Source: Amycolatopsis azurea DSM 43854 (GTDB lineage Bacteria > Actinomycetota > Actinomycetes > Mycobacteriales > Pseudonocardiaceae). Taken from it: 64,000 bases of DNA. The translations under genes and the position numbers were made by a program. Below, piece by piece: positions 1-64,000 of the stretch (position 1 is the first letter of the stretch; each line of letters begins with the position of its first letter). A model generated the notes under the pieces. The model saw nothing but the letters and a program-made list of their open reading frames with translations. It was not told the DNA's origin and did not search any database. Location of the stretch: NCBI RefSeq assembly GCF_001995215.1, contig NZ_MUXN01000012.1, positions 1 through 64,000 on the forward strand, in the 5' to 3' direction.

Positions 1-18
1 CCGCCGGACTAACATTAG

Positions 19-80
19 AAAAAGAGGGCCGAGGGCCTGGTCGAGAACCGAGAGTTCTCCCAGGCCCTCGGCCCTTTTTT
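19..80. terminator. Strong Rho-independent terminator, probably bidirectional
   Basis: A 15-bp perfect stem (GGGCCGAGGGCCTGG with its complement CCAGGCCCTCGGCCC) is extended by an A-run on the left and six T on the right. An inner GAGAAC/GTTCTC hairpin lies in the loop. It ends whatever gene lies left of the window and could also stop reads coming from the right. No gene is seen in bases 1-182. Confidence 0.85.
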
Positions 81-144
81 CATACCCACACACCCCGGCC
101 GCAACTAGTCACCTACTTGCGCCGATAGCCGGCCCCGCGCGAGC

Positions 145-168
145 GCGATAGCAAAGGTCCCTTGCTCG
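145..168 (-). repeat. Family A repeat, single arm
   Basis: GCGATAGCAAAGGTCCCTTG followed by CTC. This is one arm of the dispersed hairpin element that recurs through the window. It lies just beyond the 3' end of the Lrp-type regulator gene, and no matching second arm is nearby. Confidence 0.85.
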
Positions 169-182
169 CCCCGCGGCGTCGC

Positions 183-629
183 TCAGCAGCTCTGCCGACC
201 GACCGCGCGCCGGCGGACAGGTGACGAGAAGACCAGCGAAGTCGTCGTCTCCCCATAGCGCTGCATCCGCTCTACGAGCTCTTCCAGCTCCGCTGTGTTC
301 CGGCAGGCGACCCTCACCAGCCAGCACTCGTCTCCCGTGACGTGATCGGCGTCGAGCACCTGGGGAAGCGCGAGGATGGTTTCGCGGAAGCGAGGCGTGT
401 CGAGGCTTCGCACCTTTGCCCGGACCATCGCCTCGATCGGGAGCCCGAGCTTGGTGAGATCGACGCTGGCCGAGTATCCGGTGATGATCCCCTTCTCCTC
501 GAGCCGACGAACCCGCTCGGTCACAGCCGGCGCCGACAGCGATACCCGGCGGCCGAGCTCGGAGAAAGTCAGCCGGCCGTCTGACTGGAGTAGTTCGAGC
601 AGCTGCCAGTCGAGATCATCGAGGTTCAC
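183..629 (-). CDS. Lrp/AsnC family transcriptional regulator
   Basis: 148 aa, the normal length for the family. An N-terminal winged helix-turn-helix (about residues 4-60, with the LLQSDGRLTFSELGRRVSLS region and the recognition helix APAVTERVRRLEEKG) is followed by an RAM-type effector-binding domain (about 65-140, containing VTGDECWLVRVA). Such proteins form octamers or dimers that bind amino acids and control nearby genes. It starts at a GTG with a GGAG four bases upstream. The gene is divergent from the rhodanese gene, so that gene is the likely target (inference). The effector cannot be read from sequence. Confidence 0.9.
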   Translation of the reverse strand: MNLDDLDWQLLELLQSDGRLTFSELGRRVSLSAPAVTERVRRLEEKGIITGYSASVDLTKLGLPIEAMVRAKVRSLDTPRFRETILALPQVLDADHVTGDECWLVRVACRNTAELEELVERMQRYGETTTSLVFSSPVRRRAVGRQSC

Positions 630-659
630 AGAACTCCAGGTCGATCGTCATCTCCGCCA

Positions 660-699
660 GGAATCTCCAGGCTAGTCGTCAGCGAGACCTGGAATCTCC
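660..699. promoter_or_regulatory. Candidate operator: GGAATCTCC repeated with about 31-bp spacing
   Basis: The divergent promoter region between the Lrp-type regulator and the rhodanese gene holds two GGAATCTCC copies (660-668 and 691-699), in contexts CCAGGAATCTCCAGG and CCTGGAATCTCCGATG. The spacing is three helical turns, which fits cooperative binding of an Lrp-type protein on one DNA face. Assignment to this regulator is inference. Confidence 0.4.
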
Positions 700-736
700 G
701 ATGTTGTGGATGATCACCGATCAGCAGGATTGAGGC

Positions 737-1189
737 ATGACGACCGAATCCCGCGTACTGACGTTCCCGGCCTTGGACAGCTTGACCGCGGCTGCGCTCC
801 TGCGCGCCGAGCTCGCCCTCGACGTCGACCCCGATGATCTCGTTCGCGACCTCGACTCCGGTTCTCAGCAGGGCTACATGATCGTCGAGACCAGGGCGCC
901 CGAGGCCTTCGCGACGGCCCGCATCCCCGGCGCGATCAATCTCCCGTACCGGGACATGACTCCCGAGTCGGTCAGCGAACTCGACCGCGATCTCGTCTAC
1001 GTCTGCTACTGCGAGAGCATCCACTGCAACGCCGCGACCAAGGGCGCCCTGAAACTCGCGGAACTCGGCTTCAAGGTCAAGCGCCTGTCCGGCGGCATCA
1101 CCGCCTGGCAAGCAGCCGGCTATCCCGTTGACCGGGACCTCCTCACTCCCGCCCTCACCTCCGCACCCTCCCCACGCTGCGCCTGCTGA
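737..1189 (+). CDS. Rhodanese-like domain protein
   Basis: 150 aa with one rhodanese fold at about residues 35-135. Diagnostic parts are YMIVETRAPEAFATARIPGA (the D/E-x-R-x3-E-F-x3-HIPGA block) and the active-site strand VYVCYCESIHCNAATK, whose last cysteine (HCN) sits where the catalytic Cys of the CxxxxR-type loop is expected. It ends with LSGGITAWQAAGYPV. Such proteins transfer sulfane sulfur to thiol acceptors in the cytoplasm. The tail (SPRCAC) adds two further cysteines. The gene is probably controlled by the divergent Lrp regulator. The acceptor is unknown. Confidence 0.88.
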   Translation: MTTESRVLTFPALDSLTAAALLRAELALDVDPDDLVRDLDSGSQQGYMIVETRAPEAFATARIPGAINLPYRDMTPESVSELDRDLVYVCYCESIHCNAATKGALKLAELGFKVKRLSGGITAWQAAGYPVDRDLLTPALTSAPSPRCAC

Positions 1190-1194
1190 CCAAG

Positions 1195-1252
1195 GGAGCA
1201 AGGGACCTTTGCTGTCACCGCCCCCGAGCGATAGCAAAGGTCCCTTGCTCTC
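1195..1252. repeat. Family A hairpin repeat, full
   Basis: Left arm GGAGCAAGGGACCTTTGCTG, right arm ATAGCAAAGGTCCCTTGCTC, with a C-rich loop. The outer stem is perfect and the inner part uses G-T pairing (GCTGTC against GATAGC). It fills the gap between two co-directional genes and lies 6 bases after the rhodanese stop. Confidence 0.9.
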
Positions 1253-1274
1253 CTGGCGGTCGTAGGCTGGGGTG

Positions 1275-2030
1275 GTGACCGCTCCCAAGTTGCTCGTCAT
1301 CCAGCCAGATGAATCAGATCCGATCGGCCCCCTCGGCGACTGGCTCACCGAGGCGGGAGCCGAGCTCGACATCAGGTTGCCACCCGAACAGGGCCTACCC
1401 GCCGATCTTGATGGGTACGCGGGCGTCGTCTGCCTCGGCGGAGGGATGGGCGCCAACGACGATGTCGCGCACCCGTGGCTCGCGGACGTGCGGAAGCTTC
1501 TTTCGAAGGCCGCGAGCGCGCGCATCCCAACACTCGCCATCTGCCTCGGTGGGCAGCTCCTGGCGGTGGCGCTGGGAGGTGGCGTCGCCACCGGCGATCA
1601 GGGACCTGAGGTCGGCCCAGGGCTTGTGTCCAAGAAGGACGCTGCCTGGACCGATCCGCTCTTCGCGGACCTGCCACTCATGCAGGACGTCCTCCAGTTC
1701 CACAACGACGCGATCACCAGGCTGCCCGCAGGTGCCGAGCTTCTCGCTTCCTCGCCGAGGTACGCCAACCAAGCTTTCCGATTCGACCGTTGTGCCTACG
1801 GTGTCCAGTTCCATATCGAGACGACGCCGGACGTGGTCCTCGACTGGGCGCGGCAGTCGCCGGAAATGGCGGAACTCACCCGGCCGGAGGTACTGACCCA
1901 GGAAAACCTCGCTCGGGTGCACGCCGATATCACCGAAACCTGGCGACCGTTCGCGCACCGCTTCGTCCGACTGGTGTCCGGCGACCTCGCTCCGGCTGCG
2001 GACCGTCAACGCACATTGCCGATGGCTTAA
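1275..2030 (+). CDS. Class I glutamine amidotransferase-like protein
   Basis: About 251 aa, similar to the stand-alone GATase1 proteins often labelled GMP synthase-like. Catalytic features: the nucleophile elbow AICLGGQLLA (Cys at about residue 90), and YGVQFHIETTPDVV, supplying the His and Glu of the triad. The oxyanion region CLGGGMGAND lies near the N-terminus. It lacks any synthetase domain, so it probably hydrolyses a glutamine-like or gamma-glutamyl substrate (inference). Two adjacent GTG codons are possible starts; 1275 is chosen because TAGGCT at 1263-1268 fits a -10 box for a leaderless transcript. No partner gene is adjacent. Confidence 0.82.
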   Translation: MTAPKLLVIQPDESDPIGPLGDWLTEAGAELDIRLPPEQGLPADLDGYAGVVCLGGGMGANDDVAHPWLADVRKLLSKAASARIPTLAICLGGQLLAVALGGGVATGDQGPEVGPGLVSKKDAAWTDPLFADLPLMQDVLQFHNDAITRLPAGAELLASSPRYANQAFRFDRCAYGVQFHIETTPDVVLDWARQSPEMAELTRPEVLTQENLARVHADITETWRPFAHRFVRLVSGDLAPAADRQRTLPMA

Positions 2031-2123
2031 CGACTTATGTCTCAAATGTGTATGGGTTATTAACACTCCGTCCTGACTGTCAGGTACCTTGCGAAGGGAG
2101 TTTCGAAGGGTTCGGAGGTCGGG

Positions 2124-3254
2124 GTGGAGCCCTCAGTGTTGGTCGTGCTCGTCGTCGTCACGGCCCTAATTTTCGATTTCACAAACGGTTTCCACGACAC
2201 GGCCAACTCGATGGCGACGTCGATCGCCACCGGGGCGTTGCGACCCAAGGTCGCGGTGACGATCTCCGCGGTCCTGAACCTGGTCGGAGCCTTCCTGTCG
2301 GTCGAAGTGGCCAAGACCATCTCGAATGGACTGGTCGACGACACCAAGATCGGACCGGCGATCGTGTTCGGTGGTCTGGTCGGGGCGATCATGTGGAACC
2401 TGGTGACCTGGTTCGTCGGACTGCCTTCCAGCTCGTCCCACGCGTTGTTCGGCGGCCTGATCGGCGCCACATGGGTGTCCGCCGGAACGGACTCTGTCCA
2501 TTTCGGAAAGATCGTCGAGAAGGTCCTGGTTCCGGCAGCGCTGTCGCCAGTCCTGGCTGGCCTCGTCGCGATGATCGTGACCTACTTCGTCTACCGGATC
2601 TTCGTCCGTCGCGGCCGCACCGCAGGCTTCCGGGTTGGACAGATCATCTCGGCTTCGCTGGTCTCGCTTGCCCATGGCACGAACGACGCGCAGAAGACGA
2701 TGGGCATCATCACGCTGACGATGATCACCGCTGGAACCCTCCCCGCCGGGTCCGGCCCGCCGCTCTGGGTGATCGTCAGCGCGGCGTTGGCGTTGGCGCT
2801 CGGCACCTACCTGGGCGGCTGGCGTATCACCTACACGCTGGGTAAGGGCCTGACGGACATCGATGGCCCGCAAGGCTTCGCCGCTCAGACCAGTTCGGCG
2901 GCGGTCATCCTCGCTTCGACGAACTTCGGCTTTCCGCTCTCGACGACCCATGTCTGTTCCGGAGGCATCGTGGGCTCTGGCGTGGGCAGAAACGAGTCCC
3001 CGGTGCGCTGGCGCACAGCCGGTCGCATGGTGATCGCCTGGTTGTTCACGCTTCCGGCGGCGGCCATCGTCGGTGCTGCGGCCGGTCTCGTGACCTCGAC
3101 GGGCACGGTGGGCACCATCGCCGTCGGCGTAGTCGGCCTGGCAGTCGGCATCGGGATCTACCTGCTTTCACGACGAAGCCCTGTCAACGCGGGCAGTTTC
3201 GCCGACCCCACCTCGACCGTTCCTGAACAGGAAGTCGGCAGGATCGCCGCCTAG
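2124..3254 (+). CDS. PiT family inorganic phosphate transporter
   Basis: 376 aa integral membrane protein with about ten hydrophobic segments. Both halves of the PiT repeat are recognisable: N-terminal DFTNGFHDTANSMATSIATG and GLPSSSSHALFGGLIG, C-terminal LAHGTNDAQKTMGIIT and FGFPLSTTHVCSGGIVGSG. These proteins import phosphate (often as metal phosphate) with protons or sodium at low affinity. The start is a GTG preceded by GGAGGTCGGG. No PhoU-like partner gene is adjacent. Family assignment is secure; ion coupling is not visible. Confidence 0.93.
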   Translation: MEPSVLVVLVVVTALIFDFTNGFHDTANSMATSIATGALRPKVAVTISAVLNLVGAFLSVEVAKTISNGLVDDTKIGPAIVFGGLVGAIMWNLVTWFVGLPSSSSHALFGGLIGATWVSAGTDSVHFGKIVEKVLVPAALSPVLAGLVAMIVTYFVYRIFVRRGRTAGFRVGQIISASLVSLAHGTNDAQKTMGIITLTMITAGTLPAGSGPPLWVIVSAALALALGTYLGGWRITYTLGKGLTDIDGPQGFAAQTSSAAVILASTNFGFPLSTTHVCSGGIVGSGVGRNESPVRWRTAGRMVIAWLFTLPAAAIVGAAAGLVTSTGTVGTIAVGVVGLAVGIGIYLLSRRSPVNAGSFADPTSTVPEQEVGRIAA

Positions 3255-3256
3255 AG

Positions 3257-3312
3257 AAGCAAGGGACCTTTGGTATCGCCGGGTGCCCGGCGATACCAAA
3301 GGTCCCTTGCTC
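3257..3312. repeat. Family A hairpin repeat, full (GGTATC variant)
   Basis: AAGCAAGGGACCTTTGGTAT pairs with ATACCAAAGGTCCCTTGC around a GGGTGCCC loop. Both arms carry the variant GGTATC in place of GCTATC, so the change is compensated. It starts within 3 bases of the phosphate-transporter stop codon. Confidence 0.92.
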
Positions 3313-3363
3313 CCTTGCGCGTCCGGCTGGTGCCTGGAGCAAGGGCGACTACGGTGGAAGCCG

Positions 3364-6336
3364 ATGGTTGAGCGCGCCAGGCCGACCGCTTCCGTGGCGA
3401 GATACGGCTTCACCGACCCCCGTGCCGACGGGCAGCTGCGTGCTGCCGGTTGGTGGACCGAATCCGGCCCGGACGGCTCCGCCGCCGACGTCTTGTCAGC
3501 ACTTTCCCGCGCGGCGGATCCCGATCTCGCCTTGAGCGGGCTCGACCGAATCAGGGAAGCGGACCCTGCCGCGTGGGATGAGCTCGACCAGGCACTTCGC
3601 ACCAACCGCACCTTCCGCGGCCGGATGCTCGGTGTCCTGGGCACGTCGAGCGCGCTCGCCGACTTCCTGGTCGCGAACACCGACTGCTGGAAGACCCTCC
3701 AAGGCGACAAGAACACCGAGCCGGATCAGTATGTGAGCCGTCTCCTCGACCATTTGCGGTCAGAAGGCGAATTGCTCACCGGTCTCGAGTCGGAGCAGGC
3801 GCTTCGCGTCGGGTACAGAGAGCTGCTGCTCGGAATCGCAGCGGCCGACCTCGGCCACCTGGTCGAACCCGGCCTCCACCAGCCGCCTTATGCCGAGATC
3901 GGGGCCCAGCTCACCAAACTGGCCGAAGCCGCGCTGACCGCGGGACTTCTGGTCGCGGAGTCTGAGGTAGGTGCCGGCGTCGAAGGTCGGCTGGCCGTGA
4001 TCGCCATGGGCAAGTGCGGCGGCCGAGAGCTGAACTACGTGAGCGACGTCGATGTCATCTTCGTCGGCGATGGGGATCTTTCGATCTCGACGCGGCTTGC
4101 CAGCACGATGATGCGCGTGGTCGGCAAGGCCTGCTTCGAGGTCGACGCGGCGTTGCGCCCGGAGGGCAAGGCGGGCGCTTTGGTCCGGACACTCGACGGG
4201 CACGCCGCCTACTACCAAAAGTGGGCCAAGACCTGGGAGTTCCAGGCTCTGCTCAAAGCGCGGCCGGTCGCGGGCGACGCGGAACTCGGGCGCCAGTACG
4301 CGGAGATGGTCGCACCCAAGGTGTGGGCGGCGGCCGATCGGGAGAATTTCGTCCCCGAGGTACAAAAGATGCGGCGCCGCGTCGAAGGCCACGTGCCCTC
4401 GGCGCACGCCGAGCGGGAGCTGAAGCTGGGACGCGGCGGCCTTCGCGATGTCGAGTTCGCTGTGCAGTTGCTGCAGCTGGTCCACGGTCGGATCGACGCT
4501 GAGTTGCGTTCTCCGTCCACCATGGACGCACTCGCCGCGCTGGGGGAAGGCGGGTACGTCGGTCGCAAGGATGCTGCGGAGCTCGGAGCTTCCTACGAGT
4601 TCCTCCGGACGATCGAGCACCGGCTCCAGCTCCGCCGACTCCGGCGCACGCACCTGTTCCCTGCCGCTTCGGACGCCGGCGAGCTGCGAACGATCGCCAG
4701 GGCCAGTGGAGTACGGCCCGCCCGGGGCAAAAGCGAAGGGGACGTGCTGCTGGCGGAGTTTCGCCGCCACCTGCAGAGCATCCGGCGTCTTCACGAGAAA
4801 CTCTTCTACCGGCCTCTGTTGCAGTCGGTCGCGAATGTGCCGACCGAGGCGCTACGGCTGACGACGAAGCAAGCAGAGAGCCGCCTCGCCGCGCTTGGCT
4901 ATGCCGCGCCGGACGGTGCCCTCCAGCACATCAAGGCGCTGACCGCGGGAATGTCACGCCGGGCGGCCATCCAGCAGGCTCTGCTGCCGGTCTTGCTGGA
5001 TCTGCTCGCCGACACCCCGGACCCGGACCGTGGTCTTCTGTCCTACCGGAAGGTCTCGGAAGCACTCGAAGAAACGCCTTGGTACCTCAGGGTTCTTCGG
5101 GACGAGGGTGCCGTTGTCGAGCGGCTCGCCTTCTTGCTGGGCACGTCGCGGCTGGTGCCTGACCTGCTGGCGAGAGCGCCGGAAGTGCTGCAGCTGCTCG
5201 GTGATCCCACACGCTTGGCCGGTCGCACTCCAGCAGAAGTAGCCACCTCGCTGCGAGCCGCAGTGCGGCGTCAGCCGGGGTTGAACGCCGCGGTCGCGGC
5301 CGCGAGGTCGCTCCGTCGGCACGAGATGCTGCGGGTCGCCTCGGCGGACCTTCTGGGGTTGCTTGACGTCCCAGCGGTCTGCGAGGCGTTGTCGAGCGTG
5401 TGGGTCGCCGTGTTGCAGGGTGCCCTGGCCGCTGCTTTCCGCCAGCGCCAGGCAGAGCTCGGTCAGACGCCCGCGAAGATCGCCGTCATCGGCATGGGGC
5501 GTCTGGGCGGGGCCGAGCTCGGATATGGGTCCGATGCGGACGTGCTCTTCGTCTGCGAGCCGACAGAAGGTGTGTCGGACTCCGAAGCGGCGAAGTTCGC
5601 TTCGTCGGTCGCCGAGACGGTTCGAAAGATACTTGGGGCGCCGAGCCCCGATCCAGCGCTGGTCGTCGACGCCGATCTCCGTCCGGAGGGGCGGAGCGGC
5701 CCGCTCGTGCGGACACTCGAGTCCTACCGCAGCTACTACGGGCGATGGGCGGAGGTCTGGGAATCGCAGGCGCTGCTCCGGGCTCGGTTCATCGCCGGTG
5801 ACGACGACCTCGGCGCACGGTTCATCGAGATGATCGACCCCATCCGCTACCCGCAGGCGGGCCTCGACGCGGTCCGGGTGCGGGAGATCAGGCGTATCAA
5901 GGCGAGGGTGGAGACGGAACGGATGCCGAAGGGCGCCGACCCGACACGACACACGAAGCTCGGGCGGGGAGGACTCGCCGACGTGGAGTGGACCGTGCAA
6001 CTCATGCAACTGCGTCACGGACACGAAGTAGAGGGGCTTCGGACCACCTCCACGATCGAGGCGCTCAAGGCCGCGGTGGAGGCGAGGCTCGCCGAACCCG
6101 CCGAGATCGAATCCCTGACCGAGGCATGGCTCTTGGCGACGCGTGTCCGGAATGCCGGAATGCTGGTGCGAGGTAAGGCTGTCGACGAGATCCCCAGCTC
6201 CGGCCGAGATCTCGCCGCGGTCGCGCGGGTGCTCGGCTACTCGGCCGATGACGATCCAGGCGAGTTCCTCGACGCCTACCGTCGGACGACTCGACGTGCC
6301 CACGCGGTCGTGGAGACCCTCTTCTATCAGGGCTGA
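3364..6336 (+). CDS. glnE: Bifunctional glutamine synthetase adenylyltransferase/deadenylyltransferase
   Basis: 990 aa. It attaches AMP to, and removes it from, a tyrosine of glutamine synthetase, and so tunes ammonium assimilation. There are two nucleotidyltransferase domains. The N-terminal (deadenylylating) one has GKCGGRELNYVSDVDVIF at about 213-232. The C-terminal (adenylylating) one has GMGRLGGAELGYGSDADVLF at about 708-728. Each is followed by a helical GlnD-type domain with the RRVEGHVPS or KLGRGGLADVEW signature. An upstream in-frame ATG would translate the family A repeat, so ATG 3364 is chosen; TACGGT at 3350-3355 supports a leaderless start. Its substrate gene glnA lies about 0.65 kb downstream on the other strand. 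Confidence 0.96.
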   Translation: MVERARPTASVARYGFTDPRADGQLRAAGWWTESGPDGSAADVLSALSRAADPDLALSGLDRIREADPAAWDELDQALRTNRTFRGRMLGVLGTSSALADFLVANTDCWKTLQGDKNTEPDQYVSRLLDHLRSEGELLTGLESEQALRVGYRELLLGIAAADLGHLVEPGLHQPPYAEIGAQLTKLAEAALTAGLLVAESEVGAGVEGRLAVIAMGKCGGRELNYVSDVDVIFVGDGDLSISTRLASTMMRVVGKACFEVDAALRPEGKAGALVRTLDGHAAYYQKWAKTWEFQALLKARPVAGDAELGRQYAEMVAPKVWAAADRENFVPEVQKMRRRVEGHVPSAHAERELKLGRGGLRDVEFAVQLLQLVHGRIDAELRSPSTMDALAALGEGGYVGRKDAAELGASYEFLRTIEHRLQLRRLRRTHLFPAASDAGELRTIARASGVRPARGKSEGDVLLAEFRRHLQSIRRLHEKLFYRPLLQSVANVPTEALRLTTKQAESRLAALGYAAPDGALQHIKALTAGMSRRAAIQQALLPVLLDLLADTPDPDRGLLSYRKVSEALEETPWYLRVLRDEGAVVERLAFLLGTSRLVPDLLARAPEVLQLLGDPTRLAGRTPAEVATSLRAAVRRQPGLNAAVAAARSLRRHEMLRVASADLLGLLDVPAVCEALSSVWVAVLQGALAAAFRQRQAELGQTPAKIAVIGMGRLGGAELGYGSDADVLFVCEPTEGVSDSEAAKFASSVAETVRKILGAPSPDPALVVDADLRPEGRSGPLVRTLESYRSYYGRWAEVWESQALLRARFIAGDDDLGARFIEMIDPIRYPQAGLDAVRVREIRRIKARVETERMPKGADPTRHTKLGRGGLADVEWTVQLMQLRHGHEVEGLRTTSTIEALKAAVEARLAEPAEIESLTEAWLLATRVRNAGMLVRGKAVDEIPSSGRDLAAVARVLGYSADDDPGEFLDAYRRTTRRAHAVVETLFYQG

Positions 6337-6356
6337 CCCCGCTGACCTGCGGGAAG

Positions 6357-6421
6357 CAAGCAAGGGACCTTTGCTGTCGCGTCGTCCACGCGCGGCAGGC
6401 GACAGCAAAGGTCCCTTGCTC
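6357..6421. repeat. Family A hairpin repeat, full (GCTGTCGC variant)
   Basis: Arms CAAGGGACCTTTGCTGTCGC and GCGACAGCAAAGGTCCCTTG flank a 23-base GC-rich loop. Both arms carry G/C at the position that is A/T in the common form, a compensating change. It lies 20 bases after the glnE stop, before a co-directional gene. Confidence 0.92.
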
Positions 6422-6465
6422 ACACTTCGGCGTCGCGGACGAGGAGCGGCGCTTACAGTGGACCG

Positions 6466-6900
6466 GTGACTGTGCGCGAGCCATTTCGCACCCGGATCAA
6501 GGTGCGGCACTACGAGCTGGACACTCTTGGCCACCTCAACCACGCCGTTTACCACTCCTACGGCGAGGTCTCCAGACTCGAGCTGATGGAGCTCGCCGGG
6601 GGTCTCAACTCCGGCATGCGAGATGCGAATCTCGCCTTCGTGCTGCTTGAGTCCCACATCGTGTTCCGTCGCGAACTTCGGGCCGGCGACGTCGTGGACG
6701 TGACCTGTGACGCCAAGTTCGGTACCGGCAAGACGTTCCACATGGACTCGAACATCTACAAGGTCGACGGCACCCTCTCCGCGGAGATCACCTGCACCCT
6801 GGGATTGATGGATCTCGAGCGACGCAAGCTGGTGGATGACCCACGCGGCCGGATCGAGCGAGCGGGCGTCGATCTGAAGGTTCTCTCCACATCGGAGTAG
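6466..6900 (+). CDS. Acyl-CoA thioesterase, 4HBT hotdog family
   Basis: 144 aa, a single hotdog fold. The N-terminal motif YELDTLGHLNHAVYHSY is the 4-hydroxybenzoyl-CoA thioesterase signature (D-x-x-GH-x-N), whose Asp is the catalytic base. It is followed by the long hotdog helix (EVSRLELMELAGG) and the strand ADEL-type core (RELRAGDVVDVTCDAKFG). The reaction is hydrolysis of a thioester, probably acyl-CoA; chain specificity is not readable. GTG 6466 follows TACAGT (6454-6459), a leaderless arrangement. The neighbours, glnE and glnA, do not suggest a pathway link. Confidence 0.85.
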   Translation: MTVREPFRTRIKVRHYELDTLGHLNHAVYHSYGEVSRLELMELAGGLNSGMRDANLAFVLLESHIVFRRELRAGDVVDVTCDAKFGTGKTFHMDSNIYKVDGTLSAEITCTLGLMDLERRKLVDDPRGRIERAGVDLKVLSTSE

Positions 6901-6922
6901 CCGCTCTGTCAGCTCAAAAGAA

Positions 6923-6963
6923 ACGCCGGTGGTGAGGGCGATTCCGCACCTCACCACCGGCGT
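6923..6963. terminator. Bidirectional hairpin terminator between convergent genes
   Basis: ACGCCGGTGGTGAGG pairs over 15 bp with CCTCACCACCGGCGT. It lies in the gap between the thioesterase (+) and glnA (-) stop codons. On the minus strand the stem is followed by TTTCTTTTGAG, a fair U-tract for glnA. Confidence 0.8.
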
Positions 6964-6987
6964 GCTCTTGGTGTTCCTACCGCACGA

Positions 6988-8412
6988 TCACACGTCGTAG
7001 TAGAGCGAGAACTCGTACGGGTGCGGGCGCAGCCGCAGCGGGTCGATCTCGTTCTCACGCTTGTAGGAGATCCACGTGTCGATCACGTCGGGGGTGAACA
7101 CGCCACCCTCGAGCAGGTAGTCGTGGTCGGCCTCCAGCGTGTCGAGAACCGCGCCGAGGTCGCCAGGAACGAGCTTGACGTTCTGGGCCTCCTCCGGCGG
7201 GAGCTCGTAGAGGTCCTTGTCGATGGGCTCCGGCGGCTCGATCTTGTTCTTGATGCCGTCGAGACCGGCCATCATCATCGCCGAGAACGCCAGGTACGGG
7301 TTGCCGGACGAGTCCGGGCACCGGAACTCGGCACGCTTGGCCTTCGGGTTGTTGCCCGTGATGGGGATACGGACACAAGCCGATCGGTTCCGCTGCGAGT
7401 AAACCAGGCTGACCGGCGCCTCGAAGCCCGGCACGAGCCGGTGGTACGAGTTGACGGTCGGGTTGGTGAAGGCCAGCAGGCTCGGCGCGTGCTTGAGCAG
7501 ACCGCCGATGTAGTGACGGGCGGTGTCGGACAGGCCCGCGTAACCCGACTCGTCGTGGAACAGCGGCGTGCCGTCCTTCCACAGCGACTGGTGGCAGTGC
7601 ATGCCCGAGCCGTTGTCACCGGCGAGCGGCTTCGGCATGAAGGTCGCGGTCTTGCCGGCGGCGAACACGGTGTTCTTCACGATGTACTTGAACAGCTGCA
7701 GGTCATCGGCAGCGTGCAACAGCGTGTTGAACTTGTAGTTGATCTCGGTCTGGCCGGCGGTGCCCACCTCGTGGTGCGCACGCTCGATCTCGAAACCGGA
7801 GCCCTGGAGGTTGCGGACGATCTCGTCGCGCAGGTCGGCGAAGTGGTCGACCGGCGGGACGGGGAAGTAGCCGCCCTTGAACTTGGTCTTGTAACCCTGG
7901 TTGCCGCCCGGCACGTCGGCACCGGTGTTCCACCAGCCTTCGACCGAGTCGATCTCGTGGAACGAGGCGTGCTCGGCGGAGTCGAACCGGATCGAGTCGA
8001 AGATGTAGAACTCGGCCTCCGGGCCGAAGAACACGTTGTCGGCGACGCCGTACTCCGAGATGTACTGCTCGGCCTTACGCGCGATGTTGCGCGGGTCGCG
8101 GCTGTACGCCTCGCGGGTGAACGGGTCGTGCACGAAGAAGTTCAGCGAGAGCGTCTTCGCCTTGCGGAACGGGTCGATGCGCGCCGTCTCGGGGTCCGGG
8201 AGGAGCAGCATGTCGGATTCGTGGATCGACTGGAAACCACGCACCGAGGAGCCGTCGAAGGCCAGGCCTTCTTCGTAGGCTTCCTCGTTGAACGCCTTCG
8301 CCGGAACGGTGAAGTGCTGCATAACGCCGGGCAGGTCGCAGAACCTGACGTCGACGACCTCTACGTTCTCGTCGGCGATAAGGCGCTGAATGTCGTCTGG
8401 AGTAGTGGGCAC
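6988..8412 (-). CDS. glnA: Glutamine synthetase, type I (GSI-beta)
   Basis: 474 aa. It makes glutamine from glutamate, ammonia and ATP. Visible signatures: [17 protein letters not shown] near the N-terminus, [11 protein letters not shown] (metal-binding Glu), [21 protein letters not shown] and [10 protein letters not shown]. The adenylylation loop [10 protein letters not shown] carries Tyr402, the equivalent of Tyr397 in the enteric enzyme, so this is the target of the nearby GlnE. It starts at a GTG with AAGGAG 11 bases upstream. Expression is probably under GlnR through the two-box site at 8480-8517. The divergent RDD gene is a conserved neighbour in actinobacteria. Confidence 0.97.
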
Positions 8413-8463
8413 CCTCGGTGACTCCTTCTCGTTCGTTGCCGGCGGCAGTACTCTCTTCGGCTC

Positions 8464-8517
8464 ACGCTAAGAGCGCGGTGTTGCCCGACCGTCACCCGTA
8501 TGTTTCGCCGGTGTTAA
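8464..8517 (-). promoter_or_regulatory. glnA promoter with tandem GlnR-type boxes
   Basis: Read on the minus strand, box 1 is TTAAC-ACCGGC-GAAAC (8502-8517) and box 2 is GTGAC-GGTCGG-GCAAC (8480-8495). Their starts lie exactly 22 bp apart. Both match the actinobacterial GlnR consensus gTnAC-n6-GaAAC, with one deviation each. TAGCGT at 8464-8469 is a plausible -10 hexamer downstream. GlnR itself is not encoded in the window. Confidence 0.75.
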
Positions 8518-8584
8518 CGGGGCGGCGATATCGGGTAGTCGACCAGGGCGAATGTGTCCCGCGCCACCGGCATACCCTGGATGG

Positions 8585-9070
8585 GTGGCGAGATGGACCG
8601 GAGAATGGCTACCCGGAACCGGGGACGGAACGACGGCCGGTGGCGAGGGTACGCAGCGATGGCGCGGTGAGCGACTCGGCTTGCCCCAATCGGGTGTCGG
8701 CTCGGTCGCAGGCGGCGGGGCACGTCTCCTCGGGCTGATCGTCGACCTGGTCCTGGCCTCGCTCGTCACCACTCTTTTCGTGACGCCCAGCCTTCAGGAT
8801 CCCGCCGTCATGCAGACGTTCAACCTCTGGTCCGTGTGCGTCTGGGCGGCGATCACCGTCATCCCCGCCGCCTTCTTCGGGTTCACCCCCGGCATGGCAG
8901 TGGTCGGAGTCCGTGTCGCCAGGCTCGACGGCGCGCAAATGGTCGGAGTGTGGCGGGCGGTCGTACGGGCGGCACTGACCTTCCTGATCATTCCGGCCGC
9001 GATCCGCAATATCGACGGCCGAAGCTGGCTGGACCGGCTGACCGGGACCGTCGTGATCCGTATGCGATGA
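8585..9070 (+). CDS. RDD family membrane protein
   Basis: 161 aa. A soluble N-terminal stretch (ARWTGEW...RWRGERLGLPQSGVGSVAG) leads into an RDD domain at about 45-155. Three hydrophobic segments are seen (LLGLIVDLVLASLVTTLFV, WSVCVWAAITVIPAAFF, ALTFLIIPAAI), and the domain ends with RNIDGRSWLDRLTGTVVI. The function of RDD proteins is mostly unknown; some act in ion or proton transport. GTG 8585 is preferred because TACCCT (8573-8578) sits 6 bases upstream, fitting a leaderless mRNA. It is divergent from glnA, an arrangement recalled also from mycobacteria. Confidence 0.85.
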   Translation: MARWTGEWLPGTGDGTTAGGEGTQRWRGERLGLPQSGVGSVAGGGARLLGLIVDLVLASLVTTLFVTPSLQDPAVMQTFNLWSVCVWAAITVIPAAFFGFTPGMAVVGVRVARLDGAQMVGVWRAVVRAALTFLIIPAAIRNIDGRSWLDRLTGTVVIRMR

Positions 9071-9080
9071 CCTCGGAGAG

Positions 9081-9102
9081 GGAGCAAGGGACCTTTGCTT
9101 CC
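9081..9102 (+). repeat. Family A repeat, single arm
   Basis: GGAGCAAGGGACCTTTGCTT, one arm only. It lies 11 bases after the RDD gene stop and ahead of a convergent gene. Confidence 0.85.
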
Positions 9103-9134
9103 GCCGTGGGAAGCGGCCGCGGCACCGGCGATGT

Positions 9135-10088
9135 TCAGGCGGCCGGAGCCCCGGGAGCGCTGCCGAGTTCCGGAGGCGGTCGTTGCCGGGCGCGACGGTG
9201 AGCCGCTCGCAGTTCCTGGATCACCACCAGCGGCTCGTCGCGTAGCCGCGCTGGACTTACCTGGACGACGATGAGGCCGTCGGCGACCAACGAGGGCATC
9301 CCGGGCACCTTGACCGGCTCGAGAGCGACCTCGTCGTGTCGGATTTGTATCGCGACGCCGACCGTCGGCCACCAGGCGTCGGCGACACCGACGCTCTCTC
9401 CGTCCGCGGTCCGTAGCTCGGTTCGCCGCATCGGCCTGGGCAAACCGCTACGCTCGAGTACGGTCTCCAGCCACTGGTCGACGGCGGAGTCGACGCCATC
9501 TTGGAGGGCGCCGATGACGATCCGGGGGAGTGCCGAGCCGATCGTGCTGGCCTGCGCCAGCTCCTCACGAAGCTCTTCCGGGGTGCAAAGCCCCCGATGG
9601 ACCGCGTCGTGGATCATCGCCCGCACGGCCTGGAGCTCGTCCATGCGCCGGGCCGCGTCGATCAAGGCCCGGGCGAGTGGCGCTACCGGCAACCCGTCGA
9701 TCTCGACTGGTTCCGGCAAGTGGATCGTTCGTTCGACGACGGCGAATCCCCAGGTGGCGACCTTGCTCCGGTGAGGGATCAGGGTGTGGGCCCGTCTTTC
9801 CGGCGGAAGTCTTCGGACTCCGTACAGCCTGGCTGCCTGGACTCCGGTGAGCATTGCCTCAGGGCCCGCGTGAGTCAGCGCGACCTTCAGGAGTTGACGC
9901 CTGGTCGGTGTGGCGTTCGTCAGGAGGATGACGCCAGGAATCGGACGTCGCCACGGGCCGCCTTCGCGGCAACGGCGAGAGATCCAGGAATGGGAGTGTC
10001 CCAGGGCGACAAGTTTCGCCCGGGCGGCCACACCGTCCGGGAACATCGCTGCCAGCGCCTTCTGCAAGGCGCCTGAGGTTCCGTCCAC
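9135..10088 (-). CDS. Uncharacterised protein, AbiEi-like N-terminus with degenerate nuclease-like C-terminus
   Basis: 317 aa, starting with GTG. The N-terminal part (about 15-95) resembles the AbiEi-type winged-helix/recognition region common in actinobacterial hypothetical proteins: [24 protein letters not shown] and [15 protein letters not shown]. The C-terminal part (about 195-290) has the layout of a DUF559/Vsr-like endonuclease domain, but where such proteins read D-x-x-WP...VEIDG, this has [18 protein letters not shown], so the catalytic core looks altered. A clear paralogue lies at 15515-16453. No cognate toxin gene is adjacent. Function is unknown. Confidence 0.75.
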
Positions 10089-10133
10089 ACAGTGATCATG
10101 CGACCACCCACCGACAGTTTCTTATCCGGAAAC

Positions 10134-10185
10134 GCATCAGGGGTCCTTTGCTACCCGCACTGCGGTAGCAAAGGACCCCTGATGC
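10134..10185. repeat. Family A hairpin repeat, divergent variant
   Basis: GCATCAGGGGTCCTTTGCTA pairs with TAGCAAAGGACCCCTGATGC around a short C/G loop. The core sequence is GGGTCC rather than GGGACC, changed on both arms. It lies 8 bases past the 3' end of the DUF4191 gene. Confidence 0.88.
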
Positions 10186-10193
10186 TCGTTCGG

Positions 10194-10922
10194 TCAGCGG
10201 CGACGGATGGTGCGCTGGACGTTGCGCATCTTCGCGCCGGCAGGCATCGGGCCCTTGGGCATCGCCGCGCCGCGGTTGCCGAGGGCGGCCAGCTTCGCTT
10301 CCAGCGCGTCGACCTGCGCGGGCTTGAGGTTGCGCGGGAGCTTCATGAGGTAGCCCTGAAGCTTCTTCAGCGGCACCTGCTCGTCTTCGTTGCCGATGAT
10401 CACGTTGTAGATCGGGGTCTCACCGATCAAGCGGGACACCCGCTTCTTCTCCTGCGCGAGCAGGGACTTCACGCGGTGCGGCGCGCCTTCGGCGACGAGC
10501 ACGACACCCGGGCCACCGAGAACTCGGTGCACGGCGTCGAGCTGGGTAGTGGCCGCCACGGTCGGCGTCACCTTCCAGCGACCTCGCATGTTCTCGAGTG
10601 CCCAGGCCGCGGCGCCCGGCTGCCCGTCGGCCTTCGAGTACACGGTCTTCTGGACCCGCCTGCCGAAGATGATCACAGCGGCGAGCGCGCCGAGCAGAAC
10701 GCCCAGCGGCAGCACGACCCAGTGGACGTCGAAGATGAACCCGATGCCGAACACGACACCGGTGATGACCAGGAGCGATCCGACCATCCAGGGGATGAGC
10801 GCCTTGTCTTCCTTGCGCTGCATCTTGAAGGCCTCGAAGATCTGCCCGCGGCGAGCCTTGCTCGCGGCACGCTTCTCCTTCTTGGCCAGCTTCGCTGCTT
10901 CCTTGTCCTGCTTTCCCGCCAT
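10194..10922 (-). CDS. DUF4191 family membrane protein
   Basis: 242 aa. A very basic N-terminus ([20 protein letters not shown]) precedes two adjacent membrane segments ([20 protein letters not shown] and [20 protein letters not shown], about 45-90), then a soluble C-terminal domain (about 100-242) rich in basic residues. This matches the DUF4191 family, which sits near glnA/lipA in mycobacteria. No enzymatic motif is visible. ATG 10922 is chosen; a longer in-frame extension upstream is antisense to uvrD2 and is rejected. Function is unknown. Confidence 0.85.
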
Positions 10923-10985
10923 GTGACCAGGATACGGCCGCGTGCCCTGCGTCGATCCCGTCGGGCCCTCTGCGAGGATCGAGGC

Positions 10986-13073
10986 GTGGTTAGCGCATCG
11001 TCCCCGAAGAGTCGTCCAGGCCTGCTCGATGGGCTCGATCCCGAGCAACGCGCCGCCGCCTGCGCGCCGAGGGGGCCGGTCTGCGTCCTCGCGGGAGCGG
11101 GGACGGGCAAGACGCGGACGATCACACATCGCATCGCTCACCTGGTCCGTTCCGGGCACGTCGCCGCTGGTCAGGTCCTCGCGGTTACCTTCACGACCCG
11201 CGCGGCCGGCGAGATGCGCGCTCGCCTTCGGGGCCTGGGTGTCGACGCCGCCCAAGCCCTCACTTTCCACGCTGCCGCTCGCCGCCAGCTCCGGTACTTC
11301 TGGCCCCAGGTCGTCGGGGACCGGCCCTGGGAGCTGCTGGAGAACAAGTTCCGCTACGTCAGCCAAGCCGCCAATAAGGCCGGTCTCGGCACTGAGACGG
11401 AACTGCTGCGCGACCTCGCCAGTGAGATCGAGTGGAGCAAGGCCTCTTTGGTATCGCCGGACGACTATCCGGCCGTCGCCGCGCGGACGCAGCGGGACAC
11501 GCCCGCGCCTGCGTCGCAGGTCGCGGAGGTCTACCGCAACTACGAGAAGGTGAAGAACGCCGCGCAGGTTCTCGACTTCGACGACTTGCTCCTGCACACC
11601 ACCGCCGTCCTCGAGGAGCACACGGTGGTGGCCCAGGAGTTCCGCGAGCGCTACCGCTGCTTTGTCGTCGACGAGTACCAGGACGTCACCCCGCTGCAGC
11701 AACGGCTGCTCGACGCATGGCTCGGCGGCCGCGACGACTTGACCGTCGTCGGCGACGCCAACCAGACCATCTACTCGTTCGGTGGTGCCTCCCCCCGGCC
11801 ACTGCTGGAGTTCACGCGGAGGTTTCCCGAGGCGACGGTCGTGAGGCTCGAGCGGGACTACCGCTCGACCCCGGAGGTCGTGGCCCTCGCCAACCAGGTC
11901 ATCGGCGCCGCACGTGGCCGTCCTGCCGGGTCGAGGCTGAAGCTGGTCGGGCAGCGTCCGTCGGGGCCGGTCCCGCGCTTCGCCGAGTATGACGACGAGA
12001 CCGCGGAGGCCGCCGCCGTCGCGCGCAGGATCCGTGACCTGCTCGACGGTGGGGTGGCGGCCAGCGAGATCGCGGTGCTCTACCGCGTCAACGCCCAGTC
12101 GGAGGCCTACGAGCAGGCGCTGGCGGAGGTGGGCATCCCGTACCTGGTCCGCGGCGGCGAGCGGTTCTTCGCGAGGACCGAGGTCCGGCAGGCGATGTCC
12201 GCGTTGCGGATGGCGTCGACCGACGCGGACACCGGCGAGCTGGTGACCAGGGTTCGCTCCGTGCTCGCGAAGGTCGGGCTCACCGACCAGCCTCCGGCCG
12301 GCGGTGCGGCCAAAGAACGGTGGGACGCGCTTCTTTCGATCGTCGAGCTGGCCGAGGAGCTGGCATCCACCGTCGATGACGCGGACCTGCCCCGATTCGT
12401 GGCGGAGCTCGAACAGCGGGCAAACGCGCAGCACCCGCCGACCGTCGAGGGCATCACGCTGGCCTCGCTTCACGCGGCGAAGGGGCTCGAATGGGACGCG
12501 GTGTTCCTCGTCGGGCTCGCTGAGGGAACGATGCCGATCCTCCACGCCGACGGTGACGACGCCGCCATCGAAGAAGAGCGCCGCCTCTTCTATGTCGGCG
12601 TCACGCGGGCACGAGAGCACCTCTCGCTGTCGTGGGCCTTGGCCAGGACATCGGGAAACCGCCGCAATCGGCGACGCAGCCGGTTCCTCTATGGCCTGAT
12701 CCCCGAAGACCACCCGGCGGCGAGGGTCGCGCGAGCTCAGCAGCCGAAGCAGTCGGGCAACAAGGCGCGCTGCCGAGTGTGCGGCGGGCCGCTGCTGGAG
12801 ACCCTGGACATCAAGCTGGGACGCTGCTCCCGCTGCCCGTCCAATGTGGATGAGCAGCTACTCGAAAAGCTGAAGTCCTGGCGTGGGGAACGTTCCCGTG
12901 AACTCAAGGTGCCGGCCTTCGTCGTCTTCACGGACGCGACCCTGGTCGCCATCGCCGAGCAGCGGCCGACCGATGACACAGCGTTATGTGCCATCTCCGG
13001 GATCGGCGCGACCAAGCTCGAACGCTTCGGGGCGGAGGTTCTCGATGTCGTGCGGGCCTCGGTGGAGTCTTGA
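10986..13073 (+). CDS. uvrD2: Superfamily I DNA helicase UvrD2
   Basis: 695 aa. A 3'-5' DNA translocase/helicase of repair. Motifs in order: Q-motif region LDPEQRAAA, Walker [10 protein letters not shown] (about 37-45), [12 protein letters not shown] (motif II), [13 protein letters not shown] (III), [13 protein letters not shown] (IV), [15 protein letters not shown] (V) and VGVTRARE (VI). After the motor comes a tetracysteine segment (CRVCGG...CSRCPS, about 595-615) and a HRDC domain (about 630-690). That layout is the hallmark of mycobacterial UvrD2. GTG 10986 is used because upstream sequence is antisense to DUF4191. As in mycobacteria, whiB7 follows. Confidence 0.93.
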
Positions 13074-13148
13074 CCGCGTTCCAGGCGTGATCCACGCGGC
13101 GAACCCGCTGCTCAGAGCCGATCTTCGCAACTTCGACGGATTTTCTGG

Positions 13149-13186
13149 AAAATAAGTTGCCCCGGTGTGGTCGGGGGCAATAACCT
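13149..13186 (+). promoter_or_regulatory. WhiB7-type promoter candidate for the whiB7 leader
   Basis: AAAAT (13149-13153), a 3-base gap, -35 TTGCCC (13157-13162), an 18-base spacer and -10 TAACCT (13181-13186). An AT-rich block 3 bases before a TTGNNN -35 is the recognised layout of WhiB7-activated promoters. A small hairpin (ACCGGGCT/AGCCCGGT, 13193-13213) lies at the predicted RNA 5' end. Autoregulation is inference. Confidence 0.6.
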
Positions 13187-13289
13187 GCAGGTACCGGGCT
13201 GGAAGAGCCCGGTCTGGGGAAGAACATCTACAACACAGCGTAGACCGCAGGGCGGTTCGCGCGCGACAGCGAAAGGTGGTGCCGGTGAA

Positions 13290-13556
13290 ATGACGAACAA
13301 AATGATGCTCATGAACCCTGGCACCCGTCTGTCCTGCGTCGTGGAAGTCCCGCAGGCTCAGCGCCAGGGCACCTTTGTGCCCGTGAGCATCCTCGCCGCC
13401 CGCGGCACCCAGCGTCTCAACCTGAGCTGGATCGCCACCGACGAGACCTTCGCGCACGCTGCCACCTCGGGTGGGGCGTACGCGAAGGGCGGCGTCGATC
13501 TGCCGGTTATCAAGAAGTTCCGTGTTCCGTTGTCCATACGGGAGCGAAGTTCCTGA
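13290..13556 (+). CDS. Small protein of unknown function, candidate whiB7 leader ORF
   Basis: 88 aa with GC-rich third positions over most of its length, so it looks coding. The last dozen codons are less biased (GTT, TTG, ATA, CGA, AGT). I recognise no family. It lies between a WhiB7-type promoter (13149-13186) and an intrinsic terminator (13577-13625) placed 20 bases after its stop, with whiB7 beyond. In mycobacteria and streptomycetes, whiB7/wblC is controlled by a translated upstream ORF and terminator, so this ORF may sense ribosome stalling. It is longer than the mycobacterial uORF as I remember it. It could also be an ordinary small gene with its own terminator. Confidence 0.65.
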   Translation: MTNKMMLMNPGTRLSCVVEVPQAQRQGTFVPVSILAARGTQRLNLSWIATDETFAHAATSGGAYAKGGVDLPVIKKFRVPLSIRERSS

Positions 13557-13576
13557 CCTAGTCAGGACTAGAGGCT

Positions 13577-13625
13577 CACGAAGGCCGCGGAACCGGTTAC
13601 CGGATCCGCGGCCTTCGTGTTTTTT
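13577..13625 (+). terminator. Intrinsic terminator/attenuator ahead of whiB7
   Basis: CACGAAGGCCGCGGA pairs over 15 bp with TCCGCGGCCTTCGTG, the loop holds a further CCGG/CCGG pairing, and TTTTTT follows. It separates the 88-aa ORF from whiB7 by about 100 bases. It can be a simple terminator or the attenuator of a whiB7 leader. Confidence 0.88.
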
Positions 13626-13722
13626 GCTGCACAAACAAGTTGGCTGCACAACCTAATTGGGGTCAGCGTTGTCCAGTTCCACCGCCAGTACGAAATCCGT
13701 TACGGGACAGAGGAGTGCACTT

Positions 13723-14106
13723 ATGTCATCGGCCATAGCTTTCGCGCCGGGGGAGGCTCTTCCCTTCGTCGACGCCGGCGTCGTCGACCTGCTCGACGCC
13801 ATCGACTCGCCTGAGTCGATGCTTCCCTGCCGTTCGGGCGACGCGGACCTCTGGTTCGCCGAGTCCCCGGCAGAGCTTGAGCGTGCGAAGGCGTTCTGCG
13901 CGGACTGCCCGGTCCGTTCCGCCTGCCTCGCGGGTGCCCTTTCGCGGCGTGAGCCGTGGGGTGTCTGGGGTGGCGAAATCTTCGAGCGTGGCGTTGTCGT
14001 CGCGCGGAAGCGGCCCCGTGGCCGCCCCCGGAAGAACCCGGTCGTCGAGCCCGTCGCCGAGGCGCGTCCCGTTGCGCGCAAGGTCGAGCGGAGCGCCGCG
14101 GCATGA
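13723..14106 (+). CDS. whiB7: WhiB7 family iron-sulfur transcription factor
   Basis: 127 aa. WhiB proteins carry a 4Fe-4S cluster and bind the primary sigma factor; WhiB7 switches on intrinsic antibiotic resistance. Cluster cysteines are at about 36, 59, 62 and 68 (LPCRSGD, then CADCPVRSACLAG). The turn GVWGGE is at 80-85. The diagnostic AT-hook KRPRGRPRK is at about 96-104 and distinguishes WhiB7 from other paralogues. ATG 13723 has GAGGAG 8 bases upstream. It follows a leader ORF and terminator, and its position after uvrD2 matches mycobacteria. Confidence 0.95.
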   Translation: MSSAIAFAPGEALPFVDAGVVDLLDAIDSPESMLPCRSGDADLWFAESPAELERAKAFCADCPVRSACLAGALSRREPWGVWGGEIFERGVVVARKRPRGRPRKNPVVEPVAEARPVARKVERSAAA

Positions 14107-14207
14107 CCGTCGAACTCGTCACCACCAGGGATTACGAGGCGCGGACGAGTCACCGGACTCTCGTGCCGACCAAGTCGAACGAAATCAAGGTCGAGGAGAC
14201 CAGCGAA

Positions 14208-14360
14208 ATGTTGCTTTATGAAGAACTGTCCAGGGCCCGAATACGAGACCTCGAGGAGGGAGTCCGCGCGCAGCGGGCTCGGAGCGGCCCACGCGCCGCA
14301 CGCAGGTGGACCAAGGTAGCCCGCTGGGCGACCCGGCGAGCCGAACGCCATCAGGTCTGA
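14208..14360 (+). CDS. Small basic conserved protein downstream of whiB7
   Basis: 50 aa from ATG 14208, which has a GGAG 9 bases upstream (LLYEELSRARIRDLEEGVRA, then an arginine/alanine-rich helix). Short helical proteins beginning M-L-x-YEELSRAR are familiar in actinobacteria but have no known role. An alternative in-frame ATG at 14103 overlaps the whiB7 stop as ATGA and would add 35 residues through translational coupling. The Shine-Dalgarno position favours 14208. It is probably co-transcribed with whiB7. Confidence 0.6.
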   Translation: MLLYEELSRARIRDLEEGVRAQRARSGPRAARRWTKVARWATRRAERHQV

Positions 14361-14366
14361 CCACTC

Positions 14367-14422
14367 GGGGGAGCAGGGGACCTTTGCTATCGCCAGGCGA
14401 TAGCAAAGGTCCCCTGCTCCCC
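14367..14422. repeat. Family A hairpin repeat, full
   Basis: GGAGCAGGGGACCTTTGCTA pairs with TAGCAAAGGTCCCCTGCTCC with a minimal loop. The outer stem has CAGGGG/CCCCTG in place of CAAGGG/CCCTTG, a compensated change. It lies 6 bases after the preceding stop. Confidence 0.92.
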
Positions 14423-14463
14423 TTTGGGGCGTCGTGTGGCTCGGCGTGGTGTTCACTGGGGCA

Positions 14464-15333
14464 ATGGCCGTACACACGCATGACGACATCGACTGGGCTG
14501 ACAGGCTTCGATCGCTTCGCATGGCCGAAGCCCTCGACGCAGCGCCCATGCGGGAGGCCGCTCGCCGGCTGCTGGAAGGCATGCCGGACGGGCCGACCAT
14601 CCTCGACGTCGGCTGCGGCGCGGGCGGGATGAGCGTGCTCTTCGCCGAGGAACTCGCCTCCGCCGGCGCCAAGATCGTGCTTGTCGACGCGACCGAGCAC
14701 CTGCTGGCCGAGGCGCATCAGGTCGTCGCTGCGGCCGCGGGGGCCAACGCCGCCGTCGAGACGATCCACGCCGACGTGGCCGACGACGGGTTGCCCGCCA
14801 AGCTTCCTCCCGCCGACTTGGTCTGGGCTTCGCGCGTGGTCCATCACCTGCCCGATCAGCAGGCGGCAATCGACACCCTCGCCCGGCTCGCCCGCCCCGG
14901 CGGGTTGGTCGCCATCTCCGAAGGCGGCCTGGACTTCAACTGCCTCCCCTGGGATCTCGGCATCGGACGGCCCGGGTTGGAGGAGCGGCTGCTCGCCGCG
15001 CGAGGCGAGTGGTTCGCCGAGATGCGGACTGGCATCTCCGGCTCCGTCTCCATGCCCTACGGCTGGAACATCGCGCTTCAGCGAGCGGGCCTGACCGACG
15101 TCGATTCCTTCGGGGTGCTCATCCACCACCCGGCGCCCGGACCGGACCTGCTGCGCGAGTTCGTCATCGAGCGGGTGACCTGGCTGACCGAGGTGGCGGG
15201 CGACCTTCTGAGCAGCGAAGACCGTGAGACCGCGGCCGCTTTGCTGGATCCGGCGAGCCCGGCCTTCCTCGGCGCACGCCAGGATCTGTTCCTGCAAGGA
15301 GCGAAGACGATCCACTGTGGACGGCGGCCGTGA
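14464..15333 (+). CDS. Class I SAM-dependent methyltransferase
   Basis: 289 aa. Rossmann-type methyltransferase: motif I ILDVGCGAGGMSVLFAEE (about 47-64), acidic motif II VLVDATEHLL, motif III region ADLVWASRVVHHLPDQ, and motif post-III LARPGGLVAISEGG. The C-terminal third is helical and probably forms the substrate lid. The closest general class is the methyltransferase-11/UbiE-like group, but the acceptor is unknown. ATG 14464 avoids translating the repeat. The following zinc-ribbon gene overlaps its stop as GTGA, so the two are translationally coupled. Confidence 0.88.
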   Translation: MAVHTHDDIDWADRLRSLRMAEALDAAPMREAARRLLEGMPDGPTILDVGCGAGGMSVLFAEELASAGAKIVLVDATEHLLAEAHQVVAAAAGANAAVETIHADVADDGLPAKLPPADLVWASRVVHHLPDQQAAIDTLARLARPGGLVAISEGGLDFNCLPWDLGIGRPGLEERLLAARGEWFAEMRTGISGSVSMPYGWNIALQRAGLTDVDSFGVLIHHPAPGPDLLREFVIERVTWLTEVAGDLLSSEDRETAAALLDPASPAFLGARQDLFLQGAKTIHCGRRP

Positions 15334-15509
15334 GCGACCCGGTCGGCTGCTCGCTGTGCGGCCGGATCCGCGGCGCCGACGAGGAGCCGGCGCAGACACT
15401 CGCCTGGGTTTCCACCCGTGAGAAGAACGCCGTGCGCTGGATGTGCCCGGCTTGCGCTCGCCGCCACACCCGCGACATCGAGGGAAAGCTGCCGGACGAG
15501 TACTGGTGA
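15330..15509 (+). CDS. Small zinc-ribbon-like protein, translationally coupled to the methyltransferase
   Basis: 59 aa, starting at GTG 15330 inside the GTGA overlap with the preceding stop. Two CxxC knuckles (CSLCGR near the N-terminus and CPACARRH at about 38-45) are spaced as in a zinc ribbon. The C-terminus is RDIEGKLPDEYW. Tryptophans and basic residues surround the knuckles. The coding bias is strong. Function is unknown; coupling suggests it acts with or is co-regulated with the methyltransferase. Confidence 0.78.
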   Translation: MSDPVGCSLCGRIRGADEEPAQTLAWVSTREKNAVRWMCPACARRHTRDIEGKLPDEYW

Positions 15510-15514
15510 GCTCT

Positions 15515-16453
15515 TCAGGCGGCGTCGATCCGGCCGATCGTGCGGACTTTCGGCCGCGGTGTACGCGCCGCTTCGGCGAACGCCCTGACGAGTTCGGCCG
15601 CGACTTCCAGCGGAACTTTCTTCAGCTGATCGATGGTGCAGCGGACCAGCACCGTGCCGGTCGCGGTCAAGGCCAGCGGGTGGAAGTCCGCGGCACCCCG
15701 TTTCGGCGCACGGAACTGCCATGCCAGGCCGATGTCGTCCCACCAGGCGTCAGCAGAGCCGATGGGACGCCCCCTCCGGTCGCAGATCGTCGTGTTCCAT
15801 GACGGCGCGGGCAGCGGGCAGCCGCTGAGGACCTTCTTCGCCAGCCCATGCGCGTAGGTCTCTTCGGGATCGACGCGTCGCAGAGCAGCACGGACCGCTG
15901 CGGAGCCTCGCCGGTTACCGGAGTCGAGCTCTTTCTTGAGCTCGTCGAGTGTGCACAGCCCCCAGTACAGGGGCAGCGAGATCAGTTCGTCGATCCGAGC
16001 GGGATCGAGCTCTAACCTGGCCAGATCGAGGGCCGCCCTGGCAGGCGGGGCGAACGGGACGCCGTCGATCAAGGTCGGCGGCGGCATCCGCGTGGTTCTT
16101 CGGGGCAGCATGCCGGGCTCCGCCGGCACGCGCCGATAGTCGGGGACGAGGAGATGGACATCCCGCGTCACCGGGCAGTCGACGCCTCGTGCGCGAAGCG
16201 CGTCCGCGCCTGTCACCACCACGTCCGGCCCGAACCGCGCGACAGCGGCTTGCAGCAGCTGAAGCCGGGTGGGCGCGGAGTCGCGCAACAGGATCACACC
16301 CGGCATCAGCCTTCGCCAAGGACCGCCCGGGCCGCAGAGCTTCGCGGCGTAACGCGCGGTGACGCCCGCCTTGCGCAGCTCGCGGCTGGTGATGATCCCG
16401 GATTCGCTGGTGTTACTGAGCGCCATGAGTCGGGCGCTTCGTGTAGTGGTCAT
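15515..16453 (-). CDS. Uncharacterised AbiEi/nuclease-like protein, paralogue of the gene at 9135-10088
   Basis: 312 aa. Blocks match the 9135-10088 product in order: GPWRRLMPGVILLRDSAPTR with RLQLLQAAV (about 45-72), TGADALRARGVDCP, LLVPDYRR, a middle helical region with GLCTLDELKKEL, and C-terminal SADAWWDDIGLAWQFRA where a Vsr/DUF559-type core would lie. The expected acidic nuclease residues are partly replaced, so catalysis is doubtful. It is convergent with the zinc-ribbon gene, 5 bases away. The start is uncertain (16453 or 16426); neither has a good ribosome site. Confidence 0.75.
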   Translation of the reverse strand: MTTTRSARLMALSNTSESGIITSRELRKAGVTARYAAKLCGPGGPWRRLMPGVILLRDSAPTRLQLLQAAVARFGPDVVVTGADALRARGVDCPVTRDVHLLVPDYRRVPAEPGMLPRRTTRMPPPTLIDGVPFAPPARAALDLARLELDPARIDELISLPLYWGLCTLDELKKELDSGNRRGSAAVRAALRRVDPEETYAHGLAKKVLSGCPLPAPSWNTTICDRRGRPIGSADAWWDDIGLAWQFRAPKRGAADFHPLALTATGTVLVRCTIDQLKKVPLEVAAELVRAFAEAARTPRPKVRTIGRIDAA

Positions 16454-16568
16454 GAATCGAGGATGGCCGCTGGGCCGTCCGGGTGGAACCGCTTCCGTGA
16501 AGTTGTGGACAACTCACCCGGACGACCCCGATTTCGGCTCAGCCGCACCGTTCCCTGTGGATAACTTC

Positions 16569-17909
16569 TTAGGCCGCGAAGCCAGGCTGCCACCGTTCGA
16601 CGATCGCGCGGGCAGGGATCTCCGCGTCGAGCTGGCAGAGGATGCCGGTCGATCCCGCGGTCACCCGATGGATCATCAGGTACTCGGGCGGCAGGTTGAG
16701 TGACCGGCCGATCCGGAAATCCCGGCCGCGGGTGTCGCCGACCCGGCCCGCCTGCCGCTGCATCCAGCGGCGGGTGAAGTGGAACGTGTCGCCCGCCAGC
16801 GGTTCGGTGAACGGCGCCAGGTAGGCGAGCACGTCATCGGCTTGCAGATCCGCGTCGGGCCGGATGAACCCGGACTCCCTGAGCAGTCGCATGAGCTTCG
16901 AGGACTCGCCGTCGAGCGCCAGCCGGGTCATCTCACCGAGGTGCTGCGGAATCCCCTCGGGCAGCCTGGACACCCCGCCGAAGTCGATCACGCACAGCCT
17001 GCCGTCGGCGGTCAGCATGAAGTTGCCGGGATGCGGGTCCGAATGCAGGAGCCTGGCTCGCTCAGGCGATGAGTAGTGGAACTCGGTGAGGAGGCGACCA
17101 GCCCGGTCCCGGGCCTCCTTGTCGCCACCGGCGATGATCTTCGACAGCGGAGTGCCTGTCGCCCACTCCGTGACGACGACCTTCGGCGCGCTGGCGACCA
17201 CACGGGGGATCAGGAACCCGGGGACGCCTTCGAACGCCTTCACGAAATCGCGCTGGTTCTGGGCTTCCGCCTGGTAGTCGAGCTCCTCGTTCATCCGCTC
17301 GGCGAGTTCCGCCAGGAGAGGTTTCACCTCGGTGCCCGGCACGAAGGCCTGGAACAACCTGCTGAAACGCTGGAGCTGCCGAAGGTCGCTCCGCAAGGCG
17401 TCGTCGGCTCCGGGGTACTGCACCTTGACGGCGACTTCGCGGCCGTCATGCCACGTCGCGCGGTGGACCTGGCCGATGCTCGCGGACGCGGCCGGTTCGT
17501 CGTCGAAGGTCGCGAACCGCTGCTTCCAGGTGCGTCCCAACTGCTCGGCGAGGACTCGATGGGTCTGCCGGGTGGGCATGGGCGGCGCCGCGGCCTGGAG
17601 CTTCGTCAGGGCCTCGCGATAGGGCTTCGCCATCTCGTCGGGCACCGCGGCTTCGAAGACGCTCAGCGCCTGGCCGAACTTCATCGCGCCGCCCTTGAGC
17701 GTGCCGAGAACCTCGAAGAGCTGCTCCGCCGCCTTGGCGGACAGCGTCGCGTTGACCTCTTCGGCGCTCTGCCCGGTCAGCCGCCTGCCCCAGCCGCCGA
17801 CCGCGCGGCCCGCTATGCCGAGGGGAATGCTGGCCAGCTTCGCCGTTCGCGCTGCCCCGTTGCGGGGGATGGCGGATTCTCGGTCCTCGGCGTTGCGGGA
17901 GTCGGTCAC
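16569..17909 (-). CDS. ABC1/AarF (UbiB-ADCK) family atypical kinase
   Basis: 446 aa from GTG 17909 (17933 is also possible). Protein-kinase-like fold with the ADCK hallmarks: KxGQ element GGAMKFGQALS, alanine-rich loop AASASIGQVHRA replacing the Gly-rich loop, VAVKVQYPGAD (ATP-binding Lys), EEL (MNEELDYQAEA), catalytic LLHSDPHPGNFML and CVIDFGGVSR (metal-binding DFG). ADCK proteins are ATPases that support lipid or quinone metabolism. A homologue follows whiB7 in mycobacteria (Rv3197 as I recall), where it is linked to drug resistance. Substrate is unknown. Confidence 0.9.
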   Translation of the reverse strand: MTDSRNAEDRESAIPRNGAARTAKLASIPLGIAGRAVGGWGRRLTGQSAEEVNATLSAKAAEQLFEVLGTLKGGAMKFGQALSVFEAAVPDEMAKPYREALTKLQAAAPPMPTRQTHRVLAEQLGRTWKQRFATFDDEPAASASIGQVHRATWHDGREVAVKVQYPGADDALRSDLRQLQRFSRLFQAFVPGTEVKPLLAELAERMNEELDYQAEAQNQRDFVKAFEGVPGFLIPRVVASAPKVVVTEWATGTPLSKIIAGGDKEARDRAGRLLTEFHYSSPERARLLHSDPHPGNFMLTADGRLCVIDFGGVSRLPEGIPQHLGEMTRLALDGESSKLMRLLRESGFIRPDADLQADDVLAYLAPFTEPLAGDTFHFTRRWMQRQAGRVGDTRGRDFRIGRSLNLPPEYLMIHRVTAGSTGILCQLDAEIPARAIVERWQPGFAA

Positions 17910-17984
17910 CCTCGCGATTCTGCCTTGATTCACTCCGCTTGCGCAGCCTGTTGAGGGCGTGCGTGGGCTACGTCGCTCGCCGTA

Positions 17985-19019
17985 TCACCGCGCGCCGCAT
18001 CCACATCCGCTGTGCGGTGGCCAGTCGCGGTGACGGATCGCCCCGTCGAAGAAGTCGATCTCCAGCGTGGCGTTCCACGCGGGCGGTGCCTGGTCGCTGG
18101 GTGAGAGCAGTCGGAGCGCCTGTGCGGCGGCCAGCGCGGCGCACGCTTGAACGGCGCCCAGGTCCGGCCGTTGGACGCGTCCCGCGAGCTGGCTCGCCAC
18201 CCGTGGCCAGGACTCGTCGCGGCCGGCGCGGTGCAGGTCGGCGCAGCGCAGGCAGCTGCTGCGGCCGGGCACCACCAGCGGTCCGACGATGCCGACCCCG
18301 TCCCGGACACGCACCGGCAGGTGGTTGATCCCGTCCCGGACGAGTCCCTCGACCACCTCGGGAGCGGGCACCACGGCATCGGTGAGCAGCACGAGCTCCG
18401 GCTGGCGGTCCGAATAGAGCCTGGTGGTCGACGTGTCCACCCCGACGCGGTGCACCACCTGCGCCATCGCCTCCCGGCGGGGCATGCCGATTTCCGCCTC
18501 GGTGTAGCCCGAGCCCAGATCGCGTTCGAGCACCGTGCCCGAGGCCCGGATGTCGATGTGCCCGACTCCGCCGTTGGCGAGCAGGACGGCGATGGCCACG
18601 GCCAGCCTGCCGTCGCCGTGGATCGCCACCGCGGTGCGTTTGCGCCGCGCTGTCATGGCCGCGTGATGGTGGCGTGCGCGGAGCGACCAGAGCCCTGTCT
18701 CCGGCTTCGGCACGGGATGCTGCTCAGGCTGTCCCGCGTCGGTCACGAGCCCCCGGGCCGCCAGGTCCGTCATCAGGTCCCGCAGCTGCTCGTCGTGTTC
18801 GCTCTGCGCGAGCACGATGTCGTCGGCGGCCCGTTTCCCGTCCAGCCCACGGAGTGCTTCGGCCACCTCCGTGGCGACTCCGGCGATCACCACGGCGTGT
18901 GCGGGGTCGAGGCCGACCTGGATCTCGCCGTTTCCGCGTTCCAGCACATCCAGGCCGGGAAGCAGGGTCGGGAAGGCGGGCAGGATGATCGATCTCAGGT
19001 CCGGTTCGCGCAGGTTCAT
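17985..19019 (-). CDS. Orphan ThiF/E1-like protein (TOMM cyclodehydratase-associated type)
   Basis: 344 aa from ATG 19019; 19052 is also possible. The N-terminal 110 residues resemble the leader-peptide-binding region of azoline-peptide cyclodehydratase partner proteins. The rest is ThiF/HesA-like: a degenerate Rossmann start (VAIHGDGRLAVAIAVLLANGGVGHIDI), DLGSGYTEAEIGMPRREA, and zinc-ligand cysteines (CLRCADLH and CGCG at the very end). The usual ATP-binding arginine finger is not clear. No precursor peptide or YcaO gene is nearby. A homologue sits at the same place in mycobacteria (Rv3196, from memory), so it is a conserved gene with unknown role. Confidence 0.75.
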   Translation of the reverse strand: MNLREPDLRSIILPAFPTLLPGLDVLERGNGEIQVGLDPAHAVVIAGVATEVAEALRGLDGKRAADDIVLAQSEHDEQLRDLMTDLAARGLVTDAGQPEQHPVPKPETGLWSLRARHHHAAMTARRKRTAVAIHGDGRLAVAIAVLLANGGVGHIDIRASGTVLERDLGSGYTEAEIGMPRREAMAQVVHRVGVDTSTTRLYSDRQPELVLLTDAVVPAPEVVEGLVRDGINHLPVRVRDGVGIVGPLVVPGRSSCLRCADLHRAGRDESWPRVASQLAGRVQRPDLGAVQACAALAAAQALRLLSPSDQAPPAWNATLEIDFFDGAIRHRDWPPHSGCGCGAR

Positions 19020-19158
19020 GATCGCAGGATCGCATCGGCGCACCGCCCGCATGCCAAGGAAAACACGAGTTATCCACAGGTTGACCCCGTTGTGGACAAC
19101 TTGAGGCTGTGACCTTTCGGCCCTCGGAGTTGTCGGTGACTGGCCTTACCGTGGTCGA

Positions 19159-19746
19159 GTGGTCGAAGCACGGACGCCCTCATTGAGGAGCCGGGACACG
19201 ACGAATCCGTCGGACACTCCCGAACACAAGGTCGAGGTACGGCGTAGCCAACGCCGTCACCGGACCGTCACCGCGTACTGGGACGAGGACACCCTCGTCG
19301 TGCTGATCCCTGCCCGGATGACCCGGGCCGAGGAGAAGCACTGGGTAGCCGAGATGCAGCGCAAGCTGCTGCGCAAAGGGCCGCGGCAGGCCGCACCGCC
19401 GAAGGCGTCGGACGAGGCGCTCCTGGCGCGCTGCGCCGTGCTCTCGGCGAAGTATCTGGACGGAAAGGCGATACCCGCGAGCGTTCGCTGGGTGCCGCCG
19501 ATGCGGACGAGGTGGGCGTCCTGCACGCCGGTCGACGCGACGATCAGGGTCAGTGATCGTCTGCGCCGGGTGCCGGCATGGGTGCTGGACTACGTCCTGG
19601 TGCACGAACTCGCGCATTTGAAAGAACCAGGGCACAACGCGGCGTTCTGGGAGCTCGTTCGCCGTTATCCCAAGACCGAGCGCGCCATCGGCTACCTGGA
19701 GGGCCTGTCCTCCGCCGCCGGATGGGGCATCGCGGCGGAGGACTGA
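19159..19746 (+). CDS. YgjP/DUF45-type metallopeptidase
   Basis: 195 aa. The active site is LVHELAHLKEPGHNAAFWEL (HExxH plus a downstream His, about residues 152-171), typical of the M48-related YgjP-like WLM/SprT group. The upstream RWVPPMRTRWASCTPVDATI matches the R-x-x-S-x-WG-SC block of the family. The N-terminus is basic. No signal peptide, so it is cytoplasmic. Homologues are of unknown role; some are linked to restriction systems. GTG 19159 sits 6 bases after TACCGT (19147-19152), a leaderless promoter arrangement. Confidence 0.87.
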   Translation: MVEARTPSLRSRDTTNPSDTPEHKVEVRRSQRRHRTVTAYWDEDTLVVLIPARMTRAEEKHWVAEMQRKLLRKGPRQAAPPKASDEALLARCAVLSAKYLDGKAIPASVRWVPPMRTRWASCTPVDATIRVSDRLRRVPAWVLDYVLVHELAHLKEPGHNAAFWELVRRYPKTERAIGYLEGLSSAAGWGIAAED

Positions 19747-19752
19747 CGTGCC

Positions 19753-21102
19753 TCAGCTCTTGTCTTCGTCGTCCTTGGGCTTGTTCTTCTCGCGCTCGGT
19801 GCGTTCGATCTCGGCGATCGGGTCGATGCCTTCGAGGGTCGACTCACCGTCGCCGAGACGTTCGGCGAAGTCGAGCGGCTCGTCGAGGTCCTCGGCGGTC
19901 GGCATCAGGTCGGGGTGGGACCAGAGGCCGTCCCGCTTCTCGATGCCGTGCTGGTCGCCGACCAGCTTCCACAGCGCGGAAGCCGCCCGCATCCGCCTGG
20001 GCCGGAGCTCGAGCCCGACCAAGGTGGCGAAGGTCTGCTCGGCCGGGCCGCCCGTGGCCCGGCGGCGGCGCAGCGTCTCCCGGAGCGCGTCCGCGCCCGG
20101 GAGGCGGTCGCCGATGGCCTCGGCGACCACGACATCGACCCAGCCTTCGACCAGGGCGAGCAGGGTCTCCAGGCGGTTCAGTGCCGCCTTCTGCTCGGGC
20201 GAGGTCTGCGGCTCGAGCAGGCCGGAGGACATGGCCTCTTCGATGCTGGCCGGGTTCGACGGGTCGATCTGGCCCGCGAGCTGTTCCAGCGCCGAGGTGT
20301 CGACGGAAATACCGCTCGCGAACTCCTCGACGGTGGCCAGCAGTCGCTGCCGCAACCAGGGAACGTGCGCGAACAGCCGCTGGTGGGCGGCCTCGCGCGC
20401 GGCGATGAAGACCAGTACCTCGCTGGTCGGCAGCTCCAGGCCCTCGGTGAACTTCTCGATGTTCGCCGGCAGGAGCGCGGAGGTGGCCGCGGGGCCGAGC
20501 GGCAGGCCCACCTCGGTGGAGGTGAGCACTTCGGAAGCCAACTGAGCCAGGGCGTTGCCGAGCTGGGAGCCGAAGGCCATCCCGCCCATCTGCCCCATCA
20601 TCGACAGCAGCGGGCCCGCGGCCTGCTTGGCCTCGTCAGGCAGGGCCTGGACCCAGGCACCCGAGACCTGCTGGGCTACGGGGTCGCAGAGACGCTGCCA
20701 GGTGGGCAGGGTCTTCTCGACCCACGTACGCGCGGACCAGGCGACGGTCGTCGTAGCCCCGGCGGGGAGGATCGTCGCGGCGTCGAGCCACAGCTCGGCC
20801 AGGTGGGCGGCGTCGCGGACGGCTGTGTTCGAGTCACCGCCGCTGGATGACGAAAAGCCGAGCTGGACGTCACCGCTTCCGCTGCTGCCGAGGTTCTGGA
20901 GCGCGATCTGTTTCGCCAGGTCGTAGTTGACCGGCCCGGTCGAGCTGCCGGCCTGGCTGAGCATCTGGCCCAGCTGGCTGAGCATCTGACCGAGCTGATT
21001 GAAGGCCTCGGCGCCGGAGGGCTGGCCGCCGGAATCCGACGGCTCGTTCTCGCCTCGTTTGTCGGGATCGGGCGGTCCGAAGCCGAACGGGGGTTTGCTC
21101 AT
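19753..21102 (-). CDS. DUF2342-type protein (annotated family: zinc-dependent metalloprotease)
   Basis: 449 aa from ATG 21102. The N-terminal 65 residues are Gly/Pro/Gln-rich with a repeated LGQMLSQLGQMLSQ. The body is helical with the family blocks AAREAAHQRLFAHVPWLRQR, LLALVEGWVDVVVAEAIGDRL and RRRRATGGPAEQTFATLVGLEL. I see no HExxH, so the metalloprotease label from family annotation is not supported by this sequence. It ends with an acidic/lysine-rich tail. It is convergent with the YgjP-type gene and divergent from the PDZ protease, the same neighbourhood as in mycobacteria (Rv3195, from memory). Confidence 0.8.
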   Translation of the reverse strand: MSKPPFGFGPPDPDKRGENEPSDSGGQPSGAEAFNQLGQMLSQLGQMLSQAGSSTGPVNYDLAKQIALQNLGSSGSGDVQLGFSSSSGGDSNTAVRDAAHLAELWLDAATILPAGATTTVAWSARTWVEKTLPTWQRLCDPVAQQVSGAWVQALPDEAKQAAGPLLSMMGQMGGMAFGSQLGNALAQLASEVLTSTEVGLPLGPAATSALLPANIEKFTEGLELPTSEVLVFIAAREAAHQRLFAHVPWLRQRLLATVEEFASGISVDTSALEQLAGQIDPSNPASIEEAMSSGLLEPQTSPEQKAALNRLETLLALVEGWVDVVVAEAIGDRLPGADALRETLRRRRATGGPAEQTFATLVGLELRPRRMRAASALWKLVGDQHGIEKRDGLWSHPDLMPTAEDLDEPLDFAERLGDGESTLEGIDPIAEIERTEREKNKPKDDEDKS

Positions 21103-21203
21103 GGCACCACCGTACGCGGGTCCTGGGACGCGGAGCTCGTCAAGTGGAGTGATGAGCGTGGCCTTCACCGAGAAGCGAACACCGTCACCGTACGCTGTCA
21201 CGC

Positions 21204-22310
21204 GTGACAGAGCCCTCGGAGCAGACCACAGCAACGCGGACCCGCAAAGGCTCCGCGACTGACCAGGACCGCTCCGAGCGGCGGCTGACCCGGCGCGGCT
21301 GGACGTTGCTGGTCAGCGGCGCGCTGTTCGTCGCGTTCGCGCTGGTCGGGTTCTTCATCCCGGTGCCGTATGTGGCCATCAGTCCCGGTCCGACCTACGA
21401 CACCCTGGGCAAGGACGCCGCCGGACAATCGGTGATCCAGGTCAACGGGCACGAGATCTTCCAGACCTCCGGCGAGCTGCGGATGACGACCGTCTCCCTG
21501 CGCGATGGCGGCATCACGCTGTTCAACGCGCTCGGGCTCTGGGCGAGTGGCCGGTACGCGCTGGCTCCGCGCGAGGAGTACTTCAAGCCGGGCGAGACCA
21601 ACGAGCAGGTCCGCCAGGAGAACATCCAGCAGCTGCAGGACTCGCAGACCGCTGCGCAGGTCGCCGCGCTGCGCCGCAAGTTCCCGGTGAAGGTGCTCGC
21701 GAAGACGATCGTCTCCGGCAGCCCTGCGGACAAGGTGCTCGCCCCGGGTGACCGGCTTCTGGTGGTCAACGGGCAGACGGTCAAGGAAGCGACTGACGTG
21801 CGGGCCGCGCTGAACGGGACGAAGCCCGGGCAGACCGTCCAGATCACGTTCAAATCCGACGGGCAGGCCGAGCGCACCGTGCCGCTCACCCTCGCGCAGC
21901 GGCCCGATGGCCCGGAAGGCTTCATGGGCCTGACCGCGGTGGACCGCGCAGACGTTCCCTTCGACGTGAAAATCTCGCTGCAGGACGTCGGTGGCCCGTC
22001 GGCGGGCCTGATGTTCGCGCTCGCGATCGTCGACAAGATGGAGCCCGGCGACCTCGCCGGTGGCAGGCACATCGCCGGGACGGGTGAGATCTCGGAGAAG
22101 GGCGTCGTCGGCGCGATCGGCGGCATCTCGTTCAAGGTGGTCGGCGCACGCGAGGCCGGTGCCACCGACTTCCTCGTGCCCGCGCACAACTGCGCCGAGG
22201 CGAAGACCGCCGCCCCCGATGGCCTGAACCTGATCAAGGTGTCCACGCTGGACGAGGCGATCGCGCAGCTCGAGAACCTCAAGGCGGGGCGGCCGACCGC
22301 CTCCTGCTGA
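21204..22310 (+). CDS. Membrane-anchored PDZ and Lon-like (S16) protease, YlbL type
   Basis: 368 aa. One N-terminal membrane segment (TLLVSGALFVAFALVGFFI, about 32-50), an extracytoplasmic PDZ domain (about 155-235, with IVSGSPADKVLAPGDRLLVV), then a Lon-type serine protease domain. The catalytic dyad is visible: Ser266 in DVGGPSAGLMFALAI and Lys311 in GGISFKVVGAREAG. That spacing is normal for S16. It probably degrades or trims envelope proteins; the target is unknown. GTG 21204 follows TACGCT (21191-21196) by 7 bases. Divergent from the DUF2342 gene. Confidence 0.9.
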   Translation: MTEPSEQTTATRTRKGSATDQDRSERRLTRRGWTLLVSGALFVAFALVGFFIPVPYVAISPGPTYDTLGKDAAGQSVIQVNGHEIFQTSGELRMTTVSLRDGGITLFNALGLWASGRYALAPREEYFKPGETNEQVRQENIQQLQDSQTAAQVAALRRKFPVKVLAKTIVSGSPADKVLAPGDRLLVVNGQTVKEATDVRAALNGTKPGQTVQITFKSDGQAERTVPLTLAQRPDGPEGFMGLTAVDRADVPFDVKISLQDVGGPSAGLMFALAIVDKMEPGDLAGGRHIAGTGEISEKGVVGAIGGISFKVVGAREAGATDFLVPAHNCAEAKTAAPDGLNLIKVSTLDEAIAQLENLKAGRPTASC

Positions 22311-22317
22311 CCGCAGA

Positions 22318-22433
22318 GGGAGCAAGGGACCTTTGCTATCGCCCGCCGGTCTGTATGTAGAGAGAGCAAGGGACCTTTGGTATCGCCCAGCGTGCGTCTG
22401 GGGCTGGCGATAGCAAAGGTCCCTTGCTCTCTT
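22318..22433. repeat. Family A repeats: one single arm plus one full hairpin
   Basis: A single arm (22318-22344, GAGCAAGGGACCTTTGCTAT) is followed by a full hairpin (22362-22433) whose left arm reads GGTATC and right arm GATAGC, so the inner stem here has a mismatch. They fill the gap between two convergent genes and probably terminate both. Confidence 0.9.
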
Positions 22434-22441
22434 TTCGCAGG

Positions 22442-22990
22442 TCAGGGGAGCAGGGTCGCCTTCAGGGCTTCCAGCAGGTTCGGGGCCAGCTCCGGGTTCT
22501 CGATGATCTCGTCGACGGGGACGTCACCGGGTTCCTCGGGCTTCCCGGCACCGCGAAGCCGCATGACGCACGCGCCGGCACCGTCCCGCAGCACAGCGGC
22601 CACGAGCCGCGCTTCGGTCCGGCGCGGGTGGTCGGCGGCCGCTTGACGCAGACGTTCGGCATCGGTCTCGGGCACGACCGGAAGCTCGGCTTCGGCGTCC
22701 GGCGGCAGCACGATGATCTCCTGCGCGAGCGCGCAGCCCAGCACCAGATCCGGCCACGCGATCTGCGCCAGCGCTTCGCCCAGATCGCCGTCTGGCAGCG
22801 ACTCCTGGGCGACCGGGGTCAGCGGGGCGGACGGGTCGAGCTGCCCGGCCAGTTCGGGCTGTTCGTCCAGCAGTGCCGCGGTCGGGACCAGCGCGAACAA
22901 CTGCGGCGGCTGGTCCCATCCTCCGGAGGCGACGAACTCCTCGACTTCGCGGGCCAGGCCGGCCACGCCCTGCTGCTCACTCGGTGCCAT
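22442..22990 (-). CDS. PPA1309 family protein
   Basis: 182 aa from ATG 22990. Soluble, acidic, with the PPA1309-type features LAREVEEFVASGGWDQPPQLFALVPT near the start, PDLVLGCALAQEIIVLP and RTEARLVAAVLRDGAGACVMRLR in the core. The N-terminal extension readable in frame upstream is antisense to the UPF0182 gene and is rejected. Family function is unknown. It is adjacent to and divergent from UPF0182, as in mycobacteria. Confidence 0.85.
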   Translation of the reverse strand: MAPSEQQGVAGLAREVEEFVASGGWDQPPQLFALVPTAALLDEQPELAGQLDPSAPLTPVAQESLPDGDLGEALAQIAWPDLVLGCALAQEIIVLPPDAEAELPVVPETDAERLRQAAADHPRRTEARLVAAVLRDGAGACVMRLRGAGKPEEPGDVPVDEIIENPELAPNLLEALKATLLP

Positions 22991-23146
22991 TGGCACATCG
23001 TTCCAGGCGGTCGGGCAGGCGGCCTTCCGAGTCCGGTTTGGGCGGGTTCCGGGAACTTCTGACGGCATCCGTAGAGTTAGAGCATCAGGGGCCGCACGCG
23101 GTACGCGCGCCCCTGCGAAAAGTTCACCAAACCAGGAGCGTGTGCA

Positions 23147-26137
23147 GTGGCCACTCGGCCCCCCGTGAGCCTGCCGAAGCTGTCCCGGCGCAGCCGGATA
23201 CTGCTCATCATCGCCGCCGTAGTCATTCTGGCCCTGCTGTTGGGCGCGAGACTGCTGGACACCTACGTCGACTGGTTGTGGTTCGGCGAGGTCGGCGCCC
23301 GCACGGTGTTCAGCACGGTGCTGATCACCCGCGTCGTCTTGTTCTTCGCCGTAGGGCTCTTGGTGGGCGGGTCGCTCGCGGTCAGCCTGATGATCGCGTA
23401 CCGGTCCAGGCCCGTCTTCGTGCCGGTTTCCGGCAACGACGACCCGCTCGCGCGCTACCGGTCCGCGATCGTCGGCCGCATCCGGCTGTTCGGTATCGGC
23501 ATCCCGGTGCTCACCGGGCTCATCGCCGGCGCGTCCGCGCAGAGCGACTGGCAGGTCGTGCAGCTGTTCCTGAACGGCACGCCGTTCGGCCAGACCGATC
23601 CCGAGTTCGGCAACGACGTCGGTTTCTACGCCTTCGATCTGCCGTTCTACAACTGGCTCCTGGGCTGGCTGTTCATCTCGGTCGTCATCGCGTTCTTCGG
23701 CGCGCTGATCGCGCACTACGTCTTCGGCGGCATCCGGCTCGCGGGCAAGGGCGGCCAGCTCGCCGGCCCGACCCGTGCCCAGCTCGCCATCACCATCGGC
23801 ATCTTCGTGCTCCTGAAGGCGGTCGAGTACTTCTTCGACCGCTACAACCTGCTGCTCTCCGATCGGGGAGCGCCGCTGTTCGTCGGTGCGACCTACACCG
23901 ACCTGAACGCGGTCCTGCCCGCGAAGCTCATCCTTCTGTGCATCTCGGTGATCTGTGCCGTCGCGTTCTTCGCCGGAGCGTTCCTGCGCAACCTGCAGCT
24001 GCCCGCGATCGCGCTGGTGCTGCTGATCCTGTCGAACGTGCTCGTCGGCGTCGCATGGCCCGCGGTGCTCGACCAGTTCTCGGTGAAGCCCAACGCCAAC
24101 GAGAAGGAATCGGCGTCGATCCAGCGCAACATGGACGCGACACGTCAGGCGTTCGGCCTGACCAATGTCGAGTACAAGGACTACACCGGCAAGTCCGAGG
24201 CGACCTCCGCGGAGATCAAAGCGGACAAGGGGACCGTCCCGAACATCCGGCTCCTCGACCCGAACATCCTCAGCGACACCTTCACCCAGCGCGTCGGCCG
24301 TGAGAACTTCTACGGCTTCCCGTCCAAGCTGGACATCGACCGCTACACCCTCAACGGTGTCACGCAGGACTACATCGTCGCGGCCAAGGAGATCAAGACC
24401 GAAGGCCTCACCGGCAACCAGACGAACTGGATCAACAAGCACCTCGTCTACACGCACGGAAACGGCTTCGTCGCCGCGCCCGCCAACACGATCGACCGCG
24501 CGCTGAAGGACGCGAACTCCGACGGCGGCTACCCGATCGCCACCACCAGCGACACCCAGAACCAGTCGGGTGCCGGATCATCCGACCCGAACAAGCCGGG
24601 CATCAAGGTGGACGAGCCCCGTATCTATTACGGCGAGCTCGCGACCGACGCCGCGTACGCGATCGTCGGCGGCAAGGCGGGACAGGCGCCCGGCGAGTAC
24701 GACACCGCTGTCGACCGCGGCTACATCTACAAGGGTTCCGGCGGCGTGCCGATCGACAACTGGTTCAACCGGCTGGTCTTCGCCGCCGAGTACGGCGAGC
24801 GGAACATCCTCTTCTCCGACGCCATCGGCGACGGATCCAAGATCATGTTCAACCGCGAGCCGCGTGAGCGCGTCGCGAAGGCCGCACCGTGGCTGACCCT
24901 CGACGGTGACCCGTACCCGGCGGTCGTCAACGGCAAGATCATCTGGATCGTCGACGGCTACACGACGATGAACAACTTCCCGTACGCCCAGCAGACCCAG
25001 CTCGGCCAGGCGACCAACGACTCGCTCAGCGGCACCACCCGCCAGGCGAACTCTTCGATCAACTACATCCGCAACTCGGTCAAGGCCACCGTCGACGCGT
25101 TCGACGGCACCGTGACCCTGTACGGGGTCGAGGACAACGAGCCGGTGCTCAACGCCTGGAAGAAGGTCTTCCCGGGGCTGGTCAAGCCGAGCAGCGAGAT
25201 CTCCCCGGACCTGCGGTCGCACTTCCGCTACCCCGAAGACCTCTTCAAGGTGCAGCGGGAACTCCTGTCGAAGTACCACGTGAACAACCCCGCCGAGTTC
25301 TATGCGCAGCAGGCCTTCTGGAGTGTTCCGCAGGACCCGACGCAGGAAGGCGGCGTGAACGCGTCGGCCTCCGGTATCGCCAATCAGCCCGGCTACTACG
25401 TCCTGGCCACCGCGCCGGGCGACAGCAAGTCGCGGTTCCAGCTCACGAGTTCACTGACCGGTCTCCAACGGCAATACCTCGCGGCATGGATGTCGGTGTC
25501 TTCAGATCCCGAAGACTACGGACGAATGCAGGTCCTGAGACTGCCGACAGGAGCGAGCGGCGCGACCCAGGTGGACGGACCCGTCCAGGTTCAGAACAGA
25601 TTCCAAAGTGACCCGCGGGTCGCGCAGGACCGGACACTGTTCAACAACCCGAACGTCACGGTCACCTACGGAAACCTGATCACCCTGCCCGTCGCCAACG
25701 GCTTCCTCTACGTGGAACCGGTCTACATCCGGCAACGGAACCAGCTGAGCTATCCGCAGCTGGCCCGGGTCCTGGTCTCCTACGGCACCAAGATCGGCTT
25801 CGCGCCGACGCTGAACGAAGCGCTCGACCAGGTCTTCGGTGCGGGCACCGGATCCGGGGTCACACCACCCCAGACCGGCGGCACCCCAGGACCTACGACA
25901 CCGCCGCCGGGCACTACGACGCCGCCGCCCACCAGCAGCGGTAACCCGGCGCTCGAGAAGGCCGCGGGCGACATGCACGACGCCTGGACCAAGTACAAGG
26001 CGGCCCAGCAGACGGGCAACTACGCGGATCAAGGTGCCGCCCTCGCCGCACTCGACGCCGCGTACCGGGCCTACGAGGCGGCCAAGGCCAGCCCGCCGGC
26101 GACCAGCGCGCCGCCCACCAGCAAGCCCGGAGGGTGA
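23147..26137 (+). CDS. UPF0182 family large membrane protein
   Basis: 996 aa. About seven membrane segments occupy residues 18-320 (first LLIIAAVVILALLLGARLL, then WLWFGEVGARTVFSTVLITR). A large extracytoplasmic domain follows, with repeated Y/W-rich blocks such as YGFPSKLDIDRYTLNGVTQDYIVAAKEI and PWLTLDGDPYPAVVNGKI. Residues about 905-940 are a Pro/Thr/Gly linker (TTPPPGTTTPPPTSS), and a short helical tail ends the protein. The function of the family is unknown; it is conserved across actinobacteria. GTG 23147 has AGGAG 8 bases upstream. Confidence 0.93.
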   Translation: MATRPPVSLPKLSRRSRILLIIAAVVILALLLGARLLDTYVDWLWFGEVGARTVFSTVLITRVVLFFAVGLLVGGSLAVSLMIAYRSRPVFVPVSGNDDPLARYRSAIVGRIRLFGIGIPVLTGLIAGASAQSDWQVVQLFLNGTPFGQTDPEFGNDVGFYAFDLPFYNWLLGWLFISVVIAFFGALIAHYVFGGIRLAGKGGQLAGPTRAQLAITIGIFVLLKAVEYFFDRYNLLLSDRGAPLFVGATYTDLNAVLPAKLILLCISVICAVAFFAGAFLRNLQLPAIALVLLILSNVLVGVAWPAVLDQFSVKPNANEKESASIQRNMDATRQAFGLTNVEYKDYTGKSEATSAEIKADKGTVPNIRLLDPNILSDTFTQRVGRENFYGFPSKLDIDRYTLNGVTQDYIVAAKEIKTEGLTGNQTNWINKHLVYTHGNGFVAAPANTIDRALKDANSDGGYPIATTSDTQNQSGAGSSDPNKPGIKVDEPRIYYGELATDAAYAIVGGKAGQAPGEYDTAVDRGYIYKGSGGVPIDNWFNRLVFAAEYGERNILFSDAIGDGSKIMFNREPRERVAKAAPWLTLDGDPYPAVVNGKIIWIVDGYTTMNNFPYAQQTQLGQATNDSLSGTTRQANSSINYIRNSVKATVDAFDGTVTLYGVEDNEPVLNAWKKVFPGLVKPSSEISPDLRSHFRYPEDLFKVQRELLSKYHVNNPAEFYAQQAFWSVPQDPTQEGGVNASASGIANQPGYYVLATAPGDSKSRFQLTSSLTGLQRQYLAAWMSVSSDPEDYGRMQVLRLPTGASGATQVDGPVQVQNRFQSDPRVAQDRTLFNNPNVTVTYGNLITLPVANGFLYVEPVYIRQRNQLSYPQLARVLVSYGTKIGFAPTLNEALDQVFGAGTGSGVTPPQTGGTPGPTTPPPGTTTPPPTSSGNPALEKAAGDMHDAWTKYKAAQQTGNYADQGAALAALDAAYRAYEAAKASPPATSAPPTSKPGG

Positions 26138-26163
26138 CGTCGCTTACCTAAAGGCCCCCTGCT

Positions 26164-26193
26164 TTGCGCCTGCTCGAAACGCAGGCGTAAGGT
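26164..26193 (+). promoter_or_regulatory. Promoter of the first initiator tRNA gene
   Basis: -35 TTGCGC (26164-26169), 18-base spacer, -10 TAAGGT (26188-26193), 11 bases before the mature tRNA 5' end. The spacer contains CGCCTGC and GCAGGCG, an inverted repeat. Confidence 0.65.
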
Positions 26194-26204
26194 AGGGGAC
26201 ACAA

Positions 26205-26278
26205 CGCGGGGTGGAGCAGCTCGGTAGCTCGCTGGGCTCATAACCCAGAGGTCGCAGGTTCAAATCCTGTCCCCGCTA
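26205..26278 (+). tRNA. Initiator tRNA-fMet (CAU), copy 1
   Basis: 74 nt without encoded CCA. Acceptor arm CGCGGGG against CCCCGCT leaves position 1 unpaired (C1-U72), and the anticodon stem has three G-C pairs around CUCAUAA: both are initiator marks. Anticodon CAT is at 26239-26241, T-loop GTTCAAATC. The gene at 28746-28819 is identical. Confidence 0.97.
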
Positions 26279-26286
26279 CAGAGGTA

Positions 26287-26324
26287 GGAGGCCCGTGTCT
26301 GCGAATTGCGCAGACCGGGCCTCC
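26287..26324 (+). terminator. Terminator of tRNA-fMet copy 1
   Basis: GGAGGCCCG-T-GTCTGCG pairs with CGCAGAC-C-GGGCCTCC, interrupted by one mismatch, followed by TTCGCATTTG. It lies 8 bases after the tRNA. Confidence 0.75.
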
Positions 26325-26430
26325 TTCGCATTTGTCCCGGGGGTCGAACCCCCGGACCCCCGCCAGGGAGGGCTCCGCCCCCTGGACCCCCCCGAAGCGT
26401 TCGGTGGCGAATGCGTGTGAGTGCGGGAGT

Positions 26431-26520
26431 GAGCAAGGGACCTTTGCTATCGCGCCGGGGTGGCGGCGGTAGCGGGGGACCTTGGTATCGCCGGGGGAGC
26501 GGGGGACCTTTGCTATCGCG
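26431..26520 (+). repeat. Family A repeats: three single arms in tandem
   Basis: Arms at 26431-26454, 26471-26492 and 26498-26520, all in the same orientation, in a G-rich context. The middle arm has lost bases of the core. The last one overlaps the end of the flavin monooxygenase gene and provides its TAG stop codon. No pairing right arm exists here. Confidence 0.85.
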
Positions 26521-27976
26521 CGGGGGTGGGGGTGGGGGCGACCCAGCTGGCATAGCCGTCGGGGCGGTAAAGGACGGCGTCCGTGGAGGGCCAAGGCGGA
26601 GACGTGACGAGCTGGGTCGTCAGGCGCGGCGAGCGGGCGTGGGCCCGGGCGGCGTCGAAGTGGGCCGAGCTGGTCGTCAGGAGTACGAAGCCGCCGTCGT
26701 GAAAGAGTGTGCTCGGGCGAAGCGGGCCGGCTTCGGTTGCGAGTTCCTGGTCGTTCAGCCGCGAGCCCAGCGCCGGGTGCGACGTCCCGTGGGTCGTATA
26801 GCGGATCCCGAGACCGGAGACCATGCCGCCCAAGTGCCGGTTCACGTCGGGCAACGTGACCAGGTCGGCGAATAAGTCGCGAAGCGCGCGAGACTCGTGC
26901 GACCGCGGAGTCAGCCCCAGCTGAGCCGCGACGTTGTGCAGCACCTGAGCGCCGACAGGGTGCCGTTCGGCCTCGTAGGTGTCCAGCAGGTCGTCACCGG
27001 CCCAACCACGAACGTTCGCGGCGAGCTTCCAGCCCAGGTTCATGGCGTCCTGCACGCCCAGGTTCAACCCCTGGCCGCCCGCCGGGAAATGGATGTGCGC
27101 CGCGTCGCCCGCCAGCAGCACTCGCCCGACGCGATAGTGCTCCGCCTGCCGCGCGGCGTCCGAGAACTGCGACGCCCACCGGATTTCCGACACCGTCGCT
27201 GTCTCACCGTACGAATCGAGCAGCGCCTGACGGACTTCCTCGTGCGAGATGGCGGACCGGATGTCTTTGGGCCGCGAGGCCCTGTCGCCGTAGACGAACC
27301 GGTAGAGACCCGGTTCGCCCAACGGAATCAGGCCTTTGAACGTGGTCGCGCCGGTCGGCTCGCCGACGTTCCGCATCGTTCGCCACTGTTTTTGCGCACC
27401 GTCAGGGATTTTGTCGAACAGGACGTCCGCGACCACGCCGAAACCTTGACCGTCCACGCCGGGAAAGTCCACGTTCAGTCCTTTGCGTACAACACTTCGA
27501 GAGCCGTCGCAGCCGACGAGGTACTTCGCGCGCAGCCGGGTTTCGCCACCGTCTGTTCGGTGCCGGACAGAGACAGAGTCTTTGTCCTGAACGAAATCGA
27601 TTACTTCGGCTCCTCGCACCACCTTCGTTCCTTGTGCGGCAAGCCGTTCTTCCAGGTACTCCTCGACCTGTGCCTGCGGAATCCCCATCTGGAAGGGAAA
27701 ACGGGTGTCCCAGCAGTGGTAGTCGACCGGGATCATCGCGAAATGTCCGTCCTGCACTGTCGTGAACGAACGCTCTTCGGCACCGTCCAGAAGTCCGCGC
27801 AGCTCCAGTATTTCCGCGGTCCGCGGTTGCAGGTTCAGCGCTTTCGACAATCCCGTGCGCTCGGGAAGCCGTTCCAGCACCACGACATCGACGCCGGCGA
27901 GCGCGAGTTCGTGGGCCAGCATCAGCCCGGTCGGCCCCGCCCCGGCCACGACCACGTCCGTCCCCAGGTTGTCCAT
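26513..27976 (-). CDS. FAD-dependent aromatic monooxygenase (class A, PheA/TfdB-like)
   Basis: 487 aa. PHBH-fold flavoprotein: FAD Rossmann VVVAGAGPTGLMLAHELALAG (starting at about residue 8), DG motif YLVGCDGSRSVVRKGL (about 155-170), and GD motif RVLLAGDAAHIHFPAGGQGLNLG (about 270-292). The C-terminal thioredoxin-like part is short and reads SSAHFDAARAHARS. Enzymes of this type hydroxylate phenols, polyketides or antibiotics such as rifamycins with NAD(P)H and oxygen; the substrate is not readable. ATG 27976 has AAGGAG upstream. It is divergent from a TetR gene with two operators between them, so induction by a small molecule is likely. Its stop codon lies in a family A repeat. Confidence 0.9.
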   Translation of the reverse strand: MDNLGTDVVVAGAGPTGLMLAHELALAGVDVVVLERLPERTGLSKALNLQPRTAEILELRGLLDGAEERSFTTVQDGHFAMIPVDYHCWDTRFPFQMGIPQAQVEEYLEERLAAQGTKVVRGAEVIDFVQDKDSVSVRHRTDGGETRLRAKYLVGCDGSRSVVRKGLNVDFPGVDGQGFGVVADVLFDKIPDGAQKQWRTMRNVGEPTGATTFKGLIPLGEPGLYRFVYGDRASRPKDIRSAISHEEVRQALLDSYGETATVSEIRWASQFSDAARQAEHYRVGRVLLAGDAAHIHFPAGGQGLNLGVQDAMNLGWKLAANVRGWAGDDLLDTYEAERHPVGAQVLHNVAAQLGLTPRSHESRALRDLFADLVTLPDVNRHLGGMVSGLGIRYTTHGTSHPALGSRLNDQELATEAGPLRPSTLFHDGGFVLLTTSSAHFDAARAHARSPRLTTQLVTSPPWPSTDAVLYRPDGYASWVAPTPTPAR

Positions 27977-27984
27977 ACCACTCC

Positions 27985-28033
27985 TTAACAACGTTAAATT
28001 GACCTGCGACCAGAGTGCCCTTAACATCGTTAA
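27985..28033. promoter_or_regulatory. Twin palindromic operators for the divergent TetR/monooxygenase pair
   Basis: TTAAC-AAC-GTTAA at 27985-27997 and TTAAC-ATC-GTTAA at 28021-28033, each followed by ATTG, with centres 36 bp apart. Both are perfect 5-bp inverted repeats with a 3-base centre. They occupy the whole divergent promoter region, so the TetR protein very probably represses both genes. Confidence 0.82.
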
Positions 28034-28068
28034 ATTGTCAAGGCGCTACCGCCGGAAAGAAGGTAAAA

Positions 28069-28662
28069 GTGGGTCTGACCAGGCAGGACATCGTCCGCGC
28101 CGGGCTGCGGCTGCTCAACGACGTCGGGCTCAACGGGCTGACGCTCCGCCTGATCGCGCAGGAACTCGATGTCAAAGCGCCGGCGCTGTACTGGCACGTG
28201 AAGAACAAACAAGAGCTGCTCGACGAGATGGCGACGCAGATGTACGCCGACGCGATGCCGGGCCGGGTGCCGGAAGGCCTGGGGGAACGGGAAACCCTCG
28301 AGGTGGCGTCACGGGGTATGCGCCGGATGATGCTCGCTTACCGTGACGGGGCAAAGGTCTTCTCCGGGACCTTCATGACGGACGACGACCTGCTCGGTGA
28401 CAATCCGCTTCAAGGGCGCGTCGACGCGGGGCTCGAACCGTACCTGGCTGGACGAGCGTTGTTCACCGTTTACAGCTACGTCGTCGGCTTCACCATCGAA
28501 GAACAGGCCGTTTATCCCGTTCCGGGCGAACGGGACCCGCGCTACGACATCTTGCCCACCGCGTGGGTCTTCGATGAGGACGTCGAGGGCAGATTCGGCG
28601 ACGGGCTGACCATGGTGCTCGACGGCGTCTTCGCCTGGCTGGATGACAAAGTCTTGCCATAA
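28069..28662 (+). CDS. TetR family transcriptional regulator (TetR_C-type effector domain)
   Basis: 197 aa. N-terminal helix-turn-helix LTRQDIVRAGLRLLNDVGLNGLTLRLIAQELDVKAPALYWHVKNKQELL (within residues 2-55) matches the tetracycline-repressor subgroup. The C-terminal domain (about 65-195) contains the family block YSYVVGFTIEEQAVYP. It probably binds a hydrophobic drug-like inducer. GTG 28069 has AGAAGG 5 bases upstream. Upstream in-frame codons overlap the operator and are rejected. Divergent from the flavin monooxygenase. Confidence 0.92.
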   Translation: MGLTRQDIVRAGLRLLNDVGLNGLTLRLIAQELDVKAPALYWHVKNKQELLDEMATQMYADAMPGRVPEGLGERETLEVASRGMRRMMLAYRDGAKVFSGTFMTDDDLLGDNPLQGRVDAGLEPYLAGRALFTVYSYVVGFTIEEQAVYPVPGERDPRYDILPTAWVFDEDVEGRFGDGLTMVLDGVFAWLDDKVLP

Positions 28663-28702
28663 AGGCAGGTCAAAGGCACTTCGGGAAGTTAAGGGCACCC
28701 GC

Positions 28703-28732
28703 CTGAAACCCGGTTTCGCCCCCGTGTAATCT
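28703..28732 (+). promoter_or_regulatory. Promoter of the second initiator tRNA gene (tentative)
   Basis: -35 CTGAAA (28703-28708), 18-base spacer, -10 TAATCT (28727-28732), 13 bases before the tRNA. It is a different sequence from the promoter of copy 1. The -35 is a weak match. Confidence 0.45.
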
Positions 28733-28745
28733 ACTAACACAACGA

Positions 28746-28819
28746 CGCGGGGTGGAGCAGCTCGGTAGCTCGCTGGGCTCATAACCCAGAGGTCGCAGGT
28801 TCAAATCCTGTCCCCGCTA
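28746..28819 (+). tRNA. Initiator tRNA-fMet (CAU), copy 2
   Basis: Identical over all 74 bases to the gene at 26205-26278, with the same C1-U72 mismatch and three anticodon-stem G-C pairs; anticodon at 28780-28782. It has its own promoter and its own, unrelated terminator. Confidence 0.97.
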
Positions 28820-28829
28820 CAGAGAAAAC

Positions 28830-28875
28830 GAAGCGCGGATCTGCGGAAATCGCAGATCCGCGCTTCTTCTTTTTC
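28830..28875 (+). terminator. Terminator of tRNA-fMet copy 2
   Basis: A 16-bp perfect stem GAAGCGCGGATCTGCG / CGCAGATCCGCGCTTC with a 5-base loop, followed by TTCTTTTT. The stretch from here to 28980 shows no gene or repeat. Confidence 0.9.
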
Positions 28876-28980
28876 CGGTTCCGCGGTGCGTGCCCTCCGG
28901 GGCGATCATCCGCCGTCGTTGGTCGGAGCGGGGGACGTGTGCCGCTGTCCGTGGCGAAGGCCGGTTGCGCAGCGTATTCG

Positions 28981-29066
28981 GTCCATTGTGGACAGGCGTA
29001 GTGCGTTGGGCCGAATGAGCGCATATCACTAGCCACAATGGACAGATGTGCTGACCACAGTGGACA
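28981..29066. promoter_or_regulatory. Candidate operators upstream of the PadR-type gene
   Basis: Three related palindromic sites: GTCCATTGTGGAC (28981-28993), GCCACAATGGAC (29032-29043) and ACCACAGTGGACA (29054-29066). All fit GTCCA-N3-TGGAC or its near match. Autoregulatory binding by PadR is plausible. The same motif also occurs inside genes elsewhere in the window, so a different chromosome-wide role is possible. Confidence 0.45.
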
Positions 29067-29096
29067 CAGGTTCCGAAAAGTGGGACCGTAGAGGAT

Positions 29097-29597
29097 GTGT
29101 CCGAATTGAATGCAACAGCCGCCGCACTGCTCGGTCTTCTCCACGACGGTCCCGCCACGGGCGGGCAACTGGTCGCGGGGGCGGGTGAGCGTTTCGGCGC
29201 CTTCTTCAGCGTGACCCGCAGCCAGGTGTACCGGGAGCTCCCCGCCTTGTCGAAGGAGGGCCTCGTCCGCCTCGGCAAGCAGGGCCCGCGGTCGAGCCAG
29301 CAGTACCTCATCACCGCGGCGGGCAAGAAGGCGTTCAAGACGTGGCTGTCCTCCGAAGCCGGTCCTGACCACCTCCGCAGCCCGCTGATCCTGCGTCTCG
29401 TGCACGCCGGCTCGCTGACGGTGAAGCAGCGCTCGACTCTCCTCGAGTCGGCGCGCGCCAGCTACACCCAGCAGCTCGACGAAGCCAAGGCGGCCACCAA
29501 GGCGGCCGACGGTCCCTACGCCAAGGCGGTCGCCGAGTTCGCTCAGGCGCAGGCGAAAGCGGCACTGAAACTGCTGGATTCCATCCCCCAGTCCTGA
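29097..29597 (+). CDS. PadR family transcriptional regulator
   Basis: 166 aa. N-terminal winged helix (ALLGLLHDGPATGGQLV, then VTRSQVYRELPALSKEGLVRLGKQG, about 8-65) followed by a C-terminal helical dimerisation region rich in alanine and lysine (about 95-160), as in PadR subfamily 1. Such proteins repress efflux or phenolic-acid genes; no obvious target transporter is adjacent. Three palindromic sites lie upstream. A clear terminator follows, so it is monocistronic and separate from prfB. Confidence 0.88.
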   Translation: MSELNATAAALLGLLHDGPATGGQLVAGAGERFGAFFSVTRSQVYRELPALSKEGLVRLGKQGPRSSQQYLITAAGKKAFKTWLSSEAGPDHLRSPLILRLVHAGSLTVKQRSTLLESARASYTQQLDEAKAATKAADGPYAKAVAEFAQAQAKAALKLLDSIPQS

Positions 29598-29609
29598 CCC
29601 GGACAGGTG

Positions 29610-29645
29610 CCCACGACCGGTTCCCCGCAACCGGTCGTGGGTTTT
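29610..29645 (+). terminator. Rho-independent terminator after the PadR gene
   Basis: CCCACGACCGGTT pairs with AACCGGTCGTGGG over 13 bp with a 6-base loop, followed by TTTT. It lies between the PadR stop and prfB. Confidence 0.85.
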
Positions 29646-29663
29646 GCCGTAACCTTGGCCGAC

Positions 29664-30767
29664 GTGAGTGATGAGTTCGATGCAGCACTGAAGGACCTGG
29701 CCGGCAAGCTGACGCAGATCGAGTCGGTGATGGACCTGGATGCGCTGCGTGCCCAGGTGGCCGAGCTGGAGGAACAGGCGTCCAGCCCGAACCTCTGGGA
29801 CGACCCCGAAGCGGCGCAGAAGGTCACCAGCCAGTTGTCCCACCGGCAGAGTGAGCTGCGACGCATCTCCGAGCTGCGGCAGCGGCTCGACGACCTGGGC
29901 GTCCTCTACGAACTGGCCGAGGCGGAGGGCGACTCCGCCAGTGTGGCCGAGTCCGAGACCGAGCTCACGGCCCTCACCAAGGACATCGACGGGCTCGAGG
30001 TCCGCACCCTGCTGTCGGGTGAGTACGACCCGCGGAACGCCGTGGTCACCATCCGGTCCGAAGCGGGCGGCGTCGACGCGGCCGACTGGGCCGAGATGCT
30101 GCTCCGGATGTACCTGCGGTGGGCGGAGCGGCACAACTACCCGACGGACGTCTACGACATCTCCTACGCGGAAGAGGCGGGCATCAAGTCCGCCACGTTC
30201 AAGGTGAGCGCTCCCTACGTCTACGGCACGCTCTCGGTCGAGCAGGGCACGCACCGGCTGGTGCGCATCTCGCCGTTCGACAATCAGAGCCGCCGCCAGA
30301 CCTCCTTCGCGCACGTCGAGGTGATGCCCGAGGTCGAGGAGGTCGACCACGTCGACATCCCTGAGAAGGACATCCGCGTCGACGTCTACCGCTCGTCCGG
30401 CCCCGGCGGCCAGAGCGTCAACACGACGGACTCGGCGGTGCGGATCACGCACATCCCGACCGGCGTCGTCGTTTCGTGTCAGAACGAAAAGTCGCAGCTG
30501 CAGAACAAGGCGGCCGCGATGAAGGTGCTCCAGGCGCGGCTGCTGCAGCGGAAGAAGGAAGAGGAGCGCGCCGAGATGGACGCGCTCAAGGACGGAGGCT
30601 CCAGCTGGGGCAACCAGATGCGTTCCTACGTGCTGCACCCGTACCAGATGGTCAAGGACCTGCGGACCGAGTTCGAGGTCGGCAACCCGTCGTCCGTGCT
30701 CGACGGCGAGATCGACGGCTTCTTGGAGGCGGGCATCCGCTGGCGCAAGCAGTCCGGAGCCGCGTAA
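29664..30767 (+). CDS. prfB: Peptide chain release factor 2
   Basis: 367 aa. It releases finished proteins at UGA and UAA codons. RF2 marks: the SPF anticodon-like tripeptide ([19 protein letters not shown]) and the GGQ loop ([20 protein letters not shown]), whose Gln enters the peptidyl-transferase centre. The reading frame is continuous: the autoregulatory +1 frameshift at an early UGA, known in many bacteria, is absent. GTG 29664 lies 8 bases after TAACCT (29650-29655). An upstream in-frame extension would read through the PadR terminator and is rejected. It leads the conserved prfB-ftsE-ftsX-smpB order. Confidence 0.96.
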
Positions 30768-30783
30768 CAACCCTGCGTGAGAG

Positions 30784-30842
30784 ACCAAGGGACCTTTGCT
30801 GTCACTCTCCGGGAGAGAGTGACAGCAAAGGTCCCTTGCTCG
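30784..30842. repeat. Family A hairpin repeat, full (GCTGTCAC variant)
   Basis: CAAGGGACCTTTGCTGTCAC pairs with GTGACAGCAAAGGTCCCTTG; the loop adds CTCTCC/GGGAGAG pairing. Two stem positions differ from the common form and both are compensated. It lies between prfB and ftsE, 16 bases after the prfB stop. Confidence 0.92.
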
Positions 30843-30902
30843 CTTGGCCGCCGGGACCGGGCTACCCGGGCTTAACGACGGGCATGGGTAGTATGCCGAA
30901 CC

Positions 30903-31592
30903 GTGATCCGGCTCGAAGAGGTTTCCAAGGTCTACAAGACCTCGACCCGTCCCGCCCTCGAAAGGGTGTCGGTCGAGATCGACAAAGGGGAGTTCGTCTT
31001 CCTGATCGGTCCCTCGGGGTCCGGGAAGTCGACCTTCCTGCGTCTCCTGCTGCGCGAAGAGGTGCCGAGCAAGGGTCGCGTCATGGTCTCCAACTTCGAC
31101 GTCGCCAAGCTCGCCCGTCGCCGGGTGCCGCGGCTGCGGCAGACCATCGGCTGCGTCTTCCAGGACTTCCGTCTGCTGTCGAACAAGACCGTCGCCGAGA
31201 ACGTCGCCTTCGCGCTCGAAGTCATCGGCAAGCCGCGCCCCACGATCCGCAAGGTCGTCCCCGAGGTCCTCGAACTCGTCGGGCTCGACGGCAAGGCCGA
31301 CCGCCTCCCCAACGAACTCTCCGGTGGTGAGCAGCAGCGTGTCGCGATCGCCCGCGCGTTCGTGAACCGCCCGCTCGTGCTGCTCGCCGACGAACCGACC
31401 GGGAACCTGGACCCCGACACCAGCCAGGACATCATGTTGCTGCTGGAGCGGATCAACCGCACCGGCACGACGGTGCTGATGGCCACCCACGACCATTCGA
31501 TCGTGGACTCGATGCGGCGAAGGGTCGTCGAGCTTCAGCTCGGCAAGGTCATCCGTGACGACGCCCGAGGCGTCTACGGCATCGGCCGCTGA
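30903..31592 (+). CDS. ftsE: Cell division ATP-binding protein FtsE
   Basis: 229 aa ABC ATPase. Walker [10 protein letters not shown] (36-44), Q-loop CVFQDFRLL, signature [17 protein letters not shown] (about 137-153), Walker [15 protein letters not shown] (about 158-171), H-loop [11 protein letters not shown]. It pairs with FtsX at the inner membrane and drives envelope peptidoglycan hydrolases during division. GTG 30903 lies 8 bases after TAGTAT (30889-30894). The gene is followed closely by ftsX. Confidence 0.96.
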
Positions 31593-31643
31593 CCGGCCCC
31601 GCCCTCCTCCGTAACCCACGACTTCCAAGGGACATCAACCCCG

Positions 31644-32537
31644 ATGCGCGCCAGTTTCGTCTTCAGCGAGGTAGTCACCGGCTTGCGCCGGAACGTCACG
31701 ATGACCATCGCGATGGTCCTCACCACCGCGGTCTCCCTCGCCATGCTCGGCTTCGGTCTGCTGGCCGTCGGAACGATCGACAAGATGAAGGCCAACTTCC
31801 TCGCCGACGTCGAGGTTTCGGTCTATCTGGTCAACGACATCAGCTCGGGTGACCCCAACTGCTCGCAGTCCGCCTGCCAGGCGCTGCGCCAGGACCTCCA
31901 AGGCAACGACGGCGTCGAATCGGTCGTGTTCGAGAACCGCGAGCAGTCCTACGAGCGGTTCAAGAAGATGTTCGAGAGCCAGCCGGAACTGCTCGCGCTC
32001 ACCGGGCCGGAGGCGCTGCCCGCATCGCTCCACGTCAAGCTGAAGAACCCCGAGCGCAGCCAGGCGATCATCCAGGAGTACACCGGCAAACCGGGCGTCA
32101 GCAAGGTCGACGACCAGCAGAAGGCACTGGACCGCGTGTTCAACGCGCTCAACGGTGTGCGGAACCTGGCGTTCGGCGCCGCGCTGATCATGGCCATCGC
32201 CGCGCTGCTGCTGATCGCCAACACGATCCAGGTGTCGGCGTTCACCCGGCGCACCGAGGTCGGCATCATGCGACTGGTCGGCGCGACCCGCTGGTACACG
32301 CAGCTGCCGTTCCTCCTGGAGGCGGTGGTCGCCGGCCTTGTCGGCGCGATCATCGGTATCGTCTTCCTGGTACTCACCAAGGTGCTGTTGCTCGACCTGG
32401 TGCTCACCGGTGACGTGTTCCCCGCGGTCGGCATGCTCGAATTGCTGTTCCCGGTGGCGCCGATCCTGCTCGCCGTCTCGATCGTCATTTCGGCGATCAC
32501 CGGCTACGTGACGCTGCGTCTGTACGTGCGCCACTAG
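31644..32537 (+). CDS. ftsX: Cell division permease-like protein FtsX
   Basis: 297 aa. Four membrane segments: one near residues 22-45 (MTIAMVLTTAVSLAMLGFGL), then three after residue 170 (AALIMAIAALLLIANTIQV, LEAVVAGLVGAIIGIVFLV, ILLAVSIVISAITGYV). Between TM1 and TM2 is the extracytoplasmic domain, with a CSQSACQ cysteine pair as in mycobacterial FtsX, which contacts a peptidoglycan hydrolase. RRTEVGIMRLVGATRWY is the cytoplasmic coupling region. It belongs with ftsE in one operon. Confidence 0.95.
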   Translation: MRASFVFSEVVTGLRRNVTMTIAMVLTTAVSLAMLGFGLLAVGTIDKMKANFLADVEVSVYLVNDISSGDPNCSQSACQALRQDLQGNDGVESVVFENREQSYERFKKMFESQPELLALTGPEALPASLHVKLKNPERSQAIIQEYTGKPGVSKVDDQQKALDRVFNALNGVRNLAFGAALIMAIAALLLIANTIQVSAFTRRTEVGIMRLVGATRWYTQLPFLLEAVVAGLVGAIIGIVFLVLTKVLLLDLVLTGDVFPAVGMLELLFPVAPILLAVSIVISAITGYVTLRLYVRH

Positions 32538-32588
32538 CCGCCCGATAACCACCTGCCCGAACACAGAAACTCACGTAGAGTCGCCGCT

Positions 32589-33071
32589 ATGCCCAAGGAA
32601 CGTGGACACAAGGTGATCGTGTCGAACCGCAAGGCTCGCCACGATTACTCCATCCTCGACACCTACGAAGCCGGTCTCGTGCTCGTCGGTACCGAGGTGA
32701 AGAGCCTGCGTGAAGGACGGGCATCACTCGCGGACGCGTTCGCCACGGTGGACGACGGCGAGGTCTGGCTGCGCAACGTGCACATCCCGGAGTACGTGCA
32801 GGGCACCTGGACGAACCACACGCCGCGCCGCACCCGGAAACTGCTGCTGCACCGCCAGGAGATCGAGAAGCTCATCGGCAAGACCAAGGAGAGCGGCCTT
32901 TCGCTGGTCCCGCTGTCGATGTACTTCAAGGACGGCAAGGTCAAGGTCGAGATCGCGTTGGCGAAGGGCAAGAAGTCCTACGACAAGCGGCAGGACATCG
33001 CCAAGCGGGACGCGGACCGCACCATCAGCCGGGCCATGGGCCGGGCGCTGAAGGGCCGGTACAACGATTGA
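32589..33071 (+). CDS. smpB: tmRNA-binding protein SmpB
   Basis: 160 aa. OB-fold RNA-binding protein of trans-translation: [43 protein letters not shown] and the basic tail [20 protein letters not shown], which folds in the mRNA channel. It delivers charged tmRNA to stalled ribosomes. ATG 32589 lies 7 bases after TAGAGT (32576-32581). Its RNA partner ssrA is about 5.3 kb downstream. The next gene starts with TTG inside its stop codon (TTGA). Confidence 0.97.
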
Positions 33072-33964
33072 TCCACGGACCCGCCTCGGACGCCGAGATC
33101 CCTGAGTGGATCGCTGCGCTGGGCATCGACGGGCTCGTGGACATCCACCTGCACTTCCTGCCGAAGCCGGTCATGGACAAGGTGTGGGCCTACTTCGACC
33201 AGGCCGAGGAGCACTACGGCGTTGCCTGGCCGGTGTACTACCGCACGCCTGAGGAAGAGCGGATCGAAACCCTGCGCTCGTTCGGCGTGCGCAGGTTCGC
33301 GCCGCTGGTCTATCCGCACAAGCCGGGGATGGCCGAATGGCTGACGTCCTGGGCGCTGGAGTTCGCCGAACGCGTCCCGGAAGCCGTGCCGACGGGCACG
33401 TTCTACCCCGAACCGGGTGCACTGTCCGTTGTGGACGGTGCGCTGCGCGCCGGTGCCCGATGTTTCAAGGCACATGTCCAGGTCGGCGCCTACGACCCGC
33501 GTGACGAGCTGCTGGACGGCGTCTGGGGCGCGCTGGCAGATGCCGGTGTCCCGGTGGTCGTCCACTGTGGACACGGTCCGTTGAAGGGCGCCTACACCGG
33601 GCTACGGTTGTTCGAAGAGATCCTGGTACGGCATCCGAACCTGACACTGGTGCTCGCGCACGCCGGCATGCCGGAGATCGCTTTCGCGTTCGAGCTGGCC
33701 CGGAAGTATCCGCGCGTGTACCTCGACACCACGATGGTCGGGGTCGAGTTCACCCTGCGCGGCAACCCGCTCCCGCCGGACTGGGCGGATCTGCTGGCGG
33801 AGTTCCCGGATCGCGTTGTGCTCGGCACCGACTTCCCCAACATCCCGTACTCCTACGCCACACAGCTGCAGGCGATCGTCGGCTGGGCCGCCGACGATCG
33901 CCTGGGTGAGCCTTTCCTGCGGGCGGTGCTGCACGACACCCCCGCGAAACTGCTCAGCGTTTGA
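33068..33964 (+). CDS. Amidohydrolase family protein (metal-dependent, TIM barrel)
   Basis: 298 aa, apparently starting with TTG in a TTGA overlap with smpB. Amidohydrolase-2 features: DIHLHF (first metal-binding HxH, about 24-29), [32 protein letters not shown] and [13 protein letters not shown] with the conserved Asp. Related enzymes are decarboxylases or lactonases of aromatic acids; the substrate is unknown. The C-terminus overlaps the convergent acyltransferase gene by 11 bases. Coupling to smpB suggests shared expression rather than shared function. Confidence 0.85.
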
Positions 33965-35279
33965 GCTGTGCCACCTCGGTGGCCGAGACCGCGCGGCCGA
34001 GCAGCCGCGTTCCCAGCTCCGTGATCGGGATCTGCTTGCCCGCCAGGAGGAATCCGCCCGTCGCCAGCGCCACCCACGGCGCCGGGCCTTGGGCGAGACC
34101 GTCGCTCAGCGGGGCGAAACCGCGCGCGGCCAGCCCGAGCAGGCCACCGGCGATCGCGAGTCCGGCCAGGACGAGCTGAGGCGTCTGCGCGGTCGAGGCA
34201 GGGCCGGAACCCTGGGTTTCGAAGCGGGCGAACAGCCGCAGGAGACCGAGGAGCACGAGCCCGCAGGCACCGAGCCAGGCCGGGACCATCGTCAGCCACA
34301 GCACGGAACCCGGTTCGGGGGTTTCGTATCCCAGGCCGTAGACCGCGACACCGGAGACGACGATCAGCGCCGGCATGTGCCACAAGTAGACACTCATGAA
34401 CCGCGGGCCGATCCACTTCAGGGCGGCGTCGAGGTTCGGACGGGCGGCCAAGGCGTTCAGCTGCGGTTTGAAGGCCAGCAGGAGACCGATCTGGCCGATC
34501 GCGAGGAACGCCAGCAGCACGGTCGGCGGGCTCATGTTCGAAACCGGCGCACCCGGCATGCCGATCATGCTGGCCGGGTACGGGCCGAAGGCGACCATCA
34601 GCGCGGTGATGCCGAACCCGATACTTGCCATGCCCAGCGCGGCGTTGCGGCCGATCGAGCCGAGCCGGCCCCGCGTGTAGTGGAAACCGAGCTGGTGCAC
34701 GGCCATCCAGACGAAGACGGCGTTCGCGAAACCGATCAGGCCGAGGTCGTTGAAGCGGGCGACGTCGACGAGCACGGCGGCGGCGAGCATCACGAGCGGG
34801 ACCTTCAGGCCCCAGCGGCGATGCGCCGCGGCCAGCATCGGGGTGAGGAGCACAGTGAGCACGTACACGGCCAGGAACCACAGCAGCTGGGCGGCGATCG
34901 CGCCGCCGACCTGCAGCGGCTGTTCCGGAACGCCGATCCCGCGCAGGATGTCCGGAACGAACAGCCAGACGGCCACCAGCGGCAGCACCGGGATCATCAG
35001 CCGCTTGAGGCGGGCCGCGAGCCAGGAACGGGAACTTTCCGCGCGGCCCAAGGAGATCAGGTTCGCCGCGCCACCGGCGAAGAAGACGAGCGGCATGACC
35101 TGGGACAGCCAGGTGACGACCCACCAGCCAGGTGTCGCGAGGGCGTTCCCGGTGGACAGATGACCGTCGGCGTAGGAGAGCACCGGCATACCCCAGTGCT
35201 GGACGACGACCGCGAGGATCGCGACCGCCCGGACGATGTCCAGGAACCTGTCCCGGCCCTGTTTCTGGCTTGTGTGCAT
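33954..35279 (-). CDS. Acyltransferase-3-like integral membrane protein
   Basis: 441 aa with about ten membrane segments. The start DRFLDIVRAVAILAVVVQHWG is the acyltransferase-3 signature (R-x-LD-x-x-R-A, followed by a membrane His). Other blocks: MPLVFFAGGAANLISL, LWFLAVYVLTVLLTPMLA and MSVYLWHMPALIVVSGVA. Members O-acylate sugars, peptidoglycan or lipids, but several actinobacterial ones are of unknown role. ATG 35279 begins just after the initial gap. No glycosyltransferase neighbours are present to suggest a substrate. Confidence 0.85.
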   Translation of the reverse strand: MHTSQKQGRDRFLDIVRAVAILAVVVQHWGMPVLSYADGHLSTGNALATPGWWVVTWLSQVMPLVFFAGGAANLISLGRAESSRSWLAARLKRLMIPVLPLVAVWLFVPDILRGIGVPEQPLQVGGAIAAQLLWFLAVYVLTVLLTPMLAAAHRRWGLKVPLVMLAAAVLVDVARFNDLGLIGFANAVFVWMAVHQLGFHYTRGRLGSIGRNAALGMASIGFGITALMVAFGPYPASMIGMPGAPVSNMSPPTVLLAFLAIGQIGLLLAFKPQLNALAARPNLDAALKWIGPRFMSVYLWHMPALIVVSGVAVYGLGYETPEPGSVLWLTMVPAWLGACGLVLLGLLRLFARFETQGSGPASTAQTPQLVLAGLAIAGGLLGLAARGFAPLSDGLAQGPAPWVALATGGFLLAGKQIPITELGTRLLGRAVSATEVAQLKR

Positions 35280-35372
35280 GGAAAAGAGCCTGGTACGTCA
35301 GGGCTTCGAAAACAGCGGTGCGGGCCGCCGTATCGGTCTTCCTGTTTTCGCCCGTCGAAGGTGGAGTTTTCC

Positions 35373-35624
35373 CTACCCCACACCGTCGGGTTCGGGCTCG
35401 GGCCGCGGCGCGGGCTCCGGGACCGGCGCCGCGCACAGCCGGAATTCCCAGCAGTCGTCCTCGGCGCGGCCGAGTTCGTAGCGGGTTTCGATCTTCGGCC
35501 CGTCATGCAGATGGACGTGCTTGAGGACGGTGCCCGCGATCGGTTCGGTGTCACCGAGTTCCTGGACGCGTCCGTCGAGCGGACCGCCGAAGAACCGGGC
35601 GCGGTGGGAGGGCCGGTCGGTCAT
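35373..35624 (-). CDS. Small conserved hypothetical protein
   Basis: 83 aa from ATG 35624, which has a perfect AAGGAGG 7 bases upstream. The core HRARFFGGPLDGRVQELGD and YELGRAEDDCWEFRLC resembles a short actinobacterial family of unknown function. The C-terminus is a Pro/Glu/Arg repeat (PVPEPAPRPEPEPDG). No membrane segment. It is probably monocistronic, between the acyltransferase and a response-regulator gene. Confidence 0.7.
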   Translation of the reverse strand: MTDRPSHRARFFGGPLDGRVQELGDTEPIAGTVLKHVHLHDGPKIETRYELGRAEDDCWEFRLCAAPVPEPAPRPEPEPDGVG

Positions 35625-35705
35625 GGGTCCTCCTTGGTTCGGCTCGTCTCTCACCATCAGTCTGCCCATGTTAGGTGAGTGACGGCGTCGCCACCAAGAG
35701 CTACT

Positions 35706-36347
35706 TCAGCGTCCTAAGTAAGTGAGCACCGCGCGGACCCGGCGGTGTTCCACCGAACTCGCTTCGAGGCCGAGCTTCGAGAAGATGTTGCCGATGTGCT
35801 TCTCGACGGCGCCGTGCGAAACGACGAGCGAGTTCGCGATCGCGGTGTTCGACAGACCCTGCGCCATCAGCCCCAGCACTTCAGATTCGCGGGCGGTGAG
35901 CGCGTCGAGCGGGTTCTTGCGGCCCCGCGCCATCAGCTGCGCGATGACGTCCGGATCGATGGCCGTGCCGCCGCCGGCGACCCGCTTGACCGCGTCGAGG
36001 AAGTCGCCGACGTCGGCGACGCGTTCCTTGAGCAGGTAACCGACTCCGCCCGCGCCGCCGGACAGCAACTCGACGGCGTAGCTCTCCTCGACGTACTGGG
36101 ACAGCACGAGAACGGGCAGGCCGGGGACGGCTTCACGGGCTCCCAGCGCCGCGCGCAGGCCTTCGTCGGTGAACGTGGGCGGCATCCGCACGTCGACGAT
36201 CGCGAGATCCGGCCGGTGCTCCTTGACCGCGCCGAGCAGGTCGTCGCCGTTGTCCACGGCGGCGACCGTCTCGATGTTCTCGTCGGCGAGCAGGCGGATC
36301 ACCCCCGCGCGCAACAGCACTGCGTCTTCGGCGATGACGACCCGCAT
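35706..36347 (-). CDS. NarL/FixJ-type response regulator
   Basis: 213 aa. Receiver domain with acidic pocket ED at 7-8, phosphoacceptor Asp52 in LAIVDVRMPP and the conserved Lys in LLKERV. The C-terminal LuxR-type helix-turn-helix is LTARESEVLGLMAQGLSNTAIANSLVVSHGAVEKHI (within about 148-190). It is the output of the kinase encoded just upstream on the same strand. The 52-base gap to the kinase gene and shared direction indicate one operon. Confidence 0.93.
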   Translation of the reverse strand: MRVVIAEDAVLLRAGVIRLLADENIETVAAVDNGDDLLGAVKEHRPDLAIVDVRMPPTFTDEGLRAALGAREAVPGLPVLVLSQYVEESYAVELLSGGAGGVGYLLKERVADVGDFLDAVKRVAGGGTAIDPDVIAQLMARGRKNPLDALTARESEVLGLMAQGLSNTAIANSLVVSHGAVEKHIGNIFSKLGLEASSVEHRRVRAVLTYLGR

Positions 36348-36399
36348 CCTGCCCCCAGGTTCGTGAGTGAACGGCAGGGCCTATTCACTCACGAACGGG

Positions 36400-37539
36400 T
36401 CACCACTGGCACGGCAGGTCCGCGCGAATCACCGTCGGGCCGCCGGGCGGGCTGACGACGGTGATCACGCCGTCGATCGTGGCCGCGCGGTCGGCGAGGC
36501 CGGCGAGCCCGCCACCTGGCCGGACTTCGGCGCCACCGTGCCCGTTGTCGGTGATCTCGACGATCACCATCGAGTCGGTGCGCCACACCTTCACACCGGC
36601 TTCGGTCGCGCCCGAGTGCTTCGCGATGTTCGTCAGCGTCTCGCCGACGATGAAGTACGCCGTCGTCTCGACCGCGGCGGGCGGACGCGGCTCGACGTCC
36701 ACTTCCACGTCGACGTGGATCGGGGATTTCGCGGCCTGCGCGGACAACGCCGCGTCGAGACCGCGGTCGCCGAGCACGGCCGGGTAGATGCCCCGGGCGA
36801 GATCGCGCAGTTCCGACACCGCCAGCTTGGCGTCGAGATGCGCCTCGTCGATCAGTTCGCGCACGGCGTTCGGGTCCTGGTCGAACTTCGACTTCGCACG
36901 GCCCAGGCTCATCGCGACCGCGACCAGGCGCTGCTGGGCGCCGTCGTGCAGGTCGCGTTCGATGCGGCGGCGTTCGGCCTCGGCGGCGTCGACACCGCGG
37001 GCCCGCGACGCTTGCAGCCGCTCGGCCTTCTGCTCCAGCCGCTGAGTGCGGTTCGGGCCGAGCAGGGAGAACGCGAGGTTGCCGTGCAGCCAGCCGATCC
37101 ACGGGGTCACCCAGATCGCCATCGGCAGCAGCACGATCGACGCGATCGCGATCGGGAGTTCCACGCAGGCGATGGGGAGCGCCACCATCAAGTAGGCGAA
37201 GTCGCGCCATGTCGTCGGGTCGGTCAGCCGGGTCAGCCAGCGCTTGACCAGCGAAAGTCCCTCGACGGGGAGACGTTCCACCGGCTCCAGCGGGGTTTCG
37301 AGCATCTTCCGCGCCCAGCCGCGCTCCCGGTCGCCGGACCAGCGGATGAAGTTGGTCGTGGCCATGAGGATCGGGAAGCCGATCCACACCACCGCCGTCC
37401 CGATGCCGACCGCCAGGCCGACGATGATCAAGATGAACTGGAGCAGCCGGAACAGGAAGCTGACGAGCATGTAGACGATCGACCTCAACGGCCGGGGCCG
37501 CGGGATGTCGACTTGCTTGATCTGCTGGTCGATCGTCAT
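36400..37539 (-). CDS. Membrane sensor histidine kinase (HisKA_3 type)
   Basis: 379 aa from ATG 37539, whose ATGA overlaps the preceding stop. Four membrane segments lie in the first 170 residues, with a sensor region similar to the product of the upstream gene (FTRLTDPTTWRDFAYLMVALPI against KDGSTWRDLGYFFLLFPVGI). Dimerisation/phosphoacceptor helix ERRRIERDLHDGAQQRLVAVA with His198, N-box FIVGETLTNIAKHSGA and G-box ITDNGHGG complete the kinase. It probably senses an envelope signal and phosphorylates the response regulator encoded next. Confidence 0.92.
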   Translation of the reverse strand: MTIDQQIKQVDIPRPRPLRSIVYMLVSFLFRLLQFILIIVGLAVGIGTAVVWIGFPILMATTNFIRWSGDRERGWARKMLETPLEPVERLPVEGLSLVKRWLTRLTDPTTWRDFAYLMVALPIACVELPIAIASIVLLPMAIWVTPWIGWLHGNLAFSLLGPNRTQRLEQKAERLQASRARGVDAAEAERRRIERDLHDGAQQRLVAVAMSLGRAKSKFDQDPNAVRELIDEAHLDAKLAVSELRDLARGIYPAVLGDRGLDAALSAQAAKSPIHVDVEVDVEPRPPAAVETTAYFIVGETLTNIAKHSGATEAGVKVWRTDSMVIVEITDNGHGGAEVRPGGGLAGLADRAATIDGVITVVSPPGGPTVIRADLPCQW

Positions 37540-38231
37540 CCGTTCACCGTGCTCATCGTCGGAACCTCGCCCCATGAATCCTCCAGACGGCGGCGCTGGG
37601 CCTGAGTGGGCCCGAGCAGCGCCGTCGCCAGCCGGGCGTGCAGCCCGGCCAGCGCCTTCGTCAACGCTACCGACAGGGCGACGCACAAGACGCCGAGAGC
37701 CGCCCAAGGCAGCGCCGAGACCGTCGAGTCGACGGTGAACCACGCGTTTTCCCAGGTCGGGAAGCGATACTCGCCGCCAGGAAGGAAGCGGTAGTAGATC
37801 GGCAGGCCCGCGAGGCCGAGACTGGTCGACCAGAACGCCGTGACCAGCACGAACTCGATGATCCCGACCGGGAAGAGCAGGAAGAAGTAGCCGAGGTCGC
37901 GCCAGGTCGAGCCGTCCTTCAGCCGCGCCTTCCACCGCACGGACTGGCCGCCGGTGGGCAGCGGGAGGTACGGCAGGTCGATGTAGCGGTCGAGCAGCGC
38001 GTACACCCTGGCGCGCTCCATCCGGGCCGCGCCGCGGACCGTCAGGATCACCAGCGCGAGGATGGGCAGCCCGATCCAGACGATCGCCGTGCCGATCCCC
38101 GCCCAGATGAACGCCATCAGGAGCGCGAAGGCCAGGACGCCCATCGGCAGGTTCATCAGCAGGTAGACCAGCGAACCGCCGAACGACGGATCGGACCTGC
38201 TCAGCTCCCGCTCGGCCGCCAGCGAACTCAT
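37536..38231 (-). CDS. Membrane sensor-domain protein paired with the kinase
   Basis: 231 aa from ATG 38231 with GAGGAG upstream. Four membrane segments and a soluble loop; the layout copies the N-terminal sensor half of the adjacent kinase without any kinase domain (shared FIWAGIGTAIVWIGLPIL against GLAVGIGTAVVWIGFPIL, and the STWRDLGY block). It fits the putative-sensor family. Probably a co-sensor or a duplicate of the kinase input domain. First gene of a three-gene operon with ATGA coupling to the kinase. Confidence 0.82.
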   Translation of the reverse strand: MSSLAAERELSRSDPSFGGSLVYLLMNLPMGVLAFALLMAFIWAGIGTAIVWIGLPILALVILTVRGAARMERARVYALLDRYIDLPYLPLPTGGQSVRWKARLKDGSTWRDLGYFFLLFPVGIIEFVLVTAFWSTSLGLAGLPIYYRFLPGGEYRFPTWENAWFTVDSTVSALPWAALGVLCVALSVALTKALAGLHARLATALLGPTQAQRRRLEDSWGEVPTMSTVNG

Positions 38232-38386
38232 GGTCGTGCTCCTCTCCTGGTCGAGGAGACAAGCATCGCGCTCGCGGGCGCCCGCTGACATGGTGCCCAC
38301 GGGCATCTCCCAGGTGGGGCTAGCCCCACCTGCGGGATTAACCCGGTTGCCGACCGCGTTATGCTGTACAGGTTGTGTCCCACCAA

Positions 38387-38756
38387 GGGGGTGAACGGTT
38401 TCGACTTTGGACGTTGAATCAGGAGAAGCGTGCCGGTGCAGGCGAGAGACCACCGCAAGCGTCATCGCAAACCAATAAGCGCCGAGCCTAAGAGCCAGCG
38501 CGAGTTCGCTCTTGCTGCCTAAGCAGTAGAGCAACTCTGTCGGTCCGGGGTCGCCTCCGACCCGGTCACCGGCATCAGCTAGGAGGCTTACCGCCACACT
38601 CGGCTACGGGGTGTGGTTGGGAATCAAACAGTGGCTGGGCTCGTCACTTCAGCTTGTTCGCGTGACTGAAGGGGCCAAGTAGAGACATAGCGGACTGCGC
38701 ACGGAGAAGTCCTGGTGATACGCCAGAGGACCCGGGTTCAATTCCCGGCACCTCCA
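38387..38756 (+). ncRNA. ssrA: Transfer-messenger RNA (tmRNA)
   Basis: About 370 nt. The tRNA-like ends pair GGGGGTG (38387-38393) with CACCTCC (38749-38755), discriminator A at 38756; CCA is not encoded (CCT follows). The 5' D-like region GAACGGTTTCGACT and the 3' T-arm GGGTTCAATTCCC are canonical. The tag frame starts at GCC 38481 and reads AEPKSQREFALAA, then TAA at 38520-38522, ending in the ALAA degron. It works with SmpB to rescue stalled ribosomes. TATGCT at 38360-38365 is a possible -10. Confidence 0.96.
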
Positions 38757-38761
38757 CCTCG

Positions 38762-38798
38762 CGGATGGCGAGCGTTCCTTGGGAGCGCTCGCCATCCG
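38762..38798 (+). terminator. tmRNA terminator
   Basis: CGGATGGCGAGCG pairs with CGCTCGCCATCCG over 13 bp, followed by TCATTTC. It starts 6 bases after the mature tmRNA. Confidence 0.8.
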
Positions 38799-38825
38799 TC
38801 ATTTCAGGGTGTCTTTTGGAGCGGG

Positions 38826-39240
38826 TGGTGTGAAGGTCGACGTCGAGTTGATCGCGGAGCTGGTGCTCGACGAGCCCGCTCATCTGGTCGGGCTGTCGTA
38901 TGGCGCCATCGTCGCGCTGCTCGCCGCCGCGCGACGGCCGGAGACGGTGAGGTCTTCTTCCCGCTCGCAGGCGTGCCGTTGCCCATCCCGGATCCGGTGC
39001 CTGAAACCTTGCGGCGCGGGGCTCGCGCCTTGATCGGGATGCGGCCTCCGGGAGACGCGGAATTACCACTCGACGTGCTGGCCGCGGCGGATTTCCCGAC
39101 GCTGGTGATCACCGGTGACGCGATCGCGGACGGAACCGGTGCGCGCCGCGAGATCGTGCGAGGAATGGGGCCATTTGGTTCCGGATACGGGCGGGCCGTT
39201 CACCGAGCTTTTGGAAGATTTTCTGAATCACGGAGGGTAG
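38826..39240 (+). pseudogene. Broken alpha/beta hydrolase gene remnant
   Basis: One frame reads VELIAELVLDEPAHLVGLSYGAIVALLAAARRPETVR, with the nucleophile elbow GLSYG. The similarity then moves to another frame: VPLPIPDPVPETLRRGARAL and LPLDVLAAADFPTLVITGD, the usual C-terminal half of such enzymes. The N-terminal lid and the first strands, part of the middle and the catalytic His region are missing. So this is a truncated, frameshifted and internally deleted gene immediately after ssrA. From 39241 to 39375 I see no coding signal. Confidence 0.72.
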
Positions 39241-39375
39241 CTAAATCAGGGTCGATTTCATCTCGATTCACCCTCAATGGTGATCTTGTTCGGGTGGGGT
39301 GTCATGCTGAGTGTCCGACCATGGCCCTCTAACGAAACGACCCCGTGTCGCCGGAGGGCCGGAAGAAGGTGGCAG

Positions 39376-39591
39376 ATGACCTGGGCTAGGCATTCCAGTC
39401 GTCCCGATCCCGCAGAAGACCAGAGCCGGATGGCCGGTGTGCGCGCGGAGGAAGAAGTCCGCCTCACCCTGCAGAACGGCAGAGCCGCCAGGACTGTCGC
39501 CGGGCATGCCTCGGACGCCATCGACTGTGCGGAACTACTGGCCATGCTCGGTCTTGAGGGAGTCCAGAAGAAGCACGCTCAGCGCATCTGA
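39376..39591 (+). CDS. Small hypothetical protein
   Basis: 71 aa from ATG 39376 (AAGGTGG upstream). The second half, EEEVRLTLQNGRAARTVAGHASDAIDCAELLAMLGL, looks like a folded, conserved small domain, while the first 20 residues are less biased. I recognise no family. Its end overlaps the convergent IclR-type gene by 13 bases. It may be real, but its start is uncertain (an internal ATG at 39430 would give 53 aa). Confidence 0.45.
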   Translation: MTWARHSSRPDPAEDQSRMAGVRAEEEVRLTLQNGRAARTVAGHASDAIDCAELLAMLGLEGVQKKHAQRI

Positions 39592-40364
39592 CCCCCGATC
39601 CGGGTGGTCAGTTCGGCCGCGGTCAGACGGACCTCCTCGGCGAGGTCAGGCCAAGTTTCCTCGCAACCCTCACTGCCTGGGCAGAGGTGGCGGAGGGTCA
39701 CGCTGATCGCCGCCATCGGCCGGCCGCCGTGGTCGAAGACGGGGCAGGCCACCGAGGCGAATCCCTCGGTGACGTGGCCGTCTTCGACCGCCCAGCCGAG
39801 CCTGCCTTCCGCGTTCAGCGTGCGGCGCAGTTCGGCGAGCGTGCGTGGACCGCGGCCGGTGCGCAGGACGAACGCCGACACGGCCGGGAAGAGCGCGCGT
39901 ACGTGGGGCGACGGCAGGTTGCGGAGGATCGCCCTGCCTGATGCCGTGAGCTGACCCGGGAGCCGGACGCCGACCTCGGTGACCAGGGTTTCCGGGCGCG
40001 TGGGGCGCTCTTTGACCAGGTAGAGCGACTCGTTGCCGTGCAGCACGCCGAGATGCGCCGTGTGGCCCACTCGATCAGCGAGTTTGCGCAGCAGCGGGGC
40101 GGCGAGCCGTTCCAGCGGATCGTGCCGCAGGTAGGCCGAGCCGAGTTCGAACGCGGCGATGCCGAGGCCGTACCGGCGCTCGGCGGGCAGGTGCGTCACG
40201 AAACCGGCGGCCTCCAGTTCGGCGAGCAGGTGATACGTCGTCGAGCGGGGAAGGCCGAGCTCGCGCGCGATCGCGGCCGCCGACACCGGGCCGGGGCGGG
40301 CGGCGAGAGCACGGAGGATACCCAGGCCGCGTCTCAGCGCCGGTACCTCGCTGCTGTCACCCAT
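39579..40364 (-). CDS. IclR family regulator, probable controller of the hut genes
   Basis: 261 aa from ATG 40364, with AGGAGG 6 bases upstream. N-terminal winged helix (ALRRGLGILRALAARPGPVSAAAIARELGLPRSTTYHLLAELEAAG, within about 8-55), then the IclR effector domain with GHTAHLGVLHGNESLYLVKE and FASVACPVFDHGGRPMAAISVT. Adjacent to and divergent from hutH, across a 334-base region of repeats plus a 20-bp palindrome. Urocanate is the usual hut inducer, but that cannot be shown here. An in-frame N-terminal extension through the repeat is rejected. Confidence 0.9.
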   Translation of the reverse strand: MGDSSEVPALRRGLGILRALAARPGPVSAAAIARELGLPRSTTYHLLAELEAAGFVTHLPAERRYGLGIAAFELGSAYLRHDPLERLAAPLLRKLADRVGHTAHLGVLHGNESLYLVKERPTRPETLVTEVGVRLPGQLTASGRAILRNLPSPHVRALFPAVSAFVLRTGRGPRTLAELRRTLNAEGRLGWAVEDGHVTEGFASVACPVFDHGGRPMAAISVTLRHLCPGSEGCEETWPDLAEEVRLTAAELTTRIGGQMR

Positions 40365-40390
40365 GCCGACCTCCTGCTCGTCCGACCCGG

Positions 40391-40458
40391 GGGAGCAAGG
40401 GGCCTTTGCTATCGCTTCTCTCAACGTCGAGAGAAGCGATAGCAAAGGTCCCTTGCTC
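40391..40458. repeat. Family A hairpin repeat, long form with TCAACGTC loop
   Basis: GGAGCAAGGGGCCTTTGCTA extends through TCGCTTCTCT, loop CAACGT, then the complement back to TAGCAAAGGTCCCTTGCTCT. The stem exceeds 28 bp. It is one of the few family A copies in a divergent promoter region rather than at a gene end. Confidence 0.92.
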
Positions 40459-40469
40459 TCCTTGATGGC

Positions 40470-40516
40470 GACTGTGTGGATTTCGGTGCATCCAACGCAA
40501 CAAAATCCACACGGTC
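40470..40516. repeat. Family C hairpin repeat, copy 1
   Basis: GACTGTGTGGATTT pairs with AAATCCACACGGTC (one G-T) around a loop containing CATCCAACGC. The related copy at 52689-52735 carries the loop in the reverse orientation. Confidence 0.85.
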
Positions 40517-40543
40517 AGTACGCGTGGTCACCCAGCGTGTGTG

Positions 40544-40586
40544 GTGTGTGGATTTAGGGACACTCAACGTCCCTAAATCCACACAC
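40544..40586. repeat. Family B hairpin repeat, copy 1
   Basis: GTGTGTGGATTTAGGGAC pairs perfectly over 18 bp with GTCCCTAAATCCACACAC around the loop ACTCAAC. Copy 2 at 52631-52673 has two compensated stem changes and a reversed loop. Confidence 0.9.
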
Positions 40587-40596
40587 CCCCCCTCGT

Positions 40597-40619
40597 GATA
40601 GCAAGGGACCCTTGCTATC
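40597..40619. repeat. Family A repeat, compact palindrome
   Basis: GATAGCAAGGG-A-CCCTTGCTATC, an 11-bp perfect inverted repeat with one central base. It looks like the outer and inner stem parts of family A joined without the ACCTTT spacer. Confidence 0.75.
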
Positions 40620-40626
40620 GCCGAGT

Positions 40627-40646
40627 GTGTCTTGGATACCAGACAC
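40627..40646. promoter_or_regulatory. Candidate IclR-type operator upstream of hutH
   Basis: GTGTCTTGGATACCAGACAC, matching its own reverse complement at 8 of 10 positions per arm. It lies 52 bases before the hutH start, between it and the divergent IclR-type gene, so it is the best candidate for the hut operator. A direct family A copy is adjacent on the left. Confidence 0.6.
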
Positions 40647-40698
40647 AACCACCGGTTGGGGTCGCCTGCCAGCGGGCATGGCGTTGTCCAATGGGGCT

Positions 40699-42225
40699 AT
40701 GCCGGAAACCGTCCTTCTGGGGTCCGAATCGCTTCGGCCCGAACAGGTCGTCGCGGTCGCCCGTGACCACTCGCCCGTCGCGGTCAGCGAAGCCGCCGAG
40801 AAGAACCTCGCCGCGACGCGTCAGCACATCGACAACCTCGCCCACGCCGAGACGCCGACGTACGGCGTTTCGACGGGCTTCGGTGCGCTCGCCACCAGGC
40901 ACATCCCGCTCGAGAGCCGCACCGCCCTGCAGCGGTCGCTGATCCGGTCGCACGCGGCGGGCGCGGGGCCGGTCGTGGAGACCGAGGTCGTGCGCGCGCT
41001 GATGCTGCTGCGCCTCCGCACCCTCACCAGCGGCTACACCGGCATCCGCCCGCAGACCGCGCAAGCGCTTGCGGCCCTCCTCAACGCCGGGATCACCCCG
41101 CTCGTCCACGAATACGGCTCCCTCGGCTGCTCCGGCGACCTCGCGCCCCTGGCCGCCGTCGCACTCGCGCTGATGGGAGAGGGCGAAGTCGAGTACAACG
41201 GCGAAGTCGTCCAGGCCGCCGTCGCGCTGAAGCACGCCGGGATCGAGCCGGTCGTTCTCGCGGAGAAGGAGGGCCTCGCCCTCACGAACGGGACCGACGG
41301 CATGCTCGGCATGCTCCTCCTGGCCGCTGCCGACCTGCGCAAGCTCCTCGACACGGCCGACATCACCGCGGCGATGAGCGTCGAAGCGCTCCTCGGCACC
41401 GACCGCGCCTTCGCCGCCGACCTCCAGGCTCTGCGGCCGCACCCCGGACAGGCCCGGAGCGCCCAGCGGATGTGGACGGCGCTTCAGGACTCGAAGATCG
41501 TCGAGAGCCACCGCGGCCCGGACTGCAACCGCGTCCAGGACGCGTACTCGCTCCGCTGCGCGCCCCAGGTGCACGGAGGCGCACGCGACAGCCTCACGCA
41601 CGCCGAACTCGTCGCCGAGCGTGAACTCCACTCCGCGGTCGACAACCCGGTCGTGCTGTCCGACGGCCGCGTCGAGTCCAACGGCAACTTCCACGGTGCC
41701 CCGATCGCGTACGTGCTCGACTTCCTCGCCATCCCGCTCACGGACGTCGCCAGCATCGCCGAGCGCCGCACCGACCGGATGCTCGACAAGGCCCGCTCGC
41801 ACGGCCTGCCGCCCTTCCTCGCGTTCGATCCCGGCGTCGACTCCGGCCACATGATCGCCCAGTACACACAGGCCGCCGTCGTCAGCGAACTCAAGCGGCT
41901 CGCGGTGCCGGCGTCGGTCGACTCGATCCCGAGCAGCGCCATGCAGGAGGACCACGTCTCGATGGGCTGGTCCGCCGCGCGCAAGCTGCGCAAGGCCGTC
42001 GAGGGCCTCAACACCGTCCTCGCCATCGAACTGCTCACCGCCGCGCGGGCACTCGACATGCGCGCGCCCCTGGTCCCGTCGCCGGTCACCGGCCGCGTCC
42101 GGGATCTCGTCCGTACCAAGGTCGAGGGCCCCGGCCCCGACCGTCATCTGGCGCCGGAGATCGCCGCCGCCGAAGAACTCGTCGCGTCGGGTGCCGTCCT
42201 CGCCGCGGCCCAACTGGAGGTCTGA
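40699..42225 (+). CDS. hutH: Histidine ammonia-lyase
   Basis: 508 aa from ATG 40699 (ATG 40678 is also possible). First step of histidine catabolism: histidine to urocanate plus ammonia. The prosthetic MIO group forms autocatalytically from a tripeptide, here Cys144-Ser145-Gly146 in [17 protein letters not shown]. Most bacterial enzymes have Ala-Ser-Gly; Cys is known in streptomycetes. Other marks: [11 protein letters not shown] near the N-terminus, [19 protein letters not shown] and QEDHVSMG. First gene of hutH-hutU-amidase-hutF-hutI, with only 5 bases before hutU. Confidence 0.96.
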
Positions 42226-42230
42226 GCCCC

Positions 42231-43879
<1,649 letters not shown>

Positions 43880-43883
<4 letters not shown>

Positions 43884-45076
43884 CCGCGTCCTCACTGCTG
43901 GCGGAGATCTCGGACGTCGGCCGCGACCCGAAGCGCGGCGGCTACTCCCGCCACGCCTTCGACGCGGCCGAAACCGAGCTCCGCGCGTGGTTCGTCGAGC
44001 GTGCCGGACGGCTGGGGCTCGGCATCGAGACCGACCGCAACGGCAACATCTGGGCCTGGTGGGGCACCCCGGGCCCGGACGCGGTCGTCACCGGGAGCCA
44101 TCTCGACTCGGTTCCCGGCGGCGGCGCCTTCGACGGCCCGCTCGGCGTCGCGAGCGCGCTCGACGCGGTGGAGATCTTGCAGGCCAAGGGAATCCGGCCC
44201 GCCAAGCCGTTCGCCGTCGTGGTCTTCGCCGAGGAAGAAGGCGGCCGGTTCGGGGTGCCCTGCCTCGGCTCGCGGCTGCTGACCGGGACCATCGACGCGG
44301 ACAAGGCGCGCGGGCTGCGCGATCCCGACGGAGTCACGTTCGCGGAAGCGGCGGCGAAGTCCGGGCTGGATCCCGAGCGGGTCGGCAAGGACTCCGAGCG
44401 CCTCGGCCTGATCGGGCGGTTCCTCGAACTGCACGTCGAGCAGGGACGCGGGCTGATCGACCTCGGCTCGCCGGTCGCGGTCGGCAACACGGTGATCGCG
44501 CACGGGCGATGGCGGTTCTCCTTCCAGGGACAGGGAAACCACGCCGGTGCGACGCTGATCGGTGATCGTCGCGATCCGATGATCCCGGCGGCCGAGACCG
44601 TCCTCGCCGTGCGGAAACTCGCGAAGGCGACGTCCGACGCCAGGGCCACGGTCGGCAGGCTCGTGCCGGTTCCCGGCGGGACCAACGTCATCGCGTCCAC
44701 TGTGGACTTGTGGCTGGACGCGCGGGTGCCGGGCACGGCTACGCCCGAATTGGTCGCGGAGATCGCGAAGCTGGCCGAAGAAGCCGCCGGTCAGGAGGGC
44801 TGCCGGGTCGAGGTCACCAGGGAGTCGTACTCGGACGACGTGATCTTCGACGACGCGCTGCGCCGTGACCTGGGCACCTGGCTCGGTGGGCCGCCGGAGC
44901 TGCCGACCGGGGCCGGGCACGACGCGGCGATCCTCGCCGGATTCGTCCCGTCCGGAATGCTCTACGTGCGCAATCCGACCGGCATCAGCCATTCCCCGGA
45001 GGAGTTCTCCGAGGCGGAGGACGTCGACCACGGTGCCCGCGCGCTCGCGGACGTCCTGGAAAAACTGTCGACATGA
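43880..45076 (+). CDS. M20 family amidohydrolase (allantoate amidohydrolase/N-carbamoylase-like)
   Basis: 398 aa from GTG 43880 in the hutU stop. Dinuclear zinc amidase of the M20/AAH group: [20 protein letters not shown] (first metal His and Asp, about 71-90), [12 protein letters not shown] (bridging Glu), [11 protein letters not shown], and the dimerisation-domain His in GQGNHAGAT; ends with GHDAAIL and [11 protein letters not shown]. Usual members cleave N-carbamoyl amino acids or allantoate. Lying inside the hut operon next to hutF, whose product is N-formylglutamate, it may supply the missing deformylase activity (inference). No hutG is present. Confidence 0.87.
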
Positions 45077-46368
45077 CGACATATTGGTGTGAGCGGGCCT
45101 GGTTGCCGGACGGGATCGCCGACGCCGTCCGGATCGAGGTCGACGGCGGGAAGATCGCCTCCGTGACGGCGAATGCGCCTCGAGAGGGATCCGTCCTGAA
45201 TGGACTGACCTTGCCGGGCTTCGCCAACGGGCACTCGCACGCGTTCCACCGTGCGCTGCGCGGCCGGACGCACCACGATCGCGGGACGTTCTGGACGTGG
45301 CGCGAGCGGATGTACTCGCTCGCGTCCCGGCTGGAGCCGGATTCGTACTATCGCTTGGCGCGCGGGGTCTACGCCGAGATGGTGCTGGCCGGGTACACGA
45401 GTGTCGGCGAGTTCCACTACCTGCACCACGCGCCGGGTGGAAAGCCTTACGCCGAGCCGAACGCGATGGGCGAGGCGCTGCGGCAGGCGGCCGCGGACGC
45501 CGGGATCCGGCTCACCCTCCTCGACACGTGTTACCTGGCCGGTGGTATCGATGTGGAACCCGACGAGGTGCAGCAGCGATTCTCCGACGGGTCGGCTGCG
45601 AAGTGGGCGCAACGGGTCGGCGACTTGCGTGCGGGGGAGACGTTCCGGGTGGGCGGCGCGATCCATTCGGTGCGCGCCGTTCCCGAAGATCAACTGTCCG
45701 AAGTGGATCGAGGGACTGGGCCGCTGCACATCCACCTTTCCGAGCAACGGGCCGAAAACGAGCAATGCCTGGCGGCGTATGGCAGGACGCCGACGGGGTT
45801 GCTCCACGACCACGGAGTGCTCGGCGAGCGGCTCACCGCGGTGCACGCGACCCACCTGACCGCGGGCGACATCAAATGGCTCGGTGAGGCGCGAAGCCGT
45901 GCGTGCTTCTGCCCGACGACCGAGCGGGATCTCGGCGACGGCATCGGCCCGGCGCGGACGCTGCTGGACGCGGGGGTGCGGTTGTGCGTCGGCAGCGACA
46001 GCAACGCGGTCGTCGACGCGTTCGAAGAGGCCAGGGCGCTGGAGCTGAACGAGCGGCTCGCGAGCGAGCGGCGCGGCCGGTTCTCCGCGGGGGAACTCCT
46101 CGCGGCGGCGACGGATCATGGCGCCGTCGGCTGGGACGAGGTCGGCAGGCTGGCTCCGGGCGCGGGCGCCGACCTGGTCACGGTCGGCCTCGGATCGGTG
46201 CGGACCGCCGGGATCGAGCCGTCCGGGGTGGTCTTCGCCGCGTCCGGCGCGGATGTCCGGAATGTCGTCGTCGCCGGGCGCGAGGTCGTCCGCGATGGCG
46301 TACACCAGCTGATCGACCGGCCGGAAACGGTCTTGGCCAAGGAGATCGAGGCACTGTGGCAGTCCTGA
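45073..46368 (+). CDS. hutF: Formimidoylglutamate deiminase
   Basis: 431 aa. Amidohydrolase that converts N-formimidoylglutamate to N-formylglutamate and ammonia. Marks: [20 protein letters not shown] (metal-binding HxH plus substrate contacts), [48 protein letters not shown] and [16 protein letters not shown] (metal Asp). It starts at an ATG that overlaps the preceding stop (ATGA). Its presence shows that the deiminase branch of histidine breakdown is used instead of HutG formimidoylglutamase. Confidence 0.94.
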
Positions 46369-47522
46369 TCACGGGTATCGGCGAGCTCACCACGAACGAC
46401 GCCGAACTGGGCAAGCTCCGCGACGCGGCGGTCGTCGTCGACGGCGAAGTGATCGCCTGGGTCGGCTCGGCGGCGGACGCGCCGGAAGCGGACGAGCGGA
46501 TCGACGTCGACGGCCGTGCGGTGCTGCCCGGCTGGGTGGACAGCCACACGCACCTCGTGTTCGCCGGCGACCGGACGGCCGAGTTCGAGGCGCGGATGGC
46601 CGGGAAGGCGTACAGCGCCGGGGGTATCGCGGTCACTGTCAATGCGACGCGATCGGCTTCCGACGAGCAGCTGGCGGCGAATCTGCGGCGTCACGTCGAT
46701 GAAGCGGCGAAGCAGGGGACGACCTGCCTGGAGACGAAGACCGGGTACGGGCTCAACGTCGAGGATGAAGTGCGTTCCGCGCGGATCGCCGCCGAGGTGG
46801 CCGACGAGGTCACCTTCCTCGGCGCGCACCTGGTGCCGCCGGGCGCCGACGCGGAGTCCTACGTGGACCTCGTCTGCGGCGACATGCTCGACGCCGTGGC
46901 GCCGCTCGTGCGGTGGGCGGACGTGTTCTGCGAGACCGGCGCGTTCGACGAGGCGCAGTCCGGGCGGGTGCTGAAGGCGGCGCGGGAACGCGGTCTCGGG
47001 CTGCGGGTGCACGGGAACCAGCTGGGGGAGGGGCCCGGGGTGCGGCTCGCCGTCGAGCTGGGGGCGGCGAGTGTCGACCACTGCACGTACCTGAGCGAAG
47101 CGGACGTCGAGGCTCTTGCCGCTTCGGACACCGTCGCGACCCTGTTGCCGGCGTGCGACCTGTCGACCCGGCAGCCGTTGGCGCCGGCGCGACGGCTGCT
47201 GGACGCGGGGGCGACGGTCGCGCTGGCGAGCAACGCGAATCCGGGCAGTTCGTACACGACGTCGATGGCGTTCTGCGTCACGACCGCGGTGCTGCAGATG
47301 CGGATGACGATCGACGAGGCGGTGTGGGCGGCGACGGCGGGTGGCGCTCGCGCGCTTCGGCGTGACGACGTGGGCTTCGTGCGGCCTGGGGCGCGCGCCG
47401 ACCTTCAGGTGCTGGAGGCGCCTTCGACGACGCACCTGGCGTACCGGCCCGGGGTGCCGCTGACGGCGGCCGTGTGGCGCCGCGGGGAGCTGCTGACCAG
47501 CGGTTTCGCGTCAAAGCGATAG
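46356..47522 (+). CDS. hutI: Imidazolonepropionase
   Basis: 388 aa from GTG 46356, overlapping hutF by 13 bases, with AAGGAG 11 bases upstream. Hydrolyses imidazolonepropionate to formimidoylglutamate. Marks: [23 protein letters not shown] (HxH), [54 protein letters not shown] and [16 protein letters not shown]. The last two codons and stop are AAG CGA TAG, where CGATAG belongs to a family A repeat arm, so the repeat supplies the stop codon. Confidence 0.95.
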
Positions 47523-47541
47523 CAAAGGTCCCTTGCTCCCC
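47516..47541 (-). repeat. Family A repeat, single arm overlapping the hutI stop
   Basis: GCGATAGCAAAGGTCCCTTG followed by CTCCC. Single arm in the gap between hutI and a convergent gene. The TAG of CGATAG is the hutI stop codon. Confidence 0.88.
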
Positions 47542-47547
47542 CGGCGG

Positions 47548-48306
47548 TCAGGAGGCCTGGTCGAGGGTCTCCTGGACCCGCTCACGCAGCGCGGGCGGGA
47601 GTTCGTCGAGCAGGTGGGACCACTGCTCGACGCGCTTCTCGCTCAGATGGGTGAGCAGGTCGAGCACCGGCGCCCACAGGTCCTCGTCGGCGGCCGCGAC
47701 CCGCAGGAGGCCGCGGAACCGGGTTTCGGAGAGCAGCCCGAGGACGTGATCGATCCGGCTCTTGTCGTCGAGGACGAACGCGATGCGGATCAGGGCCTCG
47801 TCGCCGATGACGCCGAGGGCCCTGCGCACCGTCGGGTCGGGCAGGTGGCCGACGAAGCGGCCGACGGTGATCCAGTCCTCGCGGCGCACCAGCTCCCCGG
47901 CGACCGCGACGACGGTGTCGAGCGGGATGCGCGCGATGATCGCGCTCGCCCGGCGCGGGTCCAACTCGGCCGCGACGTCGGACAGGAACTGCGGCTTCAG
48001 GCGCTTCGCGACGTCGACGCCTCGGGAGACGTCTACGAGCCCGGCGATCCGCGCGCACAGAAGCGGGCCGAAGACCTTCTCGGCGATCTTCGCGAGGATC
48101 GGGCTCGGTACGAGCTTGCTCGCCATCGCCATCCGTTCGAGGGCGGCGAGGTTGGCGTCGAACAGCGTGTCCGTGACCTGCTCGCGGAACGCCTGAAGCT
48201 CGGCCGCGTCCACGTTTTCCAGGTAGGACAGTCGCTCGGGGGCGGTGCCGAGGACGCGGGCGAGTTTGAGGATCTCCGCCTGCGCGGCGAAGTTTTCGGT
48301 GGTCAC
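47548..48306 (-). CDS. Uncharacterised helical protein, MgtE-N-like repeats
   Basis: 252 aa from GTG 48306, which overlaps the preceding stop. All helical. LDPRRASAIIARIPLDTVVAVAGELVRREDWITVGRFVGHL and the following HEAT-like helices resemble, weakly, the MgtE cytoplasmic N-domain superhelix. No membrane segment and no catalytic motif. Its neighbour at 48303-48512 is translationally coupled upstream, so the pair probably works together. Function unknown. Confidence 0.7.
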   Translation of the reverse strand: MTTENFAAQAEILKLARVLGTAPERLSYLENVDAAELQAFREQVTDTLFDANLAALERMAMASKLVPSPILAKIAEKVFGPLLCARIAGLVDVSRGVDVAKRLKPQFLSDVAAELDPRRASAIIARIPLDTVVAVAGELVRREDWITVGRFVGHLPDPTVRRALGVIGDEALIRIAFVLDDKSRIDHVLGLLSETRFRGLLRVAAADEDLWAPVLDLLTHLSEKRVEQWSHLLDELPPALRERVQETLDQAS

Positions 48307-48512
48307 AGGCCCACCACCTTGCGGATGGTGCCGCGCAGAAGGGCGGGTACGTACTTCAGGCCCTCTTCGCCCGCCTCGGCCAAGGCCTTGGCCTGGCGGT
48401 GGCGCGCGTCGCGCAACGCGTCGGAGAGGTCTTGCTTTTCGTTGTCGGCCAGCGCTTCGATGCCTGCCGGGACAGGACCGCCTAGCTGGCCGGTGAGTGT
48501 GCGCTCGGCCAT
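48303..48512 (-). CDS. Small uncharacterised protein coupled to the helical protein gene
   Basis: 69 aa. Starts ERTLTGQLGGPVPAGIEALA, then a charged helix (DNEKQDLSDALRDARHRQAK) and LKYVPALLRGTIRKVVGL. A GTGA overlap ties it to the next gene. I recognise no family. The GC-rich third positions and coupling make it likely real. Confidence 0.6.
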   Translation of the reverse strand: MAERTLTGQLGGPVPAGIEALADNEKQDLSDALRDARHRQAKALAEAGEEGLKYVPALLRGTIRKVVGL

Positions 48513-48616
48513 GGTCGATCATCATGCCTCATGAATCCGGCGGAGACCGGATGATCGGGGGACCTTTACTTTCGTCCATGGCGGACGGCTCGGCGCGACT
48601 TGTAGCGTCCAAGCCT

Positions 48617-50242
48617 GTGAAGGACGCGGAAGAGCCGGTGCGGCGCGGGCGACGGCTGATCATGGACGTCGCCCTGTGGCTCGGGCTCTGCGGCTGGGTG
48701 GTCATCGACGCCGGATCCAGCACGAGGCACTGGGAACTGCTCGCCGGGCTCACCGCGACCACCGCCGCGATCGCGTTGTCACGCCGATATCCACTGGTCT
48801 CGCTCGGGATCGCGATGGTCGCCAGTTTCGTCGTCATGGGCAGCTTCGGCGGCCGGGTGCCGATCTGGGAAGGGTTCGTCCTGGTCGCGGTGAGCTACCT
48901 CGCCGGCTACCGGCAGCCGGTCGCGAAGCCGATGCTGCGTCTCTTCACCGTCGTTTCCCTGGTCGCGGTCCCCGTCGCGCTGGTGTGGAGCAGGGACGGA
49001 TTCGCGTCCTGGGGCGCCCTGCTCGGCGTCTTGGTCTTCGCGTCGGTGACGCCGTGGCTGATGGGCCGCTACGTCCGGCAGCGTGAGGACATGGCGCGCG
49101 ACGGCTGGCGCCGCGCCGAGGAGATGGAGAGCCGGCAGCGGCTCGTCGCCGACCGCGCGCGGCTGCGCGAGCGCACCCGGATCGCCAGCGACATGCACGA
49201 CTCGCTGGGTCACGAGCTGAGTCTCATCGCGGTGCGCGCGGCGGCGCTGGAGGTCGCGGGCGGGCTCGACGAGCCGCAGCGGCAGGCCGCGGGTGAGCTG
49301 CGGCAGAGCGCCGCGACGGCGACCGAGCGGCTGCGCGAGATCATCGGGGTCCTTCGCGAGGACGACGCGCCCACCGAACCGGTGGACGAGAGCATCGACG
49401 ACCTGCTCGACCGCGCCAGGGCGTCGGGCGTGCTGATCGTGTCCTCCGTGGACGGCCCGGTGGACGGTGAGCCGCGGATGGTCGACCGCGCCGCGTATCG
49501 CGTGGTCCAGGAATCGGTCACGAACGTGGTGAAACACGCGCCGGGTGCGGCTGTCACCGTCCGGGTCGCGCGTTCGGCGGGACGGACGGACGTCGTGGTC
49601 ACCAACGCCGCGCCACCCGCGGGGCCACTGCCGGGCAGGACTTCGGGAAAACGGGGGCTGATCGGCCTGCGCGAGCGGGTCCGGCTGGTCGGCGGGACCT
49701 TGCGGGCCGGACCCCATGACGGCGGATTCGAGGTCGGCGCGACCTTGCCGCACGACGCGGCGCCGTCGGAGGAGACGCCGGAGAGTCAGGCAGCGATGGA
49801 CGCCGAGGTGGGGCAGTCGGTTTCGGCCAGGGAACTGGAACGCGCCCGGCGGGACGTCCGGCGCAGCCTGATCCAGGCGATCGTCGTGCCGATCGGGCTC
49901 TTCGGCGTGGTGGTCGCGATCAGCGGCTCCGTGTTCCTCGTCCAGTGGTACCGCTCCGTACTGCCCGGCGGCGACTACGACCGCATCCGGCTGGGCCAGA
50001 CGCGGGCGGAGCTCGCGTCCGTCCTGCCCGCCGGCCAGCGGATCGCGCGGCCACGCGTGGTGGAACCGACGGCGCCCGCCGGAGCGACATGCGAGTACTA
50101 CGGCACCGAGCGCACCGTGTTCAACTTGAACTACGAGGCCTACCGGCTGTGTTTCGCCGATGGGAAGCTCGTGGCGAAGGACATGATCACCGAGGACGAG
50201 CAAAGGGGGAACCCGGATGATCCGGGTGGTGCTGGCCGATGA
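48617..50242 (+). CDS. Sensor histidine kinase with a C-terminal membrane-anchored extra domain
   Basis: 541 aa from GTG 48617 (ATG 48578 possible); TAGCGT (48602-48607) fits a near-leaderless promoter. Five to six membrane segments at about 15-150, a coiled-coil, then HisKA_3 TRIASDMHDSLGHELSLIA with His194 and an HATPase domain (RVVQESVTNVVKHAPGAAVT, then TSGKRGLIGLRERV). Normally the protein would end near residue 385. Here a linker, another membrane segment (AIVVPIGLFGVVVAISGSVFLV, about 424-445) and a 95-residue outer domain follow (YDRIRLGQTRAELASVLPAG, CEYYGTE, YRLCFADGKLVAKDM), resembling BamE/SmpA-type folds. Confidence 0.85.
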   Translation: MKDAEEPVRRGRRLIMDVALWLGLCGWVVIDAGSSTRHWELLAGLTATTAAIALSRRYPLVSLGIAMVASFVVMGSFGGRVPIWEGFVLVAVSYLAGYRQPVAKPMLRLFTVVSLVAVPVALVWSRDGFASWGALLGVLVFASVTPWLMGRYVRQREDMARDGWRRAEEMESRQRLVADRARLRERTRIASDMHDSLGHELSLIAVRAAALEVAGGLDEPQRQAAGELRQSAATATERLREIIGVLREDDAPTEPVDESIDDLLDRARASGVLIVSSVDGPVDGEPRMVDRAAYRVVQESVTNVVKHAPGAAVTVRVARSAGRTDVVVTNAAPPAGPLPGRTSGKRGLIGLRERVRLVGGTLRAGPHDGGFEVGATLPHDAAPSEETPESQAAMDAEVGQSVSARELERARRDVRRSLIQAIVVPIGLFGVVVAISGSVFLVQWYRSVLPGGDYDRIRLGQTRAELASVLPAGQRIARPRVVEPTAPAGATCEYYGTERTVFNLNYEAYRLCFADGKLVAKDMITEDEQRGNPDDPGGAGR

Positions 50243-50891
50243 CGAGGCGATGATCCGCGCCGGGGTGTCGGCGATCCTGGCGGCGGACGCCGGGATCGAA
50301 GTGGTCGCGGAGGCCGAGAACGGCAGCGCCGCCGTCGAGCAGGCACGCGCGACCAGGCCGGACGTCGTGCTGCTGGACATCCGGATGCCGGTCATGGACG
50401 GGCTCAAGGCCGCCGAGGAGATCCGGCGGCTGCTGCCGGAGATCGGCGTGATCATGCTGACCACGTTCGGCGAAGACGCCTACATCGAGCGCGCGCTGGG
50501 GCTCGGCGCGAGCGGCTTCCTGTTGAAATCCGGTGATCCCCGCGAACTGCTCGCGGGGATCCACGCTGTCGCCGGTGGCGCGGCCTTCCTCTCGCCGAAG
50601 GTCGCGCAGCGGGTCATCGCCCGCTTCTCCGGCAACCAGGTTTCCCGGGTCGAAGAGGCGAAGGAGATGGTCGGCAAACTGACGCCGCGCGAGCAGGAAG
50701 TGCTGGCGCTGCTGGGTTCCGGACTGTCCAATGCGGACATCGCGGCGAAGCTGTTCGTCGTCGAGGGCACCGTGAAAGCTTATGTGAGCACGATCCTCAA
50801 CCGGCTCGGCGCCCGGAACCGGGTGCAGGCGGCGATCACGGCGTACGAGGCGGGACTGGTCGGCGGGGAACGGGAGGAATCCAGCCGCTGA
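50217..50891 (+). CDS. NarL/FixJ-type response regulator
   Basis: 224 aa. Receiver with DD at 8-9, phosphoacceptor Asp54 (VVLLDIRMPVMDG) and the conserved Lys in GFLLKSGDPRE; LuxR helix-turn-helix LTPREQEVLALLGSGLSNADIAAKLFVVEGTVKAYVSTIL. ATG 50217 lies inside the kinase gene (26-base overlap), so the two are coupled and act as a pair. The C-terminus overlaps the convergent monooxygenase gene by 56 bases, an unusually long tail-to-tail overlap. Confidence 0.93.
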   Translation: MIRVVLADDEAMIRAGVSAILAADAGIEVVAEAENGSAAVEQARATRPDVVLLDIRMPVMDGLKAAEEIRRLLPEIGVIMLTTFGEDAYIERALGLGASGFLLKSGDPRELLAGIHAVAGGAAFLSPKVAQRVIARFSGNQVSRVEEAKEMVGKLTPREQEVLALLGSGLSNADIAAKLFVVEGTVKAYVSTILNRLGARNRVQAAITAYEAGLVGGEREESSR

Positions 50892-51957
50892 CGCCGGCGC
50901 CGATGCGGGCGGTGAGCGCACCGGGGAGCAGGCGGAACACGCCGTTGCGGACGGCGACGGCGAGCGGGTTGCGCAGCTGCGGCCCGATTTTCCCGGCCTG
51001 GACCGAGGCTTTGACGACGCCTTGGCTGCGTGGCCGCCTTTGCTCGTCGTAGCTCTTCAGTGCCGTGTCGATGTCTTCGGTGGTGCTGAGCGCGGCGGCG
51101 AGCACGACGGCGTCTTCGATCGCCTGACAGCCGCCTTGGCCGAGGAAGGGCGGCATCGCGTGGGCCGCGTCGCCGAGAAGGGCGACGCGGCCTTTCACGT
51201 ATGCGGGCAGGGGAGTGCCGAGCAGGTAGAGATCGTGGTGGAGCAGCGTCTCCGGCTCTGTCGCGTCGATGAGTTCGGGAATGGGCTCGTGCCAGCCGCC
51301 GAAGCGGTTCTTCAGGTACGACTTCGGGTCTTCGTAACGGATTCCCGCTTCGGCGACGTAGCTCGCCCACCAGTAGACGCGGCCGTCGTGCAAGGGGATG
51401 ACGCCGATCTCGGCGCCGTCGTCCCAGCTCGTGCTGAGCTCGACCGGGCGGGGAGGGGTGGCCACCGCGCGGAAGGCGGTGCTGCCGCTGTAGACCGGTT
51501 CGGGATGTCCCGGCCAGAGTCGTGCGCGTGCTGTGCTGTGGATGCCGTCGGCGGCGACGATGAGGTCCGCGTCGAGATCGTCGAGGACGGTGACCTCGGT
51601 GCCGGTGCGGACGCAGCCGGCGGGCAGCGCGTCGCGGAGTGCGCCGATGAGGTCGGCGCGGTGGATGGCGGCGAGCGGACGTCCGTGGTGACGGCGGAAC
51701 GCCTCGGCGTCCCATCGGGTGATGCGTCGGCCTTCGCGGTCGTGGAGGCCGCCCGACGACTGTTCCCGCAGGCTGTCGAGGTGGACGTCCAGCGTTTCGA
51801 GTGAGCGCAGGGCGTTCGGCCACAGGGAGATGCCCGCGCCGACGGCGGTGAGTTCCGGGGCGCGTTCCAGGACGGTGACCTCCCAGCCGATGCCGCGCAG
51901 CCCGATGGCCGCCGTCAGTCCGCCGATTCCTCCGCCGACCACGATCGCTTTGCGCAT
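50836..51957 (-). CDS. FAD-dependent monooxygenase (PHBH-like, short form)
   Basis: 373 aa. FAD Rossmann AIVVGGGIGGLTAAIGLRGIG at 4-24, RTGTEVTVLDDLDADLIVAADGIHSTAR (DG motif) and GRVALLGDAAHAMPPFLGQGGCQAIEDAVVLA (GD motif). It lacks the C-terminal thioredoxin-like domain, as in zeaxanthin epoxidase or 3-hydroxybenzoate 6-hydroxylase-like proteins. Substrate unknown. ATG 51957 has GAGGAGG 5 bases upstream, inside the divergent operator region, so the TetR gene opposite is likely its repressor. Confidence 0.9.
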   Translation of the reverse strand: MRKAIVVGGGIGGLTAAIGLRGIGWEVTVLERAPELTAVGAGISLWPNALRSLETLDVHLDSLREQSSGGLHDREGRRITRWDAEAFRRHHGRPLAAIHRADLIGALRDALPAGCVRTGTEVTVLDDLDADLIVAADGIHSTARARLWPGHPEPVYSGSTAFRAVATPPRPVELSTSWDDGAEIGVIPLHDGRVYWWASYVAEAGIRYEDPKSYLKNRFGGWHEPIPELIDATEPETLLHHDLYLLGTPLPAYVKGRVALLGDAAHAMPPFLGQGGCQAIEDAVVLAAALSTTEDIDTALKSYDEQRRPRSQGVVKASVQAGKIGPQLRNPLAVAVRNGVFRLLPGALTARIGAGVSGWIPPVPRRPVPPRTP

Positions 51958-51966
51958 GTCGACCTC

Positions 51967-52001
51967 CTCTACATGTGTAGAGTACTACTACACTTGTAGA
52001 G
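51967..52001. promoter_or_regulatory. Twin palindromic operators for the TetR gene and the monooxygenase
   Basis: CTCTACATGTGTAGAG (51967-51982), a perfect inverted repeat, and CTACACTTGTAG (51988-51999), sharing half-sites CTACA/TGTAG. Centres lie about 19 bp apart. The second reaches the TetR GTG start. TACACT (51990-51995) fits a -10 box for a leaderless tetR transcript, so binding would shut off both promoters. Confidence 0.8.
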
Positions 52002-52546
52002 TGCGAAAGGCGACGATCGGGGACGCGGCCATCGAGGTGATCGCGGCCGAAGGGATGCGGGGGCTGACGCACCGCGCGGTCGACCGGTTCGCCGGGCTGC
52101 CGTCGGGCTCGACGTCGTACTACGCGCGGACGCGGGCGGCGCTGCTGGAGCTGGCGATCTCGCGGATGGTCGAACTCGACGAGGTCACCCTCGACCCGCC
52201 GCCCGGCGGGCTGGCCGAGTACGTGGCGGGGTTCGCGCACGCGGCTATCACGGACGGGCGGACGCGGATGCTCGCGCGGTACGAGTTCGCGCTGGAGGCG
52301 ACGCGGCGGCCGGAGCTGCGGGAGGCCTACGACCGGGGCGGGCTGATGATCCGGCGGCGGTGTGCCGAGGTGCTGGCCGCCCGCGGCTCGGCGGAGCCGG
52401 AGCGGCACGCGCGGGTGCTCGTCGCGTGGCTGGACGGGACGATCTTCGACGCGCTGGCCGGGACCGGCTCGCTGGCGCCGCCGGATCTCGCGGAGCTGAC
52501 GGCGGGGGCGCGGGAGGTGCTGGCGGGGCTCGGGGTGGCGGGATAG
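52001..52546 (+). CDS. TetR family transcriptional regulator
   Basis: 181 aa from GTG 52001. N-terminal helix-turn-helix with KATIGDAAIEVIAAEGMRGLTHRAVDRFAGLPSGSTSYYARTRAALLE (about 3-50), then a helical ligand domain with LARYEFALEATRRPELREAYDRG, the TetR_C-type block seen in regulators of drug-related genes. Divergent from a flavin monooxygenase with twin operators between. Its stop TAG (GGATAG) lies in a family A repeat arm. Confidence 0.9.
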   Translation: MRKATIGDAAIEVIAAEGMRGLTHRAVDRFAGLPSGSTSYYARTRAALLELAISRMVELDEVTLDPPPGGLAEYVAGFAHAAITDGRTRMLARYEFALEATRRPELREAYDRGGLMIRRRCAEVLAARGSAEPERHARVLVAWLDGTIFDALAGTGSLAPPDLAELTAGAREVLAGLGVAG

Positions 52547-52624
52547 CAGGGGACCTTTGCTATCGCCGGGGGCGCTGACCTGCGGTTTTGAGTGCTGAGG
52601 GGAGCAAGGGACCTTTGCTGTCGC
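52542..52624 (+). repeat. Family A repeats: two single arms
   Basis: Arm at 52542-52567 (ATAGCAGGGGACCTTTGCTA), whose TAG is the TetR stop, and arm at 52600-52624 (GGAGCAAGGGACCTTTGCTG). Both have the same orientation. The region 52547-52828 holds only repeats and no gene. Confidence 0.85.
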
Positions 52625-52630
52625 GAGGGG

Positions 52631-52673
52631 GTGTGTGGAAATAGGGACGTTGAGTGTCCCTATTTCCACACAC
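52631..52673. repeat. Family B hairpin repeat, copy 2
   Basis: GTGTGTGGAAATAGGGAC pairs with GTCCCTATTTCCACACAC around GTTGAGT. Relative to the reverse complement of copy 1 (40544-40586) two stem bases differ on each arm and still pair. Confidence 0.9.
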
Positions 52674-52688
52674 CCCTCGATGGCCGGT

Positions 52689-52735
52689 GACTGTGTGGAT
52701 TTTGGTGCGTTGGATGACCAGAAATCCACACAGTC
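52689..52735. repeat. Family C hairpin repeat, copy 2
   Basis: GACTGTGTGGATTTTGG pairs with CCAGAAATCCACACAGTC with one bulge; loop GCGTTGGATG is the reverse complement of the copy 1 loop. So this copy is inverted relative to 40470-40516. Confidence 0.87.
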
Positions 52736-52755
52736 CCGGCGCCCACCTGCGCGAA

Positions 52756-52826
52756 GAGAGCAAGGGACCTTTGCTACCACTTGTCTCAACATCGAGAGAA
52801 GTGATAGCAAAGGTCCCTTGCTTCCC
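52756..52826. repeat. Family A hairpin repeat, long form with TCAACATC loop
   Basis: GAGAGCAAGGGACCTTTGCT continues to ACCACTTGTCT, loop CAACAT, then CGAGAGAAGTGATAGC and AAAGGTCCCTTGCTTC. Closest to the long copy at 40391-40458, with the changed inner pair A-T (ACCAC/GTGAT) partly compensated. It ends 2 bases before the stop of the ABC permease gene. Confidence 0.9.
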
Positions 52827-52828
52827 CG

Positions 52829-53575
52829 TCAGGCGTCGCGGCGCCGCAGGACGGTGGAACCGGCGGCCAGACCGGCTGCCGCCCAAGCCGTGCAGAGCGC
52901 GATGCCGACCCAGCGCGCGTAGGGCGCGACGCCGCCGAAGATCGGGTTCGGCTCTCCTGAAGCGAGCATCGCGTTGACGCCCGCGAAGCCGGGGAAGTAG
53001 TTCACGGCGTCTTCGCCGCCCAGCGACCCGGCGAACATCGGGATCATCACCAGCAGCACGAACACCGTCACGATCGTCCCCGCCGTGCTCCGCAGCGCCG
53101 TCCCCAGACCGAGACACAGCAGCCCCAGCAGTGCGAAGTAGCCGCCCATACTCGCCGAAGTCGCGAGAACTTCGCCCACCGACGAATCCTGCGCCGGGAT
53201 CAGCGGCGCCGAGATCGCCACGCCGACGAGCGTGTTCAGGACGCCGTAGCAGAACAAGACCGGCACCAGGACCGCTGATTTCGCCGCGAGGACCCGGTTC
53301 CGCACGGGGACCCATTGCAGGGTCGAGCGGATGCTGCCGCTGGCGTACTCGCTCGTGATGAACAGTGTCGCCAGCGCGACCACGGCGAACTGCGTGAGGT
53401 AGAAAGCCGCTCCGATCACCACGGCGTGCGGGGCCATCGAGCGTTCGACGCCCGCGTTCGCGGCCAGGCCCACCGCGCCGGAGTAGGCGAGCATCAGCAG
53501 GACGCCGCTGATCAGGCACCACCAGGTCGACCGCACCGACCAGAACTTCGTCCATTCCGACGAGGCCGCGTTCAT
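52829..53575 (-). CDS. ABC-2 type transporter permease
   Basis: 248 aa from ATG 53575 (ATGA overlap with the hydrolase stop). Six membrane segments: WWCLISGVLLMLAYSGAVGL, AVVIGAAFYLTQFAVVALATLF, VLVPVLFCYGVLNTLVGVAI, YFALLGLLCLGLGTAL, IVTVFVLLVMIPMFAGSL and ALCTAWAAAGLAAGSTVL. The soluble N-terminus SSEWTKFWSVRSTWW is typical of the NatB/BcrB-like export permeases. It pairs with the ATPase two genes upstream. Cargo unknown, possibly an antimicrobial peptide or lipid. Confidence 0.85.
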   Translation of the reverse strand: MNAASSEWTKFWSVRSTWWCLISGVLLMLAYSGAVGLAANAGVERSMAPHAVVIGAAFYLTQFAVVALATLFITSEYASGSIRSTLQWVPVRNRVLAAKSAVLVPVLFCYGVLNTLVGVAISAPLIPAQDSSVGEVLATSASMGGYFALLGLLCLGLGTALRSTAGTIVTVFVLLVMIPMFAGSLGGEDAVNYFPGFAGVNAMLASGEPNPIFGGVAPYARWVGIALCTAWAAAGLAAGSTVLRRRDA

Positions 53576-54606
53576 CGGGCGCTCCACTTCTTGAAGAAGC
53601 CGGTCAGCTCGCCGCGGAAGAACTCCAGCGCCTCCCACGAGTCGATCGAGCCGTACTGGTTCTCCACCTCGGCCGGAGGCAGGTGCTTTCGCAGGCCCAG
53701 CTGGTCGATCAGGATCGCCGCGTCCGTCACCGACGAATGGCCGCTGTCCTTGACCAGGAAGTCCCTCTTCGGTCCGGTCAGCCGAGGCCAGGTCTCGTCC
53801 CAGGACTCGCGGAAGTGCTTCTCGCCGGTCGGGCTGGTCAGCAGCAGGAACGGCCGATCGAGGGAAACGGTGCCGAAGAACGGGCCGTCGACGTTCACGC
53901 CCGCCTTGATCCGCCGGTCGGCGGCCATCGCGGCGGCGGTCGCCGAACCGCCCGCCGAGTGACCGGCCATCCCGATCTTCCCGGCGTCGATCGACCAGCG
54001 ACGGTCCTTCACCAGGGTGTCGACGACGAACGTCGTGTCGATCGCGCGGTTCGCGATCGCGGCGGGCCACGGGTCAGGCTGCTGTCCACAAGCGACACAC
54101 TGGCGCAGCCCGTCGGGGAACTCCGTCGCCCAAGCTTCGTAGGCGTGGTCGATCCCGGCGACCACGAAACCCTGCGAAGCGAGGTGTTCCGCGACCGAGG
54201 TCAGGGTGATCCGGTTGTTGCCCGCACCCGGCGACAGCACCACCAGCGGACGCCGCCCGGGCAGGGAAGGCGCGTTCTCCTTCGAGTGGACCCGGATCTT
54301 GCTCAGCGCGTCCGGCGGCAGATCGAGTTTCCGCCCGGCGACCGCCGCCGCGGACTCCGCTTCGGTCATGTACGGCGACATACGCCCGATCGGGACGGCC
54401 GGGTACCAGACGTTGACCATCAGCTCCCGTCGCTTCTCGGGCACCCACGGGTCTGCTCGCTTCTGATCGGTGAGATGCAGCGTGCGCAACCCGATCGGCA
54501 GGGGGCCACCCGGCGCGGGCAGTGACAAAGCCGGTGCCGCCGACGCGGCCGCCGGCACCCCCAGCAGGCCGGCGATCACCGCCACCATGACCACGAGTGA
54601 CTTCAT
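53572..54606 (-). CDS. Secreted alpha/beta hydrolase (PAF-acetylhydrolase/PET-hydrolase-like)
   Basis: 344 aa with a signal peptide (KSLVVMVAVIAGLLGVPAAASAAPA, about 1-26). Core: RRPLVVLSPGAGNNRI (oxyanion region), ASQGFVVAGIDHAYEA, nucleophile elbow MAGHSAGGSATAAAM, and VKDSGHSSVTDAAI supplying the His. So it is an extracytoplasmic esterase or lipase-like enzyme; substrate unknown. It is sandwiched between the ABC ATPase and permease genes with 4-base ATGA overlaps at both ends, so all three are made together. Confidence 0.88.
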   Translation of the reverse strand: MKSLVVMVAVIAGLLGVPAAASAAPALSLPAPGGPLPIGLRTLHLTDQKRADPWVPEKRRELMVNVWYPAVPIGRMSPYMTEAESAAAVAGRKLDLPPDALSKIRVHSKENAPSLPGRRPLVVLSPGAGNNRITLTSVAEHLASQGFVVAGIDHAYEAWATEFPDGLRQCVACGQQPDPWPAAIANRAIDTTFVVDTLVKDRRWSIDAGKIGMAGHSAGGSATAAAMAADRRIKAGVNVDGPFFGTVSLDRPFLLLTSPTGEKHFRESWDETWPRLTGPKRDFLVKDSGHSSVTDAAILIDQLGLRKHLPPAEVENQYGSIDSWEALEFFRGELTGFFKKWSAR

Positions 54607-55520
54607 GCCGCTACTCCCGTTCCGTATTCGACCGACGACGCGGTCAGTTCCATGTAGGCCTGTTCGAGTGACGCCGTCCGCTCGGCCAGCTCGTGCACGC
54701 GGATGCCCAGTTCGTGCACGGTGTCGCCGACGCGGTGCACGGGCAGGTCGTGCACGAGAAGTTCGTCCCGGTCGATTTCCGTGGTCGCGCCGAGGGCGCG
54801 CAGCCGCTGTTCGAGCGCTCGCAATTCGCCGGGAACGGGCACCCGCACCGCGACCGAGGTCCGCGAATTGCCCGCGATGAATTCGTCGACCGGGGCGTCG
54901 GCGAGCAGTTTTCCCTTGCCGATGATGACCAGCCGGTCCGCGGTCAGCTGCATTTCGCTCATCAGGTGGCTCGACACGAACACCGTGCGGCCCTCCGCCG
55001 CGAGCGACCGCATCAGCTGCCGCACCCAGCGGACGCCGTCGGGGTCGAGGCCGTTGACCGGCTCGTCGAACATCAGCACCCGCGGGTCGCCCAGCAGCGC
55101 GCCGGCGATGCCGAGCCGTTGCCCCATGCCGAGGGAGAACGTCCCGGCCCGCTTACCCGCGACGTCGGTGAGCCCGACCGTCGCGAGCACCTCGTCCACC
55201 CGGGCATCCGGGATCCCGTTGCTGCGCGCCATCGCCAGCAGGTGCTTGCCCGCGCTCCGGCCCGGGTGCAGTGCCTTGGCTTCCAGCAGCGCGCCGACTT
55301 CGCGCAGCGGGTGCGGCAGGTCCGCGTACCGCTTGCCGTCGATGTGGACCTCGCCCGCGCTCGGCGTGTCGAGGCCGAGCGTCATCCGCATGGTCGTCGA
55401 CTTGCCCGCACCGTTGGGACCGAGGAAACCGGTCACCTTGCCCGGCTCGACGGCGAAGGTCAGCCCGTCGACCACCGTCTTCTCGCCATAGCGCTTCGTG
55501 AGTCCTCGAAGCGTGATCAT
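54603..55520 (-). CDS. ABC transporter ATP-binding protein (BcrA/NatA-like)
   Basis: 305 aa from ATG 55520 with AAGGAGGG upstream. Walker A GFLGPNGAGKST (about 35-46), signature FSLGMGQRLGIAGALL, Walker B RVLMFDEPVNGLDPDG, H-loop VFVSSHLMSEM; a C-terminal 90-residue regulatory part follows (VPGELRALEQRLRALGATTE). This is the drug/bacitracin export subgroup. First gene of a coupled operon with a secreted hydrolase and the permease. An in-frame extension upstream lacks coding bias and is rejected. Confidence 0.92.
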   Translation of the reverse strand: MITLRGLTKRYGEKTVVDGLTFAVEPGKVTGFLGPNGAGKSTTMRMTLGLDTPSAGEVHIDGKRYADLPHPLREVGALLEAKALHPGRSAGKHLLAMARSNGIPDARVDEVLATVGLTDVAGKRAGTFSLGMGQRLGIAGALLGDPRVLMFDEPVNGLDPDGVRWVRQLMRSLAAEGRTVFVSSHLMSEMQLTADRLVIIGKGKLLADAPVDEFIAGNSRTSVAVRVPVPGELRALEQRLRALGATTEIDRDELLVHDLPVHRVGDTVHELGIRVHELAERTASLEQAYMELTASSVEYGTGVAA

Positions 55521-55655
55521 CCGCGCCCTCCTTCGTGTTGTGCAAGTCTTCTGCGCGGAGGCACCCGAGGACATTGACCCGAAGTCATCGGTCACCCCTT
55601 ACTTTCGGCAGGTGCCGCTCGGCACGAGTCACGGCGGAAAGGCAGAATCGGCGCC

Positions 55656-56444
55656 ATGACCACCCGCGAACAACGGCGCGTGAATCCGCTCGACCTGGTG
55701 ATGCTCGCCCTCGCCGTGTTCTCCGTCGGGCTGCTCGTCTACGTGACGTTCTTCCCGCATTCGGAGGAGACGGCGCACACCGTCTTCGTCATCGACACGA
55801 CGGTGTGCGGGATCTTCGCGCTGGAATTCCTGTGGCGGTGGCGGCGCCACGGCTGGGAGAAGTGGTTCCCGCTGCGCAACTGGTACGAGATCCTCGGCAT
55901 GATCCCCATCGCGCATCCGGCGCTGCGCGGGTTCCGGCTGCTGCGGATCCTGGTGGTGCTCGTCCGGCTCGCGCGCACGGCCGACCGCGCTTTCGGGGAA
56001 CGGTTCACGCAGCGGCTGGTCGAACGGCTTTCGCGGCCGATCGTGCTGGCGATCAAGAAACCGATCACGATCGCGGTGCTCGACGAGGTCGTCAAGGTGC
56101 TGGAAACCGGGAACTACCCGCAGAACCTCGCGCGCTCACTCGGCGAGAACCAGACACTGCTGCGCGGGATCATCGCCGAGAAACTCAAGAACGACCCGCA
56201 GGCGGGACGGCTTTCGAAGCTGCCGTTCCACGACGAGGTGGTGCGTTCGGTGATAGACACCGCGATGCGCGTGATCCTCGAGGTGCTGACGGACCCGCGC
56301 ATCGACGAGTTCTTCGCGCATGTGGTGCGGGAGAACCGCGAGCAGATCCGGAGTGCGGTGCAGCTCGGGCTGAACGAACGGGAGGACGACGAGGAGCTGG
56401 CGTCGCAGCTGCCGACCCGGCCTCAGCACCAGCTGATGGACTGA
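55656..56444 (+). CDS. Voltage-sensor-like ion transporter protein without pore
   Basis: 262 aa. The first 110 residues have four membrane segments like an S1-S4 domain: LVMLALAVFSVGLLVYVTFF, TVFVIDTTVCGIFALEFLWRW, WFPLRNWYEILGMIPIA and the Arg-rich FRLLRILVVLVRLARTADRAF (R-x2-R-x6-R-x2-R). No selectivity filter (TVGYG) or S5-S6 follows; instead there is a long helical cytoplasmic part (about 125-262) with LDEVVKVLETGNYPQNLARSL. Similar proteins are annotated as ion transporters. Role unknown. Divergent from the ABC operon. Confidence 0.78.
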   Translation: MTTREQRRVNPLDLVMLALAVFSVGLLVYVTFFPHSEETAHTVFVIDTTVCGIFALEFLWRWRRHGWEKWFPLRNWYEILGMIPIAHPALRGFRLLRILVVLVRLARTADRAFGERFTQRLVERLSRPIVLAIKKPITIAVLDEVVKVLETGNYPQNLARSLGENQTLLRGIIAEKLKNDPQAGRLSKLPFHDEVVRSVIDTAMRVILEVLTDPRIDEFFAHVVRENREQIRSAVQLGLNEREDDEELASQLPTRPQHQLMD

Positions 56445-56445
56445 C

Positions 56446-58830
56446 TCACGTCCGGCGCCGGGTCCGCCGGGTGGGTGCGGCGCTCAGCGGGTCTTCCGGC
56501 CACGGATGCTTCGGGTAGCGCCCGCGGAGGTCGGCGCGCACGGCCGCGTAACCGTTGCGCCAGAACGACTCCAGATCGGCGGTGACCGCGGCGGGCCGTC
56601 CGGCGGGGGAGAGCAGGTGCAGCACGACGGGTACGCCCGCCAGTTCCGGCGTCGCGAGCCAGCCGAAGGTCTCCTGCAGTTTCACGGCCAGCACCGGCTG
56701 CTCGCCCGAGTAGTCGACCCGGATCCGCGAACCCGACGGCACCTCCAGCCGGTCCGGCGCCAGTTCGTCCAAACGGGACGCCTCGGGCCAGGGCATCAGC
56801 CCGCGCAACGCGGCTCCCGCGTCCAGTGAGGCGAGGTCCGACCGTCGTCGCGCCGAGCCGAGATCGAGCCACGAGTCCAAAGTGGACAAAAGTGCGGTAT
56901 CGGAGACCTCGGGCCAAGGTGAGCCCGATACCCGGTGCAGGAAGGACAAGCGTTCGCGCAGACGTCGCCCGTCTTCCGACCACCGCAGCAGGCCGAGCCC
57001 TTCGGCGCGCAGACCGTCCAGCAGCGCGGCGCGGATCGCGTCCGGCGCTGGCGAGCGCAACGGTTTCTCCGACAGCACGATCGCCCCGAGCCGCCGCACC
57101 GAACGTGCCACGACGTCACCTGAAGACCAGCGCACCTCGTCCTGCGACGACACCAGATTCGGTGCGGCGCGCACCGCGAGGTCTTCGTCCGCGGGCGCGG
57201 CCAGCCGGATGATTCCCTGCGCGCGACCGGGATCCCGGGTCGCTTCGGCCACCGCCAGCCATTCGACGTCGGCCAGCCCGCTTCCGCGCGGAAGTTCCGC
57301 CGCGGTCCCGCCTGCCATCAGATACACCGGCGTGCCCGCGGACCGCCGTCGCGCGAGCCGTTCGGGATGCGCCAGTGCCACGACCAGCGCCGGATCGGCC
57401 TTGCCGCCGCCGTCCGGCACCAGTTTGGAAAGCCTTCGCACGTCGGACTTCCAGCGCTCGTCGCCTCGTATTCGTCGCAGCTCGGCTTCGAGATCGGTCA
57501 GCGTGCCGCCGCTGTCCAGGAGTGCGACGACCTCGGCCGCCGACCGCGCGTTGGTCCGTGCCGCGCCGTCGAGCAACGCTCGCGCCAGCCGAGGATGCAG
57601 GCCCAGCCCGGCCATCTTCCGGCCGCGTTCGGTCACCGTCCCGTCTTCCGCGGTCGCCCCGAGCGTGGTCAGCAACGCGCGACCGGCGGCCAGCGCGCCT
57701 TCACCGGGCGGGTCCCACCAGGCGAGGGCGGAACCGTCCGGCGTGGACCAGCACGCGAGTTCGAGCGCGAACCGCGCCAGTTCCGCTGTCCTGATCTCGG
57801 GTTCGGGGTACGCGGGCAGGGAACCCTGCTCGTGCGCCGCCCAGCACCGGTAAGCACGGCCCGGCGCCTCACGTCCGGCGCGGCCGGCGCGCTGTTCCGC
57901 GACCGCGGCCGAAACCCGGACCGTCGCCAGCCCGGGCAAGCCCCGCCGGTGATCGACACGCGGTACCCGGGACAGCCCGCAATCCACCACCGCGCGCACC
58001 CCGGGCACGGTCAGGCTGGACTCGGCGACCGACGTCGAAAGCACCACCCGGCGGCGGGCGCGCGGGCGCAGCGCGTCGTCCTGGCTCGCCGCCGAAAGCC
58101 GGCCGTGCAGTGGCAGCACGTCGGCGTCCAGTCCGTTGAGCAGCCCGCTCACCCTGGCGATCTCGCCCGCGCCCGGGAGGAAGGCGAGCACGTCACCGTC
58201 CCCTTCGGACAGTGCTTTGTGGATCGCGCGGGCCACGGTCGCTTCGACCCGCTCGCCGCGCACGGGCGGGGAGTACGTGACGTCGACCGGGTAAGTCCGT
58301 GCCTGAGCGGTGATCACCGGCGCGTCCCCGAGCAAGGCCGCCAGCCGTCCGGCGGCCACGGTGGCGGACGTCGCGAGCAGGCGCAGGTCGTCCCGCAGCC
58401 CGGCGCGGACGTCCAGCAGCAGCGCGAGCAGTAGATCCGCGTCGAGATGGCGTTCGTGGCATTCGTCGAGCAGGACGGTCGACACCCCGGCCAGTTCGGG
58501 GTCGCCCTGCACTCGCCGGACCAGCAGCCCCGAGGTGACCACTTCGATCCGCGTCGAAGAAGACACCTTCCGGTCCCCGCGCACCGAATAGCCGACCGTC
58601 TCACCGACCCGTTCGCCCAGCAGCGACGCCATCCGCGCCGCCGCGGCACGCGCGGCCAGCCGCCTGGGTTCGGCGACGATCACCCGGCCTGCACCGTTGT
58701 CCAGCGCGAGCGGGACCAAAGTGGTCTTACCGGTTCCCGGGGGCGCGACGAGCACAGCGGTGCCGTGGGCGTCGAGTGCGGCTTCGAGTTCGGGCAGGAC
58801 GGCGCGAACCGGCAGATCGGGAAGGGTCAC
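56446..58830 (-). CDS. hrpB: ATP-dependent RNA helicase HrpB
   Basis: 794 aa from GTG 58830. DExH-box helicase: Walker A VAPPGTGKTTLVPLAL (about 30-45), motif Ia VIVAEPRRLAARAAA, DECH in STVLLDECHERHLDADL, SAT in LLATSATVAAGRL, motif V VVLSTSVAESSLTVPGV and motif VI EQRAGRAGREAPGRAYR. The C-terminal HrpB-specific domain is present (LDELAPDRLEVPSGSRIRVDY, HLLSPAGRPAAVTADL, RYPKHPWPEDPL). Function in bacteria is unclear, likely RNA metabolism. Its start overlaps the preceding stop (GTGA). Confidence 0.94.
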   Translation of the reverse strand: MTLPDLPVRAVLPELEAALDAHGTAVLVAPPGTGKTTLVPLALDNGAGRVIVAEPRRLAARAAAARMASLLGERVGETVGYSVRGDRKVSSSTRIEVVTSGLLVRRVQGDPELAGVSTVLLDECHERHLDADLLLALLLDVRAGLRDDLRLLATSATVAAGRLAALLGDAPVITAQARTYPVDVTYSPPVRGERVEATVARAIHKALSEGDGDVLAFLPGAGEIARVSGLLNGLDADVLPLHGRLSAASQDDALRPRARRRVVLSTSVAESSLTVPGVRAVVDCGLSRVPRVDHRRGLPGLATVRVSAAVAEQRAGRAGREAPGRAYRCWAAHEQGSLPAYPEPEIRTAELARFALELACWSTPDGSALAWWDPPGEGALAAGRALLTTLGATAEDGTVTERGRKMAGLGLHPRLARALLDGAARTNARSAAEVVALLDSGGTLTDLEAELRRIRGDERWKSDVRRLSKLVPDGGGKADPALVVALAHPERLARRRSAGTPVYLMAGGTAAELPRGSGLADVEWLAVAEATRDPGRAQGIIRLAAPADEDLAVRAAPNLVSSQDEVRWSSGDVVARSVRRLGAIVLSEKPLRSPAPDAIRAALLDGLRAEGLGLLRWSEDGRRLRERLSFLHRVSGSPWPEVSDTALLSTLDSWLDLGSARRRSDLASLDAGAALRGLMPWPEASRLDELAPDRLEVPSGSRIRVDYSGEQPVLAVKLQETFGWLATPELAGVPVVLHLLSPAGRPAAVTADLESFWRNGYAAVRADLRGRYPKHPWPEDPLSAAPTRRTRRRT

Positions 58831-59657
58831 CGCTCGGTAACCTGCGGCGGGGGCGGGATCCGGTAGCCGGACGGGCCGATGTTGCGGTTCAGCGAGGCGA
58901 GCCAGTCCCCGGACGAGATCATCTTCTGGATGGCCCTGGCCACGGCCGCCTTGCCCTCGGTGTCGTCCTTGCGCAGGCCGACGCCGTATTTCTCCTTCGA
59001 GAACGGCTTGCCGACGACCCTCAGCAACTCCGGGTTCTGCGCCACGTACCCGGCCAGGATGACGTCGTCGGTGGTCACCGCGTCCACCTGTCCGGCGAGC
59101 AGCGCCGTGACGCAGTCCTGATAGCGCGGGTACTCGATGAGCTGGACGGCCTGCGCGAACTTGTCGCGCACCTGCTCGGCCGAGGTGGTGCCGCCCACGG
59201 CGCACAGCTTGCGGCCGTTGAGGTTCTCGGGACCGGTGATGTCGGTCGACCGGAGCCGGACCAGCAGATCCTGGCCGACGTCGAAATAAGGGCCGGCGAA
59301 AGCGACGGCCTGTTTGCGTTTTTCGGTGATCGAGTAGGTCGCCACCATCAAATCCGTGATCCCGGAGGTGATGTCCGTCTCGCGGGACGACGGCCTGCTG
59401 TCGTGCCAGGTGATGTGATCCTCGTCGACGCCCAATTCGCTCGCGATGTACTTCGCCACGTCGACGTCGAAACCGACGTACCGGCCGTCGACCGTCTGTT
59501 TGGAGAGCCCCGGCTGGTCGAACCGGATTCCGATGGTGAGTTTGTTGAACGCGACGGCGCGGGCGACGAGGGAATCCGACGGACCGGCCTCTTTGCCGCA
59601 GGCCACCGCCGCTGTGACCAGCATCAAGCAGATCACCAGCAGGGCGCGTCCCCTCAT
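58827..59657 (-). CDS. Glutamate-type ABC transporter substrate-binding lipoprotein
   Basis: 276 aa. Lipoprotein signal: hydrophobic stretch ALLVICLMLVTAAVACGKE with the lipidated Cys at about residue 20. The bac_3 solute-binding fold shows LTIGIRFDQPGLS, YVGFDVDVAKYIASELGV, SGITDLMVATYSITEKRKQAVAFAGPYF and KYGVGLRKDD. It should capture a polar amino acid outside the membrane. No permease or ATPase gene is adjacent; instead it is coupled to hrpB. ATG 59657 has GGAGG upstream. Confidence 0.9.
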   Translation of the reverse strand: MRGRALLVICLMLVTAAVACGKEAGPSDSLVARAVAFNKLTIGIRFDQPGLSKQTVDGRYVGFDVDVAKYIASELGVDEDHITWHDSRPSSRETDITSGITDLMVATYSITEKRKQAVAFAGPYFDVGQDLLVRLRSTDITGPENLNGRKLCAVGGTTSAEQVRDKFAQAVQLIEYPRYQDCVTALLAGQVDAVTTDDVILAGYVAQNPELLRVVGKPFSKEKYGVGLRKDDTEGKAAVARAIQKMISSGDWLASLNRNIGPSGYRIPPPPQVTER

Positions 59658-59715
59658 CGGGTGCCTCCGTCCGCCGCCTCACGTTGTTCTCAGGGTTGGC
59701 GGCTAGCCTATGCCC

Positions 59716-60237
59716 GTGCGTAGACCGCCCCAAGTCGTACTCGACGCCGTGGGCACACTCGCCCGGCTCGGACTCGCCGCCGTCTGGTTGGTTTCCGGAG
59801 CGCTGAAGATCAGCGATCCGGGGCAGACCTACATCGCGGTGCAGGCTTTCGATGTCCTGCCGGACGGGATCGTGCGCCCGGTGGCGATCGGGATGCCGAT
59901 CGTCGAATTGGCGCTCGGCCTGCTCCTGCTCGCCGGGTTCGTGACCCGCTGGGTTTCGGTGCTGTCGGTGCTGCTGCTCGCGGTGCTCATCGCCGCGATC
60001 GCCCAATCCTGGGCGCGCGGGCTGAGCATCGATTGCGGCTGTTTCGGCGGCGGCGGTCAGATCGCCGCGGATCAGACGCAGTATCCGCAGGAGATCGCCA
60101 GGGACCTCGGGTTCGCCCTGCTCGGTGTCTGGCTGATCGTGCGGCCGCGGACCTGGCTGTCGGTGGACGGCTGGCTCGGGAACTCCGGGGCCCCCGCCGA
60201 CGACGACTATGTGGGTATCGCTGAAGGGAACGAATAA
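59716..60237 (+). CDS. DoxX/MauE-like redox-associated membrane protein
   Basis: 173 aa from GTG 59716 (ATG 59710 possible). TAGCCT at 59704-59709 would give a transcript starting at GTG 59716, so this start is preferred. Four membrane segments: LARLGLAAVWLVSGALKI, VRPVAIGMPIVELALGLLLLAG, VSVLSVLLLAVLIAAIAQ and DLGFALLGVWLIV. CGCFGGGG between TM3 and TM4 is the cysteine motif of MauE-type proteins, which pass electrons to a thioredoxin-like partner. That partner is the next gene, 2 bases away. Confidence 0.87.
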   Translation: MRRPPQVVLDAVGTLARLGLAAVWLVSGALKISDPGQTYIAVQAFDVLPDGIVRPVAIGMPIVELALGLLLLAGFVTRWVSVLSVLLLAVLIAAIAQSWARGLSIDCGCFGGGGQIAADQTQYPQEIARDLGFALLGVWLIVRPRTWLSVDGWLGNSGAPADDDYVGIAEGNE

Positions 60238-60239
60238 TC

Positions 60240-61034
60240 GTGGGTGGAGCTGAGCGCAACGCTCGGAAACGCAAGCAGCAGCAGACGGCGGCGCGCTCGG
60301 TGGCACAGGCCAGGGGCGTCGCGGGCGGCGACAAGAAGAAGGTCGTCGCGATCACCGTCGCGGTGGTCGTCCTCGCCGCGCTGGTGATCGGTGGCGTGAT
60401 CTGGACGACGTCCAGCAAGGACAGCACCGAGGGCAAGGTGATCGGCGCGCAGACGGGCACCTGGGGCCCTGGCGTCGTCGAGAAGCGCGACGGGGCCGCC
60501 GTGACCGCCGGTAAGCCCGAGGCGAAGAAGACCATCGACGTCTACGCCGACTTCCTGTGCCCGATCTGCAAGCAGTTCGAAGAGTCGTTCAAGGACCAGA
60601 TCCACGAGCAGGTGAACAACGGGACCCTCCAGGTCCGGTACCACATGCTGCCGATGCTGAACCAGCGTTCGGACCCGCCGGGCTACTCGCTGGACTCGGC
60701 CAACGCCGCGCTCGCCGCGGCCGACGCGGGCAAGTTCCTCGCCTTCCACGACGCGCTGTTCAAGGACCAGCCTCAGGAAGGCGGGCGCGGGTTCGACAAG
60801 GGGCAGCTGATCAAGCTCGGCCAGGATGTCGGCATCACCGATCCGGCGTTCGCGACGGCGATCAACACCGGCGTCTACGAACAGCAGATCCAGGACGCGT
60901 ACAAGAAGATCTCCACGGATCCGTCGCTGCAGCAGGACTTCGGCAACGGACCCGGCTTCGGCACGCCGACCGTGACCGCGAACGGTCAGGTCGTGAAGCT
61001 CGAGCAGGGCTGGCTCGAGAAGGTCCTCGGCTAG
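60240..61034 (+). CDS. Membrane-anchored DsbA-like thiol oxidoreductase
   Basis: 264 aa, GTG start 2 bases after the DoxX-like gene. Short basic N-terminus, one membrane anchor (VVAITVAVVVLAALVIGGVIW, about 36-56), then a thioredoxin-fold DsbA domain outside the membrane: VYADFLCPICKQFEESF (active-site Cys-Pro-Ile-Cys, about residues 104-107) and the cis-proline loop GTPTVTANG near the C-terminus. It probably forms or isomerises disulfides of exported proteins, with the MauE-like neighbour re-oxidising it (inference). Confidence 0.92.
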   Translation: MGGAERNARKRKQQQTAARSVAQARGVAGGDKKKVVAITVAVVVLAALVIGGVIWTTSSKDSTEGKVIGAQTGTWGPGVVEKRDGAAVTAGKPEAKKTIDVYADFLCPICKQFEESFKDQIHEQVNNGTLQVRYHMLPMLNQRSDPPGYSLDSANAALAAADAGKFLAFHDALFKDQPQEGGRGFDKGQLIKLGQDVGITDPAFATAINTGVYEQQIQDAYKKISTDPSLQQDFGNGPGFGTPTVTANGQVVKLEQGWLEKVLG

Positions 61035-61052
61035 CTTTCTTCGCGGGACTCG

Positions 61053-61101
61053 CGTGAAGGCCCCCTTCCCTCGACTGAGCCGAGGGAAGGGGGCCTTCAC
61101 G
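61053..61101. repeat. Family D1 hairpin repeat
   Basis: CGTGAAGGCCCCCTTCCCTC is the left arm of a 21-bp perfect stem; right arm GAGGGAAGGGGGCCTTCACG, loop ACTGAGC. It lies 18 bases after the DsbA-like gene stop and may act as its terminator. First of several unrelated hairpins in a 492-base region with no gene (61035-61526). Confidence 0.9.
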
Positions 61102-61127
61102 TTGTCCGGGGCGGTGGGCGCGTCAGG

Positions 61128-61151
61128 GCGATAGCAAAGGTCCCTTGCTCC
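61128..61151 (-). repeat. Family A repeat, single arm
   Basis: GCGATAGCAAAGGTCCCTTG followed by CTC, one arm only, inside the repeat-packed region. Confidence 0.85.
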
Positions 61152-61247
61152 CCCGCCGCAGGTGGACGCCGCATTCAGAGGACGAAACGCGGTAGTTGCG
61201 TGTGCAAGGACCGCAAGTAGAGGACGAATTGCGGGAGCGGGAGCCGG

Positions 61248-61314
61248 GTCGGGTGGTCGTGAGTGGTAAGTCGTGTTCTAACCCCACTTACCACTCACGA
61301 CCACCCCGCCCGAC
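61248..61314. repeat. Family D3 hairpin
   Basis: GTCGGGTGGTCGTGAGTGGT continues to AAGT; complement ACTTACCACTCACGACCACC continues to CCGCCCGAC. Stem of about 24 bp with small bulges, loop of about 14 bases. Confidence 0.88.
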
Positions 61315-61339
61315 GCGCGGCGCCTTGGCTGGAGCGAGG

Positions 61340-61398
61340 CGTGTCGCGAAAGCCACTTTCGCAACCTTCAACGTCGCGAAAGTGGCTTTCGCGACACG
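61340..61398. repeat. Family D4 hairpin with TCAACGTC loop
   Basis: CGTGTCGCGAAAGCCACTTT then CGC pairs over 23 bp with GCGAAAGTGGCTTTCGCGAC then ACG. The loop contains CTTCAACGTC, the loop core also found in family A and B hairpins. Confidence 0.9.
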
Positions 61399-61526
61399 TC
61401 TGCCACTGGCACCCCGGTGAGCTCGACGCCGCAAGTAGAGGACGAAACGCGGTAGTTGCGTGTGCAAGGACCGCAAGTAGAGGACGAATTGCGTAGCGGG
61501 CGGGAGCCGGCGGGGAGTCAGGGGAG

Positions 61527-62411
61527 TCAGGGGAGCGAAGCGGAGGCGACGGCTGCGAAGGTCTGTACGCGGGCTGTCTCGGCGGAGCGCGGCCAGACGA
61601 GTCCCCACTCGACGTCGGGTGAACCGGCGAAGGGCACGAAGCGGATTCGCGGGTGGCTGAAGTACTCGCGCGCGTGCGCGGCGAGCGGGCAGATGCCGGC
61701 GCCGGTGGCGATCGCGGCGAGCAGTTCCTGGAACGTCGCGAAGGGTTTACCCCGCGTCACGGGATGCCCGGCAGGCGTCAGCCATTGCCGCGGCTCCTCG
61801 ATCCAGTACGGCTCCGGCGGATGCGCCGCGCGGAGCACGGTGTCGCGGGCGAGATCGTCCAGCGTGACTGACTTCCTTCGCGCGAAAGGGTGTTTCGACG
61901 ACACCGCGAGCACCATCGGTTCGGTGTGCACGGCCGGTCCGGTCGTGAGCTCGGGTTCGTCGGCCGGGAGCAGGGTCACCAGGACGTCGATCTCCCCCGA
62001 GCGCAGCATCGCGAACGGGTCGGCGAAATCGGCCTCCCGGATGAGCAGTTCCGTGTCCGGGTAGCGCTGCCGGAAACGGTCCAGCAGGTCTTCGATCAGA
62101 TCGGCGACGCCGGGTGCCTCGAAGCCCAGCCGCAGCACACCGCCGATCCCGCGTCCGGCGGCGACCGCGCGATCGATGCCTTCGTGCAGCGCGCGGAAGG
62201 CGGGGCCGAGGTCGTCCCGCAGCCGTTCGCCGATCGGCGTGAGCCGGACCCGCCTGCTGGTGCGGGCGAACAGCGGCGCGCCGATCCGGCGCTCGACCTG
62301 TTTGATCGACTGGCTCACCCGTGCCTGCGAGACGTGCAGGCGGTCCGCGGTGCGGCCGAAATGGAGCTCGTCGGCCAGCGCCAGGAAGATCTCGATATCC
62401 CGCAGTTCCAT
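61527..62411 (-). CDS. LysR family transcriptional regulator
   Basis: 294 aa. N-terminal winged helix-turn-helix (ELRDIEIFLALADELHFGRTADRLHVSQARVSQSIKQVERRIG, within about 2-45), hinge, then a two-lobe effector domain (LRLGFEAPGVADLIEDLL, LLIREADFADPFAMLRSGEIDVLVTLLP and ATGAGICPLAAHARE). Divergent from the GH3 gene, with a palindrome TTCAA-GCC-TTGAA between, so it may control it. TAACCT (62419-62424 on the complement) lies 7 bases before the ATG, suggesting a leaderless mRNA. Confidence 0.92.
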   Translation of the reverse strand: MELRDIEIFLALADELHFGRTADRLHVSQARVSQSIKQVERRIGAPLFARTSRRVRLTPIGERLRDDLGPAFRALHEGIDRAVAAGRGIGGVLRLGFEAPGVADLIEDLLDRFRQRYPDTELLIREADFADPFAMLRSGEIDVLVTLLPADEPELTTGPAVHTEPMVLAVSSKHPFARRKSVTLDDLARDTVLRAAHPPEPYWIEEPRQWLTPAGHPVTRGKPFATFQELLAAIATGAGICPLAAHAREYFSHPRIRFVPFAGSPDVEWGLVWPRSAETARVQTFAAVASASLP

Positions 62412-62500
62412 AATCCCCAGGTTATCGATCTGGGTCGATGCCGGTCAGCGGGAACCGTCTTTTTCGCAGGTCTAGACCACGATGCTTCATCATGCGTTAA

Positions 62501-62513
62501 TTCAAGCCTTGAA
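62501..62513. promoter_or_regulatory. Palindrome TTCAA-GCC-TTGAA in the LysR/GH3 divergent region
   Basis: A perfect 5-bp inverted repeat with a 3-base centre, preceded by TTAA and followed by CTTA. It lies 30 bases before the GH3 start. It is not the classic T-N11-A alone but contains such spacing. Could be the LysR protein's site or that of another sugar regulator. Confidence 0.5.
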
Positions 62514-62542
62514 CTTACGCCCGTGTGTCGAGGAGGACCCGG

Positions 62543-64000
62543 ATGCGGAGAGTCACCCTGGGGATTTTGGCCGCCGCGCTCGTGCTGGGGTCGCACACCC
62601 CGGCACTGGCCGGAAACGGCCCCGCGTACCGGGACGCCTGGCGGCCGGTGAAGGTCCGCGTGGCCGATCTGCTGTCGCGGATGACCCTGGAAGAGAAGAT
62701 CGGCCAGATGACGCAGGCCGAACGCCTCGGCATCAAGGCACCCGGCGACGTCACCGAGGGAATGCTCGGCTCGCTGCTCTCCGGCGGCAGCTCCCAGCCG
62801 ACCCCGAACAACGCGGTCACCTGGGCCGACATGTACGACGGTTTCCAGAAAGAAGCGCTCGCCACCCGGCTCGGCATTCCGCTGATCTACGGCGTCGACG
62901 CCGTCCACGGCCACAACGGGCTCTACGGCGCCACCGTCTTCCCGCACAACATCGGCCTGGGCGCGACACGCGATCCCGAACTGGTCAGGAAGATCGGCCG
63001 CGCGACCGCGGAAGAGGTGTCGGGCACCGGGATCGACTGGAACTTCGCGCCGTGCCTGTGCGTCGCGCGCAACGACCGGTGGGGCCGGACGTACGAATCC
63101 TTCGGCGAGGTACCGGAAATCGCCTCCGCGATGACGACGGCCATCGACGGTATGCAGGGCCGGTCGCTGTCCGCGCCCGGTTCTGTCCTCGCGACCGCGA
63201 AGCACTACATCGGCGACGGCGGCACGACCGGCGGTGACGATCAGGGCGAGACCGACATCAGCGAAGCCGAACTCCGCGCGGTGCACCTGCCGCCGTTCCG
63301 CGAGGCCGTCCGCCGCGGGGTCGGTTCGGTGATGATCTCCTACAGCAGCTGGAACGGGCTCAAGATGCACGCCGGTTCCTACCTGATCAACGACGTGCTC
63401 AAGGGCGAACTGAAGTTCTCGGGCATCGTCATCTCGGACTACAACGGCATCGACCAGATCGACCGGCAACCGGGCTTCACCCCGGCCGAGGTCACCGCGT
63501 CGATCAACGCCGGGATCGACATGGTCATGGTGCCCTTCGAGTACCAGAAGTTCATGGACACGCTGAAGGCCGAAGTCCTCGCCGGGCGGGTCACGCAGGC
63601 GCGGATCGACGACGCGAACCGGCGCATTCTGACGAAGAAGTTCGAACTGGGCCTGTTCGAACGGCCGCTGACCGATCGCCGGTTCATCAAGAGCATCGGC
63701 AGCGACGAGCACCGCGCCCTCGCGCGGAAGGCCGTCCGCGAATCGCAGGTGCTGCTGAAGAACGAGAACCGGGTGCTGCCGCTGGACAAGTCGCGCAACC
63801 GGATCTTCGTCGCGGGCAAGAGCGCCGACGACATCGGCAACCAGAGCGGCGGCTGGACCGTCGGCTGGCAGGGCAAGAGCGGCCCGGTCACCGAGGGAAC
63901 GACCATCCTGCAAGGGATCCGGCACACCGCGAAGGCCTCGTCCACGGTCACTTTCGACAAGGACGCGAACGGGATCGACAAGTCCTACGACGTCGCGGTC
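62543..64000 (+). CDS. Secreted glycoside hydrolase family 3 (beta-glucosidase), partial at window end
   Basis: 486 codons from ATG 62543 (GAGGAGG 6 bases upstream) without a stop before the window edge. Signal peptide about residues 1-24 (LGILAAALVLGSHTPALAG). GH3 N-domain: LLSRMTLEEKIGQMTQAE, PLIYGVDAVHGHNGLYGATVFPHNIGLGATRD, VLATAKHYIGDGGTTGG and the nucleophile Asp in FSGIVISDYNGIDQI; the C-domain begins with RESQVLLKNENRVLPLDKS. It most resembles exo-beta-1,3/1,4-glucosidases (glucan 1,4-beta-glucosidase type). Acts outside the cell on plant-type oligosaccharides. The 3' part lies beyond the window. Confidence 0.95.
   Translation, partial: MRRVTLGILAAALVLGSHTPALAGNGPAYRDAWRPVKVRVADLLSRMTLEEKIGQMTQAERLGIKAPGDVTEGMLGSLLSGGSSQPTPNNAVTWADMYDGFQKEALATRLGIPLIYGVDAVHGHNGLYGATVFPHNIGLGATRDPELVRKIGRATAEEVSGTGIDWNFAPCLCVARNDRWGRTYESFGEVPEIASAMTTAIDGMQGRSLSAPGSVLATAKHYIGDGGTTGGDDQGETDISEAELRAVHLPPFREAVRRGVGSVMISYSSWNGLKMHAGSYLINDVLKGELKFSGIVISDYNGIDQIDRQPGFTPAEVTASINAGIDMVMVPFEYQKFMDTLKAEVLAGRVTQARIDDANRRILTKKFELGLFERPLTDRRFIKSIGSDEHRALARKAVRESQVLLKNENRVLPLDKSRNRIFVAGKSADDIGNQSGGWTVGWQGKSGPVTEGTTILQGIRHTAKASSTVTFDKDANGIDKSYDVAV

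What the first reader, a model, noticed from the sequence alone, without database searches (positions are those of the whole stretch)
145..61151. Dense dispersed hairpin family (family A) at gene 3' ends, with covarying stems
An element of two inverted arms, core AGCAAGGGACCTTTGCTATC, occurs as nine full hairpins (about 1195, 3257, 6357, 10134, 14367, 22362, 30784, 40391, 52756), one compact palindrome (40597) and ten single arms (145, 9081, 22318, three at 26431-26520, 47516, 52542, 52600, 61128) in 64 kb. Nearly all lie between genes, mostly within 20 bases of a stop codon. The stems vary as GCTATCGC, GGTATCGC, GCTGTCGC, GCTGTCAC or GCTACC, usually with the matching change on the other arm. 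That is covariation and implies selection for pairing (RNA hairpin or single-stranded DNA), not just copy spread. Single arms, always of the same core, suggest breakdown or active half-units. No transposase is nearby. It could be a REP/BIME-like family, a terminator system or a protein-binding site.
Basis: partly seen in the sequence, partly recalled or inferred. Interest (0 to 1): 0.8.

Follow-up and report, generated by a model that had tools for sequence, protein, structure and literature searches.

The report
REPIN-like gene-end hairpins in Amycolatopsis
A short, slowly changing DNA word sits, often in inverted pairs, just after the ends of many genes in a group of soil bacteria, where it most likely forms hairpins that end transcription; it has kept its places across related species and drifted into lineage dialects, with no sign of the enzyme that normally spreads such repeats.

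Summary
The core AGCAAGGGACCTTTGCT matches 27 times in the window (0 expected) and 149 times in the 9.2-Mb genome (control 1). Nineteen of 80 genus genomes carry it in 57-102 exact copies; G004, an early-branching congener, and G264, another genus, carry related dialects. Copies are hairpins mostly just after stop codons; 31 of 62 clusters lie between convergent genes and tails are T-enriched. Of 180 locus-by-relative cells, 173 keep the element. The core changes five to seven times more slowly than its flanks. In G063, 51 of 83 copies crowd 5% of the chromosome and none lie in half of it. The Y1/RAYT transposase family is absent from 80 genomes. Best reading: a RAYT-less, REPIN-like palindrome family now serving as bidirectional terminators or 3'-end hairpins. 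Termination itself is inferred. It is a new variant of a known kind.

The parts
145..169 (-). single arm, 16 nt after the stop of the AsnC-type gene 183-629 (-)
1195..1251 (.). two-arm hairpin after the rhodanese-domain gene 737-1189
3257..3312 (.). two-arm hairpin after the phosphate transporter gene 2124-3254
6357..6421 (.). two-arm hairpin after the gene ending at 6336 (glnE by size and context, recalled); G004 and G264 also have an element after this gene
9081..9104 (+). single arm after the RDD-family gene 8552-9070; its flanks change in step in relatives (GGAAGC..GCTTCC, GGGAGC..GCTCCC, GAGAGC..GCTCTC)
10134..10185 (.). two-arm hairpin, variant core ATCAGGGGTCC, after the minus-strand ORF ending at 10194
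14367..14423 (.). two-arm hairpin, spacing 30 nt, after a stop at about 14360 (read by eye)
22318..22430 (.). three-arm array (+ + -) after the PDZ/Lon_C gene 21204-22310
26431..26520 (+). two good arms and one degenerate arm after a tRNA-Met gene; the minus ORF whose stop is at 26513 ends within the last arm
30784..30842 (.). two-arm hairpin after the release-factor gene 29607-30767 (PCRF and RF-1 domains)
40391..40459 (.). two-arm hairpin in a divergent region (exception)
40597..40619 (.). compact palindrome, same divergent region
47516..47539 (-). single arm, 10 nt after the stop of gene 47548-48525 (-)
52542..52566 (+). single arm at the end of a plus-strand ORF (by eye)
52600..52624 (+). 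single arm
52756..52825 (.). two-arm hairpin closing the intergenic group 52545-52825
61128..61151 (-). single arm after a conventional hairpin terminator; not compared with relatives (outside the fetched regions)

Best explanation
Family A is a REPIN-like family of quasi-palindromic 17-nt words, as inverted pairs, single arms or short arrays. It sits mostly just downstream of stop codons and most likely works as a bidirectional transcription terminator and 3'-end hairpin. Shown here: place, hairpin potential, T-enriched pyrimidine tails, persistence at orthologous 3' ends, a slowly changing core, and lineage dialects. Inferred: that RNA polymerase stops there or that the hairpin protects mRNA; that the family first spread by transposition; that its enzyme has been lost or is not a Y1/RAYT protein; and that an unknown recognition step, or homogenisation between copies, holds the core and moves dialects together.
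For: In 450 kb of this genome, chosen because it holds copies: 62 clusters, 31 convergent, 22 tandem, 4 divergent, 4 inside called genes, 1 at an edge, against background gaps of 49, 142 and 71 (convergent, tandem, divergent); 40 of the 58 with a stop distance are within 30 nt after a stop (convergent enrichment p 1e-7). The 21 plain two-arm hairpins average -53 kcal/mol; 25 of 42 eight-nt tails hold at least 3 T against 12% of random 8-mers, and 11 of 20 tails on the sense side of a near stop. Three or more U in 8 was the U-rich cut-off in S. clavuligerus (PMC8269248, passages). Core difference per pair of genomes 0.027 against 0.132 upstream and 0.193 downstream with gaps allowed (about 0.33 and 0.47 without gaps), over 22 orthologous arms. 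Presence in relatives: 173 of 180 cells, plus 7 of 7 in G012. Ends with an element in G004 have one here in 13 of 18 cases against 14 of 93 ends without; G264 8 of 14 against 16 of 104; tandem ends alone 5 of 6 against 3 of 62, and 4 of 10 against 3 of 67.
Against: No transcript data. Single-arm orientation is mixed: 10 sense and 1 antisense among the 11 single arms with exactly one stop within 30 nt (a cut chosen after seeing the list), but 13 sense and 16 antisense when all 29 with any nearest stop are taken. The 40388-40619 group lies between divergent genes, and a further arm-like match near 48546 in 8 relatives lies by gene starts. A control hairpin family is spread over the whole chromosome, so a plain terminator role does not explain the crowding of family A. 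No G-U asymmetry in stems. At the ends of the genes ending at 6336 and 30767, outgroup hairpins are weak (-23 to -33 kcal/mol), while at 9070 and 22310 the six outgroups have -30 to -54; other ends span about -10 to -57, so this comparison is not decisive. Pairing alone would not hold the core sequence.
Confidence: 0.55

Rival explanations
1. A selfish miniature element (REPIN or MITE type) with no host role, which inserts beside stop codons; the pattern reflects target choice and old spread.
For: REPIN architecture. In the G004 stretches fetched, 36 of 41 exact-pitch arrays are three arms, and the 33 that could be oriented alike have a position-specific consensus without element-by-element covariation, as expected of copies of one 77-nt element. 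Private insertions exist: 5 of 85 mappable clusters in named relatives, at four sites, are absent here, 51 could not be mapped. G052 and A. orientalis each have one directly beside the stop of the same gene (window 35706), the A. orientalis copy flanked by an 8-bp direct repeat.
Against: No Y1_Tnp family in 80 genomes. Turnover is low (80 of 85 shared). The core changes five to seven times more slowly than its flanks at orthologous sites, which neutral relics would not do.
Confidence: 0.25
2. Binding sites for a sequence-specific DNA-binding protein, for chromosome organisation or an uptake-like word; hairpins are incidental.
For: Slow 17-bp quasi-palindrome; crowding in G063 (51 of 83 copies in 4.9%, none in 52%); exact 30-nt pitch in G004 also between same-orientation arms (81 of 83 neighbour distances in the stretches fetched) and in all 24 arm pairs listed for G264; lineage-wide dialect shift in single and paired arms.
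Against: Strong 3'-end and convergent bias; arms matched by double changes in the core. The second cluster lies 3.1-4.3 Mb from dnaA in G060, not about 1.2 Mb as in G002 and G076. No candidate protein was identified.
Confidence: 0.15
3. Covarying stems arise by template-switch mutation in palindromes rather than by selection (not exclusive with the others).
For: Matched double changes on single branches in the core, four of seven at one locus, and no G-U bias; mechanism described in PMC8794818 (abstract).
Against: Does not explain place or core conservation in single arms.
Confidence: 0.3

Closest known systems
REPINs / REP elements with RAYT transposases (PMC3116915, PMC3733652; passages)
   Same: Short palindromic words, inverted pairs that form hairpins, singlets and higher-order arrays, mostly extragenic, lineage-specific sequence classes, an alternative clover fold (legend of a supplementary figure).
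   Different: No Y1/RAYT family in 80 genus genomes, no consistent GTAG or CGTC tag. The passages of PMC3733652 name other phyla, and the word actinobacteria does not occur in its main text. Crowding in part of the chromosome; exact 30-nt arrays in G004 and G264; single arms retained.
Neisserial DNA uptake sequences as inverted pairs in terminators (PMC2397512, passages)
   Same: [quoted passage not shown] dialects between lineages (PMC3630211, search listing and start of abstract only).
   Different: About 60-200 copies per genome here, crowded in part of the chromosome, against one composite DUS per about 1.5 kb in meningococci; 17-nt quasi-palindrome; no evidence on uptake was sought.
Hairpin terminators of GC-rich Actinobacteria (PMC8269248, passages)
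   Same: 3'-end stem-loops, many with weak U tracts.
   Different: In the passages seen they are not described as one repeated sequence family; here one word recurs.

Membership tests
REPIN / REP (GTAG class) | Inverted pairs of short palindromes forming a hairpin | tested here: met
REPIN / REP (GTAG class) | RAYT (Y1 tyrosine transposase) in the genome | tested here: not met
   PF01797 in 0 of 80 genus genomes, found in 5 of 14 control genomes; G264 not tested
REPIN / REP (GTAG class) | GTAG (or CGTC) tetranucleotide tag at one end | tested here: not met
   94 arms: within 8 nt of the core ends, GTAG outer 6, CTAC inner 1, CGTC inner 5, GACG outer 2 and inner 1
REPIN / REP (GTAG class) | Within-genome mobility | tested here: inconclusive
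   80 of 85 mappable clusters shared, 5 private; 51 unmapped; one private insertion in G052
Intrinsic terminator | Stable hairpin downstream of genes | tested here: met
Intrinsic terminator | U-rich tract after the hairpin | tested here: inconclusive
   25 of 42 tails with at least 3 T in 8 nt, 11 of 20 on the sense side; tails are pyrimidine-rich, not pure U
Intrinsic terminator | Transcripts end there | not testable with these tools
   no RNA data held
DNA uptake sequence | Promotes uptake in transformation | not testable with these tools
   none
MITE | Target-site duplication | tested here: inconclusive
   8-bp direct repeat at one A. orientalis insertion; by eye none at the G052 insertion or at the site held by L018 and L081

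The most novel reading that the evidence does not exclude
A word-based 3'-end system with its own unknown recognition factor: arms of one quasi-palindromic word are set in 1-, 2- or 3-arm arrays that fold as hairpins or junctions at gene ends, crowded in one chromosomal region, with factor and word changing together in lineage dialects, and spread without a RAYT.
Probability: 0.2. Interest if true: 0.82.

Novelty: new variant of a known kind. Interest (0 to 1): 0.62.

Why it matters
It is a REPIN-like population in Actinobacteria without the transposase thought to make such populations, yet retained at orthologous gene ends and changing dialect in concert. That makes testable whether such repeats persist because the host uses them, and what, other than a RAYT, spreads or homogenises them. 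It could supply natural terminators for GC-rich antibiotic producers, and it warns that covarying stems in repeats are not by themselves proof of selection for RNA pairing.

Tried and rejected
RAYT-driven REP family: rejected as a member, since PF01797 is absent from all 80 genus genomes and there is no consistent tag.

Symmetry about oriC: G063, G002 and G076 suggested clusters near 1 Mb on both sides of dnaA (lists for G002 and G076 are cut), but in G060 the second cluster lies 3.1-4.3 Mb from dnaA, so I dropped a functional ori-distance reading.

Core-versus-accessory explanation for the crowding: not supported by one control, a hairpin motif spread over the whole G063 chromosome.

RNA-only reading: no sense-strand G-U excess, and G004 triples after plus-strand genes occur as both ++- and +--.

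Three-way-junction model for the G004 triple: consensus halves fit it (adjacent halves 71% and 74%, closing halves 68% Watson-Crick at the variable positions; self-pairing 8-39%, other non-model pairs 30-48%), but minimum-energy folds are a junction in only 7 of 36 on the given strand and 5 of 36 on the reverse, and shuffles between elements show no covariation. Kept only as a possibility.

Helical phasing of arm spacing: peaks at 30, 36-37, 40, 47 and 57 nt, orthologues not collapsed, so no claim.

Viral origin: one exact match in IMG/VR, which I judge not above chance. Rfam at gathering thresholds: only tmRNA and two tRNAs in the window.

Prior description: paper searches showed none of this word or of such repeats in Amycolatopsis. 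Only open-licence PMC text was searched; for 59 I saw 10 of 26 listed papers and for 85 10 of 49; the 10 seen for 59 look unrelated by title.
Full report
What is there. The genome, 9.2 Mb in 54 contigs, holds 149 matches at up to 2 mismatches and 1 of the reversed control. Exact copies occur in 20 of 80 genomes of the genus: 19 with 57-102 copies each and G004 with 9. I call these the A. orientalis group; that name is recalled. A degenerate form finds 27 of 390 genomes of the family: the 19, G004 (194 copies), G264 of another genus (42 copies), and six genomes with 1 or 2.

Anatomy. Two-arm elements are long hairpins: purine-rich foot, core, a short extension (about A/G-T/C-C-G/A-C), a variable loop, then the mirror image. 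Each core is itself a quasi-palindrome, so a single arm can fold alone; after the gene ending at 9070 the single arm's flanks change in step in relatives (GGAAGC..GCTTCC, GGGAGC..GCTCCC, GAGAGC..GCTCTC). In G264 the 53 arms listed form 24 inverted pairs, all with starts 30 nt apart, and 5 single arms. In the G004 stretches fetched, 41 arrays are 36 triples, 4 pairs and one of six, and 81 of 83 neighbour distances are 30 nt.

Place. In 450 kb of this genome (the window plus 20 fetched stretches chosen because they hold copies), 62 clusters lie 31 in convergent, 22 in tandem and 4 in divergent gaps, 4 inside called genes and 1 at an edge; background gaps of 20 nt or more are 49, 142 and 71 (home-made gene caller). 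Forty of the 58 clusters with a stop distance are within 30 nt after a stop. Single arms are mixed: 10 of the 11 with exactly one stop within 30 nt are sense (a cut chosen after seeing the list), but over all 29 by nearest stop at any distance it is 13 sense and 16 antisense. The arm strand folds better than its complement in 31 of 32. The 21 plain two-arm hairpins average -53 kcal/mol; 25 of 42 tails on either side, and 11 of 20 on the sense side of a near stop, hold at least 3 T in 8 nt against 12% of random 8-mers.

Persistence. Orthologous regions of 13 relatives were compared (12 of about 60 kb, G012 34 kb). Of 15 window loci in 12 relatives, 173 of 180 cells hold the element, and 7 of 7 in G012; the seven gaps are in G013, G044, G023, G060 and G002. 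Over 22 orthologous arms the core differs at 2.7% of sites per pair of genomes; the 30 nt upstream at 13.2% and downstream at 19.3% when gaps are allowed, and about 33% and 47% without gaps, which overstates it because of indels. Of 85 clusters in named relatives that map to the fetched stretches here, 80 are shared and 5, at four sites, are missing here; 51 could not be mapped. At the stop at window 35706, G052 has a clean 63-nt insertion and A. orientalis one flanked by an 8-bp direct repeat, while none of the other clade regions has a match there. In G004, 13 of 18 mapped 3' ends with an element have one here too, against 14 of 93 ends without; in G264, 8 of 14 against 16 of 104. For tandem ends it is 5 of 6 against 3 of 62 and 4 of 10 against 3 of 67; for convergent ends 8 of 12 against 11 of 31 (p 0.07) and 4 of 4 against 13 of 36 (p 0.03). 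These stretches too were chosen because they hold copies. With G264 set as outgroup, G004 branches outside a group made of the clade and a sister lineage whose six fetched regions hold at most one match. So either the set is old and was lost in the sister lineage, or the same ends are chosen again and again; the 35706 site suggests that gain at one end can recur.

Dialects. The extension is mostly ATCGC in G000, G033, G002, G076 and G049, mixed in G052 and G063, ACCGC in G025 and G044, and ACCAC in G019, G023 and G060, at the same loci and in single arms too; arms 9083 and 22365 do not follow. Among copies matching AGCAAGGGACCTTTGCTRYCRC, the second extension base is C in 72 of 78 of G060, 0 of 34 of G049 and 1 of the 38 listed (of 56) of G076. 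Pairing alone does not explain this.

Covariation. On the clade tree, 7 of 19 left-arm core changes have a matching change on the right arm on the same branch, against 1 of 114 when arms of different loci are compared; the seven lie at three loci, four of them at 1196. In the extension it is 10 of 73 against 27 of 438 (seven loci, 12 or 13 genomes each). Sense-strand G-U and A-C mismatches are about equally common (31 and 27 distinct cases, six loci). Template switching could make matched double changes (PMC8794818, abstract). In 33 G004 triples there is no covariation beyond the shared consensus at the positions tested.

Region. In the single-contig genome G063, 51 of 83 copies lie between 872 and 1,266 kb (4.9% of the chromosome) and none between 2.11 and 6.24 Mb. 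One control motif (GTGAAGGSSCCCTTC) has 4 and 11 of its 45 copies there; with near copies collapsed, 36 of 61 against 4 of 34 loci, and 0 of 61 against 8 of 34. Other genomes are less strict: G060 has 17 of 78 copies 3.1-4.3 Mb from dnaA. In G264, 28 of 53 arms lie in 0.3 Mb of contig C2, and stretches from there carry orthologues of window genes; 31 places in the G004 region orthologous to the window match at up to 3 mismatches. Why the family crowds one region is unexplained.

Mechanism. I hold it most likely that these are bidirectional terminators or 3'-end hairpins made from an old REPIN-like family. Place, fold, tails and persistence are shown; termination, the original mobiliser and the reason for the slow core are inferred. 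The family fails two defining features of REP/REPIN elements that I could test, the RAYT and the tag, so I do not file it as a REPIN, though it is built like one.

Noticed in passing
window 40471-40589 and 52630-52736: Another hairpin family (GTGTGTGGATTT...AAATCCACACACC). Three segments of the hairpin block at 40388-40595 recur inverted within 52622-52828 at 88-90%, like a mosaic element.
   Followed up: partly
window 61055-61100: Conventional terminator of the GTGAAGGCCCCCTTC type; 45 matches of the motif over the whole G063 chromosome.
   Followed up: partly
window 61160-61493: Repeats GCAAGTAGAGGACGAA and two further hairpins (61238-61319 and about 61345-61400) in one intergenic region, the second again with arms that are themselves palindromic.
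   Followed up: no
G008 and G048, after the orthologue of gene 21204-22310: A different long hairpin family (CCGTGAAGGGC...GAATCAGATTC...GCCCTTCACGG) stands at the end where the clade has family A.
   Followed up: no
L264 198-364 (G004 C106:117547-117713): A six-arm array at exact 30-nt pitch, all arms in the same orientation.
   Followed up: no
   Followed up: no
window around 48546-48573 and 8 relatives: A conserved arm-like match (AGCAGGGGACCTTTACT in 8 relatives, more diverged here) close to the starts of two divergent genes.
   Followed up: no
window 22321-22412 and related loci: Spacings between neighbouring arms peak near 30, 36-37, 40, 47 and 57 nt in both direct and inverted arrangement; orthologues not collapsed.
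   Followed up: partly
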